NCBI GenBank assembly: GCA_905250025.1
Contig: CAJNOJ010000078.1
Location: forward strand, 341,231 to 405,230
Reading direction: 5' to 3'
DNA: 64,000 nucleotides
Origin: Adineta ricciae
Lineage: Eukaryota > Rotifera > Eurotatoria > Adinetida > Adinetidae
Shown here: piece by piece, positions 1-64,000 of the stretch
Layout: each line of letters begins with the position of its first letter
Position numbering within the stretch: the stretch's first letter is position 1
Position numbers and translations under genes: made by a program
Notes under the pieces: generated by a model
What the model saw: the letters and a program-made list of their open reading frames with translations, nothing else
What the model was told of the DNA's origin: nothing
Databases searched by the model: none

Positions 1-733
1 TACGCTACCGCCATTGCCATCCGATGGTTTGTGATAGATGAAGACTTCCTTTTGAAAAGATCATCATGATTATTCTCTATTGTAGTAGCGATAAATCGTT
101 TTAGTGTTGAATCTGTTGATACTAACAATGGTCAGTATGGAAATGACAAGAAAGGACGTGTTAGTTTTGTTAAAATTCCTCAATACTCAATCAACACAAT
201 CAATGAATTACCTGAAAAGAATGATTAATGAAGAATATGAAAGGTGCTCATGATTCTGTTTCGAAAACAAAACAAATCATCGATGATATACGTCCATTTC
301 TTTTTAAAAGATTTCCTCTCTTTTTTTTCTCGATTCTGTTTTAAAAAAAATATATGTTTCTATTTTCTTTATATTTGTATATATATACAAGTGTTTGCGT
401 GTGTGTATTAGATAATAAGTCCTTTAAAGAAAATAAACAAATTTAGTGAAAGTCTCACCTTTTTTTCTTCGATCTAATTCACGTGGAAAGAAATCGTTTG
501 AAAAGTATTTGTAAAACCTTGACAAATATTATCGAATTTTTTGTCAGTTTTATTAACATCGAACGTTTTGCACATCTACGGCTTAGATTTCATCGGATGC
601 TTGATCATCCGAATGGATCTCTGAAGAAGTTCACTTTAGCCAATCATGTTAAAATGAAACCTTGTCATTATTAGTGGAAATCGAATTCAAGGGAAGAAAA
701 TGAAACCCAATATGTATACGTATATTTTTTTAG
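1..733. other. 5' flank of NDUFAF5, no supported gene
   Basis: I find no convincing coding exon here. An open stretch at 483-674 (+) resembles no family I know and has no good partner exon. The DNA is rich in T and A tracts. A tract of seven T ends in AG at 732-733, directly before the NDUFAF5 start codon. It looks like a 3' splice acceptor, so an untranslated exon or a trans-spliced leader may lie upstream. Confidence 0.6.
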
Positions 734-2256
734 ATGAGGTTTTCTTTGACCAATGTTGTACAAACAACTCAACGAAATCTAAACAGTTTTCGTCGGAACT
801 TTTCGATCGGTAGAAAAACATGTCAACGGCAAGAAGCAATTCCGAACGTTTTCGATCGACAAACGAAATTCAAACAACGTGAACGCACTTGTCTTGATCC
901 TGAGCATCAAGTCTATTCATATGTACATGAACGTGTTGCGCAAAGCCTTGTCGATCGAATATTTGATATAAAACGGTAGAATGAACTGTCAATATTTGAT
1001 CTATGTTCACATTTGATTGTTCGTAGAACATTTCATTCCGCACTTGATCTTGGCTGTGGACGTGGCCTGACCGCGAGTGAATTGACCAAAGATGTTATTA
1101 AACGCTTGACAATGATCGATAATTCGGCACGTATGCTTGATCAGATCCGCCCACCTGTCGAAGAAAACGGACACGATGGAATGGAGATTGTGAAACGGCA
1201 GTTCGACGACGAACAATTCAGTGGAGATGAAAATTCGTATGATTTAGTTTATAGTTGTTTGAATCTTCATTGGATTAATGATCTTCCTGGTGTTTTTCGT
1301 CGAGTGTTACATATGTTAAAGAAGGACGCACCATTCGTTGGTAAAAAAATCGAATTTCTTTGAAAGATTTAGAAAGTCAATCTTTTCAAGGTGCCATGTA
1401 TGCTTCCGATACTTTGTATGAACTTCGTGTTGCATTACAATTAGCAGAAACTGAACGTGAAGGAGTAAGAAAATGAAATTAATCTTATTTTATTCTTTTT
1501 TTGTTCATTCAAAGGGTTTCTCGCCTCATGTTTCACCATTTGTTGAACCACCTGATATCGGCAGTCTTCTTCAACGTACCGGTTACAACATCGTCACACT
1601 AGTGCGTGAATCGAGTGATGTTTTTCTTCGTATGATTATGAAGAACGAGCCTATTCTAGTAGGATCTGGATGAAATTCATATTGATTATCCTTCAATGTT
1701 CGAATTAATGTTTGATCTCAAAGGTCATATCAATATTGATGAATTTTAATTGAATTTTCATTTGTTATTTGCCTTAACTATTTTTTTAGGCATGGGTGAA
1801 AATAATTGTAGTTGGAATCGGCGTCTCACGCTGAAACGCGAAACTCTTCTAGCCGCTCAAGCCATCTATCGAAGTAAGCTTATCTCAGAATTTACGATAC
1901 CGATCATATACACATAATCGCTCGTTTATAGTTGATATGCTTTTAAGATCTCACCATAAATTCTCATATATACATAAAGATAACTAGCTTGTTTTTTTGT
2001 TTTATGTAGACATGTATGGTAACCAAGATGGATCAATCCCGGCTACATATCGTATACTTTATTTTATTGGTTGGAAGCCAGATCCTAGTCAAGTGAATTA
2101 TTTTATTTGCTTTTGACAATCATAAAATCGCGAAGAAGATTTTATATATGCATGCACTTTTTTCTTCTATTTTAGAAAAGTCCGGCGAAACGTGGCTCAG
2201 CGAATGTCTCTCTCAAGGATATTGATAAAGTTTTATCGGTGACAAAATCAAACTGA
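734..2256 (+). CDS. NDUFAF5: NDUFAF5-like mitochondrial complex I assembly methyltransferase/hydroxylase
   Basis: This resembles the complex I assembly factor NDUFAF5 (C20orf7), a class I SAM-fold protein of the mitochondrial matrix that modifies NDUFS7 early in assembly. My model has eight exons: 734-975, 1027-1340, 1373-1464, 1515-1601, 1663-1723, 1790-1873, 2010-2092 and 2176-2256, giving 347 codons, close to the human length. The start gives an Arg/Ser-rich, acid-free N terminus suited to mitochondrial import. SAM motif I reads ALDLGCGRG just after exon 2 begins. The family signatures [13 protein letters not shown] and GRT/RGY-type [17 protein letters not shown] follow, then MFDLKGMGE and a C-terminal [11 protein letters not shown]. 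The second intron is only 32 nt by this model, unusually short. The start ATG directly follows a polypyrimidine-AG. Identity is confident; the exact intron 2 borders are less so. Confidence 0.9.
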
Positions 2257-4571
2257 TGACCAACAGCTTGCTTCTGTGTGTGTTTGTGTGTTTCAACTAT
2301 CCTTGACACGCTCGTGTTCTTCTTCTTCTTCTTCTTTTTCTTTTTTTTTTATTAACAAAGAAAAAAGAACCAACGACAACCACGTTCTTCGGCTATGACA
2401 CACTTATCATTTAGGAGTCCTTCTTTTTTTTTTAACAGAACAAAACCCATGTAGTGCTATTAAAGAAAAGAGAAAAAAGTGCAAAAGAAAAGTAGAAATA
2501 ATGATGTTGATGGTGTTGAAAGCATGAGGAAAGATAAAGAAAAAGAAAGAACATTCATCTTATTGCATATAATGTTCGATTTCTCTTCTCCTTCTTTGTC
2601 GTTTTTTTTGCGACTTGTGTGTGTTTTTTAAAAAAAGACAGTCCTGTATGTGTTGGCTGCCTGTCGACACCATTTTCTGCTGCGACTACTACGACTGCTG
2701 CTGTTGCAACTCGCGTCAATATTATTATATACACGCGTATGTAAAAAAAAAGAGAAAGAACAGAAGGAAGAACGTGAACTATGATGACGACGTTGGCGGT
2801 AAGAAAAAGCACCCCTATACGACATTTGTTTTGTCTCTCTAGTTCCTATTTTGAGTATCCGCTGTCCATTCACGTGGAATTTTGAAAAATCGATTCGATC
2901 ATTCATCTGCTAGTGCATACAGGCAAACTTTCAAACATACGATCGCATATAGGTAGTATTATTTAACCAAAGAAATCAAGACTACGTATGCAAAAAAAAG
3001 AAGAAGAAGGATATAGTATATTTTCGAAGCAATAACAATCCTTACTTCGTTGCATTGTTGACAATCGTTCGAGTTTCAAATTTTATAGTCAGTCTATAAA
3101 GCAATCGAACGCGAAGGAGAGAGAAAGAGATTTTTATAATTCTGAATATTATTCAGCGGTAACATATATGTCTGTGAATCAGTGACAGGTATTTCTGCGA
3201 GAGGAATGTAGAGTACTCTTTAATGAAAATCAGATGGGTTCATTTGCATTTTTAAATCGATCGAGTGTTCACCGAATTTAACAGGTCAACAATTCTCTAG
3301 CCCTATTCTAATTATGATTGTTATTGTTTTGCTATCGTCGAAAAGAGAAAGAGAAAGAAAAATGAACGAAAATACTATTAATTGAAAATAAGAAAAAATA
3401 CTGATGTTGATTGATGTTTGTATAGACTTATATTCATTGTGCATTAACATTTTTTTTTCTACTTTTATTCCGTCTTTCGGTACTTTTCATTATATATATA
3501 AAATCACGCGTTGATTTTTTCCTTCTTCTCAAGATTTGCGTAATATTCACGCTTTGTGCCAAGTCAAATGAAAATAAGAGAGGGTAAAAAAAGAAAAGAA
3601 AAGAACGAGAGAGAGAGAGGGAGAGTTAATCAGATTGCAGGTGATGTAAGACTATGGCGGCGAACGAATTCAATACATCTTGGCGCGCGCGAACGCATTC
3701 GATGACACAATCGGAACATTCGAAACCACAAATCTCTCTCCTTCTTTTTTTTTTAACATGTTGTCACAAACGGTATTTTACGATTCGCTTGTTCGAATCA
3801 TCGTCAATTTATTGTCCACAGTACGTGTACAATTGTATGGTGTCGTAAATATTTTTCTTCTTTTCACTTATCAAGTCGTATTCCGATCGTCATAATCATT
3901 TCTCTCAATGCGTGTATGTATGTGTGTGGTCAACAGCATCGCGAACGACGAACCTGCTAGTTCAGTACTTCTTTTTCTCCTCTTGCATTGCCATGCCGTG
4001 TGACACGAAGAGGATCAGTCAATAACTTACCGAAGCGTACCACGTACTGTTCGCCACTCCACTTATGTGCGTCAATATTTACTCATTCAAATCAGAATCA
4101 TTTTTTCTCTTTCTGTCTCAGCTTTTTTCCTTTCACTTCGAAATCGTTTCGTCTTGATGTTTTCAATCGAAATAGTCATTCGAAAACGCCTAGTTTTCTC
4201 CGTTTTTTTTTCCTTCTACAGCACATTTTTTTTATTATCTTATCTGATTTACTTAGGTGTACGATGAAGGACAAACCTTGAGTAGTGGACAACACGAAGT
4301 GAAGAAAACAGTCAGTCAGACATAGACAGACATGTGTAGGATTAAGATATGAAATTAGCACGTCGTCGACTGTCAATTTGTTTTTGTCTTTGTTTACTTG
4401 CTTATCGCATTTATTCATTCTTAATCGTATTTTTTCAATTTGCATTCTGTTTACGTGGAGATGGAGAAGATGAAATGAGTAAGATGTCGACGACCTTTTC
4501 TATATGAGTAAGACAAAGTGCGCGACATACATGTATATATATATATTCATTCAATGAACATATACGTACAA

Positions 4572-4616
4572 GTATATGAAATGATGAAGTATAATTTCAA
4601 CTTCATCATTATATAC
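4572..4616. repeat. Imperfect inverted repeat (hairpin)
   Basis: The left arm at 4572-4590 and right arm at 4600-4616 pair over 17 base pairs, with a 2-nt bulge (GA, 4578-4579) and a 9-nt loop. The inner 11 pairs are perfect. The right-arm core ACTTCATCAT recurs at about 4664-4673. The stem is shorter than a usual animal microRNA precursor, so no RNA function is claimed. Confidence 0.6.
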
Positions 4617-4946
4617 ATTGTTGTGATTATTGAAGATATTTGAATATAGAAAGGAGAATAGTTCGACTTCATCATATGTTTCCATTTACCTCCGACATCA
4701 TATGCATACATACGTCTGCATATATATCCTGCCTTTGAAAGACGATGAAACATTTCGTTATTCTTCGATTTCAAAAGGTAAATATATGTAGAGATGGTCT
4801 CTCCTCTTCTTCTTTTTCTTCATCTTTTATTTTCTTTTTGCATCTCTCTCTCTCTTCCCCTTCTTTTTTATATGTCATCTTGATACGTATGTGTATGATT
4901 GTGCAGTACTTATCAGGCTGGTTCGTTTGCTTGATAGACAGAAAGC

Positions 4947-5157
4947 GAGAGAGAGAGAGAGAGCGAAAGAAAAAGAGAGAGAAAAAGACTTTGTGGTTAC
5001 AAAAAGATTAGCAATACGAAGAAGACGAAGAAGGACATATTATTTCGTTGTCGATCGTTGCTACACGTACGATACAGGTAAAGAAGTGCCAATGAACATA
5101 TACGTGCGATATGGAAGAGAAGAGAAGAGAAGAGAAGTTAGAGAGAGAGAGAGAAAA
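4947..5157. repeat. GA-type microsatellites
   Basis: A (GA)n run lies at about 4947-4963. A pentameric AGAAG array with a following (GA)n run lies at about 5113-5157. Both are purine-strand microsatellites a few hundred bases before the PDZ-gene start. Confidence 0.8.
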
Positions 5158-5427
5158 AGCCGAATAAACCGTACTGAACGCTGCCGCCTCATGTCTGGTC
5201 TCGTATTGCGACCATTGATGTATGTATATATGTATGAATATAGACGTCTATACTCTAATTGAAATGATACGTACGTATGTGTGTATGTCTATATAGATTT
5301 TATATGCATACTTCATATACATATAATCGGTTTGACAGTTTCTATTCTAGATGTTACCACCTGTATTCGATTGATAAATCGTAGTGATTTTTTCTGACAA
5401 AAAAAGTATTGCTAAAGAACTCTCATC

Positions 5428-8400
5428 ATGTCGAATCTAAGCGAAGCTGATCTCATACGTAGTGCGAACATTCGTCGATGCGTACTACGTGTGTGGCCAA
5501 ATTTTAATGGACTTGGTTTTAATCTTGAAGCATCTCCTCGACCGCCACATGTGATTCGTCTTGTGGAATCGAATAGTCCGGCCGCTGCTGGTGGTTTAAA
5601 AATTCTCGATGTTATTCTAGCTGTTAATCAAGAAGATGTAGGGGATGCTGAATATAGTCGAGTTCGAAATGCCATTGCCGCAGCACGTGATGCCAATGCA
5701 CCGATTGAATTACTTGTTGTTGAACAGCGATTTTATCATGAAATTAAAAAACGCAATCTCGATATTGATCCGAACAACGCGACCGTTATAAATACGCCAG
5801 CAACGATGCCTTTCGAATACGCCAATTTTCCTCCCCATCAACCGCGCACATGTAATATTCGTCTATCGAAAACTGAACCAACATTTGGTTTCGAAGTTGT
5901 TAATGGTGAAAATGACGTTGGTGCTTACATTCAAGAAGTTTTTCCGAACACTCCGGCTAGTAGAACGTCTCTACGTAAAAGTGATCGAATTATCGAAATC
6001 GATGATAAATTCGTTGATAAAGATGTCAGTAAATCTATCTTAGAAAAGCTAGGCAAAGCAAGAACTAAAGGTGCTGTCAAGTTGTACGTTATGGACACGA
6101 ATACATATAAACATTATGTACAAAATAAGATGACTTTATCATCCAAGGGAAAGCGGAAAAGTCAATCAGCTGAAAGAGCTACCGACAATCAGTATTATTC
6201 CCGAGATGGAGATTGTAAGTATCATGTAATTCAAGAAAAAAACGAAACTTCAACATACGTATATATAGAGTTATATGATTAATCTAATCGACCTTGGATT
6301 AATATTTACTTATAAAAAGAAAAAAAAAGATGAAAATTGAGAGGTTTTGTATCATTTTTCAGCGATGATATCTATATCTATATATACGCACGAGAAAGAA
6401 AAGCAAATTATTCGAATAATCCTTTAGTATTATTATGTACGTAAAATGACAAAGATTTCTTTTTCTATTTCAGCTCCAAGTATCAATAGTGGTAGTAGTC
6501 AACCGCCGGCGTCGAATGCATCAACTCTACGTGACGGTTCACGTGCTAAAACACCAAGTGTGCCCGATCTATCTCGACCGAACCGAACGCAAGCACCTTC
6601 AACAATTCTTCCCATGCCAGCAACACCATCAGCTCGAGAAGATATTCGTCTTTGTACTATCAATCGAGCTGATGCTACTGACACATTCGGCATTGAACTG
6701 AATTATCATCGTCGCGAGCAATTTCATTCGTTGAATTTAACATCTGGACGAGATAATGGACCGTCAAGTAAGAAGTTATTTCAAATATTCAGAAAGATAG
6801 TTCAAGATGCGTATTCTTTCACCTATTTCAAAGAAAGTTCACAAATACGAAGAAGAAGCGTGTTCTTATCAGTTCTAAAGGTTAAGAATGTGTTTAAATC
6901 TTTGAGTACAAGAAAAAAAGGAATGCGGTTAAAGAGATGTTTGATAACGGATTGTAATGAAAGAAAAGTTTACGTAGCAAAATCGCAACTAACTCATTTA
7001 ATTCGTTTGTCCTTGATGTTTAATTGGATAACGAGACATAAAAGTGTTATTTTCATATTCTTGCTGTTCATGATGAAAGTGAAGAAGAAAAGAATCGGTT
7101 ACGAAGCCTGTTTTTCTATTTTGAAGATGCTGAATTAGCTGGTATCAAAACAGACGATCGTCTAATTGAAATCAACGGTCTCAATATACAAAATTTCGAT
7201 CACGAACAAGTAACTCAACGCATACGTGGAGTTCGATATCCTGAGCCATTAGAAGTCCTTGTTGCCGATATTCCTACATATGATTACTATAAACAACTAC
7301 AAAAACTCATTCATCGTAGTTTACCAAACGTTAAAATTATGCCACCAAATCGTCCTGCTCGTTCTATATCACCGTCGTTATCTCGTCATTGTATGTAGTT
7401 TGATTTTTTTTAATCTTGAAGAAAAAATGTTCTTTCTGACATTTTTAGCGATCGATACCCGACCATCAACAACAATTACTCGCGAACAACCAATGACTCA
7501 ACCAACACCACCTATTTTGAACACATTTGGCCAACGACCTCCTCCGTCTGTTCTGGGAGATTTAACAAACAGCACTCCTATTGCACCTTCCATTGCGCAA
7601 CCATCAACATCAATGCAGCCACGTCATGTTCCAATACGCAAAGATTCTCATTCAGTGAATGGTGTTGGTTTTAATTTTCGTACAATTGAGCACGATCCAC
7701 CGACCGGTACACCATTCAGTCATATTGTCACATCTGTCGATAGTTCAAATTCGATTGGTTCACAAGGACTTCGTGTCAATGACTATATTCTGTCAATTAA
7801 CGATGAAAACGTCGAGTATTTAGATCATCATCAACTCGAAGATAAACTACGACGGATAAATAATAGTGAAACTATTCGTTTATTAGTAACAGATGGAAAT
7901 GTTTACCGTGCATACAAAGAAAGTGCAAAGAATACAAGAACAAAGCCTGATTTTGTCGAGCAAACTAAACTACCACCGACAAGCACAAGTTCACCACAAA
8001 AACCAAGACAATGTTATCTTCAACGTGATCCAGGTTTCGAAGGTTATGGCTTTCGTGTTCGATCCAATCAGCAAGGTGACACTACACTACATCAAATCGT
8101 TTCTGTTGAGCAATATTCGCCCGCTGATGCTCAAGGTCTACGCGTTGGAGATTACATTCTACGTGTAAACAATCAAAATGTCGAGCACATGAATCCACCA
8201 GAATTTAATCAATTGATGCAAAATTTAGTACGTTCTGATGCTGGACGTGATGGTACACTATTGTTAGAAGTAATGGATACTGCTACATATCGATCACTGA
8301 ATCAATTACCACCAGTCGACCCATACTTAAGTGATCGTCGAACACCGAGTCGTCCTACTTTTGATTCATATCCACCACCAACGATTACCGACGAACCATA

Positions 8401-10738
8401 TCCGTCAATGCGACAATGTTTCGTTCGAGTACGCTCAGTTATTAATATATCAATTGTTCAATTCTATTTCGTGCTTTGCTTTTAGCCCTGGCCAAACTAT
8501 CGTCAACTTGGATTTACCATTGTTCCCACTCCCAATGGAACCGGTGGTGGATACCAAGTTCAACAACTTCGATTGGATTCACCAGCTGCCCATACTAAAA
8601 TACGCAATGGAGATCATCTGATTCAAGTCAACAACATCAACGTTGAAACGACAGATCATCAACATGTTCGTCAACTGGTCGATGAATCCTATGTTCGAGA
8701 TGGTGAAGTTTGCTTACTTGTTATCGATGATCCTGGTTATCAATGGTATAAACGTAATCATTTTCGAATTGACCCGTTATCCCAACGTGCTAACGTGTCT
8801 CGGTAAGAAAAACTTCTTTTTTTTTTCAAGTAATGGTCCTATTTGGATTGATTTCAGTCATGTAACTCCCGAACATCAAGCCGTATACACATCCACAGAT
8901 TCAAGTGTCGCGTCACCACCGACACGTTTCACGCCGGAGCCCATGTCGGATCAAAAAGAAATTCTTTTCCCACCAACACCATACCAACCGCCAACAACAA
9001 CAAGTCGACCGCCATCAACTGGACCTACTGCAATTCGTCCTTCCCCTTACACAAGTAATTGTGGCGTCATAAACTTTTTGTAGAGAAAAATCAATTCATA
9101 ATCATTTGCTTTCTTTCCTTCAGATGGCTACGTATCACCAGTGCGCGATCCATACCATCGATCAACAGTTGCGCCAAGTGTTACTTCATCGTTGAATCGT
9201 CCACGTATACCTTTATCACGAGCAGCTGTTGATGTTGTTGATGGCAAATCAATGTTACGTTTCTGTCGTTTAAATACCGAACCCGGTCAAACGTTTGGTT
9301 TTGAATTATCACAAGTAGATAACAAACACGTCATCCGCAATGTTGCGCCAGAATCACCAGCAGGTAAAGTCAAAGTGCTCACTTTGCATCTCAATCAGAA
9401 ACACATACATTTTATATGATATTTAGCTCGAGCTGGCCTGCACAATGAAGATCGTTTGATCGAAGTGAATGATGAGAACGTCACTCATAGAACACATCGA
9501 GGTATGATCATCCGAATTATTCTTACTTCCGTTTCACATTGGTTCGTTTTCATTTAGATGTCGCCGCTTTAATAAAAAATGCTAGTAATAATGGTCTTGT
9601 ACGGTTGCTTATATCACCAAGTAACATCAAACCATTGACTAAACCACCGTCGCGTGCGTCTGCCAAAACGAAATCATTGCCATCATTGAATGACGAGCGT
9701 ATGTACTACGATGGAAATAATGCTGATCAGTACACATCATCGTGGTCACCATATGATGGTTCATTTGCTACGCAACCACAACCATCCACAATGGTTAAAT
9801 ATATGTCCACACCGCGTCTTGATAATGTTGGTCTAACATCAGCAAGCTATCCAGATCGACCATACAGTGCACATGGTTTTGATACATATCAACGGCAACA
9901 AAATCGATCCGCGCTCATTACTAGTCAACCATATTTACCAACAGATCCATGGCCTCGTAAGATGTTCTTAGGTTTACTTTCGTAATCATTCTACGCGACG
10001 TTTTAGGCAAATGTGTTCTTGTTCGTGATCCAAGTTTCCATGGATGTGGTTTTCGAATGATTGAGAAAGATAATTACGATACACCAATTGTCGTTGAAGT
10101 CCGTCAGAATAGTCCAGCTAAACGAAGGTAAAACTTTTCTTTCGAAAAGTATCAAATTCTCATGAGAAAAAAAAACATTTCGTTTTTCCTTCTAGTGGTT
10201 TAACTGAAGGTGATCAAATTATTTATATTGAAACTCGTAATGTTCAAGCTATTCGATCGTTCGATGAAATGACACTTCTAATTCAACGAACATTCGAAGA
10301 AACAGGACAAGTTACACTTGTCACACTGACAGCTCCAGCATATCAAGTTCTCAAACGTAAAGGTGGTTACTTACAACCGGATCCATTCGATTATCAATTG
10401 CCATTTGTACGAGAATTAGCACCGCGTTTATGTCGAATTGTTCTGTACAATCATGAACAAGATTTTGGATTTACTCTACAACGCGGAAATCCTATACATA
10501 TCAAAGACGTTCATCCAGGTTCACCAGCATATGAGTTCGGTCTACGAGCCAATGATAAAATTCTTGAGATCAATAGTCGTGATACTACATATTTATCATC
10601 CGATCAAATTATCGAAATGATTGAAGCAAGTAAACGACGTCGCCAATTAGAAATCTTAGTTATTGACCCGGCTGGTTACGAATTTTCATTGAAACATGCC
10701 ATACCATTGAATTCGTTATTACCATTTGTTCAATCAGG
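5428..10738 (+). CDS. Nine-PDZ scaffold protein (NHERF/PDZK1-like), 3' end cut
   Basis: This is a multi-PDZ adaptor. PDZ domains bind C-terminal tails of membrane proteins, and tandem arrays such as NHERF/PDZK1 organise transporters at the cortex. Exons are 5428-6214, 6474-6767, 7127-7390, 7449-8428, 8486-8802, 8858-9054, 9124-9363, 9427-9501, 9558-9956, 10007-10127 and 10196-10738, about 1405 codons. Nine domains can be counted from their carboxylate-binding loops: GLGFNL, TFGFEV, TFGIEL, GVGFNF, GYGFRV, QLGFTI, TFGFEL, GCGFRM and DFGFTL. Each is followed by an SPA/AG-L-x-x-x-D motif and usually closes with a V-D/T-x-x-x-Y-like tail. Linkers are Pro/Ser/Thr-rich. The frame runs straight to the undetermined base at 10739. 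Codons after it (to a stop at 10776) are antisense to a lipase exon, so the true C terminus is missing. I assign no specific orthologue. Confidence 0.88.
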
Positions 10739-10739
10739 N
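10739..10739. other. Single undetermined base, probable scaffold join
   Basis: This is the only N in the window. The PDZ gene on the plus strand reaches it from the left and the hormone-sensitive lipase gene on the minus strand reaches it from the right. Both are incomplete at exactly this base. That is the signature of two contigs joined with a placeholder, rather than a simple ambiguous call. Confidence 0.8.
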
Positions 10740-12199
10740 CTGGTCCAATTTGAAAATACTTCGAAACAGTCACACTAGGTGCAATATAGCGTGAACCCAT
10801 TTTAATATAATCATGATCAACAAGGTTCCAAAACGATTTACAGAATAAGTAATCACAGTCCCGAAATATTGCGGCGCACTGAAATTTAGGTTAATGAATG
10901 AATTTCAATTAACTACTGTTCGTGAATTCAAACCTTTTTCGCTCGTTGTTCAGGAAATAGTATATACTTTGGTGCAGTGGCAAGACGAGCAGCTGCAAAA
11001 GGAATTGATCGATTGTATGTTTCATGATAAGTAGCTAAACCAGCGAGCAGAAAAGTAAGCATTGTTTGCATTGATTGTGCAAACTTAAGTAAGAAGAGAA
11101 TTGTTGAGAAAAATAGACGGCTGTGACCGGATCTCATCCTACCTGAAATCCACATGTTCTACCAAAAAAATATTCAGAATCAAAAGCAACAATTTTAAAA
11201 TATTCCAATTCGACATCTAGTGGTACTTCATTCGCGTCGATCTAAACGAGGAAAAAGTAGAACACTATTGAGGTAAATTTGACCTCTTACACATAGAACT
11301 TTCTTGCAGGAATAATCAACCATTTTTGCCGAAAACGAAAGAAGATGTTGCATGCCAATGAGAACTTTCGTCCAGGACTCCAAATCTTGAAATAACCGTG
11401 ATGAGTACATCAGATTAAACAAAAGGCCAACACGTTTCGTATCAACTTGTCGGAGAATATCTAGTGCACGTAAACATGCTTGACCATGTGCAACAGCTAA
11501 GGTTCGATAACCGTTGGCTCGAATCTAAAAGGCAACAAGTAAATAGAGAGATATTTACCTTGGTTTTTCTCAGAGTTTTACTTCGGTACTATAGTCGAAA
11601 TGATGAAAATTGTCTCGTAAGTATTGTATTAATGGTACGGATAGTTCAACTGAATGTAAAATTTGAATTAGAAGACGTTCAAATCGTCGGCAGACATCGG
11701 TTTTTTGTTGAGCAAAATAATTACAATTAATTTCTGCTAATTCGCGTAGTTGATTGTAGGTTAATTCGAAATTAAAATCTAAATCGACTGTTTCCGGTGC
11801 CGAGTCTATATTAGGAGCGCATGTTGTCGGAGATTTCAGATTATAATTTAATCCAGATGGAGTCGTTGCTGAACTACGCATAACGTGAGAAGTATTTGCT
11901 AGAAATGGACTTGAAGTTGATAGGGTTGGAGCAGATTTTGGCGACGTTGAACGGTTACGTGTTGGTAATAAGCGTTTGGTAAAAGGACTGAAAAATGATG
12001 ATGATGTGGAAGATTTATTATTCGTTTCATTTAAATCGGATGAGGCTGTAGACTGAGATTGTCTTGAAAAGGAAGACATAAGACGTGTTGCAGCAGCAAT
12101 TGGTCCGATGGTCAAACGATCAGTGAAAGAACTTGATCGGCGTTCTTTTGTGCCTATTTGTTCATTATTGACTGCTAATAACTCTTCATTAGTAGACAT
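10740..12199 (-). CDS. LIPE: Hormone-sensitive lipase, N-terminal part only
   Basis: The translation matches the HSL N-terminal domain. It has FDYSTE, ANGYRTLAVAHG, FGRTCGFQ, a FAQSMQTMLTF segment equivalent to the human QFAPAIRPFLQT region, and then FWNLVDHDYIKMGSRY approaching the hydrolase domain. Exons in gene order are 12199-11582, 11524-11291, 11241-11143, 11083-10934 and 10878-10740, 413 codons. A Ser/Thr-rich stretch of about 100 residues precedes the domain. HSL hydrolyses diacylglycerol and other acyl esters at lipid droplets. The HGGG and GDSAG catalytic motifs would lie further left but are absent, because the sequence changes to another gene at 10739. The start ATG is one base after a TTTAG acceptor, so a 5' untranslated exon (donor near 12353) or a trans-spliced leader is likely. 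Confidence 0.85.
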
Positions 12200-13480
12200 A
12201 CTAAACAAAAAAAGATTTCGATATCGATTCCATTCATAGTAGAACACAGAATAATCGAAGCAAAATAAGCGAGTTAAGAAGAACGCAAACAGAAGTACTC
12301 TCGCAGTATATATTATACATTCAAATGCACGAAATAAGACTATAGTCACTTACTTATAACGAATGGAGACAGGAAATATTCTAAATGTAATATCGAATAA
12401 CATACAAAACAAGTGACTCAAATATTGAAACTCGTGAATCATCAAGTCTGAAAATAAGACTCGTTTTTTCCCATCCTTCTTCTTTTCATGTACTGATTCA
12501 AAATGATTAGCGTGATAATCAACTCAGATGTTTAACAGTTGATCAGCAGATACGCTTACTTACCAAGTTGGAAATGGAACTACTATGGTTGTCATTTGGT
12601 ACAGTTATTATTAATCATGTAATAACGCGAATGTTTGGTTAGTTGTCAATGAAAAGAAACAAATGATAATTTTGACGTGTAAATGTCAAAGTCGAAGTCA
12701 ACGTAGGAAGATATGATATTTGTACGTTGTTTATTACGGGTTTTTTCTTCAATCAATATTTGTGAATGTCCTCTCGAAATCTATAATAGAAGGAAAAAAA
12801 CTAGTCTAGAAAAAAAAATGACGTCATTGTCGGATGTTCGTATCTTTATTGGTCAATAAAACGTGTTGGCGTGACAGACGCATAGTTAGTTTTTGTGTAT
12901 TCATTTGTCGATGTGCAGCAGAATACATTGATTTCTATTTGATTACTCGTTTCACTGTTCTACGCACATTACTTATTAATACGACGTAATTATTCGAGAT
13001 AGAGAAGAAGTGTCAAACAATCTGATCTTTTTGTAATCACAGTCATACACATAACGATCATGAAATGGAAATGAGATAGTCAGTAGAACAGTAAAAACAA
13101 CAGAGAGAGAGTGATCTGTATCTTTACTGGTGAACTCGTATCCATTGAAATGAACTTTTCGAACGTATAGATCGACAATGGGTTTGGAAAATATTTTTGA
13201 TAAAATCTATCGAAGTAACTATTAACAATTCATTGTAAACATATTGGGAACCTATTAGAATTTTGACAATAGATGTCCTTAGACGTGGTCTACGACCCCG
13301 ATGATCCAAAGATGTTCAGCGAAGTAAAAAACATATGATATGTAATACCTCGTTTTTCATAAATGTGTTTGTTATTTGAAATCAACAACAAGAACAACAA
13401 AACAGTACAGATAACAGGCAAAAAAAGCTGCCGACACTAAATTGTTGGACATGTAAAATTCCTAATAATAATATATATTA
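12200..13480. other. Intergenic, HSL upstream / fibrillarin downstream
   Basis: I see no coding exon. The part near 12200-12355 could be a 5' untranslated intron of the lipase, with an acceptor next to its ATG and a GTAAGT-type donor near 12353. The rest holds the fibrillarin 3' flank. An open frame at 13124-13309 (-) has no recognisable features. Confidence 0.55.
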
Positions 13481-15075
13481 TTAGTCTTCCATATCTTCTT
13501 TTGTATTATTTTCTTCTTTCGTTTTGCTCTTTCCAGTTGGTCTAAAATATTCGTTTATGGAAAACAAATCAAGATTTTGGGTAGTTTAAACGTACTTGAA
13601 AACACCAACGACAACGGCATGGTCACGTTCGTAGGGTTCAAGTGTGATCTGCTCTTTGGGTTTAAGTTTTTCACTTTGCAGTTTCTTAACCTCATCAGCA
13701 AACACAGCTTCAGGCTGAGCTGTTGAATCAATGCAACTCGCCTATAAACAATGCAAAGTAGTTGTTAATTCCGCAAACATCGTTCTTTGTTACTTTAATT
13801 GAAATAACGAAATTTCCATTATTTTTAAGAAAGTGATGCGCGTTCAATGCCACAATACGTGCTTGATCGGGTTGAGCAACATCAGCGAAGATGGTATCGA
13901 CCATACCTAAATATATTCTCAGATGATTTGTGAGACTAGATAATGTTGAACAAACCAATCAATATGCGGTATTTGTGTGGATGACGAGCATCTTCAATAA
14001 TTGGAATAATATTCGTTCGTTTTTTCGCAACATTTAACAAATCACGACCCGATCGATGAGAGAATTCGACTGCATAGACGAGACCTTCCTGAAAAAGAAA
14101 CATCATGTTGCGTATATAGGACGTTGATTGAATAAGGAAAAGATCGTACGGGTCCAACGATATCGGAAACATGAGATACAGTTGTACCATTAGCTGCACC
14201 AAGATAAAGTACTCTTGAACCAGGTGGCATATGAACATTGTCAACACCACTAAGAATAGCAGCGCCTAACTTCGATCGAAATGGATTCCACACGCGGTAT
14301 TCAATCTTTTCTTGATTTTCACCCTGTAGAACAAAATTAGTTTTCGTTTCTTTTTGATAAAGATATTTCCTGGCGACGACTTACATCAACACTGACACGT
14401 TTTTCACCATAAACACTTTCGCCCACAACCATATTTCGTGTCAATAACATGTCATCATCTTTGGATCGAGCGATAAATACACCTAAAGAGTAATAGAATT
14501 GAATTTCAAAGTAAGACAATATCCGTATACAAACCTGGATGGCGATGTGGTTCAACGACGATCTTTCTACCGCCAGCACCACCACCTAGCCGAGCAAAAA
14601 AAAACCACTTTTATCCAGTCATATAAAAGATTCGAAATTACCTCGGCCACCTCCACCTCGACCTCCGCCCCGACCACCTAATGAAAAACATTCATTGATT
14701 CGTTCAAATACTTAACGATCACTTACGTCCACCTCCACCACGAACTCCACCACCTCGTGGGCCACCTAATAGTTGAGATATGCATTATGCGAAATTTACT
14801 CAATATTCAGTCGAACTTACCTCGACCACCACCTGAAAGAAATAGAAATGGTATAGAATAGATTAACTCAATGAAAACTCACCTCGTCCACCACGAAAAC
14901 CGCCACGATCACCACCGCCGCCTACAAGATCGCCTTTTAGCTGAACTGAACATTTGTTCAAAACTTACCTCGTCCACGTCCTCCACCGCCTCTGCCACCA
15001 CGAAAATCTATTTCGAATATGATACAAACTGTAAATCAACAGCGCTAAATTTTCATACGTACCAGGTCGTCCCAT
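13481..15075 (-). CDS. FBL: Fibrillarin, C/D snoRNP 2'-O-methyltransferase
   Basis: Fibrillarin is the nucleolar enzyme of box C/D snoRNPs that 2'-O-methylates rRNA and also methylates a glutamine of histone H2A. Exons in gene order are 15075-15063, 15007-14969, 14921-14883, 14832-14821, 14765-14727, 14677-14642, 14585-14535, 14482-14385, 14323-14150, 14088-13956, 13906-13794, 13741-13596 and 13541-13481, 317 codons, the usual length. Exons 1-7 encode the Gly/Arg-rich GAR domain. Next come [31 protein letters not shown] and the SAM site [17 protein letters not shown], then [13 protein letters not shown], the [10 protein letters not shown] motif and an acidic/Lys C terminus. The GAR exons are 39, 39, 12, 39, 36 and 51 nt, all phase 1 at both ends. 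The 12-nt exon is a genuine micro-exon if spliced as modelled. Confidence 0.95.
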
Positions 15076-15687
15076 TCTTTCAGTTGAAATCACTCAGACA
15101 AAGCGGATGTTAACAAGTTCAACTTTTTCGTTTAGTGAAAATTTCGATTGAGGTAGATTTTGCATCGATATCAGCAGGCCAATCAACACTTATTCGACTG
15201 ATTCCCATACTGATGTCGGAAACTAATAAAAATACCGATAATTTTTCTAAATTATTAAAACTTCTTTCATATTCTTTTACGTGATGGTTTCTGTTTTATT
15301 TTCTAAGTACATGGTATAGATGGCAGTAGCAACAATAGTTGAACGTGGTATGTGATGATACCGGTTTATCCTATCTTTTGAAATAGTCATTCAATTGATT
15401 GAAAAGTTTTGTTATTCATCTTGTTTAAATCGAATACATAAAAGAAATCGAGACTTTAATGATTTTATTGTCTTGTTAATTTAATTTTTGTAGAAACATA
15501 GATTAAATATGAAGTCATGCTTTGTCTGATATATCAGTTAACTTTCGATATAAACGTCGAAATTAATACACTCATATAAATAAAGAATCTCGAAAAGTTT
15601 TTACCGAGATATCGTCAAGTATTATATATGTTTAACATCTTCCTTTCAATATCTTCAGTATTTGTATTCGTATTATCATTGTTAATC
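15076..15687. other. Intergenic, fibrillarin upstream flank
   Basis: This is the promoter side of fibrillarin. No coding exon, RNA gene or notable repeat was recognised. Confidence 0.5.
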
Positions 15688-16035
15688 CTAATGCACGAAA
15701 CCGTAAATCAATACAACGATCACATTGAGAGTTTTAGCGCATTTATGACCTTCATTGAGAATACGGTCTGATAGTTTAGTAGTATCTTTAAGTAATAAAA
15801 GACGTCTATAAATAACGAAAGCTTCAAGAGAAAGTTCATCGATTCAAATACATTCAACATGCTTTTATAAGCTTTACCATAAGAAGCATGCGCCTAGTAA
15901 TTCTAATGATTCAAGTTTCTTTTGAATCTCTCCCAAAGTCGAAATATTTAATATAAAACCAACAATCTCTTGATAATTTTGCTTGTCGTTTGAAATAGTG
16001 TATTTATACCATAGTACAAACATTTCAACTTGTTT
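15688..16035 (-). pseudogene. Broken helical-repeat (TPR-like) coding relic
   Basis: On the minus strand, coding-like sequence starts after an acceptor (TATAG, 16036-16040). It reads through a helical, Leu/Lys/Glu-rich segment including ILNISTLGEIQKKLESLELL. At about 15875 it hits TGG-TAA. The sense then seems to continue one base out of phase (GKAYKSMLNVFES). It returns to the original frame near 15838 with LSLEAFVIYRRLLLLKD, GHKCAKTLNV and a stop at 15688. No GT-AG pair joins the two good segments in matching phase. The amphipathic pattern suggests TPR-like helices, but I do not recognise the family. It may be a pseudogene, a fragment with assembly indels, or a real gene whose other exons I cannot place. 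Confidence 0.4.
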
Positions 16036-16084
16036 CTATACAATTCACTGTTTACTATGAATGTCGAGTCCACAGGAAGAATCT

Positions 16085-16880
16085 CTAAAAACACCATGTT
16101 GTCTGTTCTCTGATTTGGTGTTCCAAATGGTAATGTTTGACAATATCAGATGAATTCATTTTCAGCGACAACGAAGAAAACCATTGATTAATAACATCGT
16201 CAACCGTTTTCTCATTGATATTGTCGTGAACAGGAGAGGAAAATGAATAGAGTAAAATCTCGTCATCAACATCAGCGAGTTTCACATATAAACGAAAATT
16301 CTTCAATGTTGTAGCATTCGTTAATGTCTCTGATGCATAATAATAAACAATTGGATAACCAAGTAGATAGCCAAATGTTGTGGTGTGATTCATTGGTCGG
16401 ATTAATTTTGTCCATTCTTCGTTTGTTTCATCGTCGAAATCAATCTGTTGGTTTTGTTGATGATCAATCCATAAGAGATGATTACGAATCTAGTGAACAA
16501 ACGTAAGATGATCTGAATCAATAGGACAAGCGAACTACCTCATTTAGTACAGTATGACATTCTGTGATAGTTAACGTGTTTAAATCAATGATCAGAGCGG
16601 AGTTCGATACATCGATTAGTTTTGGTAAATGTGTACTATTGAGAATAATCAGATCGTTTATTGAATATTTTAATAAAATTGATCGAAATGGCAAATATTT
16701 CGATAGATCGTTCAGTAAACTTCTCATATTTTCTATTGAAAATGGAAACAAATCGAACAGATAAGCTGATTTCAAATTTGTGTTCAAGCATAACAATTGT
16801 GCGAACAATTCTCGAGTATATCGATGATATTTTCGATGAATATGTTGAAAAAAAATGTTTTGTACATCAGCAAATTTCAT
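16085..16880 (-). CDS. C1orf74/UPF0739-like protein (tentative)
   Basis: Two exons, 16880-16539 and 16489-16085, give a 248-residue protein with no signal peptide or clear membrane segment. The second half has a distinctive FGYLLGYPIVYYYASE motif and the first half has an N-terminal helical segment and a LIIDLNTLTITECH core. The length and the LGYP-V-Y-type motif recall the uncharacterised C1orf74 family (DUF4504), whose function is not known to me; this match is from memory and tentative. The start codon directly abuts a long pyrimidine tract ending in CAG. It lies only 57 nt after the TAF11 stop on the same strand, which suggests that the two are parts of one polycistron resolved by trans-splicing. 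The gene itself is well supported by frame and splice phase. Confidence 0.55.
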
Positions 16881-16937
16881 CTGAAGGAAAGAACAGAAAA
16901 CGCGAGAAAGAAAAAACACAGAATTGATTTGTCAAAA
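16881..16937 (-). promoter_or_regulatory. Intercistronic spacer with 3' splice acceptor at ATG
   Basis: The 57 nt between the TAF11 stop and the next start codon contain a pyrimidine-rich tract ending in CAG immediately before the ATG. No donor of the downstream gene is available in this spacer. A trans-spliced leader or an intron starting inside TAF11 are the two ways to use it. Confidence 0.55.
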
Positions 16938-17492
16938 TTAATGATATCTCGACTTCTTTTTCGATTTCCACGTTTTTCTTTGTGGATAACGACTAGTATT
17001 ATTAATACGTCTGTATGCTTCACGTAAATGTTTAGGTTCCAAAGGCGTTGTCTTATTTTCATTCTCTCGACGTTGAACTTCGAGTGCTTCTTCAACTAAT
17101 TCACCAATGAAAACTTTAGCTATGCCTGCCATAGCTATGACAACGTTCGACGATGGTATTGTGCCGGTGATTGAGTGCATTAAACGTTTGATTGAAACTT
17201 TGGAAAACGCCGAACGACGATACATTTCATATCGATCTAATTGTTCATCACTGAAGTTGGATACGAGCACTTGAAGTTTGATGTTAGCTTCTTCGTCGAC
17301 CGGTTTTTGATAAGTACGCGCGACTTTGGGAACTGTTGCTTCGGCTGGTTTTGATTCGGCTTTGACTGGACTAGTTGTTTCCATATCTGAAGGAGAATTT
17401 GCTTCATCTGCTTGTTCAATCTCGTCATCTTCAGTTGGAGGTTGGAAAAAACTGGAATTATGATCATTGTTATCATTAAGAAAATGCTCCAT
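16938..17492 (-). CDS. TAF11: TFIID subunit TAF11
   Basis: This single-exon gene of 184 codons encodes the TFIID histone-fold subunit TAF11, which pairs with TAF13 and contacts TFIIA and TBP at promoters. The first 75 residues are acidic and Pro/Ser-rich. From about residue 78 the conserved domain follows: [52 protein letters not shown], and the tail [12 protein letters not shown]. The C terminus is Lys/Arg-rich. It sits 107 nt downstream of the PNPO stop and 57 nt upstream of the C1orf74-like gene. An acceptor-like TTTTAG lies 18 nt before its ATG. Confidence 0.95.
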
Positions 17493-17599
17493 TTCTTTTT
17501 ATTACCAATCTAAAATCAATTAAGTAAAAATCTATCTGTATTAGTTCAATGGGAAAGACATGTGTTTAAAATCAATTATCAATATAGAAGAAAAATATA

Positions 17600-18655
17600 T
17601 CACGGTGACAATCGTTCGTAGACCCAGCCATCGGTTCCTTGATGGGTAACAGTTGGATCTATTGGAATGGTTTCCTTGGCATTAGATGTAAGACGACGAA
17701 ATTGGATACGATCAGATAATCGATTGCTTTGACCTTGATAGAATTCAATAGTGTGTGGTATGACACGAAAACCACCCCTGAAAATAAAGTAGTCAAGCGA
17801 CGAAAGAAATGATAGATTTTTACCATCGTTCCGGTTTCTCAATTGGTAAACCGCTGTCGATATATTTCTGTCGTTGATCAAGTAAAAACTATTGGTACAA
17901 AAAAAAACCACTGGTTCTTTTTAGACAGTTTAACAAACGAGAGAAATTACCTGTCGGTTCGGTATAGGTTGACTTTGTTTACTGATTGCTCCACTAATTT
18001 GTGAATCACGAGGACGTGATTGAAAATATTCTTTAGATTCAGCATCCGATAATTTCTCCACTCGACCATCGATTCGAATCTACCAGAAATCTTTTAAGTA
18101 CGCATTTCAAAGATCCGGTGAACTTACCGATCGTGACATCGATGACCAATAGAAACACATCGATGCTACTGGATTGCTTTCCTAGATAGTTATGTCATAG
18201 TTTTATCGATGTAAAATCTTTATCAACTTACCAGTTCTTGTCCTTTTCGACTATCATAATTTGTGAAAAACTTGAAGCCGTTCTCGTCGAAATCTTTCAT
18301 CAACAAGAATCGACTGGACGGCACTCCATCTCTAATCAAGAAACATAACAGTTCAACAAACAAATTAAAACTGATCCTACTTTGTCGCTGTTGACAAACA
18401 AAACGCATTTGGTTCGTCAAGATATTCATATGCTTCTTCGAACCATTTTTTAAATTGACTGATTGGTTCTTTCGCTACTAGATGTTCGATACCGAAGAAT
18501 TCGTGTGGTTGTTTATATGGCTTGCGAAGAGCTAAGCAAAGTACAAAATAAGGTTACCAAACTCTTTAGAATAGTTGTTTACCAGCAATATTAATATTCG
18601 AGTGAATGTGAGCCTGTGGTTCCATAAACCTGCAGAGTAAACGAATAAAACGCAT
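17600..18655 (-). CDS. PNPO: Pyridoxamine/pyridoxine 5'-phosphate oxidase
   Basis: PNPO is the FMN enzyme that oxidises pyridoxine or pyridoxamine phosphate to pyridoxal phosphate. Exons in gene order are 18655-18583, 18531-18381, 18331-18232, 18181-18128, 18079-17951, 17888-17824 and 17777-17600, up to 249 codons, near the human 261. Recognisable segments are [65 protein letters not shown], the FMN/PLP-contacting [24 protein letters not shown], and the usual closing ERLSP. All key motifs are present. Two in-frame starts exist, 18655 and 18625. An acceptor (CTGCAG) lies between them, so the shorter form may be the real one. It heads a minus-strand series with TAF11 and the C1orf74-like gene. 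Confidence 0.95.
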
Positions 18656-19233
18656 GAGAACTAGAACAAGGTGTTCGAATTCATACTGTTAAGAATGGCG
18701 GCAGAGATGAGCAGCAAAATCGGGTAACTGGTTAAATGATAATTACCTCAGATGTGATTCAGCGCACCGGTCATGAAAAAAAAGTATATTTTGTGTCAGA
18801 TGAGTGCACGGCGTCCAACGAATGACTGAGAAATGTCGAATAGATGTCGTTCGCTTCTCGAAATCAATAAAAATCCTATTGATGCAAATTATTTTTTGTC
18901 TTTATCAAATATAATAGAAAATTTTACGCAGATAATTAGAAGAAAGAATTCTTTTTGATTGGTTTTTGCACTTTTCTGTTAACAGATGATTCAATGTCAT
19001 ACGACAATCGACGACTGAGACGAATCTGAGACGATATTTTCCTCTTTCCTTATTTGATCATCAATCTTGTCATATTTTACAATTCACGTGCTCGATAGAG
19101 GAAAAAAAGAAAACATATTTCTTCGCTCTCCACTCTCCATAACAATGCAGAACATCTACTTAAACGTGTTTGTATACATTTTTGCAAACGAAACGCAGTA
19201 CCATATGTAGATTTTCTTATTTAAGGCCATAAG
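18656..19233. other. Divergent intergenic region PNPO / TP53INP
   Basis: This region lies between two divergent starts and probably holds both promoters. No coding exon was recognised. Confidence 0.5.
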
Positions 19234-20023
19234 ATGTACAAAGTTTTCACCGCATTGTTGTCGAAGACAACATCCCCAAACAAGGAACTTTTAAAAACCA
19301 ATGTACAACATAAAGAAGATGACGATTGGGTTTTAGTTTCCGATGCAGGTATATCACTTTATTTTGCACTGTTAATTGCCTATAGACACATGTTTTGATA
19401 AGTGATGACAACACCGACAATGAAAAGTAATACTATGATGACGAATAGTTGGATTGCAACGCCGCCATTGATTAAAAACGATGAATCAACAATGAATGTT
19501 CATCATTTTAATCCAATTGAAAATTTACTAATCGAACATGCGAGTATGAATATTGATTAGGATTGCCTTTTCTTGCAGTCAATTGTTGAATGATTTAGGC
19601 ATGAGTGTTTATGAGCAGATTGCTTCGAAAGCAGCAAACAAACGGCAGAAAAGTACGGTTCATAAAATGGATGAAGATATTGACAATGATGAGGATGAAG
19701 ACGAAGATGAACGAACATCCATCGAATATCAAGTACGTCAGATTTCACGATTACTCATTACTCATTTTTCTATGTAGAACTCGAATTTAACTTCATTTCT
19801 CAATCAAAACTCATCTGTGACGAACCTTGATTCATCACTTATCGGCCATCAACGCTATTTGAATCGTTTACATCAACGTCGTAAACGGTCAACTAAGCCG
19901 TCATCATCAACTAGTAACGATGATTCAAAACAATTGATAAATAAAGCCATTGAACGTCAACGTTTAAATCATGCACGTCCTCCTAAAATTCTTTTTCAAC
20001 AATCGTCTCGTTTAAGTCACTGA
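19234..20023 (+). CDS. TP53INP: Tumour protein p53-inducible nuclear protein-like (TP53INP1/2 family)
   Basis: TP53INP proteins shuttle between nucleus and cytoplasm. They bind LC3/GABARAP through an LIR motif to promote autophagy, and act as transcription coactivators. Exons are 19234-19348, 19403-19543, 19599-19732 and 19778-20023, 211 codons. Exon 1 ends with an acidic LIR, EDDDWVLVSD (W-x-x-V). Exon 2 has the family signature SWIATPP followed by NPIENLLIEHASMSVYEQ, split over an intron. A strongly acidic stretch (about 12 Asp/Glu) follows in exon 3. The C terminus is Arg/Lys-rich (RLHQRRKR, ERQRLNHARPP), suited to nuclear or nucleolar targeting. The exon 2 acceptor is a TAAG just before the frame opens; earlier AGs give stops. 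Confidence 0.88.
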
Positions 20024-20536
20024 AAATCTTTGTTTACCTTCCAGAATCTTACAGTAACAATCGCCTATTTTTTTTTCTTGCACTACGATTATTCCATTCG
20101 ATGTACATAAACTATCTTCCTTTTCGATACCAGTGTATTTCTGTAGCAACGAATTGCATTTTCTTGTCTCTTGATACTGTACTGTCTAACTTCCGGATGT
20201 TTTTAGCATTCTTACACGATCTGAAAGCCCTTGAACTGATATCTGCATGCTATTTTTCTACGGTTTGTTGTACATGAAAAAACGTTTCTTTTCTTCTCGT
20301 TCCTTTTACTGCAGTTTTGTGTAAAAGTATGTGCACCATATTTTGAAAAGAGAACAAAAATGAATGGTAAATATAAAGAAGAGAGGCCGAATGAGAAAAA
20401 AAGTAAAGAACTATGGTGTCGTATTTTTTTGCAGTACTTCAAAGAAAACTAATGGCTAAATTTTTAGATTGTTAAGAAGAAAACCTTGTTGCTGCTGTTG
20501 ATGATGCATTTAAATCAATGCTCAATTAGCTATTAG
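20024..20536. other. Intergenic, TP53INP 3' flank to SLC35B3 start
   Basis: No gene was recognised. The last two bases, AG at 20535-20536, directly precede the next start codon. Confidence 0.5.
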
Positions 20537-22164
20537 ATGGAAATTAGTAAAATACATCAACATCAACATCAAGGTGATGAGAATTGCTATTGAATGAGAT
20601 TCAGATAAACTAATTGGTTTTTAATTATATCTAGATATTGAACCAACTACATCCGCCATAGAAGTAACGGTTGATACAGATTCGGATATAGAACCTATGG
20701 AATATCGTAAACATGAACGAACAAATCATCAAACTTCTTCTTATCTAAATTTTGCGCAATTTTCATCACCGTCAACATCACTCGTATCACCAAGATTTAT
20801 TGGACTATGCCTTCTAGTGTTCCTCTATTATATCGGTTACGCTTATTTACAAGTTTGTCTTTACACTTGAAAACAATATTCACGATAATATTCTCACATC
20901 CTTCACAGGAACTCATGTTTACATTGAAAGGTTTTGATAATACTGCTTGGTTTCTCACATGCTATCAATTTTTTGTCTACGGTATTCTTTCATTTGTTCA
21001 CCTGGGCTTTACTGGTCTCGATCAACGACGGTATTATACTCTATTAATTCTCTCCTGTCATTCGTTTTCTTCGTTATCTAGAGCAAGCTACCGTTCGTAT
21101 ATTCTCTTAGCTCTTCTGACTGTCACGACTATGGGTTTATCTAACTATGCAGTTGTTTATTTAAACTATCCGTAAGATGAATGCATGCACAACAAAATCA
21201 TTGAGAATCCGTTCGCAAATAGGACACAGGTGATGTTTAAATGCTGTAAACTGATACCAGTACTTATTGGTGGTATCCTCATACAAAGTACGAAGTTAAT
21301 TGATGAGAGATAAAATGATAGAGATGAATTTCATTAGGGAAAACATTCAATCGTTATGATGTTGCTGCTGCTTTTTGTATGTCAACTGGATTGATATTTT
21401 TCACTTTGGCTGATTCGAAAGTTCAACCAAGATTTAATTTATATGGTAAAACACATAGAGAATCAATTTTTCTTCTATGAATTATTCACAATGCACTTTA
21501 GGAGTTGTAATTATCAGTTTGGCATTGATCGCCGATGCAGCAATAGGAAATTATCAAGAGAAAATTATGAAAGAACATCATGTATCCAATGTTGAAATTG
21601 TGTTTTATAGTTTCATATTCGGTTTTGTATTTGTTCTCTGTGGGCTATTGCTAACGAACAATTTCTTTCCAAGTTTAGAATTTTGGAATAAGGTTTGAAT
21701 CGTTTGTTTTGTATAAAGAAATATCTATGCAGATTTTTCAATGATTTTCAGCATCCAGGACCAACGTATGGTTATGGTTTGATATTTTCTATTGTGGGTT
21801 ATTTAGGCATTGATATTGTCTTGACATTGATTAAAGAATATGGTGCGCTAATCTGTGTTACTGTGACAACATGTCGAAAAGCAATAACGATTATATTATC
21901 GTTCACCTTGTTTTCCAAACCATTTGTATTCGAGTATGTGAAAATAAAAATGAAGAGGTTTGTCATCTTTTAATTTCTTCGCGTGTGTTTTGTAGCTACT
22001 TGTGGTCTGGTTTGATTGTTATTGTTGGTATTTATCTTAATGTTTACAGTCGAAATCAAACAGTATTTAATGCTAAAATAGTATCGTTAACTCAGAATCT
22101 ATTCAATTTACGTTGGTGGCCACGATTATTTTCGACGCCTACCATCCGAACACTGCCTGTGTGA
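20537..22164 (+). CDS. SLC35B3: PAPS transporter, SLC35B3-like, copy 1
   Basis: SLC35B2/B3 proteins import the sulfate donor PAPS into the Golgi. Exons are 20537-20573, 20635-20852, 20909-21030, 21082-21171, 21223-21287, 21338-21445, 21502-21692, 21752-21933 and 21996-22164, 393 codons, the family size. Motifs are YLQELMFTLKGF, TVTTMGLSNYAVVYLNYPTQ, MFKCCKLIPVLIGG, FFTLADSK, ALIADAAIGNYQEKIMK, GALICVTVTTCRKAITIILS and LWSGLIVIVGIYLNVYS. About ten membrane segments are expected. The hydrophilic N terminus of about 80 residues has an Asp/Glu-rich part. A paralogue with matching motifs follows 152 nt downstream on the same strand. The ATG abuts an AG (GCTATTAG), consistent with trans-splicing. 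Confidence 0.9.
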
Positions 22165-22316
22165 TTGACAAATCTCAAGTTGTTTTTTTTCTTTTCTGCA
22201 ACACTGTTATAGACAATAATAAAATTCTCAGATTGTCGGACAATTATAGACAATAATGTAAACTTTTCAGAATTCGATTTCTAGATAGAAATGAATTAGA
22301 TTGAGAATGATCTTCT

Positions 22317-23825
22317 ATGATGACAAATTTGCAATCATCGTCATCATCAATCTATCTGTTTGGCATAGACTTAACTAGTCAAAGTCGATTGGTACAGTTC
22401 TTAATCATATCAACAGCCGTATTGATTTTTCATGTTACTCAAGGGTACATTCAAGTAAGAAGGCAATTGTCAATGCTGAATCTTCGTATTGTTTGTTATT
22501 TCAAAGGAATCAATTTTACAATTGAAACCTTTACGAACTTATCCGAATTATTTTACACTTGTACAATTCATATGTTTTACGATCCTGGCATATGCGGAAA
22601 GACTTTTTCTTAGAAAATCGATCAAACGACGAAAGTATGTTTTATTATATTTAACAACATTGGCAAAGTATCGAAGATTAACTTTATTTACAGAGCACCG
22701 ATACAAACGTATGCAGTGATTGCATTGTTTACTATTGGTACTATGGGTTTGAGTAATGCAGCTGTCATGCGTTTGAACTATCCGACACACATGATGTTCA
22801 AAAGTTGTAAATTAATACCAGTTATGATTGGTAGTATGCTTATTTTAGGTAAATGTTGCCTGAGTTGGTTGATTCGAAACTGTTGTGTGTAAAATATGTT
22901 TTCGAATAGGAAAACGTTATAACTTATACGATGTTTTGGCATGCTTATGTATGACAATCGGTCTGATTTTCTTCACATTAGCAGATTCTCAAGTTCAACC
23001 TGAATTTGATCTATTAGGTAAGTCAATGAAATGATAAGTTATTTCGATTGAACATTGAATTCATCTTTAGGTGTTTGGCTCGTATGTTGTGCATTAGTTG
23101 CTGATGCTGTGATTGGTAATGTTCAAGAGAAAGCATTGAAAGAATATAAACCTAGTAACTCCGAAATGGTAGAAGACAGATTTTATTCGAAAAAAATCAT
23201 GTTTTTTTCTTTGACAACTTTAGATACTTTTTTCATATTCAATTGGTGCTATTTATTTGTTACTATTTGAGTTGGTTTTCGGTTCATTAACAGAGGCGTT
23301 CTGGACTTGGTGGGCTGTATGTACGACTGTTGTTTTGCTGTAGATTAAACTTGAATTCTTTTTTTAGTATCCCATTAAATCTTATGTATTCACTACGCTC
23401 TTCTCATTTGCGGGTTATCTCGGTGTCAACTGTGTACTTGATCTTGTACGACATTTTGGTGCATTGATAGCTGTGACTGGTTAGTTCGAAGTTATTTATC
23501 ATTGGTTCTTCATTGAACAAAATATATTCATTTCTAGTGACAACCTTTCGAAAAACAATTACGATTATCCTCTCATTTATTGCTTTTACTAAACCATTCA
23601 CTTTTCAGTAAGATAGTTTTCAGTATTTGGTTTCTTTTTCTGGACAAAACTCGATTTTAATTAAGATATTTATGGTCTGGTGCGATTGTCGCTTTCGGTA
23701 TATACTTAAATGCCTATGGTCAAAATCAAAAGTCCATTGATACATATACACGTTCGATATGGAATCGTCTATTAAGATTTCGACGAAAAACTTCGATTTA
23801 TCATTATCCGCTTGAGTCAGTTTAA
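22317..23825 (+). CDS. SLC35B3: PAPS transporter, SLC35B3-like, copy 2
   Basis: This is a tandem paralogue of the preceding gene. Exons are 22317-22454, 22507-22634, 22694-22848, 22910-23017, 23071-23168, 23224-23316, 23368-23479, 23538-23607 and 23666-23825, 353 codons. It keeps LFGIDLTSQSRLVQF, TIGTMGLSNAAVMRLNYPTH, KSCKLIPVMIG, FFTLADSQVQPEFD, ALVADAVIGNVQEKALKEY, SNSEM, FGALIAVTVTTFRKTITIIL and LWSGAIVAFGIYLNAYGQN. The N terminus is shorter than copy 1, and the sequence after YIQ (ESILQLKPLRTYPNYF) diverges from the usual QEL-F motif. Exon borders match copy 1 in many places but not all, so the duplication is not recent. Function is inferred from the family; substrate difference is possible. 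Confidence 0.9.
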
Positions 23826-26800
23826 TTTATTGTTTGCTTTTTGTTTTCAATGTTAAAGAATGATATTTAATGACCAATAAGGTTGCCTAATGTTTCTTTT
23901 ACACTCTTAAATAAATTTTACGGTTTTTTTAACAATGCAAATTAAGCATCTGCTTATCATTGCCAAGTAGGCGGTGTTTACAACGGGAAACAGCTGATCC
24001 TGAGAAACGGTATCATCTGATTGATCTATATCTGAACACTTGTTTAATAAAGAGTAAAAGGTATTATAGTATCCAGTTCTATTCCTTTCATCTTGTTGTA
24101 TATAAGTGTTCACATTATTTAATTTTACCAAACTTCATCTGAATTTTGTCTATTTATTAATTCTTTCCCCTCATGTTCATCACGTCCCGTAGTCAATCTT
24201 ATTCTATCTGTTGCCCGTGAATGAAGTTTTTCTCACGACAAAGATTGTTGAGTCTATTGACGGGTTTCATTTTTACTGTAAGTTTGACGATTGACTCGTC
24301 GATCTATCTTCATATGAGGAAAGTATTCATATGTGCATTGATGCGAAAATTAACACGTACATATTTCGTAGATGTTTCCAGAGAGAGAGAGACTGTGAGT
24401 TCTGGACTAAGAACCGCGACTTTGAATAATCGTGCGAGATATAACGGATATCCTGAAAAATACTTTTTTTGCACATAAAGATCGTTAGAACTCCTGATTC
24501 TTTTCGATTAGTTTTCATTCTTTTGTATTCGCGACGAAATAACTGACAGATGGATCAACGTTTTGCTCTGAGGCTATTGGTCTATGTTATCTTTATTGTC
24601 TCATTTGCACGAACATATGACATTCTCCTAGTCATCTGTCTGAAATCTGTACCGAAGAAAAATGTAAATCCTAGTAGAATGTTTTTTCCTAGCTCGTTGC
24701 CTTTGTTCTGTTACTAAAGACAATCGCTGCTAAATTGAACGTCTTATTGGGAAAAATTCAAACATGATTTTTGTATCTGCTAACCCAGAATCTATGCGTA
24801 AAGAAAGTTTTTTTGGAAAATACTGCAAAAAATCAAATAATTTCAATGAACTCATCCATATGTAACATTTTCCATTGGAATCCAAGACAAACACACTAAT
24901 CTCATTCGATTGGGGTGGGTGTGAGGGTGTGGATATGTGTCCCCTCATTTATACTTTATCAAAATGATGGATGATTTATTTGGTCGTACTTTATTTCTTT
25001 TATACATGAATTTCCTAGATGTATATCGATATGTTGCTCGTTCCAAGGCCCAAATTGGCCATGTGGGAAATTCTTAGATAAATTACCTACGTGCATGTAT
25101 GAAATACCTCTTCTAGGCACAATTAGTTGGTTATGGCGTAGGCGAATGTACAAGCACTCCCTAATGGATCATAAAAAATAGTTACGGTAAGCTCTCTTCA
25201 CTCTCATCTCCAAATCTTTCGCTAAAACTATATCTAGGCTAGAGCTGGGGTGATCAGGACTTTATGAAGCTGAGTTGTGACACGAATACTTGTGATATTA
25301 CTATTATTATTGAACAAATTCAGCATATTCTTTTGCATTCATTAGTACATAAGTCATCGTTTTTCAATGGTCTTCGTTATGTATTTTCAACGTTATAATC
25401 CAATAAAGACTTCAGTTTTTTGCTAATAATTAAAAACATTCAGCATTGACATTAATAATTCAGAAAAAAGATGGGTACAACCGGTGTCAAATACACTCTA
25501 ATGAAAACGATTGAGCTACTACAAGTGTATAAAAGATTTTTTAAAGATTCTACTAGACTCAAATATAACTATATGAACGGTTAACGACCTTTTTTTACAT
25601 GAAAACCGGCTATTCTACGAAGTTCTTCAAGTATTAAAATGTAGAAAGCAAGAGCGATGCCATTGAGTAGAAACCGAGAAGATTTTACAAGCATTCGTCT
25701 GCCGTCATTCTAACTCATATGGTATTCCTTGCTAATCTATGCAAGAATACACATGAACTTGTGAGTCAATGATTAATCTTCATCTATGTTATATCGAGTG
25801 TGTAACCCTGCATGTAAAAGGGCATATTTTGATGTTATCCATGCATACAAAATTATCAATAGCGAGGAAAGTAACTTGTATGGATCTGTGCCAGATCATT
25901 TATAAGAAATAAGAGAAAGTCTAGCAAGTATTTTAGATCCTTTGGAGAGCTTTGACGTGTAAAATAGATCTTGTAAGATTAAATTAGATTACATATTTAA
26001 TCATTGAAACAAACATTAGAATGAAACACTTGGGAAATCATGTGACGTTCTGTGAACATTAATTTTCAAATATGACGCGGTAATCCTCGACCGATATAGA
26101 CATTGGAAAGGTGGAATTACTATATTTGCATATATATGTCAGTGAAAGGTGATTCAGAATATGCCGGATTATATATAAGATCTGATGCATTCTTTCACCC
26201 TGCGAAAGACTTATCAGAATTCAATGCAGTAAGGAAAACTTGTTAGGAATCTGAGCATCACAAGGGTAGTTTGCCATTCTCTTTCAAAAACTTCTTTTTA
26301 CAGCTTCTCCCAGAGATCGAAGTCACGCTTAACATCGTAATCTCGTCTTGTTTTCAGAGAAAAACACTTGATCAATATGTAGCGTCAATTTTATCATCTG
26401 AAAATTTTACGTACCGGAGAACAAACAGACATTTTCATTACTTAGATATAGTTATTGGAATGTTAGTTTCTCGATTAAAAAGAGCACTCATAGAGAAGAC
26501 GAAGAGAAAAAGGAAGAGGAAGATAAATAAAACTAGTTCTTCTTTCCTTTGAGTTTCAACGTAATTGAAAAGTGCGCTTCTCTCTTCTTCTCTGATAGAT
26601 GAGTGAACCATTCCTGAATCAATATGTTCGTCTATATTGATGCGTGATCTCGTGTTAGTTTTCTCTATGTACCCCGAGAAATCAAACGAAAGTGTAGCAG
26701 GTATGTTTTTTCTCGAGAAAAACAACTTAATCATCCAATCACAAAATCCAGTCATTTCAATCAGAGATCGGAACATCAGTCACGATTATTAACCATACTG

Positions 26801-27090
26801 TGCGAGATCAAAAGCAAATAGCTTTGAAACGTGAACTTCACAGGCATCTCCGTTCATTCATTTCACATATTATAAGCGAGGTACGGCAGACGCGATATGA
26901 CTTTGTAGTTCAAAGCCAGTACTATGAATGTTGAAATATTGAATTAAGCGACGCATGAGACGTCCAAGAGAATGTCAGGAATAAGGTACGATGTAAAAAA
27001 AAAAGGTCGCATATCTTCTGCTAGACATATATATATATATATTTTTACTTTTTGATAAATGGTCTCTTTTGTATCTGTTTCAGAAGACAA
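23826..27090. other. 3.3 kb region without a recognised gene
   Basis: Short open frames occur on both strands (for example 24221-24478 and 26271-26552 on plus, 26438-26776 on minus). None resembles a known family or joins others by splice sites. A G-rich stretch lies at 24912-24932. The stretch near 27020-27083 is an AT run followed by a pyrimidine tract and CAG just ahead of the GPCR start. No transposon terminal repeats were recognised by eye. Confidence 0.45.
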
Positions 27091-28641
27091 ATGAAGTCTA
27101 AAGATCAATGTCCATCGATCTACCAAGATATTTTTGTCAATCCTTACTTAATTGAACAGATTATTTTAATAATCTACTCGTTAATATTCATCATTGGTCT
27201 TGTCGGTAATATTATGACAATAATTATTATCAAATACAACAAACACTTACACACACCGACAAATCTCTATCTTCTAAACTTAGCCGTCTCAGATCTGATG
27301 ATTCTATTATGCAACTTACCGTTAGAAATGTTAGAAATGTACCATCGCGAATGGCCGTTATCGATCGTATTTTGTAAACTACGAAATATCTGCGCAGAAT
27401 TTTTCACATGTTCGTCGATATTAACTATTCTAGCGTTTACATGTGAACGCTATTTCGCTATCGTCCATCCAATTCATCTGCATCAATTAAGTCACTTTCG
27501 TCGCGCGCAAAATATAATTATCTTTATTTGGGTGATATCATTTGGATTCAGTCTCCCACTTGGACTTTCTTATGAAATCGAAAGCAACGCATCCATTGTG
27601 TCGCATCAGCCAACGATAATATTGCTAATAACGAATAAAACTGAATCAATTGAAGCGAATTATGTGGAAAAGACTCTGTCGAATATCTGCGAAGCATGTG
27701 TACTCAAACAAAGTCTTGCACGATTGTTTTCAATCATAATCATCATCACATCGTGTTGTTTTTTCTATTTACCAATGATGATCATCGGTGCGATTTATCT
27801 ATTCATCGGTCAAGCATTACGACGTGTTGCAAAGTATGAAGTTTACACAAGTCCTGTGGAACTTAGTACTTCATCGCAATCAAGTCAGTGAAGAAATCAA
27901 ACTATCGTCACATGAACTAATTTCTTGTTTTTTAGGTTTATCGCAGAAAGATACGATTGCACTGCAACAGCAGGGTTCACACATGAATTCATATTCGTAT
28001 TTAAAAATGCGTGCACGCTGTCAAGCTCGTAAAGTCGTCATTAAGACTCTCAGTAAGATATTTGCATTCATCCTAGTCCTATTTAAGACAACAATCTCGA
28101 CTAAAATAGTTACAACTTCTTTCCACTTTATCATGCCGAGATTTTCTTTTTTGAACAGCGTATATTGTAGATTGTATGTTTATATTTAGTTGCTGTTGTT
28201 AGCGCATTTTTTATTTGCTATGCTCCACTCTATTTACAACGTTTACTTTTGGCTATTAATGATTTAAATGCCAATGCTCTCTTCAAATTTCCAACATTGT
28301 CAAATTTTATGGCGTATCTGTATGTTGTATCGGGTGTGACATTTTATTTTGGCTCTGTTGTCAATCCGATCCTTTACAATCTCGTATCAAATAAATATCG
28401 ACGAGCATTTCGTAATTTGATCTATTGTCGACTATTGATTAGGAAAACTTCAACAAAGAAACTTCAGCAAAAACCACGAGTGATCGAGAACTATCCATGT
28501 AATCATCCAATATCTTGTCACAAGCAATTAGTTAAGCCGCAAATACAGTTTAATATTACACAAAAGACGATTAAAATCAACGGACGGGCATCGCAGTCGA
28601 ATTCATCTTCGAGAAAGAAACGCTCAGATCTTTATGAATAA
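27091..28641 (+). CDS. Class A (rhodopsin-like) peptide G-protein-coupled receptor
   Basis: This is a seven-transmembrane receptor of the rhodopsin class, 453 codons in exons 27091-27883, 27936-28052 and 28190-28641. TM1 holds the GN motif (GLVGNIMTI) and TM2 has NLAVSDLM. A TM3 Cys precedes the ERY triplet (DRY equivalent) in CERYFAIVHPIHL, and TM7 ends in NPILYNLVSNKYRRAFRN. A long second extracellular loop with NKTES and C-x-x-C sits before TM5. The third intracellular loop is long and Ser/Gln-rich and carries intron 1. The ERYFAIVHP pattern is typical of peptide receptors of the neuromedin-U/pyrokinin and thyrotropin-releasing-hormone group, but I would not name the ligand. An acceptor CAG lies 7 nt before the chosen start. 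TM6 spans the second intron (VVSAFFICYAPLYLQ). Confidence 0.85.
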
Positions 28642-29265
28642 ATCAACACTTGTAAATTTGTTTATTTCTTCTATAACACAATAAATATCATTTTCAATTT
28701 CCATACAATTCACTAAGAAAAAAGAAAAACTTCGAAGAAGAAAATTCACTTTTATTCTAATTAGCATCTGTCATTACTATTTAACAAGGATATAAATAAT
28801 GAATGTTCTTTAAGTCGATATGTGGATTCGAGACTGCTATTGTTTGTTGCTTCAAGCAAAGCGATGCTCGAGAATTTCGCTTCTATTATCTGTATCTTCT
28901 AGTCATTAGAAAGCCTCTCAAGTATAATAATCATAGTAATAAATTGATTGCGTTTCTATGTCGGAAAAAATCGAGAAGTGATGGTCGACAAATAGAGATT
29001 AAGACGATACGTTCTGCATTGGATCTTTCCAATGTTAACTAGATTCCAAAATCATACAAACGTGGAAAATCTTTTTAGATTGTTGATTCTTTTTCCTTCG
29101 TCGTCGTCTCTCCATTCGTTTGTCTATCGAAGAAGAGAGACAAAAAATCATTCCATTCCAATCAGTATGAAGCTAAATAAAAACGACAATCTTGAATTAC
29201 TTCTCCTCTTAGTTTCACATTTCATTCCTACGAATATTCTAGATTGACTTTACGAGAAGATTCTT
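28642..29265. other. Intergenic, no gene seen
   Basis: AATAAA signals for the receptor gene occur just after its stop (about 28680). Two plus-strand open frames (28803-29042 and 29032-29247) show no family resemblance. Confidence 0.5.
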
Positions 29266-31232
29266 ATGTCGTGGTATCACGCAGCACTGCTATCTGGAGA
29301 TCGACCATCCTATCGATTTATCGATAGTTGTAAACGATTTTCCAGACGTTTAAGCACCGGAATCTATCGAGTTGTTCGTCGACGACCAACGTCAGGTAAG
29401 ATCTATGCGATTAATAGTTTACAACGATTTGTTGATTATCATTGTTTGGACAAAGAATAAATTCAACGACGAATTCTTGAATATAAAAATAGGTCTGTTA
29501 GTTTCAGGGATGTTTGGACTCTAGGGATTACTGAACAAAAGCAAATTTTGAAAGATAGCTTTTAGCAAATCTGAATTGCGTCGTAAAACAAATCTGCCTA
29601 ATAAAATTAAGTAGATGCACGCTATTCTGATGTTATTACAATGCTCAGGAACGAATCATGTTCCATTCTAGTAAACTTGTTTTGTATCCAGTCGAAAGAG
29701 CAATTGAGATTGTTTATGGACACAAATCATATTATTACAGACATGTTGCCATTTCATAATGAAGTCATTCGAGTTGTTGTTATTGATTGTTCGAAGAGGT
29801 TGTGTACTTCTGATAAAAGTCAATCCAATGATAGATGATACTATTGACAGTATTACATAGTCAATTAGAAACAGACGTTTGCCAGAACGATTTCTTATCA
29901 GATATATTTGTATCATCCGTATATACGAATAGATAGACTTCCTTCGAACTAACGATCGTGAATGAAAAGAGCGAGCAAAATGTCATTAACTTGCCGTCTT
30001 GGATCGTTCTTATCTATTCGCGCAAGTATGATATGTTTCGATGATAACTTCCTTGCAATTGTTTCTCCACATAATATGCAACGTACGTTTGGATAATTAT
30101 GGGTGCTAATATCGCATCTTTTTCTCAAAGACATAGTAGTTTGAATTTTGGTCGACGGAAACGACCAACCAGAGGTATATGTCACACATGAGTTTAGTTT
30201 CATCAGAAACGAAATGTGTCCAATGAACTTAAATGAGAAAATATTCTCTTTAGATGCACAGTTGGACGTACTACTTTCAAGATGTTTTCAACACTCGCGA
30301 TCTATTGACGAAATTGTTAAATGCACGCGCTTTACCAAAGCAGAAATTCGACTTTTGTATCGAAGTTTCAAACAAGTATACGAAATGATGGATTTTGAAA
30401 AACAAAAGACTTGTTCTTTATATTTAAGCAATGTCCAGGTGGAAGTGTCAACGAAGAACGATTACGATCCATATACATCCAGTTCTTTCCACAGGGCAGT
30501 AAGTGATTTTTGATCAAAGATTATGTATCTTTTTCGTTCAAAATTCCTTCCAATATCAGATGCAGCAAGATATGCTCGGTATCTATTCGCAATTATCGAT
30601 CGAAATCGTAAAGGCACATGTACATTCGATGTAACTTGATTAAATATACTGGATTATCAAAATGAACGTTTCTGGGTTTTTTTAGGATTATATTTTTACA
30701 TTATCGATTCTATGCCGTGGAACAATCGATGAAAAATTACGATGGATTTTTCGTTTTTATGATATTCATGGAGAAGGAATATTGACACGTGATGTAGAAA
30801 CAATCTTATATAAATGAAAAATTTCAATATACTAAACTATTCGACTTAGGATCTGGGCGAGATTATTCGATCCTTATATGATCTTCTCGGTCCATCAGTT
30901 CAACCGGTTGCTGATGAACGTCATATTCAAAGGCATATCAATGAGATTTTTCATGTATATAGACAAAAAAAAAGAGAGTTACAAATTGAATCTTCATGTT
31001 GTTTCTTTGTAGAGCATTGATAATATGCGTAACGAACAAATCACGGTGGAAGACTTTATTAATTATTGCAAACGAGTTCGTATCAAAGCTTTTCTTATAT
31101 TTTAGTGTGTTTGTTAGTTCTGTCGTTACTGATTTTGTTCTTACTTTATTTGTATCGAAAAATGTGTGTTTTTTTTTGTTTCAGCGACCACAGCTGATCG
31201 ACTCGATTCAAGCACTGTCGTATTGTTTATAA
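29266..31232 (+). CDS. KChIP/neuronal calcium sensor-like EF-hand protein
   Basis: The protein aligns along its length with Kv-channel-interacting proteins, EF-hand subunits of Kv4 channels. Exons are 29266-29395, 30254-30375, 30429-30498, 30560-30630, 30686-30793, 30850-30954, 31013-31075 and 31185-31232, 238 codons. Matching segments are [64 protein letters not shown] and a C-terminal SIQALS. The three C-terminal EF loops are degenerate. EF2 is DRNRKGTCTFDD, EF3 is DIHGEGILTRDD, and EF4 is DNMRNEQITVED, lacking the loop Gly and the usual third-position acid. All end in Asp where Glu is standard. The N-terminal exon is basic (YRVVRRRPTS) and joins in phase over an 858-nt intron, long for this region; it is the least certain part. 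It ends 18 nt before the convergent gene's stop. Confidence 0.82.
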
Positions 31233-31250
31233 ACAGATTCAATTCATTTG

Positions 31251-31826
31251 TCATTGATGATGCTGGTTGTCAACGGGAGCTCGAAGATGAGTCATCATAA
31301 ATCGGTCACGTGCAAGAACATCAGGCGGATAAGGTGTTTGACGCTCGTTGAAACGCACATTTGTTGTTACCTTTCGTCGTTGATTATACACCTGCTTCTC
31401 AGCTTCGACTCTTGTTTCATGATTATTATTTTGATTTGTATATACTACTTGATATTTCTTTCCTTGTTCTGGACGATGATCTTCGATAGTACTAATCGAT
31501 TCCGAACGATCCTTTTGTATTGGCAACGGTTTTCGTGATTGCTGTTTCTTCGGAGACGAATCTACTGGTGTCTTGATTGAAATAGAAGACACAGATGATG
31601 ATGAGGATGATGCAGTTGAAACTGAAGTGACAGAGTTTGCCCGACTAACATATGAATCAGTTGGTGTTATCGAATGAATAACCGCAGGAGTTACTGTCAT
31701 AGAGCGACGAAACGTTGTACATAATAAAAAAATAATAAGAAAAGAAACAGCGATGAATGCGACGCCTGACAGTATAACAGAAATAAGTATTAAAACAGTT
31801 AATGTATTCCCGGAAAGTGCTTCCAT
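31251..31826 (-). CDS. Orphan single-pass membrane protein
   Basis: This uninterrupted frame of 191 codons is not a family I recognise. Residues about 8-36 form one strongly hydrophobic segment (LTVLILISVILSGVAFIAVS...), preceded by a short acidic/polar N terminus. The rest is cytosolic-looking: an SV/ST-rich low-complexity stretch, then Pro/Lys/Arg-rich sequence with RKPLPIQKDRSES, and a C-terminal His/Gln tail. The topology suggests a signal-anchor, N-out protein with a disordered 150-residue tail containing possible phosphorylation sites. It is convergent with the KChIP-like gene, the two stops being only 18 nt apart. Length and Ser bias argue for a real gene; there is no functional clue. 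Confidence 0.55.
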   Translation of the reverse strand: MEALSGNTLTVLILISVILSGVAFIAVSFLIIFLLCTTFRRSMTVTPAVIHSITPTDSYVSRANSVTSVSTASSSSSSVSSISIKTPVDSSPKKQQSRKPLPIQKDRSESISTIEDHRPEQGKKYQVVYTNQNNNHETRVEAEKQVYNQRRKVTTNVRFNERQTPYPPDVLARDRFMMTHLRAPVDNQHHQ

Positions 31827-32641
31827 TCGTATTTTCTTATCATTATGCGTTCTCGTGCAGATTTTTATTCGTCTTTCATTTTATCTTTTGATAACATATG
31901 TCAACATCTTTACGAAATAAGTTTTTCATATAACTCCCTCTACTAATCTTCATTTTCTCCAATAAATACTGTACCTTATCGTTTAATTCTGTGCCAAAAA
32001 TAAAGAATACTCTACCTCGATCGAGTATAAGTTAAAAGAACGAATCAGTTCAATTGCGATTGTTGTTATGCAATGCGTCTTATCACGATAATCATCGAAT
32101 GCATTTAGCGAGATTGTATTGTGCTCAATATTTATTCTATGATAAGACATAATATTTCATTTGCATTCTGCTAGAAAAAGTATTGACTCATGTTTAATTC
32201 GCGTTGTTCCAAATCAAATAGTTCTCTTCGATGGGGTGAAATATATTTTCAGGAAAATAACGAGTTTTAAAGAAAATTTCCATTCTATTCTTCATTCGGA
32301 AAGAGAAATTGGCCTTAATTTGTCGTTCTAGATTTTCCGAAATGAACCATGGAATTAAATTTTCCAATATCCTTTCCTCGATGATTCAATATATAGCGAC
32401 ATCTATTCTGAAAATTGACCTTTCAAAAAAGAAAAGAAAAGCAAAACTTATTGAGATAGAAGAAATAAAGCTTAACGATGAAAAAAGTTTTTTTTGTTAA
32501 TTAGTGTTCTGTTGTGCAATACAACTCTAGCAGATAATCAATTGAATTTGTTCTATCGACGTCATTCTATTCCAGCGTAGGCGTCTACATATGTGATTTT
32601 TTTTCCTCTTTTTTCATTCTTCTTCTTTTTTGATCTGAAAC
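31827..32641. other. Divergent intergenic region
   Basis: This region is flanked by two divergent start codons. Open frame 32309-32500 (+) is Lys/Ile-rich and unrecognised. A CCAGCGTAG acceptor-like sequence occurs near 32572-32580, about 60 nt before the RUNDC1 start. Confidence 0.5.
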
Positions 32642-35187
32642 ATGCTACAAGAAGATTCAAGTGACGATAAATTGCCTATGACCGGTCGTTTGACCCCAAT
32701 CGGTGGTGCCTCATCAGATACAGAATTTGCAATAGGGTACGTCGAGGAAAAAAACGCGACTTCTGAAAAACATTTTTTGATGGATAGTGTCAATGAAGAA
32801 TTCAATGATAAACTCGTTTTACTCGAAGAACATGAACGGTTGAACGCATCTCTGGCAGCATTGACTCGTCATTTTGCACATGTACAACTCCGTCTGCAAC
32901 AAGTTGTTTCAGCACCAACGACTGAAGATCGTGAAGTAAGCTATGGAAAACATTTCTCAATGCATGTTCGTGTCGTTTTGTTCTTTAGAGTTTACTTTTA
33001 GAACTACATGAGTTTGCATCAAGTGGTATTCCAGATGTCATGTGTCAGTCGTCAATGTATACATCTGATTGTACGAATGAAGAATTAATTGAGAATGAAA
33101 AATGTCGCGAGAAAGAGTTCATCAATGATTTAAAACAAAAACTAGATGAACTGGAACGTTATGCTGCTGCATCGGGTTCGCTCGAAGGTGCACCTACAGC
33201 TGTCACTATGGAGAAACAACGTGTTTTGATCGATCAATTGCGCACGAAACTTGATTTACAACTTGACGATGCTTCCGTGTCGAAACTATCGTAAGTGTTT
33301 TGATTGTAAATAATGCTGCATTGATGATTTCGTTCGATTTAGAGCGGAAGAATTAAGAAAACTTGTCGATCAGGCGATTCATCAAGTATACTAATCTTTT
33401 CCTTTCGCATAGCTTTTTGATTCATAAGCGCTTCTATTCAATAGTTGACCAATCCTGTCAAACTAAAAGAAAATCTCATTACACAGATGCGTACACAAAT
33501 CAATGATCTAGAGAAATTCATTGAATTTCTCAAAGGTAAACAGAATATTATTCAAACAAACCCGTTGAAATCATTCACTTTCAGCTGATTCTGCAAATGC
33601 TGCTGCTGCTGCCGCTGCCGCTGCCGCTGCTGATTCATCCGCATCCAATGATCGAAAAAGCATTGAACCTTACAGAGCTTCATCCAATAAATCAAATTCG
33701 GTATGCTAACAATTCTATCTAAATCCAACATTTATTCTTTGTTATTTTTAGACCACAGTTAATCCATTGAAAATGCGTTCCACTAGTAGTAAATTTTCTT
33801 CCGAAAATCAAGAAAATTTTTCCCAAACTATGAAGAAAGTCCTCGTTCTAACTCAATTGTATACATTTTTATTATTGACATGTGGAACACGATCTATGCA
33901 GAAGAAAACGAATCAGCCAACACCAGGCATGAAGAAAGACGTAGTTGCCAAGAAACATTTTGGGTATAAAATGGAAATTATCTTTAAATTAACCTCGAAT
34001 TTTCCTTTTCTAGTGATCTTCGAGCGAAGTTGGAAGTTGCTATTGAAAAAGTTCTCAATGCTGTTCGATTAGTAACCACATTTTCACGAAAAAATCGCGG
34101 TTTTACTGACGATGATGACGATGCCAATAATTCTTCATCTGTAACAACAAGCGATAATGAAGAAGTTCGTTACAACATGAAACTGTTTTTTTTTCGAGAA
34201 TAATCAATAACTTTCTTGCATACATTCAGGAAGATTATGATCAAAATGCAATTGTTCTAGCTGTAAGACAAGATCTTGCTCCGGCGCTTCGTGCTCTAAT
34301 GGAACATGGCCTATATGAAGTATGTAAACTAATCAGAGCAATCTTTGCGAACAATTTATATGTATTTCTCTTTTCTTAGACGAACTATTCCACGTCATTA
34401 GCTATTTGGGGCTGTTTTGCGACGCGAGCAAATTATACTGCTACGAATGATACTATGCATGCTTGGAAACTATTTTTAAAGTACTACGAAATGAAAGTAA
34501 GAAAGATTTTCATACGCGAGACTGATGAAACAACAGATGGTGTTGTGCATCAATGAATTTCCTACGCAATACAAAATATTCAATAGTGATTATGATCTCT
34601 TTTGCGTTGTAGCGTGGAAATGAATTTGCCAATAGTCCAGCGCGCAAACTTTCCGAATCGTTTGCATTGGATGTCATTGGCGGAAAACCCATCACTTTGA
34701 AACAGGTAGAGCTTGAAGGATGACGTAGATTTCCGAAACTTTAACGGTGGATATCGTTTAGTGCTTGCTCAGTGGTATTGATAATATTGCAAAACTTCAT
34801 GAAAAACATAGTAAATCCATGGACAGTTGTTTTAAGTCGTTTTTATGCTACGCATTGAAGTAAGTTTCAAAAAGAAGAAAAAAAAGGCAGAGATCAATTG
34901 ACGATGTTTTTCGTTCCAGTGAGAAAAAACTTGTTGCATTTCTTCGTATAATCCTTAAAACGGTTCCGTTGATCGAGAACTATTATCAATCTTGGAGTTA
35001 CACAAAGACGACGGGTATGATTCGACATAAAACGAAGATACATCTATTTATGGTCACTTTCTTTTCTCTTGAAAAAGGTTTTAATGATGCGCTTCATTCT
35101 CTGGACCGTTTAACTTCAATCGATTTCCGTTTACCCGTCAATATATCTGTTCGTCGTTTTATGAATAATCGTGATCTGATCGAATAA
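32642..35187 (+). CDS. RUNDC1: RUN domain-containing protein 1
   Basis: The C-terminal third matches the RUN domain of RUNDC1, a poorly characterised protein linked to p53 regulation. Exons are 32642-32935, 32989-33290, 33343-33385, 33445-33535, 33585-33700, 33752-33838, 33902-33963, 34014-34164, 34230-34319, 34380-34496, 34613-34705, 34762-34859, 34920-35014 and 35078-35187, about 582 codons. Motifs are ALRALMEHGLYE, AWKLFLKYYEMKRGNEF, SPARKLSESFALDVIGGKPI, YYQSWSYTKTTGFNDALHSL and the ending RLPVNISVRRFMNNRDL. The N-terminal part is coiled-coil rich (LLLEL, LKQKLDELERY). An alanine run of about ten, coded by GCT/GCC, lies at 33601-33633. The intron at 33839-33901 has a weak GTCCTC donor and is a multiple of three with no stop, so it could be retained. 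Confidence 0.88.
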
Positions 35188-35610
35188 TCTAATCTTCTCA
35201 TATCTGTACAATGTATCTAGTCATTTTGTTTTTGTTGATTGGTGATGGATGAAAGGAATGAATGACAAAAGAAACGCGTTTCTTTCAATATATTTATATC
35301 CAATTGTGAATGTCAATTTATTTTCTTTTTGTTTGTTTGTTTGTTTGGGAATGACAAAATCGATCTCATTTATCTATTTTTGTTTTCTTCGAACGTCTAG
35401 TCTTGTGTGTTGGGACATGAAGACAGTGAAACTTATAGTCATTCGTCAATGTTAATTCCATTCATTTACTTTATTTTATTTAACGTTAACTCTTTGTTTT
35501 TTCTTCTCTTCTTGTTGTTCTTGTTCGTATATATTTTGACAATAAACACTGATGATGAGAAAAGTAATAAAGATAATCTTTGGGTTTTAGATCGAATTTA
35601 AAAACGAAAC
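35188..35610. other. Spacer RUNDC1 to GPN2
   Basis: This T-rich 423-nt spacer between two plus-strand genes ends in GGGTTTTAG (35589-35590) 20 nt before the GPN2 ATG. No coding exon was seen. Confidence 0.5.
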
Positions 35611-36634
35611 ATGTCAGCTGTCTTTGGACAAATCATTATTGGTCCACCGGGCAGTGGTAAAACAGCAACATTTGTTTCCTATATACATCAATCATTTATC
35701 TCGTTCTTCAGGTAAAACAACATACTCCGCGGCTATACAAGATTATTTCAATAAATGCACAGCTGGCATCAGTAGTCGACATGTTTATATTGTTAATTTA
35801 GATGCTGCGAACGTCGGCATGCCATACGAATGTGCAATAGATTTAGTTGACTTAATCACTGTCGATGATGTCTGTGATAATCTCAATTTGGGTCCAAATG
35901 GTTCCTTGATGTACTGTATTGAACATATTGAAAAGAATATCGATTGGTTGCTTAAACGTCTTGAATCTTTAATTGCTCAACATCCATCAACATTACCTCC
36001 ACCGTATATTCTATTCGATTGTCCTGGTCAGATTGAACTCTATACACATCATGGTTCGATTCATCATATAATTGAACAATTATCAAAAAAGTTAGATCTG
36101 CGACTTTGTTGTGTGAATTTGATCGATTCATATTACTGTTCCGATTCGTCGAATTTCATCAGTGCTCTGTTAACTTCATTATCGATGATGTTACATTTAG
36201 AGTTACCTCATGTGAATATTCTATCAAAGATCGATCTCGTTGAACGGTATGGCTCATTAGAGCACAACATTGATTTCTATACAGAAGTATTAGATTTATC
36301 CTATTTAATGGGAAATAAGAAGTCTACTGCAGATAAATTTCGGCCTAAATTAGCAAAGAAATACCGCAAGTTAAATGCGGCATTGGGTGAAGTTATTCAA
36401 GATTACAGTTTAGTTTCATATATTCCATTGGATGTTCAAGATCGATTGAGTATCGAGAAGGTTAACAATACTATTGATAAAGCAAATGGATTTATATTTG
36501 GACATTTGAAAAATGATGATTTATCACAACGAACAAATTTAATGTCCAATGCGTATGGTGTGGAACAATTTGAATATGCTAAAACAGCGAAAATCAGAGA
36601 AAATTATACAACTGTTGATGATGAAGATAGTTGA
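35611..36634 (+). CDS. GPN2: GPN-loop GTPase 2
   Basis: GPN GTPases are dimeric enzymes needed for assembly and nuclear import of RNA polymerases. Exons 35611-35656 and 35712-36634 give 322 codons, the family size. The P-loop GPPGSGKTT is split by the intron between Gly and Lys codons. The GPN insertion reads LNLGPNGSLMYC, switch II is FDCPGQIELYTHHG, and the base-specificity motif is LSKIDLVERYG. A C-terminal acidic tail (TTVDDEDS) follows GYDxxD-less DVQDRLSIEKV and NAYGVEQFEYAKTA. The 55-nt intron begins with nearly the same sequence that starts exon 2 (see finding). It lies 423 nt after RUNDC1 and 116 nt before the next same-strand gene. Confidence 0.93.
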
Positions 36635-36750
36635 AATATTGAGTCTATTTTTTGTACACTTTTTTCTCTAAAAGTTCAAATTTCGCATTCTGGATCGGTG
36701 ATTTCTCAGTGTATCCCAGACGTGACTTTCATCAATTCATTTCGTTTTAG
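36635..36750 (+). promoter_or_regulatory. Intercistronic spacer with acceptor at ATG
   Basis: A 116-nt spacer separates the GPN2 stop from the next ATG. It ends in TTCGTTTTAG directly before the start codon, an acceptor that no in-gene donor uses. Confidence 0.5.
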
Positions 36751-37416
36751 ATGGATGATGATTTCACACCCGGTGCCGATCCAGAAGAGGTATTAAATGA
36801 AAAATGTGTAAGATGAATATTGTAATGATTTGTAATCTAGATCAAGCAGTTTCTTCATGGCATTGGTTTGATACCACTCGATGAATATTATGGTACGAAG
36901 ATACGATTGCATCCGCATCGGTTGTTCTTTAACGACGTTTTCATTTAGTACAATTGAGAAAAATGTTGAAACGTCAGCGAAAGTCTTCGAAAATGACTAA
37001 TGAACAAATCCAAAGAAAATTAATCGAAAATGGAATATTTAAAGATGACCTATCGAGAAATCCGCCGGTAAAAAAATATTTTTTCATAGTTGATCACTCA
37101 TACTATCCTTTTTCAGATATTATGCCCTCGAAAGCGAACTTCTTTCTCTCCAGTTATCACTCGTAAACGAGGTAAAGCAATAAAAAAGCGAACGCCATCA
37201 GCTACACAAGCAGCCAATCCTCCAGTAGTTGTCCCTTCCGTTCCAACATGTACCATTTCGGTAAGATGGATGAAATCAACAATCTAGATTGTAATTGGAT
37301 GTTCCATTTAAATATTCTAGTCAACGGACGAAAAATCCAATGATGCTGACTCGATTGATTATGATCAACCCTTAGATCTACGCTTACGTCCGTATCTAGC
37401 TAATAAATCTTCCTAA
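36751..37416 (+). CDS. Small orphan nuclear-type protein with PLDLR motif
   Basis: Five exons (36751-36789, 36841-36892, 36949-37067, 37117-37260, 37321-37416) close cleanly to 149 codons. I do not recognise the family. The N terminus is acidic (MDDDFTPGADPEE), followed by IKQFLHGIGLIPLDEYYV and a basic helix RKMLKRQRKSSKM. Two further basic clusters (PRKRTSF, TRKRGKAIKKR) look like nuclear localisation signals. Near the C terminus is PLDLRLRP; PLDLR fits the PxDLS/R peptide that binds the corepressor CtBP. It follows GPN2 with a short spacer and may share its transcript. Consistent splice phases support a real gene; a role as a nuclear adaptor is inference. Confidence 0.6.
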
Positions 37417-40400
37417 CGACAGAGTATCTGTAAGTGTTGTTTGTCAGATATGTATGTATATTGCTTTTATTTCCAATAAAATATAAACATGAATGAAATT
37501 GTATAAATCATATACAACGATCTTTTGCTTGGCAAAAAAAATGATGGTGTCATAGAACATTATGCGGCTGCAACGGCAACAAGGATGAATTGTGATCTCA
37601 AAGTGGAAATCCTGGTAGCAAGGTTGTTATTAAGGATTTCAGAACACTCTCTGAACTTCTGGATTGGAACTGAAAGTAGGATAAGTTTCTTCTTAACTTT
37701 CAAGTATCATTGAATACTGATTGGTGGATTAGCATGAGCAATTTATTATCATTTTCTTAATATCGACACCAGTTACTAAACTAGAATAATTTATCATCAG
37801 GCACCGATAAACTTCTAATTATCTTGTTGTGTTCATCTACATTATGCAAGTAACAAATAACTCATCTGAATAGATTTCCCAAGAGAAGAACGAACTAATC
37901 AATTTACCAGGCGAAAAAAAAACAACAGCTTCCCCTTCACATGTTCAGTTATTTTCTTCCGAAGAAAAACACTTTGTAAGGTTGATATTTCATGCATATA
38001 ACCTTGTATAATTTGTTGACTGTGCATATATAAAAAGACTCTGACATGTCAAATATTTTTTTCGAACAAAGTACAAGTGCTGAAATGCATAATAAACAGT
38101 GAAATATTGACTGAATATATATTTCTTGTTTATTAACATCGAACTAAACTTTACTGATCGATGTGACAGTGATGATACGGCGTTTCTTTTTCAATTGCAT
38201 TTCGTAGAAGCAAGTCACCCATAGAGTTCTTTCTGACGTTTGATTGCAAAATTATCTTGACGTGAATAGAAAACATTTACATTACTTGTTCGTCTGACGC
38301 TGAAGATTATTTCATTTCATTTCATCTATCGACGATGTATGAGTGTGGCCAACAGACATACGGCCTTCAATTCTCTTTCTTGACTAGTAACTAAATATTG
38401 ACTTTGATTAGATGTATTTTACAAACGACAACCTACAAAAGTAAGCAGCTCAAGACATCTGCATATACCGTTTCGAAAGAGAAATCCTCTGATTAGAATC
38501 GAGTTCACGCTCGTTTCTTGCCGTTGAATAAGGTATTTGCGCTCACTTGTAATCATATAAGTGTGAGCAGAATTTATGAAAGAACGTTTGGAACCACTCA
38601 CACAATGAGACAGTGCAGAATACGAGTCTCTTTTTTTTTCATGAGTAATTTTTTGTCGACTCAGCCAAAGTCATCATATTCTTTTTCCTTTTTTCTTTTT
38701 CTCCGTCTTTTTCTCGCTGCTCATCATCTTCACCACCATCGGGGTTTCTTTTTGACAGTCGGCAGCAATGCTGTTACGACTGCCATCTCTTTCCTTTTCT
38801 TTCCTCTTCTTCTCTCTTACGGTTTCTATTGAAAAGAAAACCGAAGGAGAAAAAGCCACACACACGTTCTCCTGTTGAAACATGTTACTCTATTTTGTGT
38901 CGATACACAGTCAGAAGAAGAGAAGGAGAGCGCTCATTAGTGGTCTATCGTTAAAAGCGACAACAACACGACTTGCACACTAATTTTCTTTAAATAATAT
39001 TTACAGTTCCAATGATAAAATCAGTATTGTAAACGAATCGTTCGTGTTATCGCTACGACGTCTTCTTATATCATCCTTCAGGTAATGTAGATACTTTGCT
39101 TTTCTTCTAGCATGCGGTATATTAGTAAAATAATCATCGATATTGTTGGTATATACCTTCTTGACTAATGAAACAACAAGAGGGTAATCAAGCATTCTTT
39201 ATAAGGAAAAAAGAAATGTTTGTCTATCCTAAGTTGTCATTTATTGATCCTTGAAATGAATGCTTCGAACACAATCGTTTGTTTTCTATCTAGAAAAATC
39301 AGGCGTCGAGCGAGTACGAGAGAAAAAAAAAGAAAAAAAATTTCAAATTCCCTCTTTTCTTTGTATTATATACGATCTCTTCTTTATGCAAATTAATATT
39401 CTTTTTTTTCCTCATATAAAAACGTTTTTTCCTCTCTTTGAAAAAAACAAGTAAGAATGTTGTCATACTTGATTGAGACCTTGAAGTTGTTCTTATGATG
39501 CTATTTCACTTGCTATGCCGAATAATATTAATCTTCAAAACATGTTATCAGCAAGAAAGAAACAGAAGTACAATCAAGTTAGTTTGCCATCTTAAGAACA
39601 GAATCAAATCCGATTTTCCGCAGAAAAAGATGTCGACTAGTATTAATATCTATATATATATAGGAGGAGTCATGCAAATCATTCGATCGAATGTCTAACA
39701 AAACATCCTTTTGTTCGAAGTACAACATTTCTATCCTGCTGCGCTTTTTTTTGCGTGTGTATCTTGGTATGTTCTAATCTTTTCAATCCTTGAATGTTTT
39801 TTTTTCTGTTATTTGACAACTTCTTGAATGTCATCTATGTACAAAACACATTTCTCACGATAAATATCAAATTTATCATCAGCAAAAAAAAGTACAGGCC
39901 TTGAGAATCTGTATATACTCAGTTGGTTAAACATTCTAATCTATAGTTCAGATGTTATGTTAATAGGATTAGTTCATTTCTTTTTTGACTGGCCTGACTT
40001 AACAAGTCCGTTGTTGATTATTGTTTTTCTTCTTCTTTCGCATACGAAAAGGAGAACATAATAGAATTTTATTGAGATTGACGTGTTCCGGAAATGATCG
40101 GAAAACGATAAAGGATATTTTCTTTGAAATTGATGTCGAATAATCAAAAGCAAATAAATCCCTTCGTAGTTATTTTCTTTCTTCGCCGTGAAAGCAATGT
40201 GAGTATGTATTCTTAACATTTTTCTTCTAATAAAAAAGAATCACTGTAAGTCATTTTCTTTCATCAATACGAAGCGACAGATGCACATAAATTTGATTTA
40301 TGAAGTTTTTTTTTATTTAACTTAATGTAAAAGTAAAGAAAAACGTCGTTGGCAAGGTCATTGACTGTTCCTGTCGGAATCTCAGATCCCATAGAAAAGA

Positions 40401-40541
40401 TGTAATTCGAAAACTTCGATTATGAGTAAACGCCAGCTTTTTCGTAATCGGAGCAAATTAATATGTCATCTCTTTTCTTTTCTTTCGTAGATTTCATATC
40501 ATTGAAAACACCTAATCTCAACTATTTATTGAACGTTCAAT
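37417..40541. other. 3.1 kb region without a recognised gene
   Basis: Scattered short open frames (for example 37525-37713, 38518-38832, 39260-39454) are low complexity and lie over one another on both strands. AT- and purine-rich tracts are common. An acceptor-like TTTCGTAG at about 40483-40490 precedes the sHSP start by about 50 nt. One TTCCGGAA (40086-40093) resembles half of a heat-shock element, but no full three-unit element was seen. Confidence 0.5.
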
Positions 40542-41324
40542 ATGCAAACATTAGCGTCTCCATTAACTGAAACAACTCGTATCGAAGTTAATGTTGCCGA
40601 ATTCGCGCGTGGTGAAATCGCTGTTAAACTTCGACGTGATAACACATTACTTGTACATGCTCTACATCTTGATCAATTCGCTGTAGATAATTTTTTTCGT
40701 AAAGAATTAGTTAAAACATTTCCTTTACCACCCGGTGCCGATGTTGATAAAATACGTTCAATCATACGGAACAATGGAGTATTGACCATTGACATACCTA
40801 TGTTAAGAGATAATGATGCAATACGACGTTCACATGAAGAATTACTACGAGCAATGGATCAGCCGAGGCCCCAACGAAAAAATGATTATGTACGTTCAGT
40901 TTCGCAAGCGAACGTGACGGATTTTGCTCAACAATCGTTAAGACAAGAACCGTCAACAGTGCACAAAAGTACGGGAAGTCTGGCTAACATGGATCACCGA
41001 CAACATTCAGCATCATTTAATATCGCGGACTTTCTACAATCGAAATTCCATCCAACATTTACACCGAATCGTAAAAAGTTAACCTTAAAAGTCGACACAC
41101 GTGGATATCAACCCGAAGAACTGACTGTTCGCCTATTGGATGATAATTTATTAGTACAAGGAAAGAAAGCCTCGTCGTCATCCAAAATATCGGACAGTAA
41201 ACAATTTAGTCAAAGTATTCGTTTACCTGATGGAATTGATAAATGCAATGTTACGTCTCAAGTTATGGATGACGGAATGCTCTTTATTGAAATACCATTG
41301 ATTAATTCATCCATGTACCGATGA
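40542..41324 (+). CDS. Small heat-shock protein with two alpha-crystallin domains
   Basis: This intronless gene of 260 codons resembles the small heat-shock protein chaperones, which hold unfolding proteins in ATP-independent oligomers. Two alpha-crystallin-like domains are seen. The first, residues about 10-95, has IEVNVAEFARGEIAVKL, LLVHALH, KTFPLPPGADVDKI and NNGVLTIDIPM. The second, about 185-258, has LTLKVDTRGYQPEELTVRLL, NLLVQGKK, QSIRLPDGID and DDGMLFIEIPL. Between them lies a Gln/Ser/Arg-rich linker with no domain. Most animal sHSPs have a single ACD, though dual-ACD forms exist in some flatworms. No C-terminal IxI/V motif follows the second ACD. AATAAA signals follow at about 41359 and 41391. 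A role in stress or desiccation tolerance is a reasonable inference for the presumed organism. Confidence 0.85.
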   Translation: MQTLASPLTETTRIEVNVAEFARGEIAVKLRRDNTLLVHALHLDQFAVDNFFRKELVKTFPLPPGADVDKIRSIIRNNGVLTIDIPMLRDNDAIRRSHEELLRAMDQPRPQRKNDYVRSVSQANVTDFAQQSLRQEPSTVHKSTGSLANMDHRQHSASFNIADFLQSKFHPTFTPNRKKLTLKVDTRGYQPEELTVRLLDDNLLVQGKKASSSSKISDSKQFSQSIRLPDGIDKCNVTSQVMDDGMLFIEIPLINSSMYR

Positions 41325-43114
41325 TGTAACTTTGAAAAAGATGAAAGATTTTTTCATGAATAAATCGATCAGTTTTTGCTAGATTATGAAAAATAAACCT
41401 ATTCTTTTAGAATATATCAGGCCAATTGACTGACAGTATTCTTTCGATTTCTTAGCCTCCGTAACGAAAATTGAACAATCGAATTCGGTTTCATTATTCA
41501 TTCTTCATTACGCATAGACACATCTTTGTTTCGATTAGATCATTTTTGAGGATTGAATGACATTTCTTTCTGATGATTAAATTTAATCAAAATTTTTATC
41601 CGAATGTAAATAAAGATGACGTAAATTTTCAAATGACATCTTTATTTGTTATAGAACTCGAAGCACTATCGATGACATGAGCTAATGTCATAATAATGAG
41701 AAAAGAAATATTTTGTTTGTTAAGTGAACGATTATGGAGAACTAGAGATGTGAGCGTAGGCGAAATGTGCCCACACCCACCTGCACTCACATCTGCATTC
41801 AATTTTGCGTGTGAATTTGGGTTTGTTTGATCGTTATTATTGGCATATGTGTTAACATGGAAGGACATACACAACTTCAAATTCATGATTGCCATTTTAC
41901 GTTTAATGGAATCAAGAACGAGATTCGTCTAGATTTTCAAAGAGTGATTGATAAAAAGCACAACCATTCGGACACTCAGTCATCCGAACATATGAATATT
42001 TGCATGAAATTTACAGCTGCCTGTCAACCACTCCTCCGTTTCAGCATAGCAACATCCAGTTTGATTTGAATTAGTAGAATGACATCAGCTGTAATAAAAT
42101 CATATAATGAAAACATTCCTGACATTGCTCTAAAATTTATTTGTCTTATGCATTCTCACTCTGATTTCTAATCAATACACATGTACATTTTATTATACTT
42201 GTAAATTTGTTGTCATAGCCATAATTGATGTACATGCAAACAATAACTAGATGAGGTCAACATAAAAACATGAGGAAGTCTTGATATTTACAGTTTGTTG
42301 CTTTGATAATCGTGCACCTTTAGTAAACGACTGTCCGTAGATATTGACAGGCGCAAGCGTTCGACCTGGAGGTTAGATGGATGTAATCTGAGGAAATACA
42401 AGACACAGTTTTATTTGTAATTAAGACAAGCCACGGTATTATGACCGATGGGGATAATAAGAAAGTGACTTGCATCATACGCTCTCTTTATCTTTTCTCC
42501 GCCTTCATTATCAACATCATCATCATCTACTTTTTCTTCCATAGATCTTCTGTTATTCTCACTAGTCATCTCGTTTCCCTGTTGATGATTATGTCTACTA
42601 ACGAAGACAAGTAGTCGAAGTTGATGAGAAGATATGAAAGCGAGAAGAAGAGGAAAGAAGTCGTTCCAGCGCATTTTTCTGCTTCGGAAAGGAGAGAATC
42701 GGAGAATATATCTCTTGTTTTAGACACCGACAATTTTGTCAGAGAGAAAGATCTATGTCCAAGATTTCAGTATATAATTCTTTCTTTTCTTACAAAATAT
42801 ATCATCATCGTCATTACCATTATCAAGCATTACCTCGAGTATTTTCACGGCGCATGAAAAATGAGTAGAGTTCTTCTTAGAACAATTCGCGTGAAGCACT
42901 TGTGCTTGCTATTTAACTATTTTTTCGATTAAAACAACGGACTCTTATCAATAACGTAGTACCAACCATCGGTCCTCATTAGTGTCTATTACATTCAGTT
43001 CTTTTCCGATTCGTACGCACAGACATACACAAACGTTTACTCAGATAAACAAACAGACAGGTAAAGAAAAATCTGATTTTCATCACTTTTACACACGCAA
43101 AGAAAAGGCAAATC
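41325..43114. other. 1.8 kb region without a recognised gene
   Basis: Open frames at 41629-41895 (-), 41827-42069 (+) and 42411-42674 (-) have no family resemblance and overlap. A G-rich element (minus strand, 41769-41781) contains TGGGTGTGGG. The right end should hold the adenylyl cyclase promoter. Confidence 0.45.
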
Positions 43115-46100
43115 ATGGATAAAAGCCATCATCAACAACGTCGATCTCCTGTTTTCAAATTTCTCCGGCGTCATCGAAATTCAATACCCGCGTCCACATC
43201 AACATCATCGACCCGACTAAACGATCTTCAAACTCGAACACGTAATTCCATCGTTACTCCACCAAAACAAACTACCAAACGAAGTAAGTCTACAGAGAAG
43301 CAACTCAACTATTCTTGTACATAATCATGTTAACTTGCTCCTAATGTACATTTTGCTTTTATTATGTCGAGAACAACCTTGGCCTACTATTGACATGTCG
43401 TATGATGCAATCAAAAAGGCCAATTAATAACTCGTTGAGTTGATTTGAACTGAGTAGACGAACATCTATTATTCATCTATTAACTAAGTCAAAATCGAAA
43501 TGATTCTTTAATAGCCGTTTTGTTACTCAAACAAACACAGATCTAATGTCTTCTTTACGATTGTTAACGATATACCAGCTGAGTTAATAGAGTAGACCAT
43601 AAACCTAAAGGCAATACGTAGATCATATTTGAGGGATGTAATACAATAAAAAAAACATGCAAAAATAATCGATATTGTCAAAGAGACGAACAGATTGGAT
43701 TATTCTCATACTAGCTAAGGTTCTATCTCTTCCCTTGGCTTTTTTTCACTGATATTTGTCATAATTTCAGACCTGTAACAAACTCGCATATGTAGGAGTG
43801 GCTTTGTCTGCTTTCCCTTAACTATCAATCTTCATTTGTCTGTTTTTGTTGTTGTAGAAGCTACGCATGTATTCGATATTGGTAATTCACACAGCAATTC
43901 AACAAGTTCAGCACGACTTGCATTTGATTGTTCATCAACGGATGTAAATACAGGTATAATTTCCATTGATATTAACTTCAAGTATACTCCTTTTTTCCCG
44001 TTTCGGACACATAACGATGATGATAGTGATGACAGAAGTCTTTTGCGTATAAATATAAATAACCGTGCTAATTTAATTGTATGATAGGATCATACGAGAA
44101 ATTAAATACTTCGTTTCTTTGATTTGTGCACTGATGCATTCTTATCAATGACCTTAGCAGACAGTCAACTTCGTGACAGATATTGTTGTTTTTTCTCAAT
44201 ACTAAATATTTCGTACGAATGAATACGTTCTCCTGACCGACAGAGCGAACACAGAAGAAAATGTTTGTATGGTTAGAGTGGAGAGACAAGTTGTCAAGCG
44301 TTGATTATCATTCTCATCTTTATGATCTGTCGGCGATATTCATCATCATCTTTCCTCGTTTTTTCCCTTTCTGCCTTCTTTAATACCGCGGAGACTTCAT
44401 CATTGATTTGTTATTATGAAAAGGTCTAAAAGCGACGAGTGAATTATAATATCTTGAGTTTGATTCGAATAAGTTAATCATCATCGTGTGTCTTCAATTG
44501 AAGACAAAACTTTTTCTTTTCGATTGAGATCACTAAGGAGAAGAACTTGCAGTAATTTGATCTAATGATATGATTTTAAATAACAAAGAACAGTTGTTTT
44601 TCGTGCTCCTTTTCCATCTGATAACGATCTAATGAGTAGTTTTATCATGAATTTTCGTGAAATGATTCATAGACAAATCGATGAGTTATACCCAAAGGAT
44701 ACCAATGATGATTTTTTAATGATAATCGGTGTAAAAAGCATCTGTATCAATTTCTCATCATTATCATCGTCGATTTGATTAAATATCTTGTAATATTTCA
44801 ACTAAATATTGATATTTTATTCATGCGGTCGGTCTTTCTCTTCGCTTCGGCTCGAATATAAATACTCGATGAGAACATCTTATCGATTCTTGTCTCTTTG
44901 TCATTTATTTTAGCCACTATGGATAATAAACATTATTTTGGTCTATATTTAATCCGTATAAAACATAGTTTGATTCTGTTCTCTCTATTATTGATTGCTT
45001 TTCAAAGTTTGACTTATTTATTATTGGCAATATTTTCTAAAAAAGTAACATTTTCCTCGAAAACTCCTTCGTACAAGTCAATTCTTTTCTTCTAGTACCT
45101 CTTGGCTCAATTTATTCTTGAAATCGTTCTTTTCTCCTGTGTTTTGCTCGTCTCTATAGCATTGATTGTATTACTGCAACGAGAGAAATTTCTTCATGCT
45201 CATGTCTATATATCATGTTTATTGATATGGATATTATTAACATTATTCTCCATCATACCTGTCATTTTGCAACAGTACACATCAATTATTCGTCTTATGG
45301 GCATAATTACATTTTCAATCATCACAATTCATACGACATTACCGGTCTCGCGTTCGTGGACTGTCCTAATGGCATTGTTCACCTCTTTCATTCATTTGAT
45401 ATTCGTTATCCGTTCACATTCCATTCGTAATCTACACAACAGATCCTATCGAATGGAATTCAAACTTGAAGTAAATTGCCGTTGCCTTTCAATCTAAATA
45501 TTGCTCGATTCTTTTTGCTTGTTAGGTAATCTGTCTTTCGTTATTCTACGTGTCGTGTAACCTCTTCGGCTTGTGTTATCGGTATTTAACTGATGCACAT
45601 CAAAAGAAAACATATCAGAATACAATGCGTTGTATCGAAGCACGATTACGACTTGAACGGGAAAAAGAACAACAGGAAACATTGATTCTTAGTGTGATAC
45701 CAGCACATATTGGTATGATTTTGCTGAAAGCCTTCTAATGATTCATCTTGATTCGTTCTTATGATAGCGTTGAGTATGAAATCGGAAATGTTGCGTAAGG
45801 TGAAAGAAACAGCGAAGTATCATAATCTACAATCGCGAGATTATGATGATCAAAGATCTCATACAAAGAAAGTCAATGTGCGGAAAGCAACGTTTCATGA
45901 TCTATACATTAAAAAGCACGAAAATGTGACGTAAGTTTACATATATATACTTTGCACATCGATTGTACGATTTTATCTCATAGAATTTTATATGCGGATA
46001 TCGTCAATTTTACACCGTTGTCGGAAAAGTTTACTCCTCCAGAATTAGTACAAATTCTAAATAAACTCTTCGGAAAATTTGATCAATTAGCACAGGTAAT

Positions 46101-49100
46101 GTCCATAAAATCGATCGAAATCATACAGTTCATGTTGATTCATTATAGGAATGTGATTGTATGCGAATAAAAATTCTTGGTGATTGTTATTATTGTGTGA
46201 GTGGTTTGCCAATAAGTCGGCCTAATCACGCATCAAACTGTGTTCGAATGGGTTTGAAAATGATAGAAGATATTAAGTGAGTCATCGTTGTTCTTTTATT
46301 AAAAATCAAAACAATTCAATTCAATTCAAGATTAGTACGAGAAGCAACCGGTGTGAATGTTGATATGCGTATTGGTATACATACGGGACGAGTTTTATGC
46401 GGTGTATTAGGTTTGAAAAAATGGCAATACGATACATGGTCCGATGATGTAACATTGGCTAATCATATCGAAGCTGGTGGTGTACCAGGGTTCGTATCAA
46501 TGAGGTTTCATTTAAGAAAATTAATTATCGGATCTATATATGTAGACGTGTTCATATATCAGAAAGCACGTTACTAAATTTGGGTAATGAGTTCGACGTG
46601 GAGGAAGCACATGGCCATGAACGTGATGCTTATATCGCTAAATTAGGTATTAAGACTTACTTTATTATACCACGTGATGTACCCAATGTTCTAAGTCAAT
46701 TAACCATGAAGTAAACATGAAATGGAACTTATTGTCTGTATTGTTCAAGTTTTCTAGTAGCGGCGATACTCGTAAATCGAGTAAAAAAATGCAGAAACTA
46801 TTGGATACATGGTCGAATGAAACGCCATTTTCTGCACAAGGCCTTTCGGATAATGATAAATCAGATGCAGCGAAAAGTTTCGTTCTTCTCGAAGATAATT
46901 TAAAACCATTAGCAACATCGTTTACTTGCTTGTATGAAATTTTTGTCAGAAATCTAAACATAGAAAATCTTATTTCTGTCTTATAGACGGCGTCGACGAA
47001 GCACGAATGATCTACAGCCAATAACGCTTGAATTTAATAAACAAGCTGATAAATGTCAGAAAGTTTTAGATGATGATGAAGAAAATCGAACAGCGAGCGA
47101 AAAAGTATTTCGTTCGTTACCCGAACTACGCTATCGATATTATGTAATCAATGCCGCTAGCGTTTTCTTCGCTATTCTTGTTATTCAAGCATTGATTCTG
47201 GAAAAGTATAGAGCGAAAATACCATATTGTCCATTCCATTCATATTTACTCTATTCTTCTAGGAATGCTCTTTATTTGATTTTAATCATTGTCGGATTAT
47301 GTGTATTCGGTATAGCTGCACTTCTTTGCGTTATTGATTTATCCAAAGTTTGCCATCTTTTCTTCTCTTCTTACGTAACAATCCGTTCTTTTTAGCTACA
47401 ACGGGATAATCATCGATCATTATTAGATCAACCGGTTTATTTAGTGACACATTACTATTTCATTCGTTTACCTGTTAGTCTTCTGCTCATTGCTGTGTGT
47501 GTGCTAACACCATTCGCAGTCTCATGGCGATCATCACCGCCGTCGGATAATCAGTATACGAATACAACTGTAATGCCAAATATGTCTATTCCTCGTAATA
47601 GTATCGATCAAGTAAGATTTCATTTTCTTTATTTCATCTACAATGCTTCGAACGAGGAAAGACCTAATTATCCTGATAATGTCAGAGTTCGTTGATCTTT
47701 ACTCGACTCTATCGTTTCTGTCAACATCATTAATGATGTCTTCGAAATAACCTTTTTGATCAATCATAATTCTTTCATCTAGACTCATCTAGCACCAATG
47801 CCAACGATTAGTCTTAGTTCATCGTTAGTCAATCCAATCACAAACGAATTTTGTTATCATTTCGAATTTCATATCCTATTAATTCAATTGGCTCTCCTAA
47901 CTGTTTCATCATTCATGCATCTCTATTTTCTACTCAAAGCATTTATCATGATTGTAACAGTAACTTTCTATGTGTTCTATTCGTATTATTTCGATGTTTA
48001 CGACACAATTGCCAGACATTCGAATTTAACAAGTACGACATTGATTATTCAAACGATGTTCGAAGTGTTCTTCTTCATTCTCTTATTAATTGGCCTGGAT
48101 CGACGAGTAACTTGTCCCTAGGAGAGGAAACATCAATATTTCTGCTTGACAATTTAGATCGAATATATGAGCCGACTGGATTTGTTATGGACGATTAAAT
48201 TTGAAAACGAAAAACATGAAGTCGAAACAGTCAGTACAATCAGTCGATTGTTACTAGAAAATATTTTACCCAAACATGTCGCAGAAATTATCATTAAAGA
48301 AAATATGAGTCAAGTAGGATAAAACTTCATATGTGTAGAGGATTCGAGCCTGTCGATGTTTGCATTTTTTAGGGTTTATATCATGAAAGTTATGATAATG
48401 TTGTGGTTATGTTTGCATCGATTCCTAATTTTAAAGAATTCTATGTTCAATCCGATGCGAATAATGATGGATTGGAATGTTTGAGACTATTGAACGAAAT
48501 CATTGCTGAGTTTGATAAAGTTTGTTCCTATTCGATTTGAAACTTCATGGATAATTGAGTCTTTCTACTTGATTTTAGTTATTAGATAAGAATAAATTTA
48601 GTGGTGTGGAAAAAATAAAAACAATTGGTAATACTTATATGGCAGCAGCTGGATTGAATCCAGGCGCTGAACATCGAATGGTACGATATACTTTGATTGA
48701 AAGTGAATTAATGTTAGTTTTTTGTTATTCAGACAAGAGAACGATACAACCAGAACGTCGTTGCACTTGCTGAATTTGCTTTTGCAATGATCGCGGTTTT
48801 AGAAGGTATCAATCGCGATTGCTTCAATGATTTTAAATTACGTGTTGGTATGTGTAATGGGCCACTTGTAGCCGGTAAGTGCCGTTTGATTTCTTGCGAT
48901 GGTTTTTGAGTCAATGCCTTCAGGTATTGTCGGTGCTAAAAAACCTCAATACGATATTTGGGGAAATACGGTTAATGTTGCCTCACGTATGGATAGTACT
49001 GGTGTAGTTAGTTGTATTCATGTAAGTAGAACGAAGATGAGAAAGATGCAAGAATATTCGAATGATTGTTGGTAGGTTCCGGAGGAAACTCAGAAGGTTT

Positions 49101-49237
49101 TATTCGAACATGGTTATCCGTGTGAATGTCGTGGGCCGATTTATGTTAAAGGGAAAGGTAATATGACGACCTATTTAGTACGACCTCGTGGTTATATGGC
49201 GCCAACATCGATGGCAAATAATTCGTCGAATAAGTGA
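43115..49237 (+). CDS. Membrane adenylyl cyclase (class III, tandem C1/C2)
   Basis: This is a 12-TM type adenylyl cyclase making cAMP under G-protein control. I model 21 exons: 43115-43283, 43858-43953, 44914-45044, 45096-45470, 45526-45712, 45768-45930, 45984-46095, 46149-46276, 46331-46489, 46546-46710, 46758-46931, 46987-47205, 47263-47347, 47396-47611, 47783-48106, 48158-48313, 48373-48519, 48579-48680, 48733-48874, 48924-49021 and 49076-49237, 1169 codons. A hydrophobic M1 block is followed by C1 with both metal aspartates ([15 protein letters not shown] and [13 protein letters not shown]). M2 follows, then C2 with [13 protein letters not shown], the [21 protein letters not shown] site for adenine and transition state, and a GKG-type end. 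The N-terminal exons 1-2 are Arg/Ser-rich and joined over long introns, so they are less sure. I do not assign a mammalian subtype. It converges on KATNIP. Confidence 0.92.
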
Positions 49238-49469
49238 AACGAACTTCGTTTGTTTTTCCAAGTCAGATTTTGTCCCAGTGAACTTAGACCCATGTGAACG
49301 TGTTTCTCTTTTCGTTTCTTGTTACACGTGTATGTTACAATGAGGAGAACAGTAGTGATCATTGATTTTTCGTCTCTGTTTTTATTATTTTTTTCGTTTC
49401 TTTTACACAATCGAGAAGAAAAGTTTTAGAGAAATAGAAATCTGACCGACGACAAAATCAAAATGTCTT

Positions 49470-52400
49470 TTATTTATTCGATGGTTTTCGATGTGCTCGA
49501 GGAAGAGACGTTGTCGGTCGTTTAGCTAAGAAGATAAAATTGACTATACATCATCAATTTCAAATGAGTGCAAACTTACAATAATCTACAGTTTGATCAC
49601 GACTTGCCGGTGGAGATGAAACATTGTCGAATGTATTTTTATTTCTAAATAAATATCGAGAGTTAAATTTAAGCTCGGATTCGATTCATATTTACTCTAA
49701 AACTGTTTGTTTTTCGTGTTCTGTAAGAATTCTTTCGTCCGCAAACAGAATCGTATTGAATGGTACTTTATATACTTTTCCATCATCGTCATCATTCATC
49801 TTATCGAGTATACCGGTCCAAACGAGTAGATCGTCAACAAGTAACTGTCAATAAAACAATTTCGATTTCAATGCTCAATGAAAACAAGAGAATTAACTTA
49901 CAGAGAATTCGCGCACACCACGACTAGGTGTTTTCGCATAATTCCATATCTTAATCATAGATACAGATGTTGGCCGATCGAAAATAACAAATACACGATT
50001 GATCTATCACGCAAGGAAAATATTAAAGGCAAAATCTGTATTAAATTACATACTATATTCGGTAGAATTGGTGCGATCCAAGAGTGACTACCGTTAACAT
50101 CATCATTTTCTCCATCGATTAATTTATCCGGTGTACGTACATCATCATCTGTACCTGGATTGAGTGCATTGACACTATGAGGATATGCCGCAATATCTAT
50201 TTGAGAATTGTTTTTTTAATGTTTGAATCTTTCTCGATAAGAAAGCTTTACTTTGTTGTGTGAGACCAATACATTCACCATTGTCATCATAGAATTCAAT
50301 GCCATTTAAACCGACATAATATGCATCACCGTGTGTTGAATGAAATTGAAATTCGAAAATGACTAGAAGTATTGATTATATGGTGGAATACTAGGATCTG
50401 ATATGATGATTTGACTTACATCCATTCGGCATCGATATATCTGAATCAGCATTTTGAACGCTGGCTGCTGCTTGTCTAAATCTCCGAAGATATCATTCAA
50501 TATGAATGTTGCTACAAAACTGAACATACCTCGCTTGTTTCTGTTGCTCTGGAATCATTGTTTTTGCATGAGCGAAGACAATTTCTTGAACGAAATCAAA
50601 AAAACAATGGCCAGGTGCACGTCGTAGCAAAAATCCTTGTCTTGGCGAGATAACTTTATCATTCAATTGTACATGTAGACGTTTTATCTGTATTTTTTCA
50701 AAAAATAAATCACCCTATTCTTCACTCATTCCGAAAACTTACTCCTCGATAAGTATCATCCGATGATTCATTGTAATTCCATATACGTAAGCCATGTAAT
50801 TTCTTCGATACACTCAATGTAATCATGATACGTACCCGTTCTTTCCTATTAAACGGACATAGCCACATATGATTAGGATTGCATGTCACATTCTCGCTGT
50901 CGAATAAACTTGAAGAGGAGAAAGCATGATTAGAAATTATCAAATAACTTCCTGTTTACTTCTCGAGTCTTTGAACTGCATTTTCATGGGTTGAAAGGAC
51001 AGTCACATCGCGTGGACGAGCATCGAATGATTGAATGACACAATCAGCATCGTTGACGTCAACAACTTCAAGTCCGGTTAAACCACAATAGTCTGGATCA
51101 CCCCATGTTTCAGTTACCGTTAAAATTAACTCTGGAAAATGAAAATGATACGGTTTTCCATGAACATTTTCTCAGTTATAACATACTTTTGCCATAATAT
51201 TCTGGTACTTGACTTGCAGCTGATGAACGCATAGCAGTAAATGGTCTTCGTAGCATCGCACGTGTCATAGGTCGAACCTAGACGAAATAAAATTAGCAAG
51301 TACAATCTAATTGATTTCGTTTACACACATCAGTTCCTGGACTCGGTGGACGATTTGCAGCTGTTTTCATGTTCTCATCATCATCTTGTGCAGCTTCTTG
51401 ATCGATATACATTTCATCATAGTTCGAAATACTCTCCAAAATTTTCTCGTCCGTAGTAAATAAAATCGTCTAAATTGATTATAAAAAGCAAAGGCGATCG
51501 TTTCGTTTCGTTTCTTGTGAATACTAACTTCGCCGTACGCGGATGGATCATTACTAGCGTTGATATTTCCACAGGCTTGAGTTATTTCTCCTTTAAATAT
51601 TACACGACCATCCAGCGCAATTTCTACGTCTCTTGCACCACGTGCTGAATGTATTCGATTTTTATTATAGTTCTAAACAAAAACGAAGAAGTTGCCGAAA
51701 CATTCGATCTTATCTGCATCATTCGTACCCAAATTCTAATCATTGCAATCTTCGTTGGATGTTCAAATGTAATACAGATGAAATGCGGTCGGCCACTGGT
51801 GAATGGCGCGAGCCACATATGAATATCATCTCGAGTTTTGTTGACTCCATCAACTAAATTTGTCACCACACGGGGATCATTACCGTATTCGGGTAAAATA
51901 TTTATATCGGGCGGATCTGCTGCGATCTATGACGAGGATTTGCATTGTTTGCAAAGAAGAGAAAAAAAAACAACTACCTTCTTAATGAGTATTGGATGGC
52001 CTTCACCAGAGAAGAGTTCAATTCCGTTTAATCCAACATAATGACGGTCACCCCATGTTGTTTTCAAATTGAATACTAATTGTTCACCAACTGGAAGTTC
52101 AGGAATAGTAAATCTAAAGAATTTGATTAGTCAATAGATGGTAGAGACTTATTTTCTGCTCATACTGTTCTTCATCGTTGTCATTTTCAGTTTTGGGGCT
52201 TCCACTGGAGAAATATTCCTCAATTTTTTCATCTATTAGCACAGAAAATAAAAAATGATTCGAGACTGTCGATATTTCATTTTCGTTTGACAATACTTTC
52301 AAGCGTTCCACGATGCTTTCGACTGAACAGCTCTAGTTGGGTTATTGATTTTTCTAGCCGATCTGTTTGACGATCTAATCATTTCAAGAAAACAGCTCTA

Positions 52401-52868
52401 TTCGAAGATATCGATCTAATTTTACCATTAAACGTAGCTTCGGCGAATGGACTTCGTTTGTTCGATGCTTGAGATGATTTTTTCTCTTCCACCTCTGAAT
52501 CAATGTGAACTTCTCTAAACAGAACGATTCATTTTTATCAACCATAATAAGGACGCGAAAGTAAAGCCCACTTTGGATGGAGAACATTTTCAAGATCAAG
52601 ACTGTCCACCGTTTTCGATGTTCGCCTCGTTCCAGTGACAAACAATGGTTGATTCGTTGCATGTGTGCTACTAGCATTCTTTGTTAAATCTCCACCAGCA
52701 AGTCGTGCTCCTATAAATATCGTAAATGTTTCGTTATTCAATGAATCATCATCTGTTAAAGCGTATTTATGATAAGTTATTCTTCGAGTTACCTGGTCGT
52801 TTTTCACCTGGTCTCGGTGCATTATATTTTCCAGTAAAGGGATGCTTGGGCAAATCTCGACGACTCAT
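49470..52868 (-). CDS. KATNIP: KATNIP (KIAA0556)-like, C-terminal unit
   Basis: KATNIP binds katanin and microtubules at the ciliary base. This unit of 20 exons closes exactly at 775 codons. In gene order the exons are 52868-52793, 52710-52543, 52494-52426, 52353-52292, 52232-52166, 52113-51978, 51926-51729, 51672-51529, 51469-51329, 51277-51187, 51131-50960, 50908-50744, 50687-50530, 50475-50420, 50362-50252, 50196-50054, 50003-49902, 49844-49696, 49644-49580 and 49524-49470. The repeated KATNIP domain (DUF4457) appears three times, each with TWGD/HGD-x-x-Y-x-GLNGIE, then a D-x-x-MWL/WIAP clause and an RIWNYN/IWNYAK strand. The human protein is about twice as long; its N terminus seems to be the next gene. 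The first ATG (SRRDLPKHPFTGKYN) has no adjacent acceptor but AG choices exist nearby. Confidence 0.85.
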
Positions 52869-53125
52869 TTTTTGTCAAAAAAAAAACGTTTGCTTGTCCG
52901 ACAATCGATCAGAAGAAAAGTGTGTGCACCGTGAAAAAAAAAGTGCCATTATATTCCACTCTTTCTTTTCCTTCTGATTGACGTTGTTAAGATGCCTTCT
53001 TAGCTGCGTAACTATCGTTCGCGTGAGAGTGAAGGGCGCAGCATAGAAGAAAAATCTCTTTCGTTCTGTGTCGATTTTCTTCGTCAGACGTGTTCAATTA
53101 CGATAAATCATATATAAAAACTATC

Positions 53126-53870
53126 TTACCTACCTACCGGTATTGAAAGACGATAAGTTCGCTGTTGAGAACTGGTTAATCCTACTGTTGATATATTATC
53201 AAACGACAAAGCTACAAATTACATAGATAAGGAAATGTATCGAAAGAGAACAACATACAAAGACTTTGTTTTACATCGGGATTTTGTTCTCCAGCATTTG
53301 ATGTCATATTCCAAAACCAATCGGGCATCCAACTTTGATCGACACTCGGTGAAGATACTAAGCGATATGTAAGTTGATTATTTACGGATTGTTTACTTCG
53401 GTGATTTGAATTCATGATTTGATGATGAATGTCGGTAGTTACTGAGCCGTGGTCTGTTTTGATCTTTGTTTGTATCGGCGGCATCCATCGGCGACGGTTT
53501 ATAGTTGTATGTGACGGTGCAGGAGTTTGTGTACGACGGAATGAACTATCATTTCGTCTACGCGTAGCAGATGACGAGCGCGGAGGTGGTACGTGATGAA
53601 CTCCGTTGATATATAATTTAAAGCCATTCTCACGCTGTTTTAAAAGATCGTCTTTGGATTTTTGTTCACTATTATATGCTTTCGATAGTTGAGTTTTTTC
53701 TTCTAATTGCTTCAAATATTCATTGTATCTACTTCGTGCATCACGACGATACCCACCAGAAATCTAACAGATGCATAACAAAACATCATATAGACGGGTG
53801 AAATTTTCAACAATCTTACAGCACTCTGACTTCGAGAGAATTTTTGTGCTGGATCCGGTGAATCAGACAT
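53126..53870 (-). CDS. KATNIP-like, N-terminal unit
   Basis: Three exons (53870-53820, 53763-53259, 53211-53126) give 213 codons and a stop. After MSDSPDPAQKFSRSQS comes a coiled coil (RYNEYLKQLEEKTQLSKAY), then ENGFKLYINGVHHV and RRRWMPPIQTKIKTDHGS. This recalls the N terminus of vertebrate KATNIP (a coiled coil, then a GFSVYVNG-like motif and an RRGW/basic segment) as I remember it. The neighbouring C-terminal unit on the same strand begins 257 nt downstream. A donor choice at the end of exon 3 (GTAGGTAGGTAAG, about 53137) could splice past the stop to a Cys/His-free acceptor within the next unit's first exon (CCCAAG, in phase 0). The split may therefore be an annotation effect. An acceptor lies 5 nt before this ATG. 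Confidence 0.6.
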
Positions 53871-54331
53871 GATATCTGCAGTAAACAAAGACAATTTCGT
53901 TTGGCCTCATCGGAATTTTGACTGGGTCAGTTTTATTGCATGACATCAAGATCAATCGAAATGCTAATCATTATCGTTCTCTTTCGATTATGTAAATAGT
54001 AAAATACCTCAGGTATACTCGATTGATCTTCTCACCTTCCCATTGCTCATGTAGAACTTCGAGTTGCTGGAGGCATCACAGTAACAATTGATTACCACGC
54101 CTAATAGCATCGGATTCGAGTAACAGCCGCTGGTATTGATGATAAGGAAGTAGATTAGTGTTTTATTCTATTTAGAAGATGTCGTCCATATACGAAAGAA
54201 GTCTGCAGGAAGTTTCTAACCAATAACAGAAGTACCTGTTCTTGCACCATCAGTCGTCAATTACTGTTTTTGCGGTTGAAAAACATTGATAAATACGATC
54301 AACATTAGAATTTTAACATATTCAAACTAGA
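53871..54331. other. Divergent spacer KATNIP-N / PARP
   Basis: This 461-nt region between two divergent starts contains the coding-like minus-strand relic listed next. The PARP start is preceded by an acceptor-like CTAG at 54327-54330, one base before the ATG. Confidence 0.5.
54001..54150 (-). pseudogene. Coding-like fragment interrupted by TGA
   Basis: One minus-strand frame reads YHQYQRLLLESDAIRRGNQ, a TGA at 54078-54076, then CLQQLEVLHEQWEGEKINR and on to VYLRYF. The amphipathic, charged helical composition looks like real coiled-coil coding sequence on both sides of the stop. No splice pair neatly removes the TGA. I do not recognise the family; it may be a decayed exon, a mis-spliced piece of a neighbour, or chance. 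Confidence 0.3.
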
Positions 54332-57175
54332 ATGGCATCGAATAGTTCTACTATCACAGTTTCCGGTCATAATGCTCAATGGGAATGGGAGGGAGATAAG
54401 AGTATTTGGCAACAGTATCCAATTAACGTACAGCAAAGTATTTCTCAAGCTTTTGATGCGGGTAAAAAAGAAGTAAGTTTTTCTTCAGAAAGACTATTCT
54501 ACGACTCGTGCTTTTTGTGTTTGCAAGGTTGACGTGGATATAACGGATGAGATAAGTATGACAATTAAATTTATTGATATGATCCAAATGAACAAGAAAA
54601 CGAAGTTTATGCGTCGTATTCGTTTGTGCTTGGAAATGAAAGACGTCAATGGATATTCTGTTTATGAATGGCAAAATGAGAACAAAAGATGGGAAAGTTA
54701 TATTGCCGAAGTGATGATTAAGATAGCCGATGCAATCAACAATGATCAAACAACATTATCGGTTACGTGTCAAACCCGATCCTATGATATCGATCTGAAA
54801 AAATTGACTCAAACAAACACAAGTACCAATGTTGTTCGTAAAATCCGCTGTGTTAAATCAAGTTTGTTATTCGATACCTTTTTACTTTTTATCACAATAG
54901 ATTTTGTCTAATTTAGTGGCAAAACTACCACTGAATGCTACAACAAATACGGCATCTAATAAACGTTCACTAGAGAATGACGACGAACCAACAGAGAGCA
55001 CTACGAAAAAACGAGCCGTATCAAAATCAACCCAATCCGAAGCTAGTTCAAGTGAGCAGATTTTTCCTATTGATCATCTCCATAATTTCTACGTTCGATG
55101 TTTGTAGTACGTACAGTAACAACAGTTGCCGGTCAGGCACCAGTGGACGGCGCGTGTACTACCATGTTAGGCAAAGCTCATGTTTACAGTGAAAATAAAG
55201 ATATATTCGATTGTATGCTTAATCAAGTAAGACAAAAAAAACCATTTGAATATATCTGATCTAGTGATGATTACTTTTAATCTAGGCAAATGTTGGGAAT
55301 AATAACAATAAGTTTTATCTGATTCAACTTTTGGAAGAGAATAATAACAAAAAGTATTATGTTTGGATGCGTTGGTAAGGTCAGATTCATGCTACAGATA
55401 AGATATCTATTTTGATTAAATTAGGGGCCGAGTTGGTTATACTGGACAGACAAGTATGGAGACTTATAACGGCAATTTAGATGGTGCAAAACGATCATTT
55501 TGTTCAAAGTATGCTTACGAGGAAACATACCTATTCTGTTTTATCTGGACGTTTGAATAGATTTAGCGACAAGACAAAGAACGACTTTTATCACCGAGAT
55601 ACATTCACTAAATATCCAGGAAAATATGATTATGTTCAACTGGATTACAATCCATCGGTAAGTAGAAAATATAAGATGTTATGCCATTTTCGTAGAGATG
55701 TTGTGTTTAGACTTCGAAGAAAACCGAAGAAGATGAGGAAAATAAGAAGAAACGTACTGAAGCACTGGAAGAACTGAAAAGTCGACCTGTACCAGAATCG
55801 AAACTTGATAAACGTGTTCAGGATCTGATTGAATTAGTGTGCAATGTTCGTGCCATGGAAGAAGCATTACTTGAAATGAAATTCGACGCGAAAAAGAATC
55901 CACTCGGTAACAAATAACTCATTCACCATCTCCCAACACACACATTCATCTCTTTCAGGTAAACTCAGTTCCGCTCAGATTAAAGCTGGTTATGCAGCCT
56001 TAAAAGAAATCGAAACATTCATCAAAGCAGGCAATTTTGGCGCTCCATTCGTTGAAGCAAATAATACGTATTACACGCGAAGTATGTGTTCAATCAGTAG
56101 CAGATGATCGTTTCTTACCTGCGAGTTTATTTTAGTTCCTCATGAATTCGGTCGACATGCACCACCATTGATTCGAACAACTCAACAATTAAAACATGAG
56201 ATTGAACTGCTTGAAGCACTCGACGATATCGAAGTTGCATTCAGTGCTTTGAAAACCGATACGAACACTCGTTTGAACCCTGTTGATCAGCAATACGAAC
56301 AACTGAAATGTCACTTACAACCAATTGAGAAAACGGATGATATGTATAAACTCATTGATAAATATCTTCAGTCAACTCATGCAGCAACACATCAGCAATA
56401 TAAAATGCAGATCGAAGATATATTTACCGTGGAGAGAGAGGGCGAAAAAGAAGCATTCAACGATGTTGGGAATAAAATGCTACTTTGGTAAGTTCGTCTG
56501 ACAAGAGCGTATCTATATGCATTCGAATCTCTAGGCATGGCTCTCGTTTAACTAATTTTGCGGGTATCATGACTCAAGGTTTACGTATCGCACCACCTGA
56601 AGCCCCCGTGGTAAGTTTGAACAATTCATTGTTTGTAGTTAAATTAATTCGATGATGATCTCTTCTAGACCGGATACATGTTCGGCAAAGGCTTATATTT
56701 TGCTGATATGAGTAGTAAAAGTGCCAACTATTGTTATACAACACCTGGGAAGAATACTGGTCTCGTTCTTCTCTCTGAAGTAAGTGACTCCGGATTTACA
56801 TTGGTATTTTTCAAAATTTGATTTATCAGGTCGCACTTGGCAAATGGAATGAACTATTGCATGCAGATAATAATGCTAATAAACTACCGGCAGGTTTATC
56901 GAGTGTTAAAGCACTTGGATCAGTTGCACCTAATTCCAAAAATGAAATCAAACTGTAAGTTCTTTTCACTTACGAAAGATCATCGAATGAACCGATTCTT
57001 TTTTTTTCTTATGAACAATAGAGATGGAGATATAACAGTACCCATGGGTCCCGGTGAATCGGCCAAGGTGAATAATTCCAAAGGTTACACATTGAATTAT
57101 AATGAATACATTGTTTATGATACGAAACAAGTCCGGTTACGATATTTAATTCGTCTGAAATTTCTATACAATTAA
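54332..57175 (+). CDS. PARP with WWE-WWE-WGR-PRD-catalytic architecture
   Basis: This poly(ADP-ribose) polymerase closes at 713 codons. Exons are 54332-54472, 54528-54851, 54901-55051, 55108-55226, 55286-55374, 55425-55508, 55561-55657, 55711-55906, 55959-56081, 56136-56487, 56535-56610, 56669-56779, 56830-56954 and 57022-57175. Two WWE domains lead: [11 protein letters not shown] with [14 protein letters not shown], and [13 protein letters not shown] with [14 protein letters not shown] basic Ser/Thr linker ([18 protein letters not shown]) follows, then a WGR domain ([16 protein letters not shown]). The regulatory helical domain precedes the catalytic fold. The NAD-binding H is in [12 protein letters not shown] in [17 protein letters not shown], and catalytic E in YNEYIVYD, so the PAR-forming H-Y-E triad is complete. 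The WGR and catalytic parts are PARP2/3-like. The border of exons 2-3 is uncertain. An acceptor sits one base before the ATG. Confidence 0.9.
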
Positions 57176-57470
57176 AACTTTGTGATATCAGTGTTTGCTT
57201 TTCTATACAGTTTTGTAAATTCTATAGTTACGATTCCTTGTGCGTTTTGATGTTGTGAGTGTAAGTGTATGTTTTCTCTCAATAATAAAAACAAGTTAAA
57301 ATAAGTTTGAATCTCAGTAAATCAAAGAAACCGAACAGTAGCGAGCGCCATCTACATTCGATTGTTTCTTACTTAAAGGGTCTCTTGGCAATACCTTATT
57401 CGAATAACTATCAAATGGAGTCGATGGAAAGACGACTTCATTTTGTTTCAATAGTCGAATACTTCAACAG

Positions 57471-60400
57471 ATGAGTACGGCAGTTGGACAGCGTAAACCA
57501 GAAAAACTCGAGAGAGGCAAAGGTAATGAATTCTGTTTAATTAATCTAATAAAAAACGACCTTCCCAAGAGGATTTTGGCATAAAAAGTGGAAGAGAAGT
57601 GGCTATTTCTATTGACAAGTACAGAACAATTACTCTTTTAAAATTTTCTGCTGGGCGTTTCTAAGAATGGATGGTTATCATGTCCTATCATTTAGACAGA
57701 AACAAAACTACTAAAAGCACCAAGGCAGCATCGCCAGTCGTTGATGGACCAGTGGAATCCGATACAGCTCGGCCACTCGATTCCGAAGAAATTCAGGCGT
57801 TAGCGATTCGTGCAGAAGATCTTGAAAAAGTAGAACAATGGATTCAATCATATTCATCACCAACATTCAACTTTTTCTAGTTACATCGAGACAAAAGCGG
57901 CAAAAATACGATTAATGACGAAGATCAGCAGAAATCTTTTATCGTAAAAAAGACCAAAACAGGTCCAAAAAAACAACCGTACGTATGTAATGGATGATTA
58001 ACATACGATATCGAATAGTTTCATCTCTTATAGAGTTCAAGTAGCGAAAATAGCTACGGGACAACCAGTACAAGACCAATTGATTAGTTCAGGATTACGC
58101 TTCGATTTGACGGGAAAACTACTTCCCTATAGTATTCTTGGTTCAGTCAATGAATATGTTGCGGAATTATCAGAGCAAGAAGCAACCGAAGTAAGTATTT
58201 GTGATAGAGATTCGTGAACAAAGCGAAAACGTCTGTTTACAGCTTGGATCAACGAATTCAGCGAAGAAAACTCTTGAAGATGTGCCAGAGATTGGAAGAT
58301 ACCCGAAGAAAAGTCGACGATCAACCGGAAGTCCTGACGGCGGTGCTAGATCATTGAATAATTGGAAATTTCGCATGGATGAGCGACGGCAAGTGATGAA
58401 AACTATGTCAAGTAGATCATTGCTCAAGAAAAACCTTCGTGAAACGACTTAACTCTGTATTTTTAGAGGAACTGAAACGATCTCCAGCCACTTTATTGAT
58501 GAATCAAACTGATCGTTGGCGAGAACGGAAAGAACTTCTCGATTTAATGGAGACAACCTTGCCACTACTACAAAATGGAAAAAACTGGCGTTTACATAGT
58601 GAGTTTTGGGCACAACAACAATTGCTTGGCAATGAAGATACAGGAATACAGTAAACGATTCGATGATTGAAATCGTCATTGAATTATTCAGTGATCTCTT
58701 TCGTGTTTTAGTACGACACTAACACGAACCGAAATCGGTTGTCCACTACCAGTGGAAATCATTGGTAAATCCAATATCGGTCTGCAAGAAACTGGTTTAG
58801 ATTTAGGTGATAAAGCATCTGACGCTTTATACCGGCGAGATTGGTTCAATTCTGAGTACGTGGTCTCTCTTCTCATTTTCATTTCAATCGAAAACATTTC
58901 TTTAGATATTTGGACAGACGATTCAAACAATTGAATCCATTGATGGAAGAAATCCTTCCGCATAAACCTGATCTTGCATCTCTCGAAGTCATAGGTTACA
59001 ATACATCACGGCGAAGAAATCAACAGAAAAGTGACGTTGAAGTTCACATTCACAGCAAAACCAATGAAGAAGAAGACGAAATGAAAACGACTGATAACAT
59101 CCAAATCGATGACGACGATAAAGAAAACGAAAATTATAGTGAAGCACTCAATGATATTCCGGATGTTGTTGATATGCCAATTATGGGTAAGGATTCCTCT
59201 GGAGAAATTTGCCTTCGAATAGTTTCTTCGAATTCAGGTCCGGCATTGAAAATCGATTCATTTGTCTTTCAACAAATGCCCAACGTGAATGAGAACGAAG
59301 AACTCGATTTTATCTATGAGATTCGCGTTCAATTTGAAAGTCAAATCAAAGAAAGTGTAATACGTGTAGTGGACATAAAAAACGTTGGTTCGACAGTTTT
59401 CTACTATGAATGGCAACAAAAACCGTACACAAAACCATTCGATATTGTCAACTCGAAAGTTCAACGTTTCTACTTTGACAATCGTACAAGTAAATAACCG
59501 ATACGAGTCGTAGTATTTCGATAAAACAAACATCATATCAATTGTAGTACCTAGATTTCAACGTTATGAGAAACCTCTTTGTTCTCACGAGAGTTATGGT
59601 AGAATTTACTCTGCTTTTATGCTCCAAGGCTCTCTTCTTTTCTTCGAAAATACCCTTGACACTGATCTTTCTCAGCATCCAAGTACCATCTATTGCAATT
59701 TGAGACTATTTCATCCACTTTTTTTGCAAAGCCAATTACTTTGCTTGCTTCGAACTCTGTCGTGTTGTCCATTTAAACATAATATTTCTCGCTTATTTAA
59801 GGTTCGATTTTACCAAATGAGAATCTTAAACTTTCATTTGTATTCAAATCCAATGAGCCTGGAATATTCACTGAACGTTGGCAATTATTGACACGACCTG
59901 TTCTTTGCGGCGGTCGACCAATTATCTTTACATTACGGGGAGTCACGACAGAAGAAGATGTTCATCGACAAACACGTCTGGAAATTGAAGTAGGTTGATT
60001 GACATACAAACGAATTTGAAGTATTTGTTCGAAATCATTTTTAGCAAATGCTTTTTCATAAAGAAGCGGAAAGCATCGTTCGAAAGATCGTTGAGAATAT
60101 TCTCGATAATGTTCGAACACCTGAACGTGCTCGTTCGCCCATTGGTTTCTATATGACCGAACAAGAACAGTTCCAAGAGAAGAATCCTGATGTAAGAATG
60201 ATCCAACAACTGAAACGAAAGTCAATTTCATTTGTTGCTCTAGCTCTATTTCGATTTCGAAGTTTTTGAACAAATTAAGAAGATTTATCAACAACTTACT
60301 ACCAACGAAGAAGATCAGAAATGGGATTTATCACTCGAGACAGTACGAAACAGAATTCTCGCACTTGACGAAGAAAATCCGGAGAAATCAAATCTACTTG

Positions 60401-61745
60401 AACAACTCAATCAAGCAATAAATCAACTTACTCTTCAACCTTTAGTACCTACTGAACAAACGACATATCTAGTTTGGTGCGTAGGAATTGAACTATTCGA
60501 TTCAACGGATAAACGAAAATATTTTCTAATAGTTATGATATTATGAATCAATTTATCGATTCATTCGTCGATGAAATGATTATTATTCATAATAAAGTCC
60601 AAACAACCGAACAAGTTGTTGATATTTATCCAGATTTTGATTTGTGTATGTAACAACAAATGTTGAAATCAATGATTGAATCTGATTTTTAGACGGCAAC
60701 GAATTCACCTCTTGGAAAAAAGCTTACGAAATTAATAAACAACAAGAACGTGAGATTCCTTTCTTAGTTGGCTGACTTTTAGACTTTATCGAACTTTTAT
60801 TTAGTTGAAAAACGACCGAAGAGTGCTACCGGTGGCGCGGCAAAGGATAAGAAAGGCGCAGCAAAGGGTGACAAAGGCGATAAAGGCAAAGTTAGTATAT
60901 ATTCGCTGCTCTTTTGTAATATGCTGCAGCAAAAGAGCTGCTCTGACTGATTACAAGTTTTCTGGCTTCGACTTTCCGCCATCACTAGAATGTACCTATG
61001 TTTGATGGTAAAAGATGGTAAAAGTAGCTAAACAGTCGGTACAGCTCCTTTGCCGATCTAAAACTATTTGATCGATGCATTTTATCAATCGACGAACATG
61101 TGATTTTCTAAAGCTGAAAGTATCGTGTGAATTGTATGTATTTTAGAAAGGAGCAGAGAAAAAAGCTGCTGGAAAATCGGTAACTATGTTGATCATTTGT
61201 TTTCATTCCAAATATCTAATATGATTAATATTCGAGCACAATGCTTTTTGCTATTTTATATATAATCCATTGAAAAGATCATAATTATAGTTATATCGTC
61301 ACTTCGAGTCGAATTGTGATCAGATAAGATAATCTTTGTTCTGTTTTAGCCTGCAAAGAAAGCTCCAGCACCACCTCAAACGCCGTCGGCAGCAAGCAAA
61401 CGTGGAACTGCTAGTGGTACTAATTCTCAATTGAGTAAACAATCATCGTTCGTGGATTCCGAAAAACCGGAGAAAGAATCCGTGACGTTAACGCAAGAGC
61501 AATTAGAAGAACGTGCGAGAGCAGCCCAAGAAGCTTATTTACCAATTTATACATTATTGTGTCATACCTTTGATCGTCTCGAACAAGCATTAGACGATCT
61601 ATCAGGTAAATCATCGGCTAATGAAGACGCTCTCTATTCACAATTGGCAACGACCATACAGAATCAATCGTTGAACGTTCTCGATATCCTCAGAGATGAA
61701 CTAACACAGAATGTTTTATCAATAGATATGAACAATTTCTTTTAA
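57471..61745 (+). CDS. MYCBPAP: MYCBP-associated protein (sperm/cilia protein MYCBPAP)
   Basis: MYCBPAP (AMAP-1) is a testis- and cilia-associated protein, related to central-apparatus proteins. Sixteen exons close at 924 codons, near the human 947. They are 57471-57522, 57696-57829, 57881-57978, 58034-58190, 58243-58411, 58467-58650, 58712-58855, 58906-59489, 59802-59989, 60045-60191, 60244-60476, 60533-60645, 60693-60749, 60805-60890, 61147-61179 and 61350-61745. Family segments are PYSILGSVNEYVAEL, LLMNQTDRWRERKELLDL, EFWAQQQLLGNEDTGIH, an Ig-like/MSP-type stretch VRVVDIKNVGSTVFYYEW with FYFDNRTSSILPNE and GIFTERWQLLTRPVLCGG. The tail is Lys/Gly/Ala-rich (KDKKGAAKGDKGDKGK). Acidic inserts occur in exon 8. 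The start ATG directly abuts a CAACAG acceptor. AATAAATAAA follows the stop. Introns before exons 9, 15 and 16 are longer than average. Confidence 0.9.
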
Positions 61746-62924
61746 ATAAATAAACTCCCTTGAGATATTCGGAAGCCTTAGCATCGATTATTTGTTTTCT
61801 ATGTCGACGAAATTGAGAACGTATTGATCCGTATGAACATCTGCTAAATATAACGGTAAAGGTGTTTCGGTCAATGTTCATGTACAATTTTTATCACCGT
61901 AAAATTGTCACACTTTAGTCACAATATCGGTTAGGTGAAAAAATAAAACTGGGCGTAGACAAACGTCTATCGATAACCCATTAGTATTGCTTCATAACAT
62001 TCTTTTCGCGTGTCTACTATCTTTTCCTGTTCTTCGCGTGAATGTGAATCGAGCAAAGAATAACAACAAGAATAACAAATTTAACAATAATAATGTTTCT
62101 TTTCCTTATGACATAGACAACATGTAACGTGTGAAAGTAAATCGTTTCACGAACACCCACGAAGTCATCAAGTTATATCGAAAAAAACAAATCTGACGTC
62201 ATAAACAATCTCATCAGCTCAGCAAACATTGCTCATTGTTGGTGAGCATAACGATCATGGAAAAATACACGTGCACCATGTGTAATTGATTTTTTATAAC
62301 CGTGTTAATAGAATAATCGTTAACATACTCGATTGAAACGATCGAAGTGATTGAGATTGACACTGATACGATGATCAGAGAAGTTCTTTCTTCTTGTTTG
62401 ATGTTGAACTGCTCAATTGATTGATAAACATTTGTCAATAAAAAAGAAGACAACGAACGCAGCCAGTTAGGATCAGTTCATAGCTGATTATGAGAAGAAA
62501 GAAAGATGAATCAGGCTGAGAACTTTTCGAAGCGATCTAGTTTGAAATGAACAGGTGATTCATTTGAATCTAACGTCATCATTTCCGAAAGTCATTCGCG
62601 TCCTCTGGACCTTTTTAATTTATTCCAAACGGCAAACGGATGTCTATTGAAGTGATCTATTGTTTGTGACATGCGGAATGTTTGATTTGTAACAAGTGAA
62701 GTGTTATTAGAACAATAAAAAATAGCATTTTTATTTTATTTTTTATATACCGCATACACAACAAATTGAAACAATACTACACACGCACAAATGAGTGAGA
62801 GAGTAGAAGGCAAAAAATGAGAAATTCAGCCATTATAGACAAACATTCTTCACAAATCATCGACCATTAATCCTACTAGAAAATGCAAAGATTACTTGAA
62901 TTGATGTGAGCTTTCACAACTTAC
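61746..62924. other. 1.2 kb convergent intergenic region
   Basis: This region holds the MYCBPAP poly(A) signal (about 61747) and the 3' part of the RNF220-like gene. An open frame at 62214-62453 (-) is unrecognised. A possible RING-finger remnant lies at 62810-62865 on the minus strand (see finding). Confidence 0.5.
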
Positions 62925-64000
62925 CATGCAAACGACACATTTGGGAGGATCGATTTCTGCCACAGTTGGTGACTTCGTGTAGGAAATATCTGTTTGAGCT
63001 GATGGAGAATATCTTTGATCACTGTTGAACGATTCTTGACAACTGAGACTTGTTGTCGTACCACTTGTGCTCTTTTCGATGCCATCATCAAGATCAACAA
63101 CATTCACATCAGGATCATCGATCGTTGGTGGTGGAGGTGATGATGACAAACGATGATGATTGGCTATTGCTGTTACAGCTGCTAATTGTTCTCTCTGAAA
63201 AGAGAAATCAAACGGAAGGATCAGTGTTGTTTTTTCTTGGAATGCTCTTCTTTTCAAGTACCTTTCTCGAACATTGTTGAACATGAGCAAAGAAATATTC
63301 ATCGTCGGAAGTGATTGGAATTGGTTGATAACATATTGGACAACTTCGAGAATCCGTACGAATTAAACGGCGATTATGAAGTTGTAGTTTAGCTAAAGGA
63401 GAAAGAAAGACGTAGTTTGATTGAGTTCGAGAAGAAAAGAACAGATGTTTACCATTTAGTCGTTGTTGGCGACTGGTTCGTACTCGTAAAAATGTCTAGA
63501 AGAAAAATTAAGAGAATTGAATAACCGAATACGAAGAGATTCTCATTTCTTTACCTCGTAACGTGTTTTGAAAGTTTGGTCAATATTATTGCTGTTGTTG
63601 TCTTGAAGAATCTAAAGAAATATGAACGAATCAGTTTTTGAAGCAAAGAAACTGCCGATCTATTACCTTATTTCCGCGTTTTACTCTTTGTTGTTGTCGA
63701 CGTTCGATAGATTCGAGTTCATGTTGAACATGTGTGAGCATATCTTGTCCATTTAATGATACTTGACAAATCGGGCATTGCGGATTTTGCAGATCAATTG
63801 TTGACGATCGACACCGAATGTCTAGAAAAAGAAAGAGATGCTTTAATTAAACGAGCTGTTCATCCTTTTCTTTTTCGGTTGAAGAGTTTGATTATTTTAT
63901 TACTTGAGGATCACTATCACATACCATATGTCTAAATAGCCTCAGATGAATATTTGATTGTACAGCTGAGTGAAATACGTGAAAATGTCTGTTTGTATCA
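62925..64000 (-). CDS. RNF220: RNF220-like E3 ubiquitin ligase, partial at both ends
   Basis: The minus strand encodes two zinc-binding modules of the RNF220 type. Coding exons, in gene order after an uncertain one near the window edge (about 64000-63900), are 63821-63667, 63611-63555, 63495-63453, 63392-63262 and 63194-62925. The first module is CPICQVSLNGQDMLTHVQHE, followed by a helical RRQQQRVKRGNK. The linker FLRVRTSRQQRLNAKLQLHN leads to the second module SCPICYQPIPITSDDEYFFAHVQQC. A Ser/Pro/acidic stretch (SSPPPPTIDDPDVNVVDLDD) ends in PPKCVVCM, which looks like the first C-x-x-C pair of the C-terminal RING, just at a GTAAGT donor. I cannot find an intact exon for the rest of the RING. 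RNF220 promotes ubiquitylation of Sin3B and stabilises beta-catenin. The gene runs off the right edge. Confidence 0.78.

Follow-up and report, generated by a model that had tools for sequence, protein, structure and literature searches.

In nematodes, SL1/SL2 operons are characterised by short intercistronic gaps that hold a splice acceptor and no donor upstream of it. Spliced-leader (SL) trans-splicing is also an already known process in bdelloid rotifers (Pouchkina-Stantcheva and Tunnacliffe, 2005, as cited in PMC1925144, PMC3795323, and PMC2481426), and Table 1 of PMC3795323 gives the rotifer leader as GGCTTATTACAACTTACCAAGAG. In a chaetognath, nearly half of the genes are described as trans-spliced and operons were called at gaps <250 bp (PMC12460157). 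For rotifers, no operon was on record according to a 2021 paper. The less familiar part of the locus considered here is a row of genes that resembles an operon, located in a 64-kb stretch of the Adineta ricciae genome (hereafter the window). Judged from the genome, the strong AGs close to start codons are very likely for the most part trans-splice acceptors in a genome that encodes the rotifer SL RNA in dozens of copies, and many mRNAs of the window are probably capped with a common leader.

A leader pattern search allowing up to three mismatches returned 47 matches, compared with 12 for the reversed pattern, and at least 41 genomic copies read TGCTTATTACAACTTACCAAG, which matches the published 23-nt leader of rotifers at all but the first base. 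Because this base differs (T in at least 41 one-mismatch genomic copies, G in the published consensus), the rotifer leader had no exact match, and mismatches were then allowed. The leader is followed by AG|GTAA in 16/16 intact copies read, one further copy read being degenerate. The likeness to the published bdelloid SL comprises 22 of 23 leader bases, the GAG 3′ end, the GT donor, and acceptors placed just upstream of ORFs, and the earlier note was right that the process is known in bdelloids. In the predicted structure of the SL RNA, hairpin 1 joins UUACC of the exon to GGUAA of the donor and further hairpins follow, for a length of ~106 nt from the leader to the last hairpin, next to a published SL RNA of ~100 nt. 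Among 12 SL copies, double-sided changes occur at 6 of 30 pairs, in the later stems only; hairpin 1 is invariant in all 12 and hence without covariation. The fold has a z-score of -4.13 for one SL copy, and for the most divergent copy the margin over shuffles is only 1.5 SD. No canonical Sm site was recognised in SL copy A1 on inspection by eye, and neither Rfam at gathering scores nor ARAGORN (bacterial code setting) reported anything in the 64-kb window. A tunicate source was discarded, as the leader of Ciona followed by its donor matched nothing.

On the trans-splicing reading, each such pre-mRNA would contain an unpaired 3′ splice site (outron), to whose AG the spliceosome would join the 22–23 nt SL exon (...ACCAAGAG) from the GTAA donor of the SL RNA. 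The resulting mRNA would begin with the common leader, followed in most cases by a native 5′ UTR of <80 nt. The predicted junctions place ...CTTACCAAGAG exactly at 733/734, 12201/12200, 16881/16880, and 17510/17509, and likewise at 19225/19226, 27083/27084, 36750/36751, and 53876/53875. The sites concerned, together with the weaker ones, are collected in Table 1.

Table 1. Start-proximal AGs and the candidate operon in the window (distances are from AG to ATG; PWM, acceptor score).
Feature	Position	Strand	Details
NDUFAF5-like methyltransferase acceptor	732..733	+	abuts ATG; PWM 6.6; CDS 734-2256
Acceptor of PDZ-like-repeat gene (ATG 5428)	5349..5350	+	77 nt; PWM 5.9
HSL (HSL_N gene) acceptor	12201..12202	-	1 nt; PWM 7.4; CDS 12199-10928
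Candidate three-gene operon PNPO-TAF11-C1orf74	16085..18655	-	gaps 107 and 57 nt
C1orf74-like (DUF4504) acceptor	16881..16882	-	abuts ATG; PWM 7.3; CDS 16880-16085
TAF11 acceptor	17510..17511	-	17 nt; PWM 5.7; CDS 17492-16938
PNPO AG	18630..18631	-	4 nt before inner ATG; PWM 4.5
DOR-family gene acceptor (ATG 19234)	19224..19225	+	8 nt; PWM 4.3
SLC35B3-like weak AG	20535..20536	+	abuts ATG of the earlier note; PWM 2.3, below 10th percentile
Rhodopsin-family GPCR acceptor (ATG 27091)	27082..27083	+	7 nt; PWM 6.3
Gene W08 acceptor (ATG 29266)	29211..29212	+	53 nt; PWM 4.9
GPN2 (GPN-family GTPase) acceptor	35589..35590	+	20 nt; PWM 5.0; CDS 35611-36634
Orphan gene acceptor (ATG 36751)	36749..36750	+	abuts ATG; PWM 6.5; 116 nt after GPN stop
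Gene W12 acceptor (ATG 40542)	40489..40490	+	51 nt; PWM 7.3
KATNIP-like gene acceptor (ATG 53870)	53876..53877	-	5 nt; PWM 5.6
PARP weak AG	54329..54330	+	1 nt; PWM 2.4
MYCBPAP, two AGs (ATG 57471)	57453..57470	+	PWM 5.2 at -16, 0.7 at 0

Acceptors were scored with a PWM trained, on the intron side only, on 453 in-gene introns of this genome, whose own acceptors have a 10th percentile of 2.56, a 25th of 3.83, and a median of 5.08. Good acceptors (score at least 3.83) were counted at 0–59 nt before the start, in a sample of 264 kb with 82 model starts. Such acceptors precede 36 of the 82 starts and 21.6% of 2308 intergenic ATGs taken as control (p 5.4e-6), and 200 shuffles of the same upstream sequences gave a mean of 22.4 starts with an acceptor and a maximum of 34. 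With the stricter threshold of 5.08, 19 starts remain, a number equalled by the best of the 200 shuffles; at more than 60 nt from the start, the acceptor rate is near that of the control. In the window, all ten AGs to which the earlier note gave coordinates are AG on the strand it named, the good acceptors nearest to TAF11 and GPN2, which it named without coordinates, are those of Table 1, and four additional good acceptors precede the DOR-family gene, W12, W08, and the gene at 5428 (whose PDZ-like repeats were named by eye, without a domain scan).

That these AGs are meaningless chance dinucleotides is very improbable, given the acceptor excess in the genome sample, the paralogue comparison below, and the 9 of 12 named genes whose acceptors reach the 25th percentile (7 of 12 reach the median). 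Two observations nevertheless speak for chance: AG directly precedes 7.45% of the 2308 intergenic ATGs, and 3 of the 12 AGs named in the earlier note, those of PARP and SLC35B3 and the one abutting the MYCBPAP start, fall below the 10th percentile and are poor acceptors. The AGs of PARP, which is probably not a splice site, and of SLC35B3, where the start codon itself is uncertain, are preferably read as chance dinucleotides. An AG abuts the ATG in 5 of 21 start rows (PNPO entered twice), with 1.56 expected (p 0.017, in a test picked post hoc).

A second alternative is that the start-proximal AGs are mostly cis acceptors of 5′-UTR introns, so that each gene would have a promoter of its own and a first exon in the genomic sequence further upstream. 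Such introns should bring a donor, and a partner donor, defined by a score of at least 2.86 at 44–70 nt upstream of the acceptor, accompanies 4 of the 36 acceptor-bearing starts, against a background of 16.2% of 499 and 77.0% of the 453 in-gene introns. The unpaired state of acceptors upstream of ORFs holds as a sample-wide statistic, for donors at 44–70 nt only. The gene finder turns some starts of the cis type into 5′ exons, which biases the test toward trans-splicing. In 23 first introns the acceptor is shortly followed by an in-frame ATG; in 10 of them the first exon is weakly coding, so that these could be concealed cis cases, and adding the 6 weak-exon cases with a donor at 44–70 nt still yields only 10/42 starts. 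A short-intron decoding (49/104 starts with an acceptor, 6/49 with a donor) was discarded, since it breaks up genes whose introns are longer.

Gene by gene, the cis reading has a candidate in PNPO, where a donor of 4.8 lies exactly 57 nt upstream of the AG, which may be the ordinary acceptor of a 57-nt intron; here the earlier claim that no donor of the same gene uses these AGs does not hold. Weaker exceptions are the orphan at 36751 (donor 2.9, 53-nt intron) and NDUFAF5, whose AG the finder tied to a very weak donor (1.5, 86-nt intron) and whose sole donor >2.86 within 400 nt scores 3.2 at -229. A cis intron is possible at W08, with a donor of 4.3 located 48 nt upstream of the acceptor. Donors lie 90–400 nt upstream in several genes (e.g., 6.1 at -154 for HSL), and upstream donors make 5′-UTR introns >70 nt possible at HSL, W12, MYCBPAP, and the gene at 5428. 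Against this, the DOR-family gene has no donor >2.86 within 400 nt and its paralogue none within 366 nt (nearest at -367), and the 57-nt gap between TAF11 and C1orf74 is without any. Cis introns as the general explanation are thus improbable; as the earlier note had anticipated, they may explain some sites, PNPO among them, and hardly those in tiny gaps.

The genome, with its four copies, offers a further comparison. In paralogous copies ~70% identical, the acceptor is retained in 8 of 9 comparable acceptor-bearing genes (chance 2.5e-4). The paralogue of HSL on C87 has an acceptor of 6.7, likewise 1 nt before the ATG, and that of the DOR-family gene one of 5.0 at an equal distance; for the gene at 5428, acceptors score 5.3 at -81 (and 5.5 at -26) in C980 and 7.7 at -37 in C87. 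Other paralogues carry acceptors of 6.1 at -29 (GPCR), 5.8 at -25 and 4.3 at -11 (W08), 5.8 at -24 (W12), and 8.6 at -12 (KATNIP-like), and those of the orphan score 3.9 (C150, through which it enters the count) and 2.6 (C87), 4 nt before the ATG. The exception is W10, whose acceptor in the window (4.3 at -66) has no counterpart within 100 nt of the start in the paralogue. The 80-nt limit was set after the gene at 5428 had been seen at -77, its C980 counterpart lying at -81. The negatives were FBL (paralogue 5.2 at -58), W09, and PARP, whose paralogue has nothing >2.4 within 100 nt; agreement between copies, 8/9 against 1/3 negatives, is not significant (Fisher p 0.13; 8/8 against 1/3 leaving out W10, p 0.055). 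Outside the count stand NDUFAF5 and W13, whose counterparts were not sought, SLC35B3, whose first exon was not located, and C1orf74, TAF11, PNPO, GPN2, and MYCBPAP, not found in the pieces examined. In C51, a similar copy, the abutting AGs of NDUFAF5 and MYCBPAP are retained and the better MYCBPAP AG at -16 is lost.

Because SL genes, acceptors without matching donors, and acceptors retained in paralogues concur, SL trans-splicing accounts best for the majority of the start-proximal acceptor sites, though not for every one, and we infer leader joining at these AGs. The proposal of probable SL trans-splicing thereby gains support from the genome side; of the named genes, most remain candidates, leaving aside PARP, SLC35B3, and the abutting MYCBPAP AG, with PNPO in doubt.

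The candidate operon comprises PNPO, TAF11, and C1orf74, with Pfam matches to PNPOx_N, TAFII28, and DUF4504. Both gaps lie between genes of the same strand and contain one acceptor each, with no donor upstream of it: in the gap after the PNPO stop, the sole donor >1.5 lies downstream of the TAF11 acceptor, and for C1orf74, whose acceptor sits in the gap after the TAF11 stop, there is no donor >1.5 in the 150 nt examined. The gene order is retained in the similar copy C51, where the 160-nt stretches around the TAF11 and C1orf74 starts are 90–91% identical; PNPO has no match outside C78 and C51, and none of the three genes was found in the C87 pieces examined. Neighbours <300 nt apart number 11 tandem and 0 divergent under SL-aware models (5 and 0 under neutral models). 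The gaps are like those of nematode operons; one leader type is known in this rotifer. In the chaetognath, three leaders and RNA-read support are described (PMC12460157), whereas the rotifer case is read from the genome. The three genes may be co-transcribed as a polycistronic transcript that the SL step would cut into separate mRNAs, and the balance tips slightly toward bdelloids having true operons, in which such rows would be co-transcribed and then separated through addition of the rotifer leader.

Predictors that ignore trans-splicing merge neighbouring genes of this kind or add spurious 5′ exons, and the finder used here did so too. Marking SL acceptors would help to correct start codons in bdelloid genomes, and the four-copy genome studied here provides a natural comparison for acceptor conservation. 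Should the gene row prove to be an operon, rotifers would use SL trans-splicing for the task it has in nematodes and chaetognaths, and this would bear on whether operon-resolving use of SLs arose repeatedly.

Gene models were obtained with a small gene finder trained on the 64-kb window together with 200 kb from contig C1, which returned 87 genes and 453 introns (median 55 nt) in these sequences. Pfam supports the window genes for an NDUFAF5-like methyltransferase, fibrillarin, HSL_N, TAF11, DUF4504, PNPO, DOR, a UAA transporter, 7tm_1, a GPN-type ATP_bind_1 and DUF4457 (KATNIP); the names PARP and MYCBPAP come from the earlier sequence-only note, the Pfam scan having covered other genes. Two SLC35B3-like genes stand in tandem at 20247-23825, the first starting at 20247 or 20537. 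The finder fused neighbouring genes via start-proximal acceptors, and a variant rewarding an acceptor before the ATG keeps such neighbours apart.

An acceptor scoring at least 3.83, the 25th percentile of in-gene introns, lies within 0-59 nt of 36 of 82 neutral model starts, compared with a rate of 21.6% among 2308 intergenic ATGs (p = 5.4e-6); at 5.08, the median, the figures are 19 of 82 and 7.9% (p = 1.7e-5). Shuffled upstreams (200 runs) gave a mean of 22.4 (SD 3.5, maximum 34) at the lower threshold and 9.9 (SD 2.7) at the higher, where the maximum of 19 equals the observed count. Farther out, 60-290 nt upstream, the 3.83-acceptor rate is 22-28%, close to control. A good AG directly abutting the ATG (position 0) occurs at none of the 82 neutral starts because the finder swallows such starts, and the test is therefore conservative on this count. 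The net excess suggests acceptors at about a third of starts. The earlier note had placed acceptors at or near 12 starts and read them as probable spliced-leader (SL) trans-splicing; nine genes reach the 25th percentile, and SLC35B3, PARP and the abutting AG of MYCBPAP fall below it.

A cis acceptor requires a donor, and 84% of introns in the window and C1 sample are 44-70 nt long. That most start-proximal AGs serve ordinary cis introns in 5′ UTRs is quite improbable, since a donor of at least 2.86 occurs at 44-70 nt for only 4 of 36 acceptor-bearing starts, against 77.0% of 453 in-gene introns and 16.2% of 499 background intergenic acceptors. Individual genes may have longer 5′-UTR introns, and a 57-nt cis intron could account for the PNPO acceptor. 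The finder can also mask cis cases by modelling them as 5′ exons. In 23 genes the first acceptor is followed within 60 nt by an in-frame ATG; the first exon is clearly coding (score >10) in 13, and six of the remaining ten carry a donor at 44-70 nt. Counting all six potential hidden cases as cis gives 10/42, still far under 77%. SL trans-splicing is very probably the best explanation for most of these acceptors, a reading supported by the acceptor excess, the lack of donors and the presence of SL RNA genes.

Two bdelloid species share one 23-nt SL exon, found on >50% of transcripts, and have SL RNAs of ~100 nt (PMC1925144). With up to three mismatches, the rotifer leader has at least 47 matches in this genome (130.46 Mb, 1033 contigs) vs at least 12 for the reversed pattern, and at least 41 of these leader matches read TGCTTATTACAACTTACCAAG. 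This agrees with the published 23-nt rotifer consensus, GGCTTATTACAACTTACCAAGAG (PMC3795323), at 22 of 23 bases and differs at the first, which is T among the 41 one-mismatch copies listed and G in the published leader; a cap-derived cDNA base or a difference between species could explain the mismatch. Of the copies read in 15 excised loci, one is degenerate and 16 are intact, each of the 16 continuing AG|GTAA. When 12 of the intact copies were aligned, pairing of exon UUACC with donor GGUAA was invariant and later stems showed both-sided changes in 6 of 30 pairs. Folding was 4.1 SD better than shuffles in one copy and only 1.5 SD better in the most divergent. Head-to-head arrangement dominates (17 pairs, which together account for 34 of the 41 listed one-mismatch copies), with leader starts 129-132 bp apart in 14 pairs and 349-445 bp in three. 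U2 snRNA genes (Rfam RF00004) adjoin SL RNA genes in two of six scanned loci.

Contig C51 carries a copy of parts of the window at 92-95% identity, and C87 and C150 carry collinear copies, mostly at 66-79% in matching pieces; these fit the four-copy pattern typical of bdelloid rotifers. By match coordinates, C51 has two additional ~43-kb stretches (C51:221831-265042 and C51:295130-338207), corresponding to window 10738 and 40734-40981; window 10728-10912, bordering the first, is repeated at C51:338021-338205, and window 15696-15976 (~281 bp) lacks a counterpart between two adjoining C51 matches. Counterpart starts were located for nine genes whose window acceptor scores at least 3.83 and lies no more than 80 nt from the ATG; eight of them kept an acceptor in the paralogue, with a chance of 2.5e-4 at the control rate of 0.279 within 80 nt, a limit chosen afterwards. 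The contrast with three negatives was not significant (p = 0.13). Such conservation, as read from the copies, speaks for probably functional acceptors and leaves cis and trans undistinguished.

Candidate operon genes, genes beside or encoding SL RNAs, and start-proximal acceptors in the window and its paralogous copies (distances in nt from AG to ATG)
Feature	Position	Strand	Window acceptor	Paralogue acceptor	Remark
PNPO	18655-17600	-			first of candidate operon
TAF11	17492-16938	-			107-nt gap after PNPO
C1orf74	16880-16085	-			57-nt gap after TAF11
U2 snRNA gene (RF00004)	locus L012:1535-1728	-			beside SL RNA genes
U2 snRNA gene (RF00004)	locus L013:1035-1230	-			beside SL RNA genes
SL RNA genes, one-mismatch copies	contigs C6, C8, C43, C77, C79, C99, C146
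HSL			1	1	kept
DOR			8	8	kept
KATNIP			5	12	kept
GPCR			7	29	kept
W12 (gene model)			51	24	kept
W08 (gene model)			53	25	kept
Gene at 5428			77	81 and 37 (two copies)	kept
Orphan			0	4	kept; above threshold in 1 of 2 copies
W10 (gene model)			66	none
W09 (gene model)			absent	absent	negative
PARP			absent	absent	negative
FBL (fibrillarin)			absent	58	negative

The PNPO-TAF11 gap contains a strong acceptor (5.7) at -17 next to a weak one (2.5) at -43, the TAF11-C1orf74 gap a strong one (7.3) at 0, and neither gap has a donor upstream of its acceptor. Across 264 kb, neighbours <300 nt apart comprise 11 tandem, 13 convergent and no divergent pairs in SL-aware models (91 pairs), and 5, 13 and none in neutral models (84 pairs); genes needing separate promoters are therefore not observed at such closeness. 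Rotifer operons were given as ND in 2008 (PMC2481426), and a 2021 paper still had none on record for rotifers. In 2025 an article named rotifers, along with tunicates and nematodes, as animals with operonic transcription and trans-splicing, in passages that show no rotifer operon data (PMC12460157); no rotifer operon study was recognised by title among the literature matches listed. SL trans-splicing is already known in the bdelloid group, and PNPO-TAF11-C1orf74 is a candidate operon.
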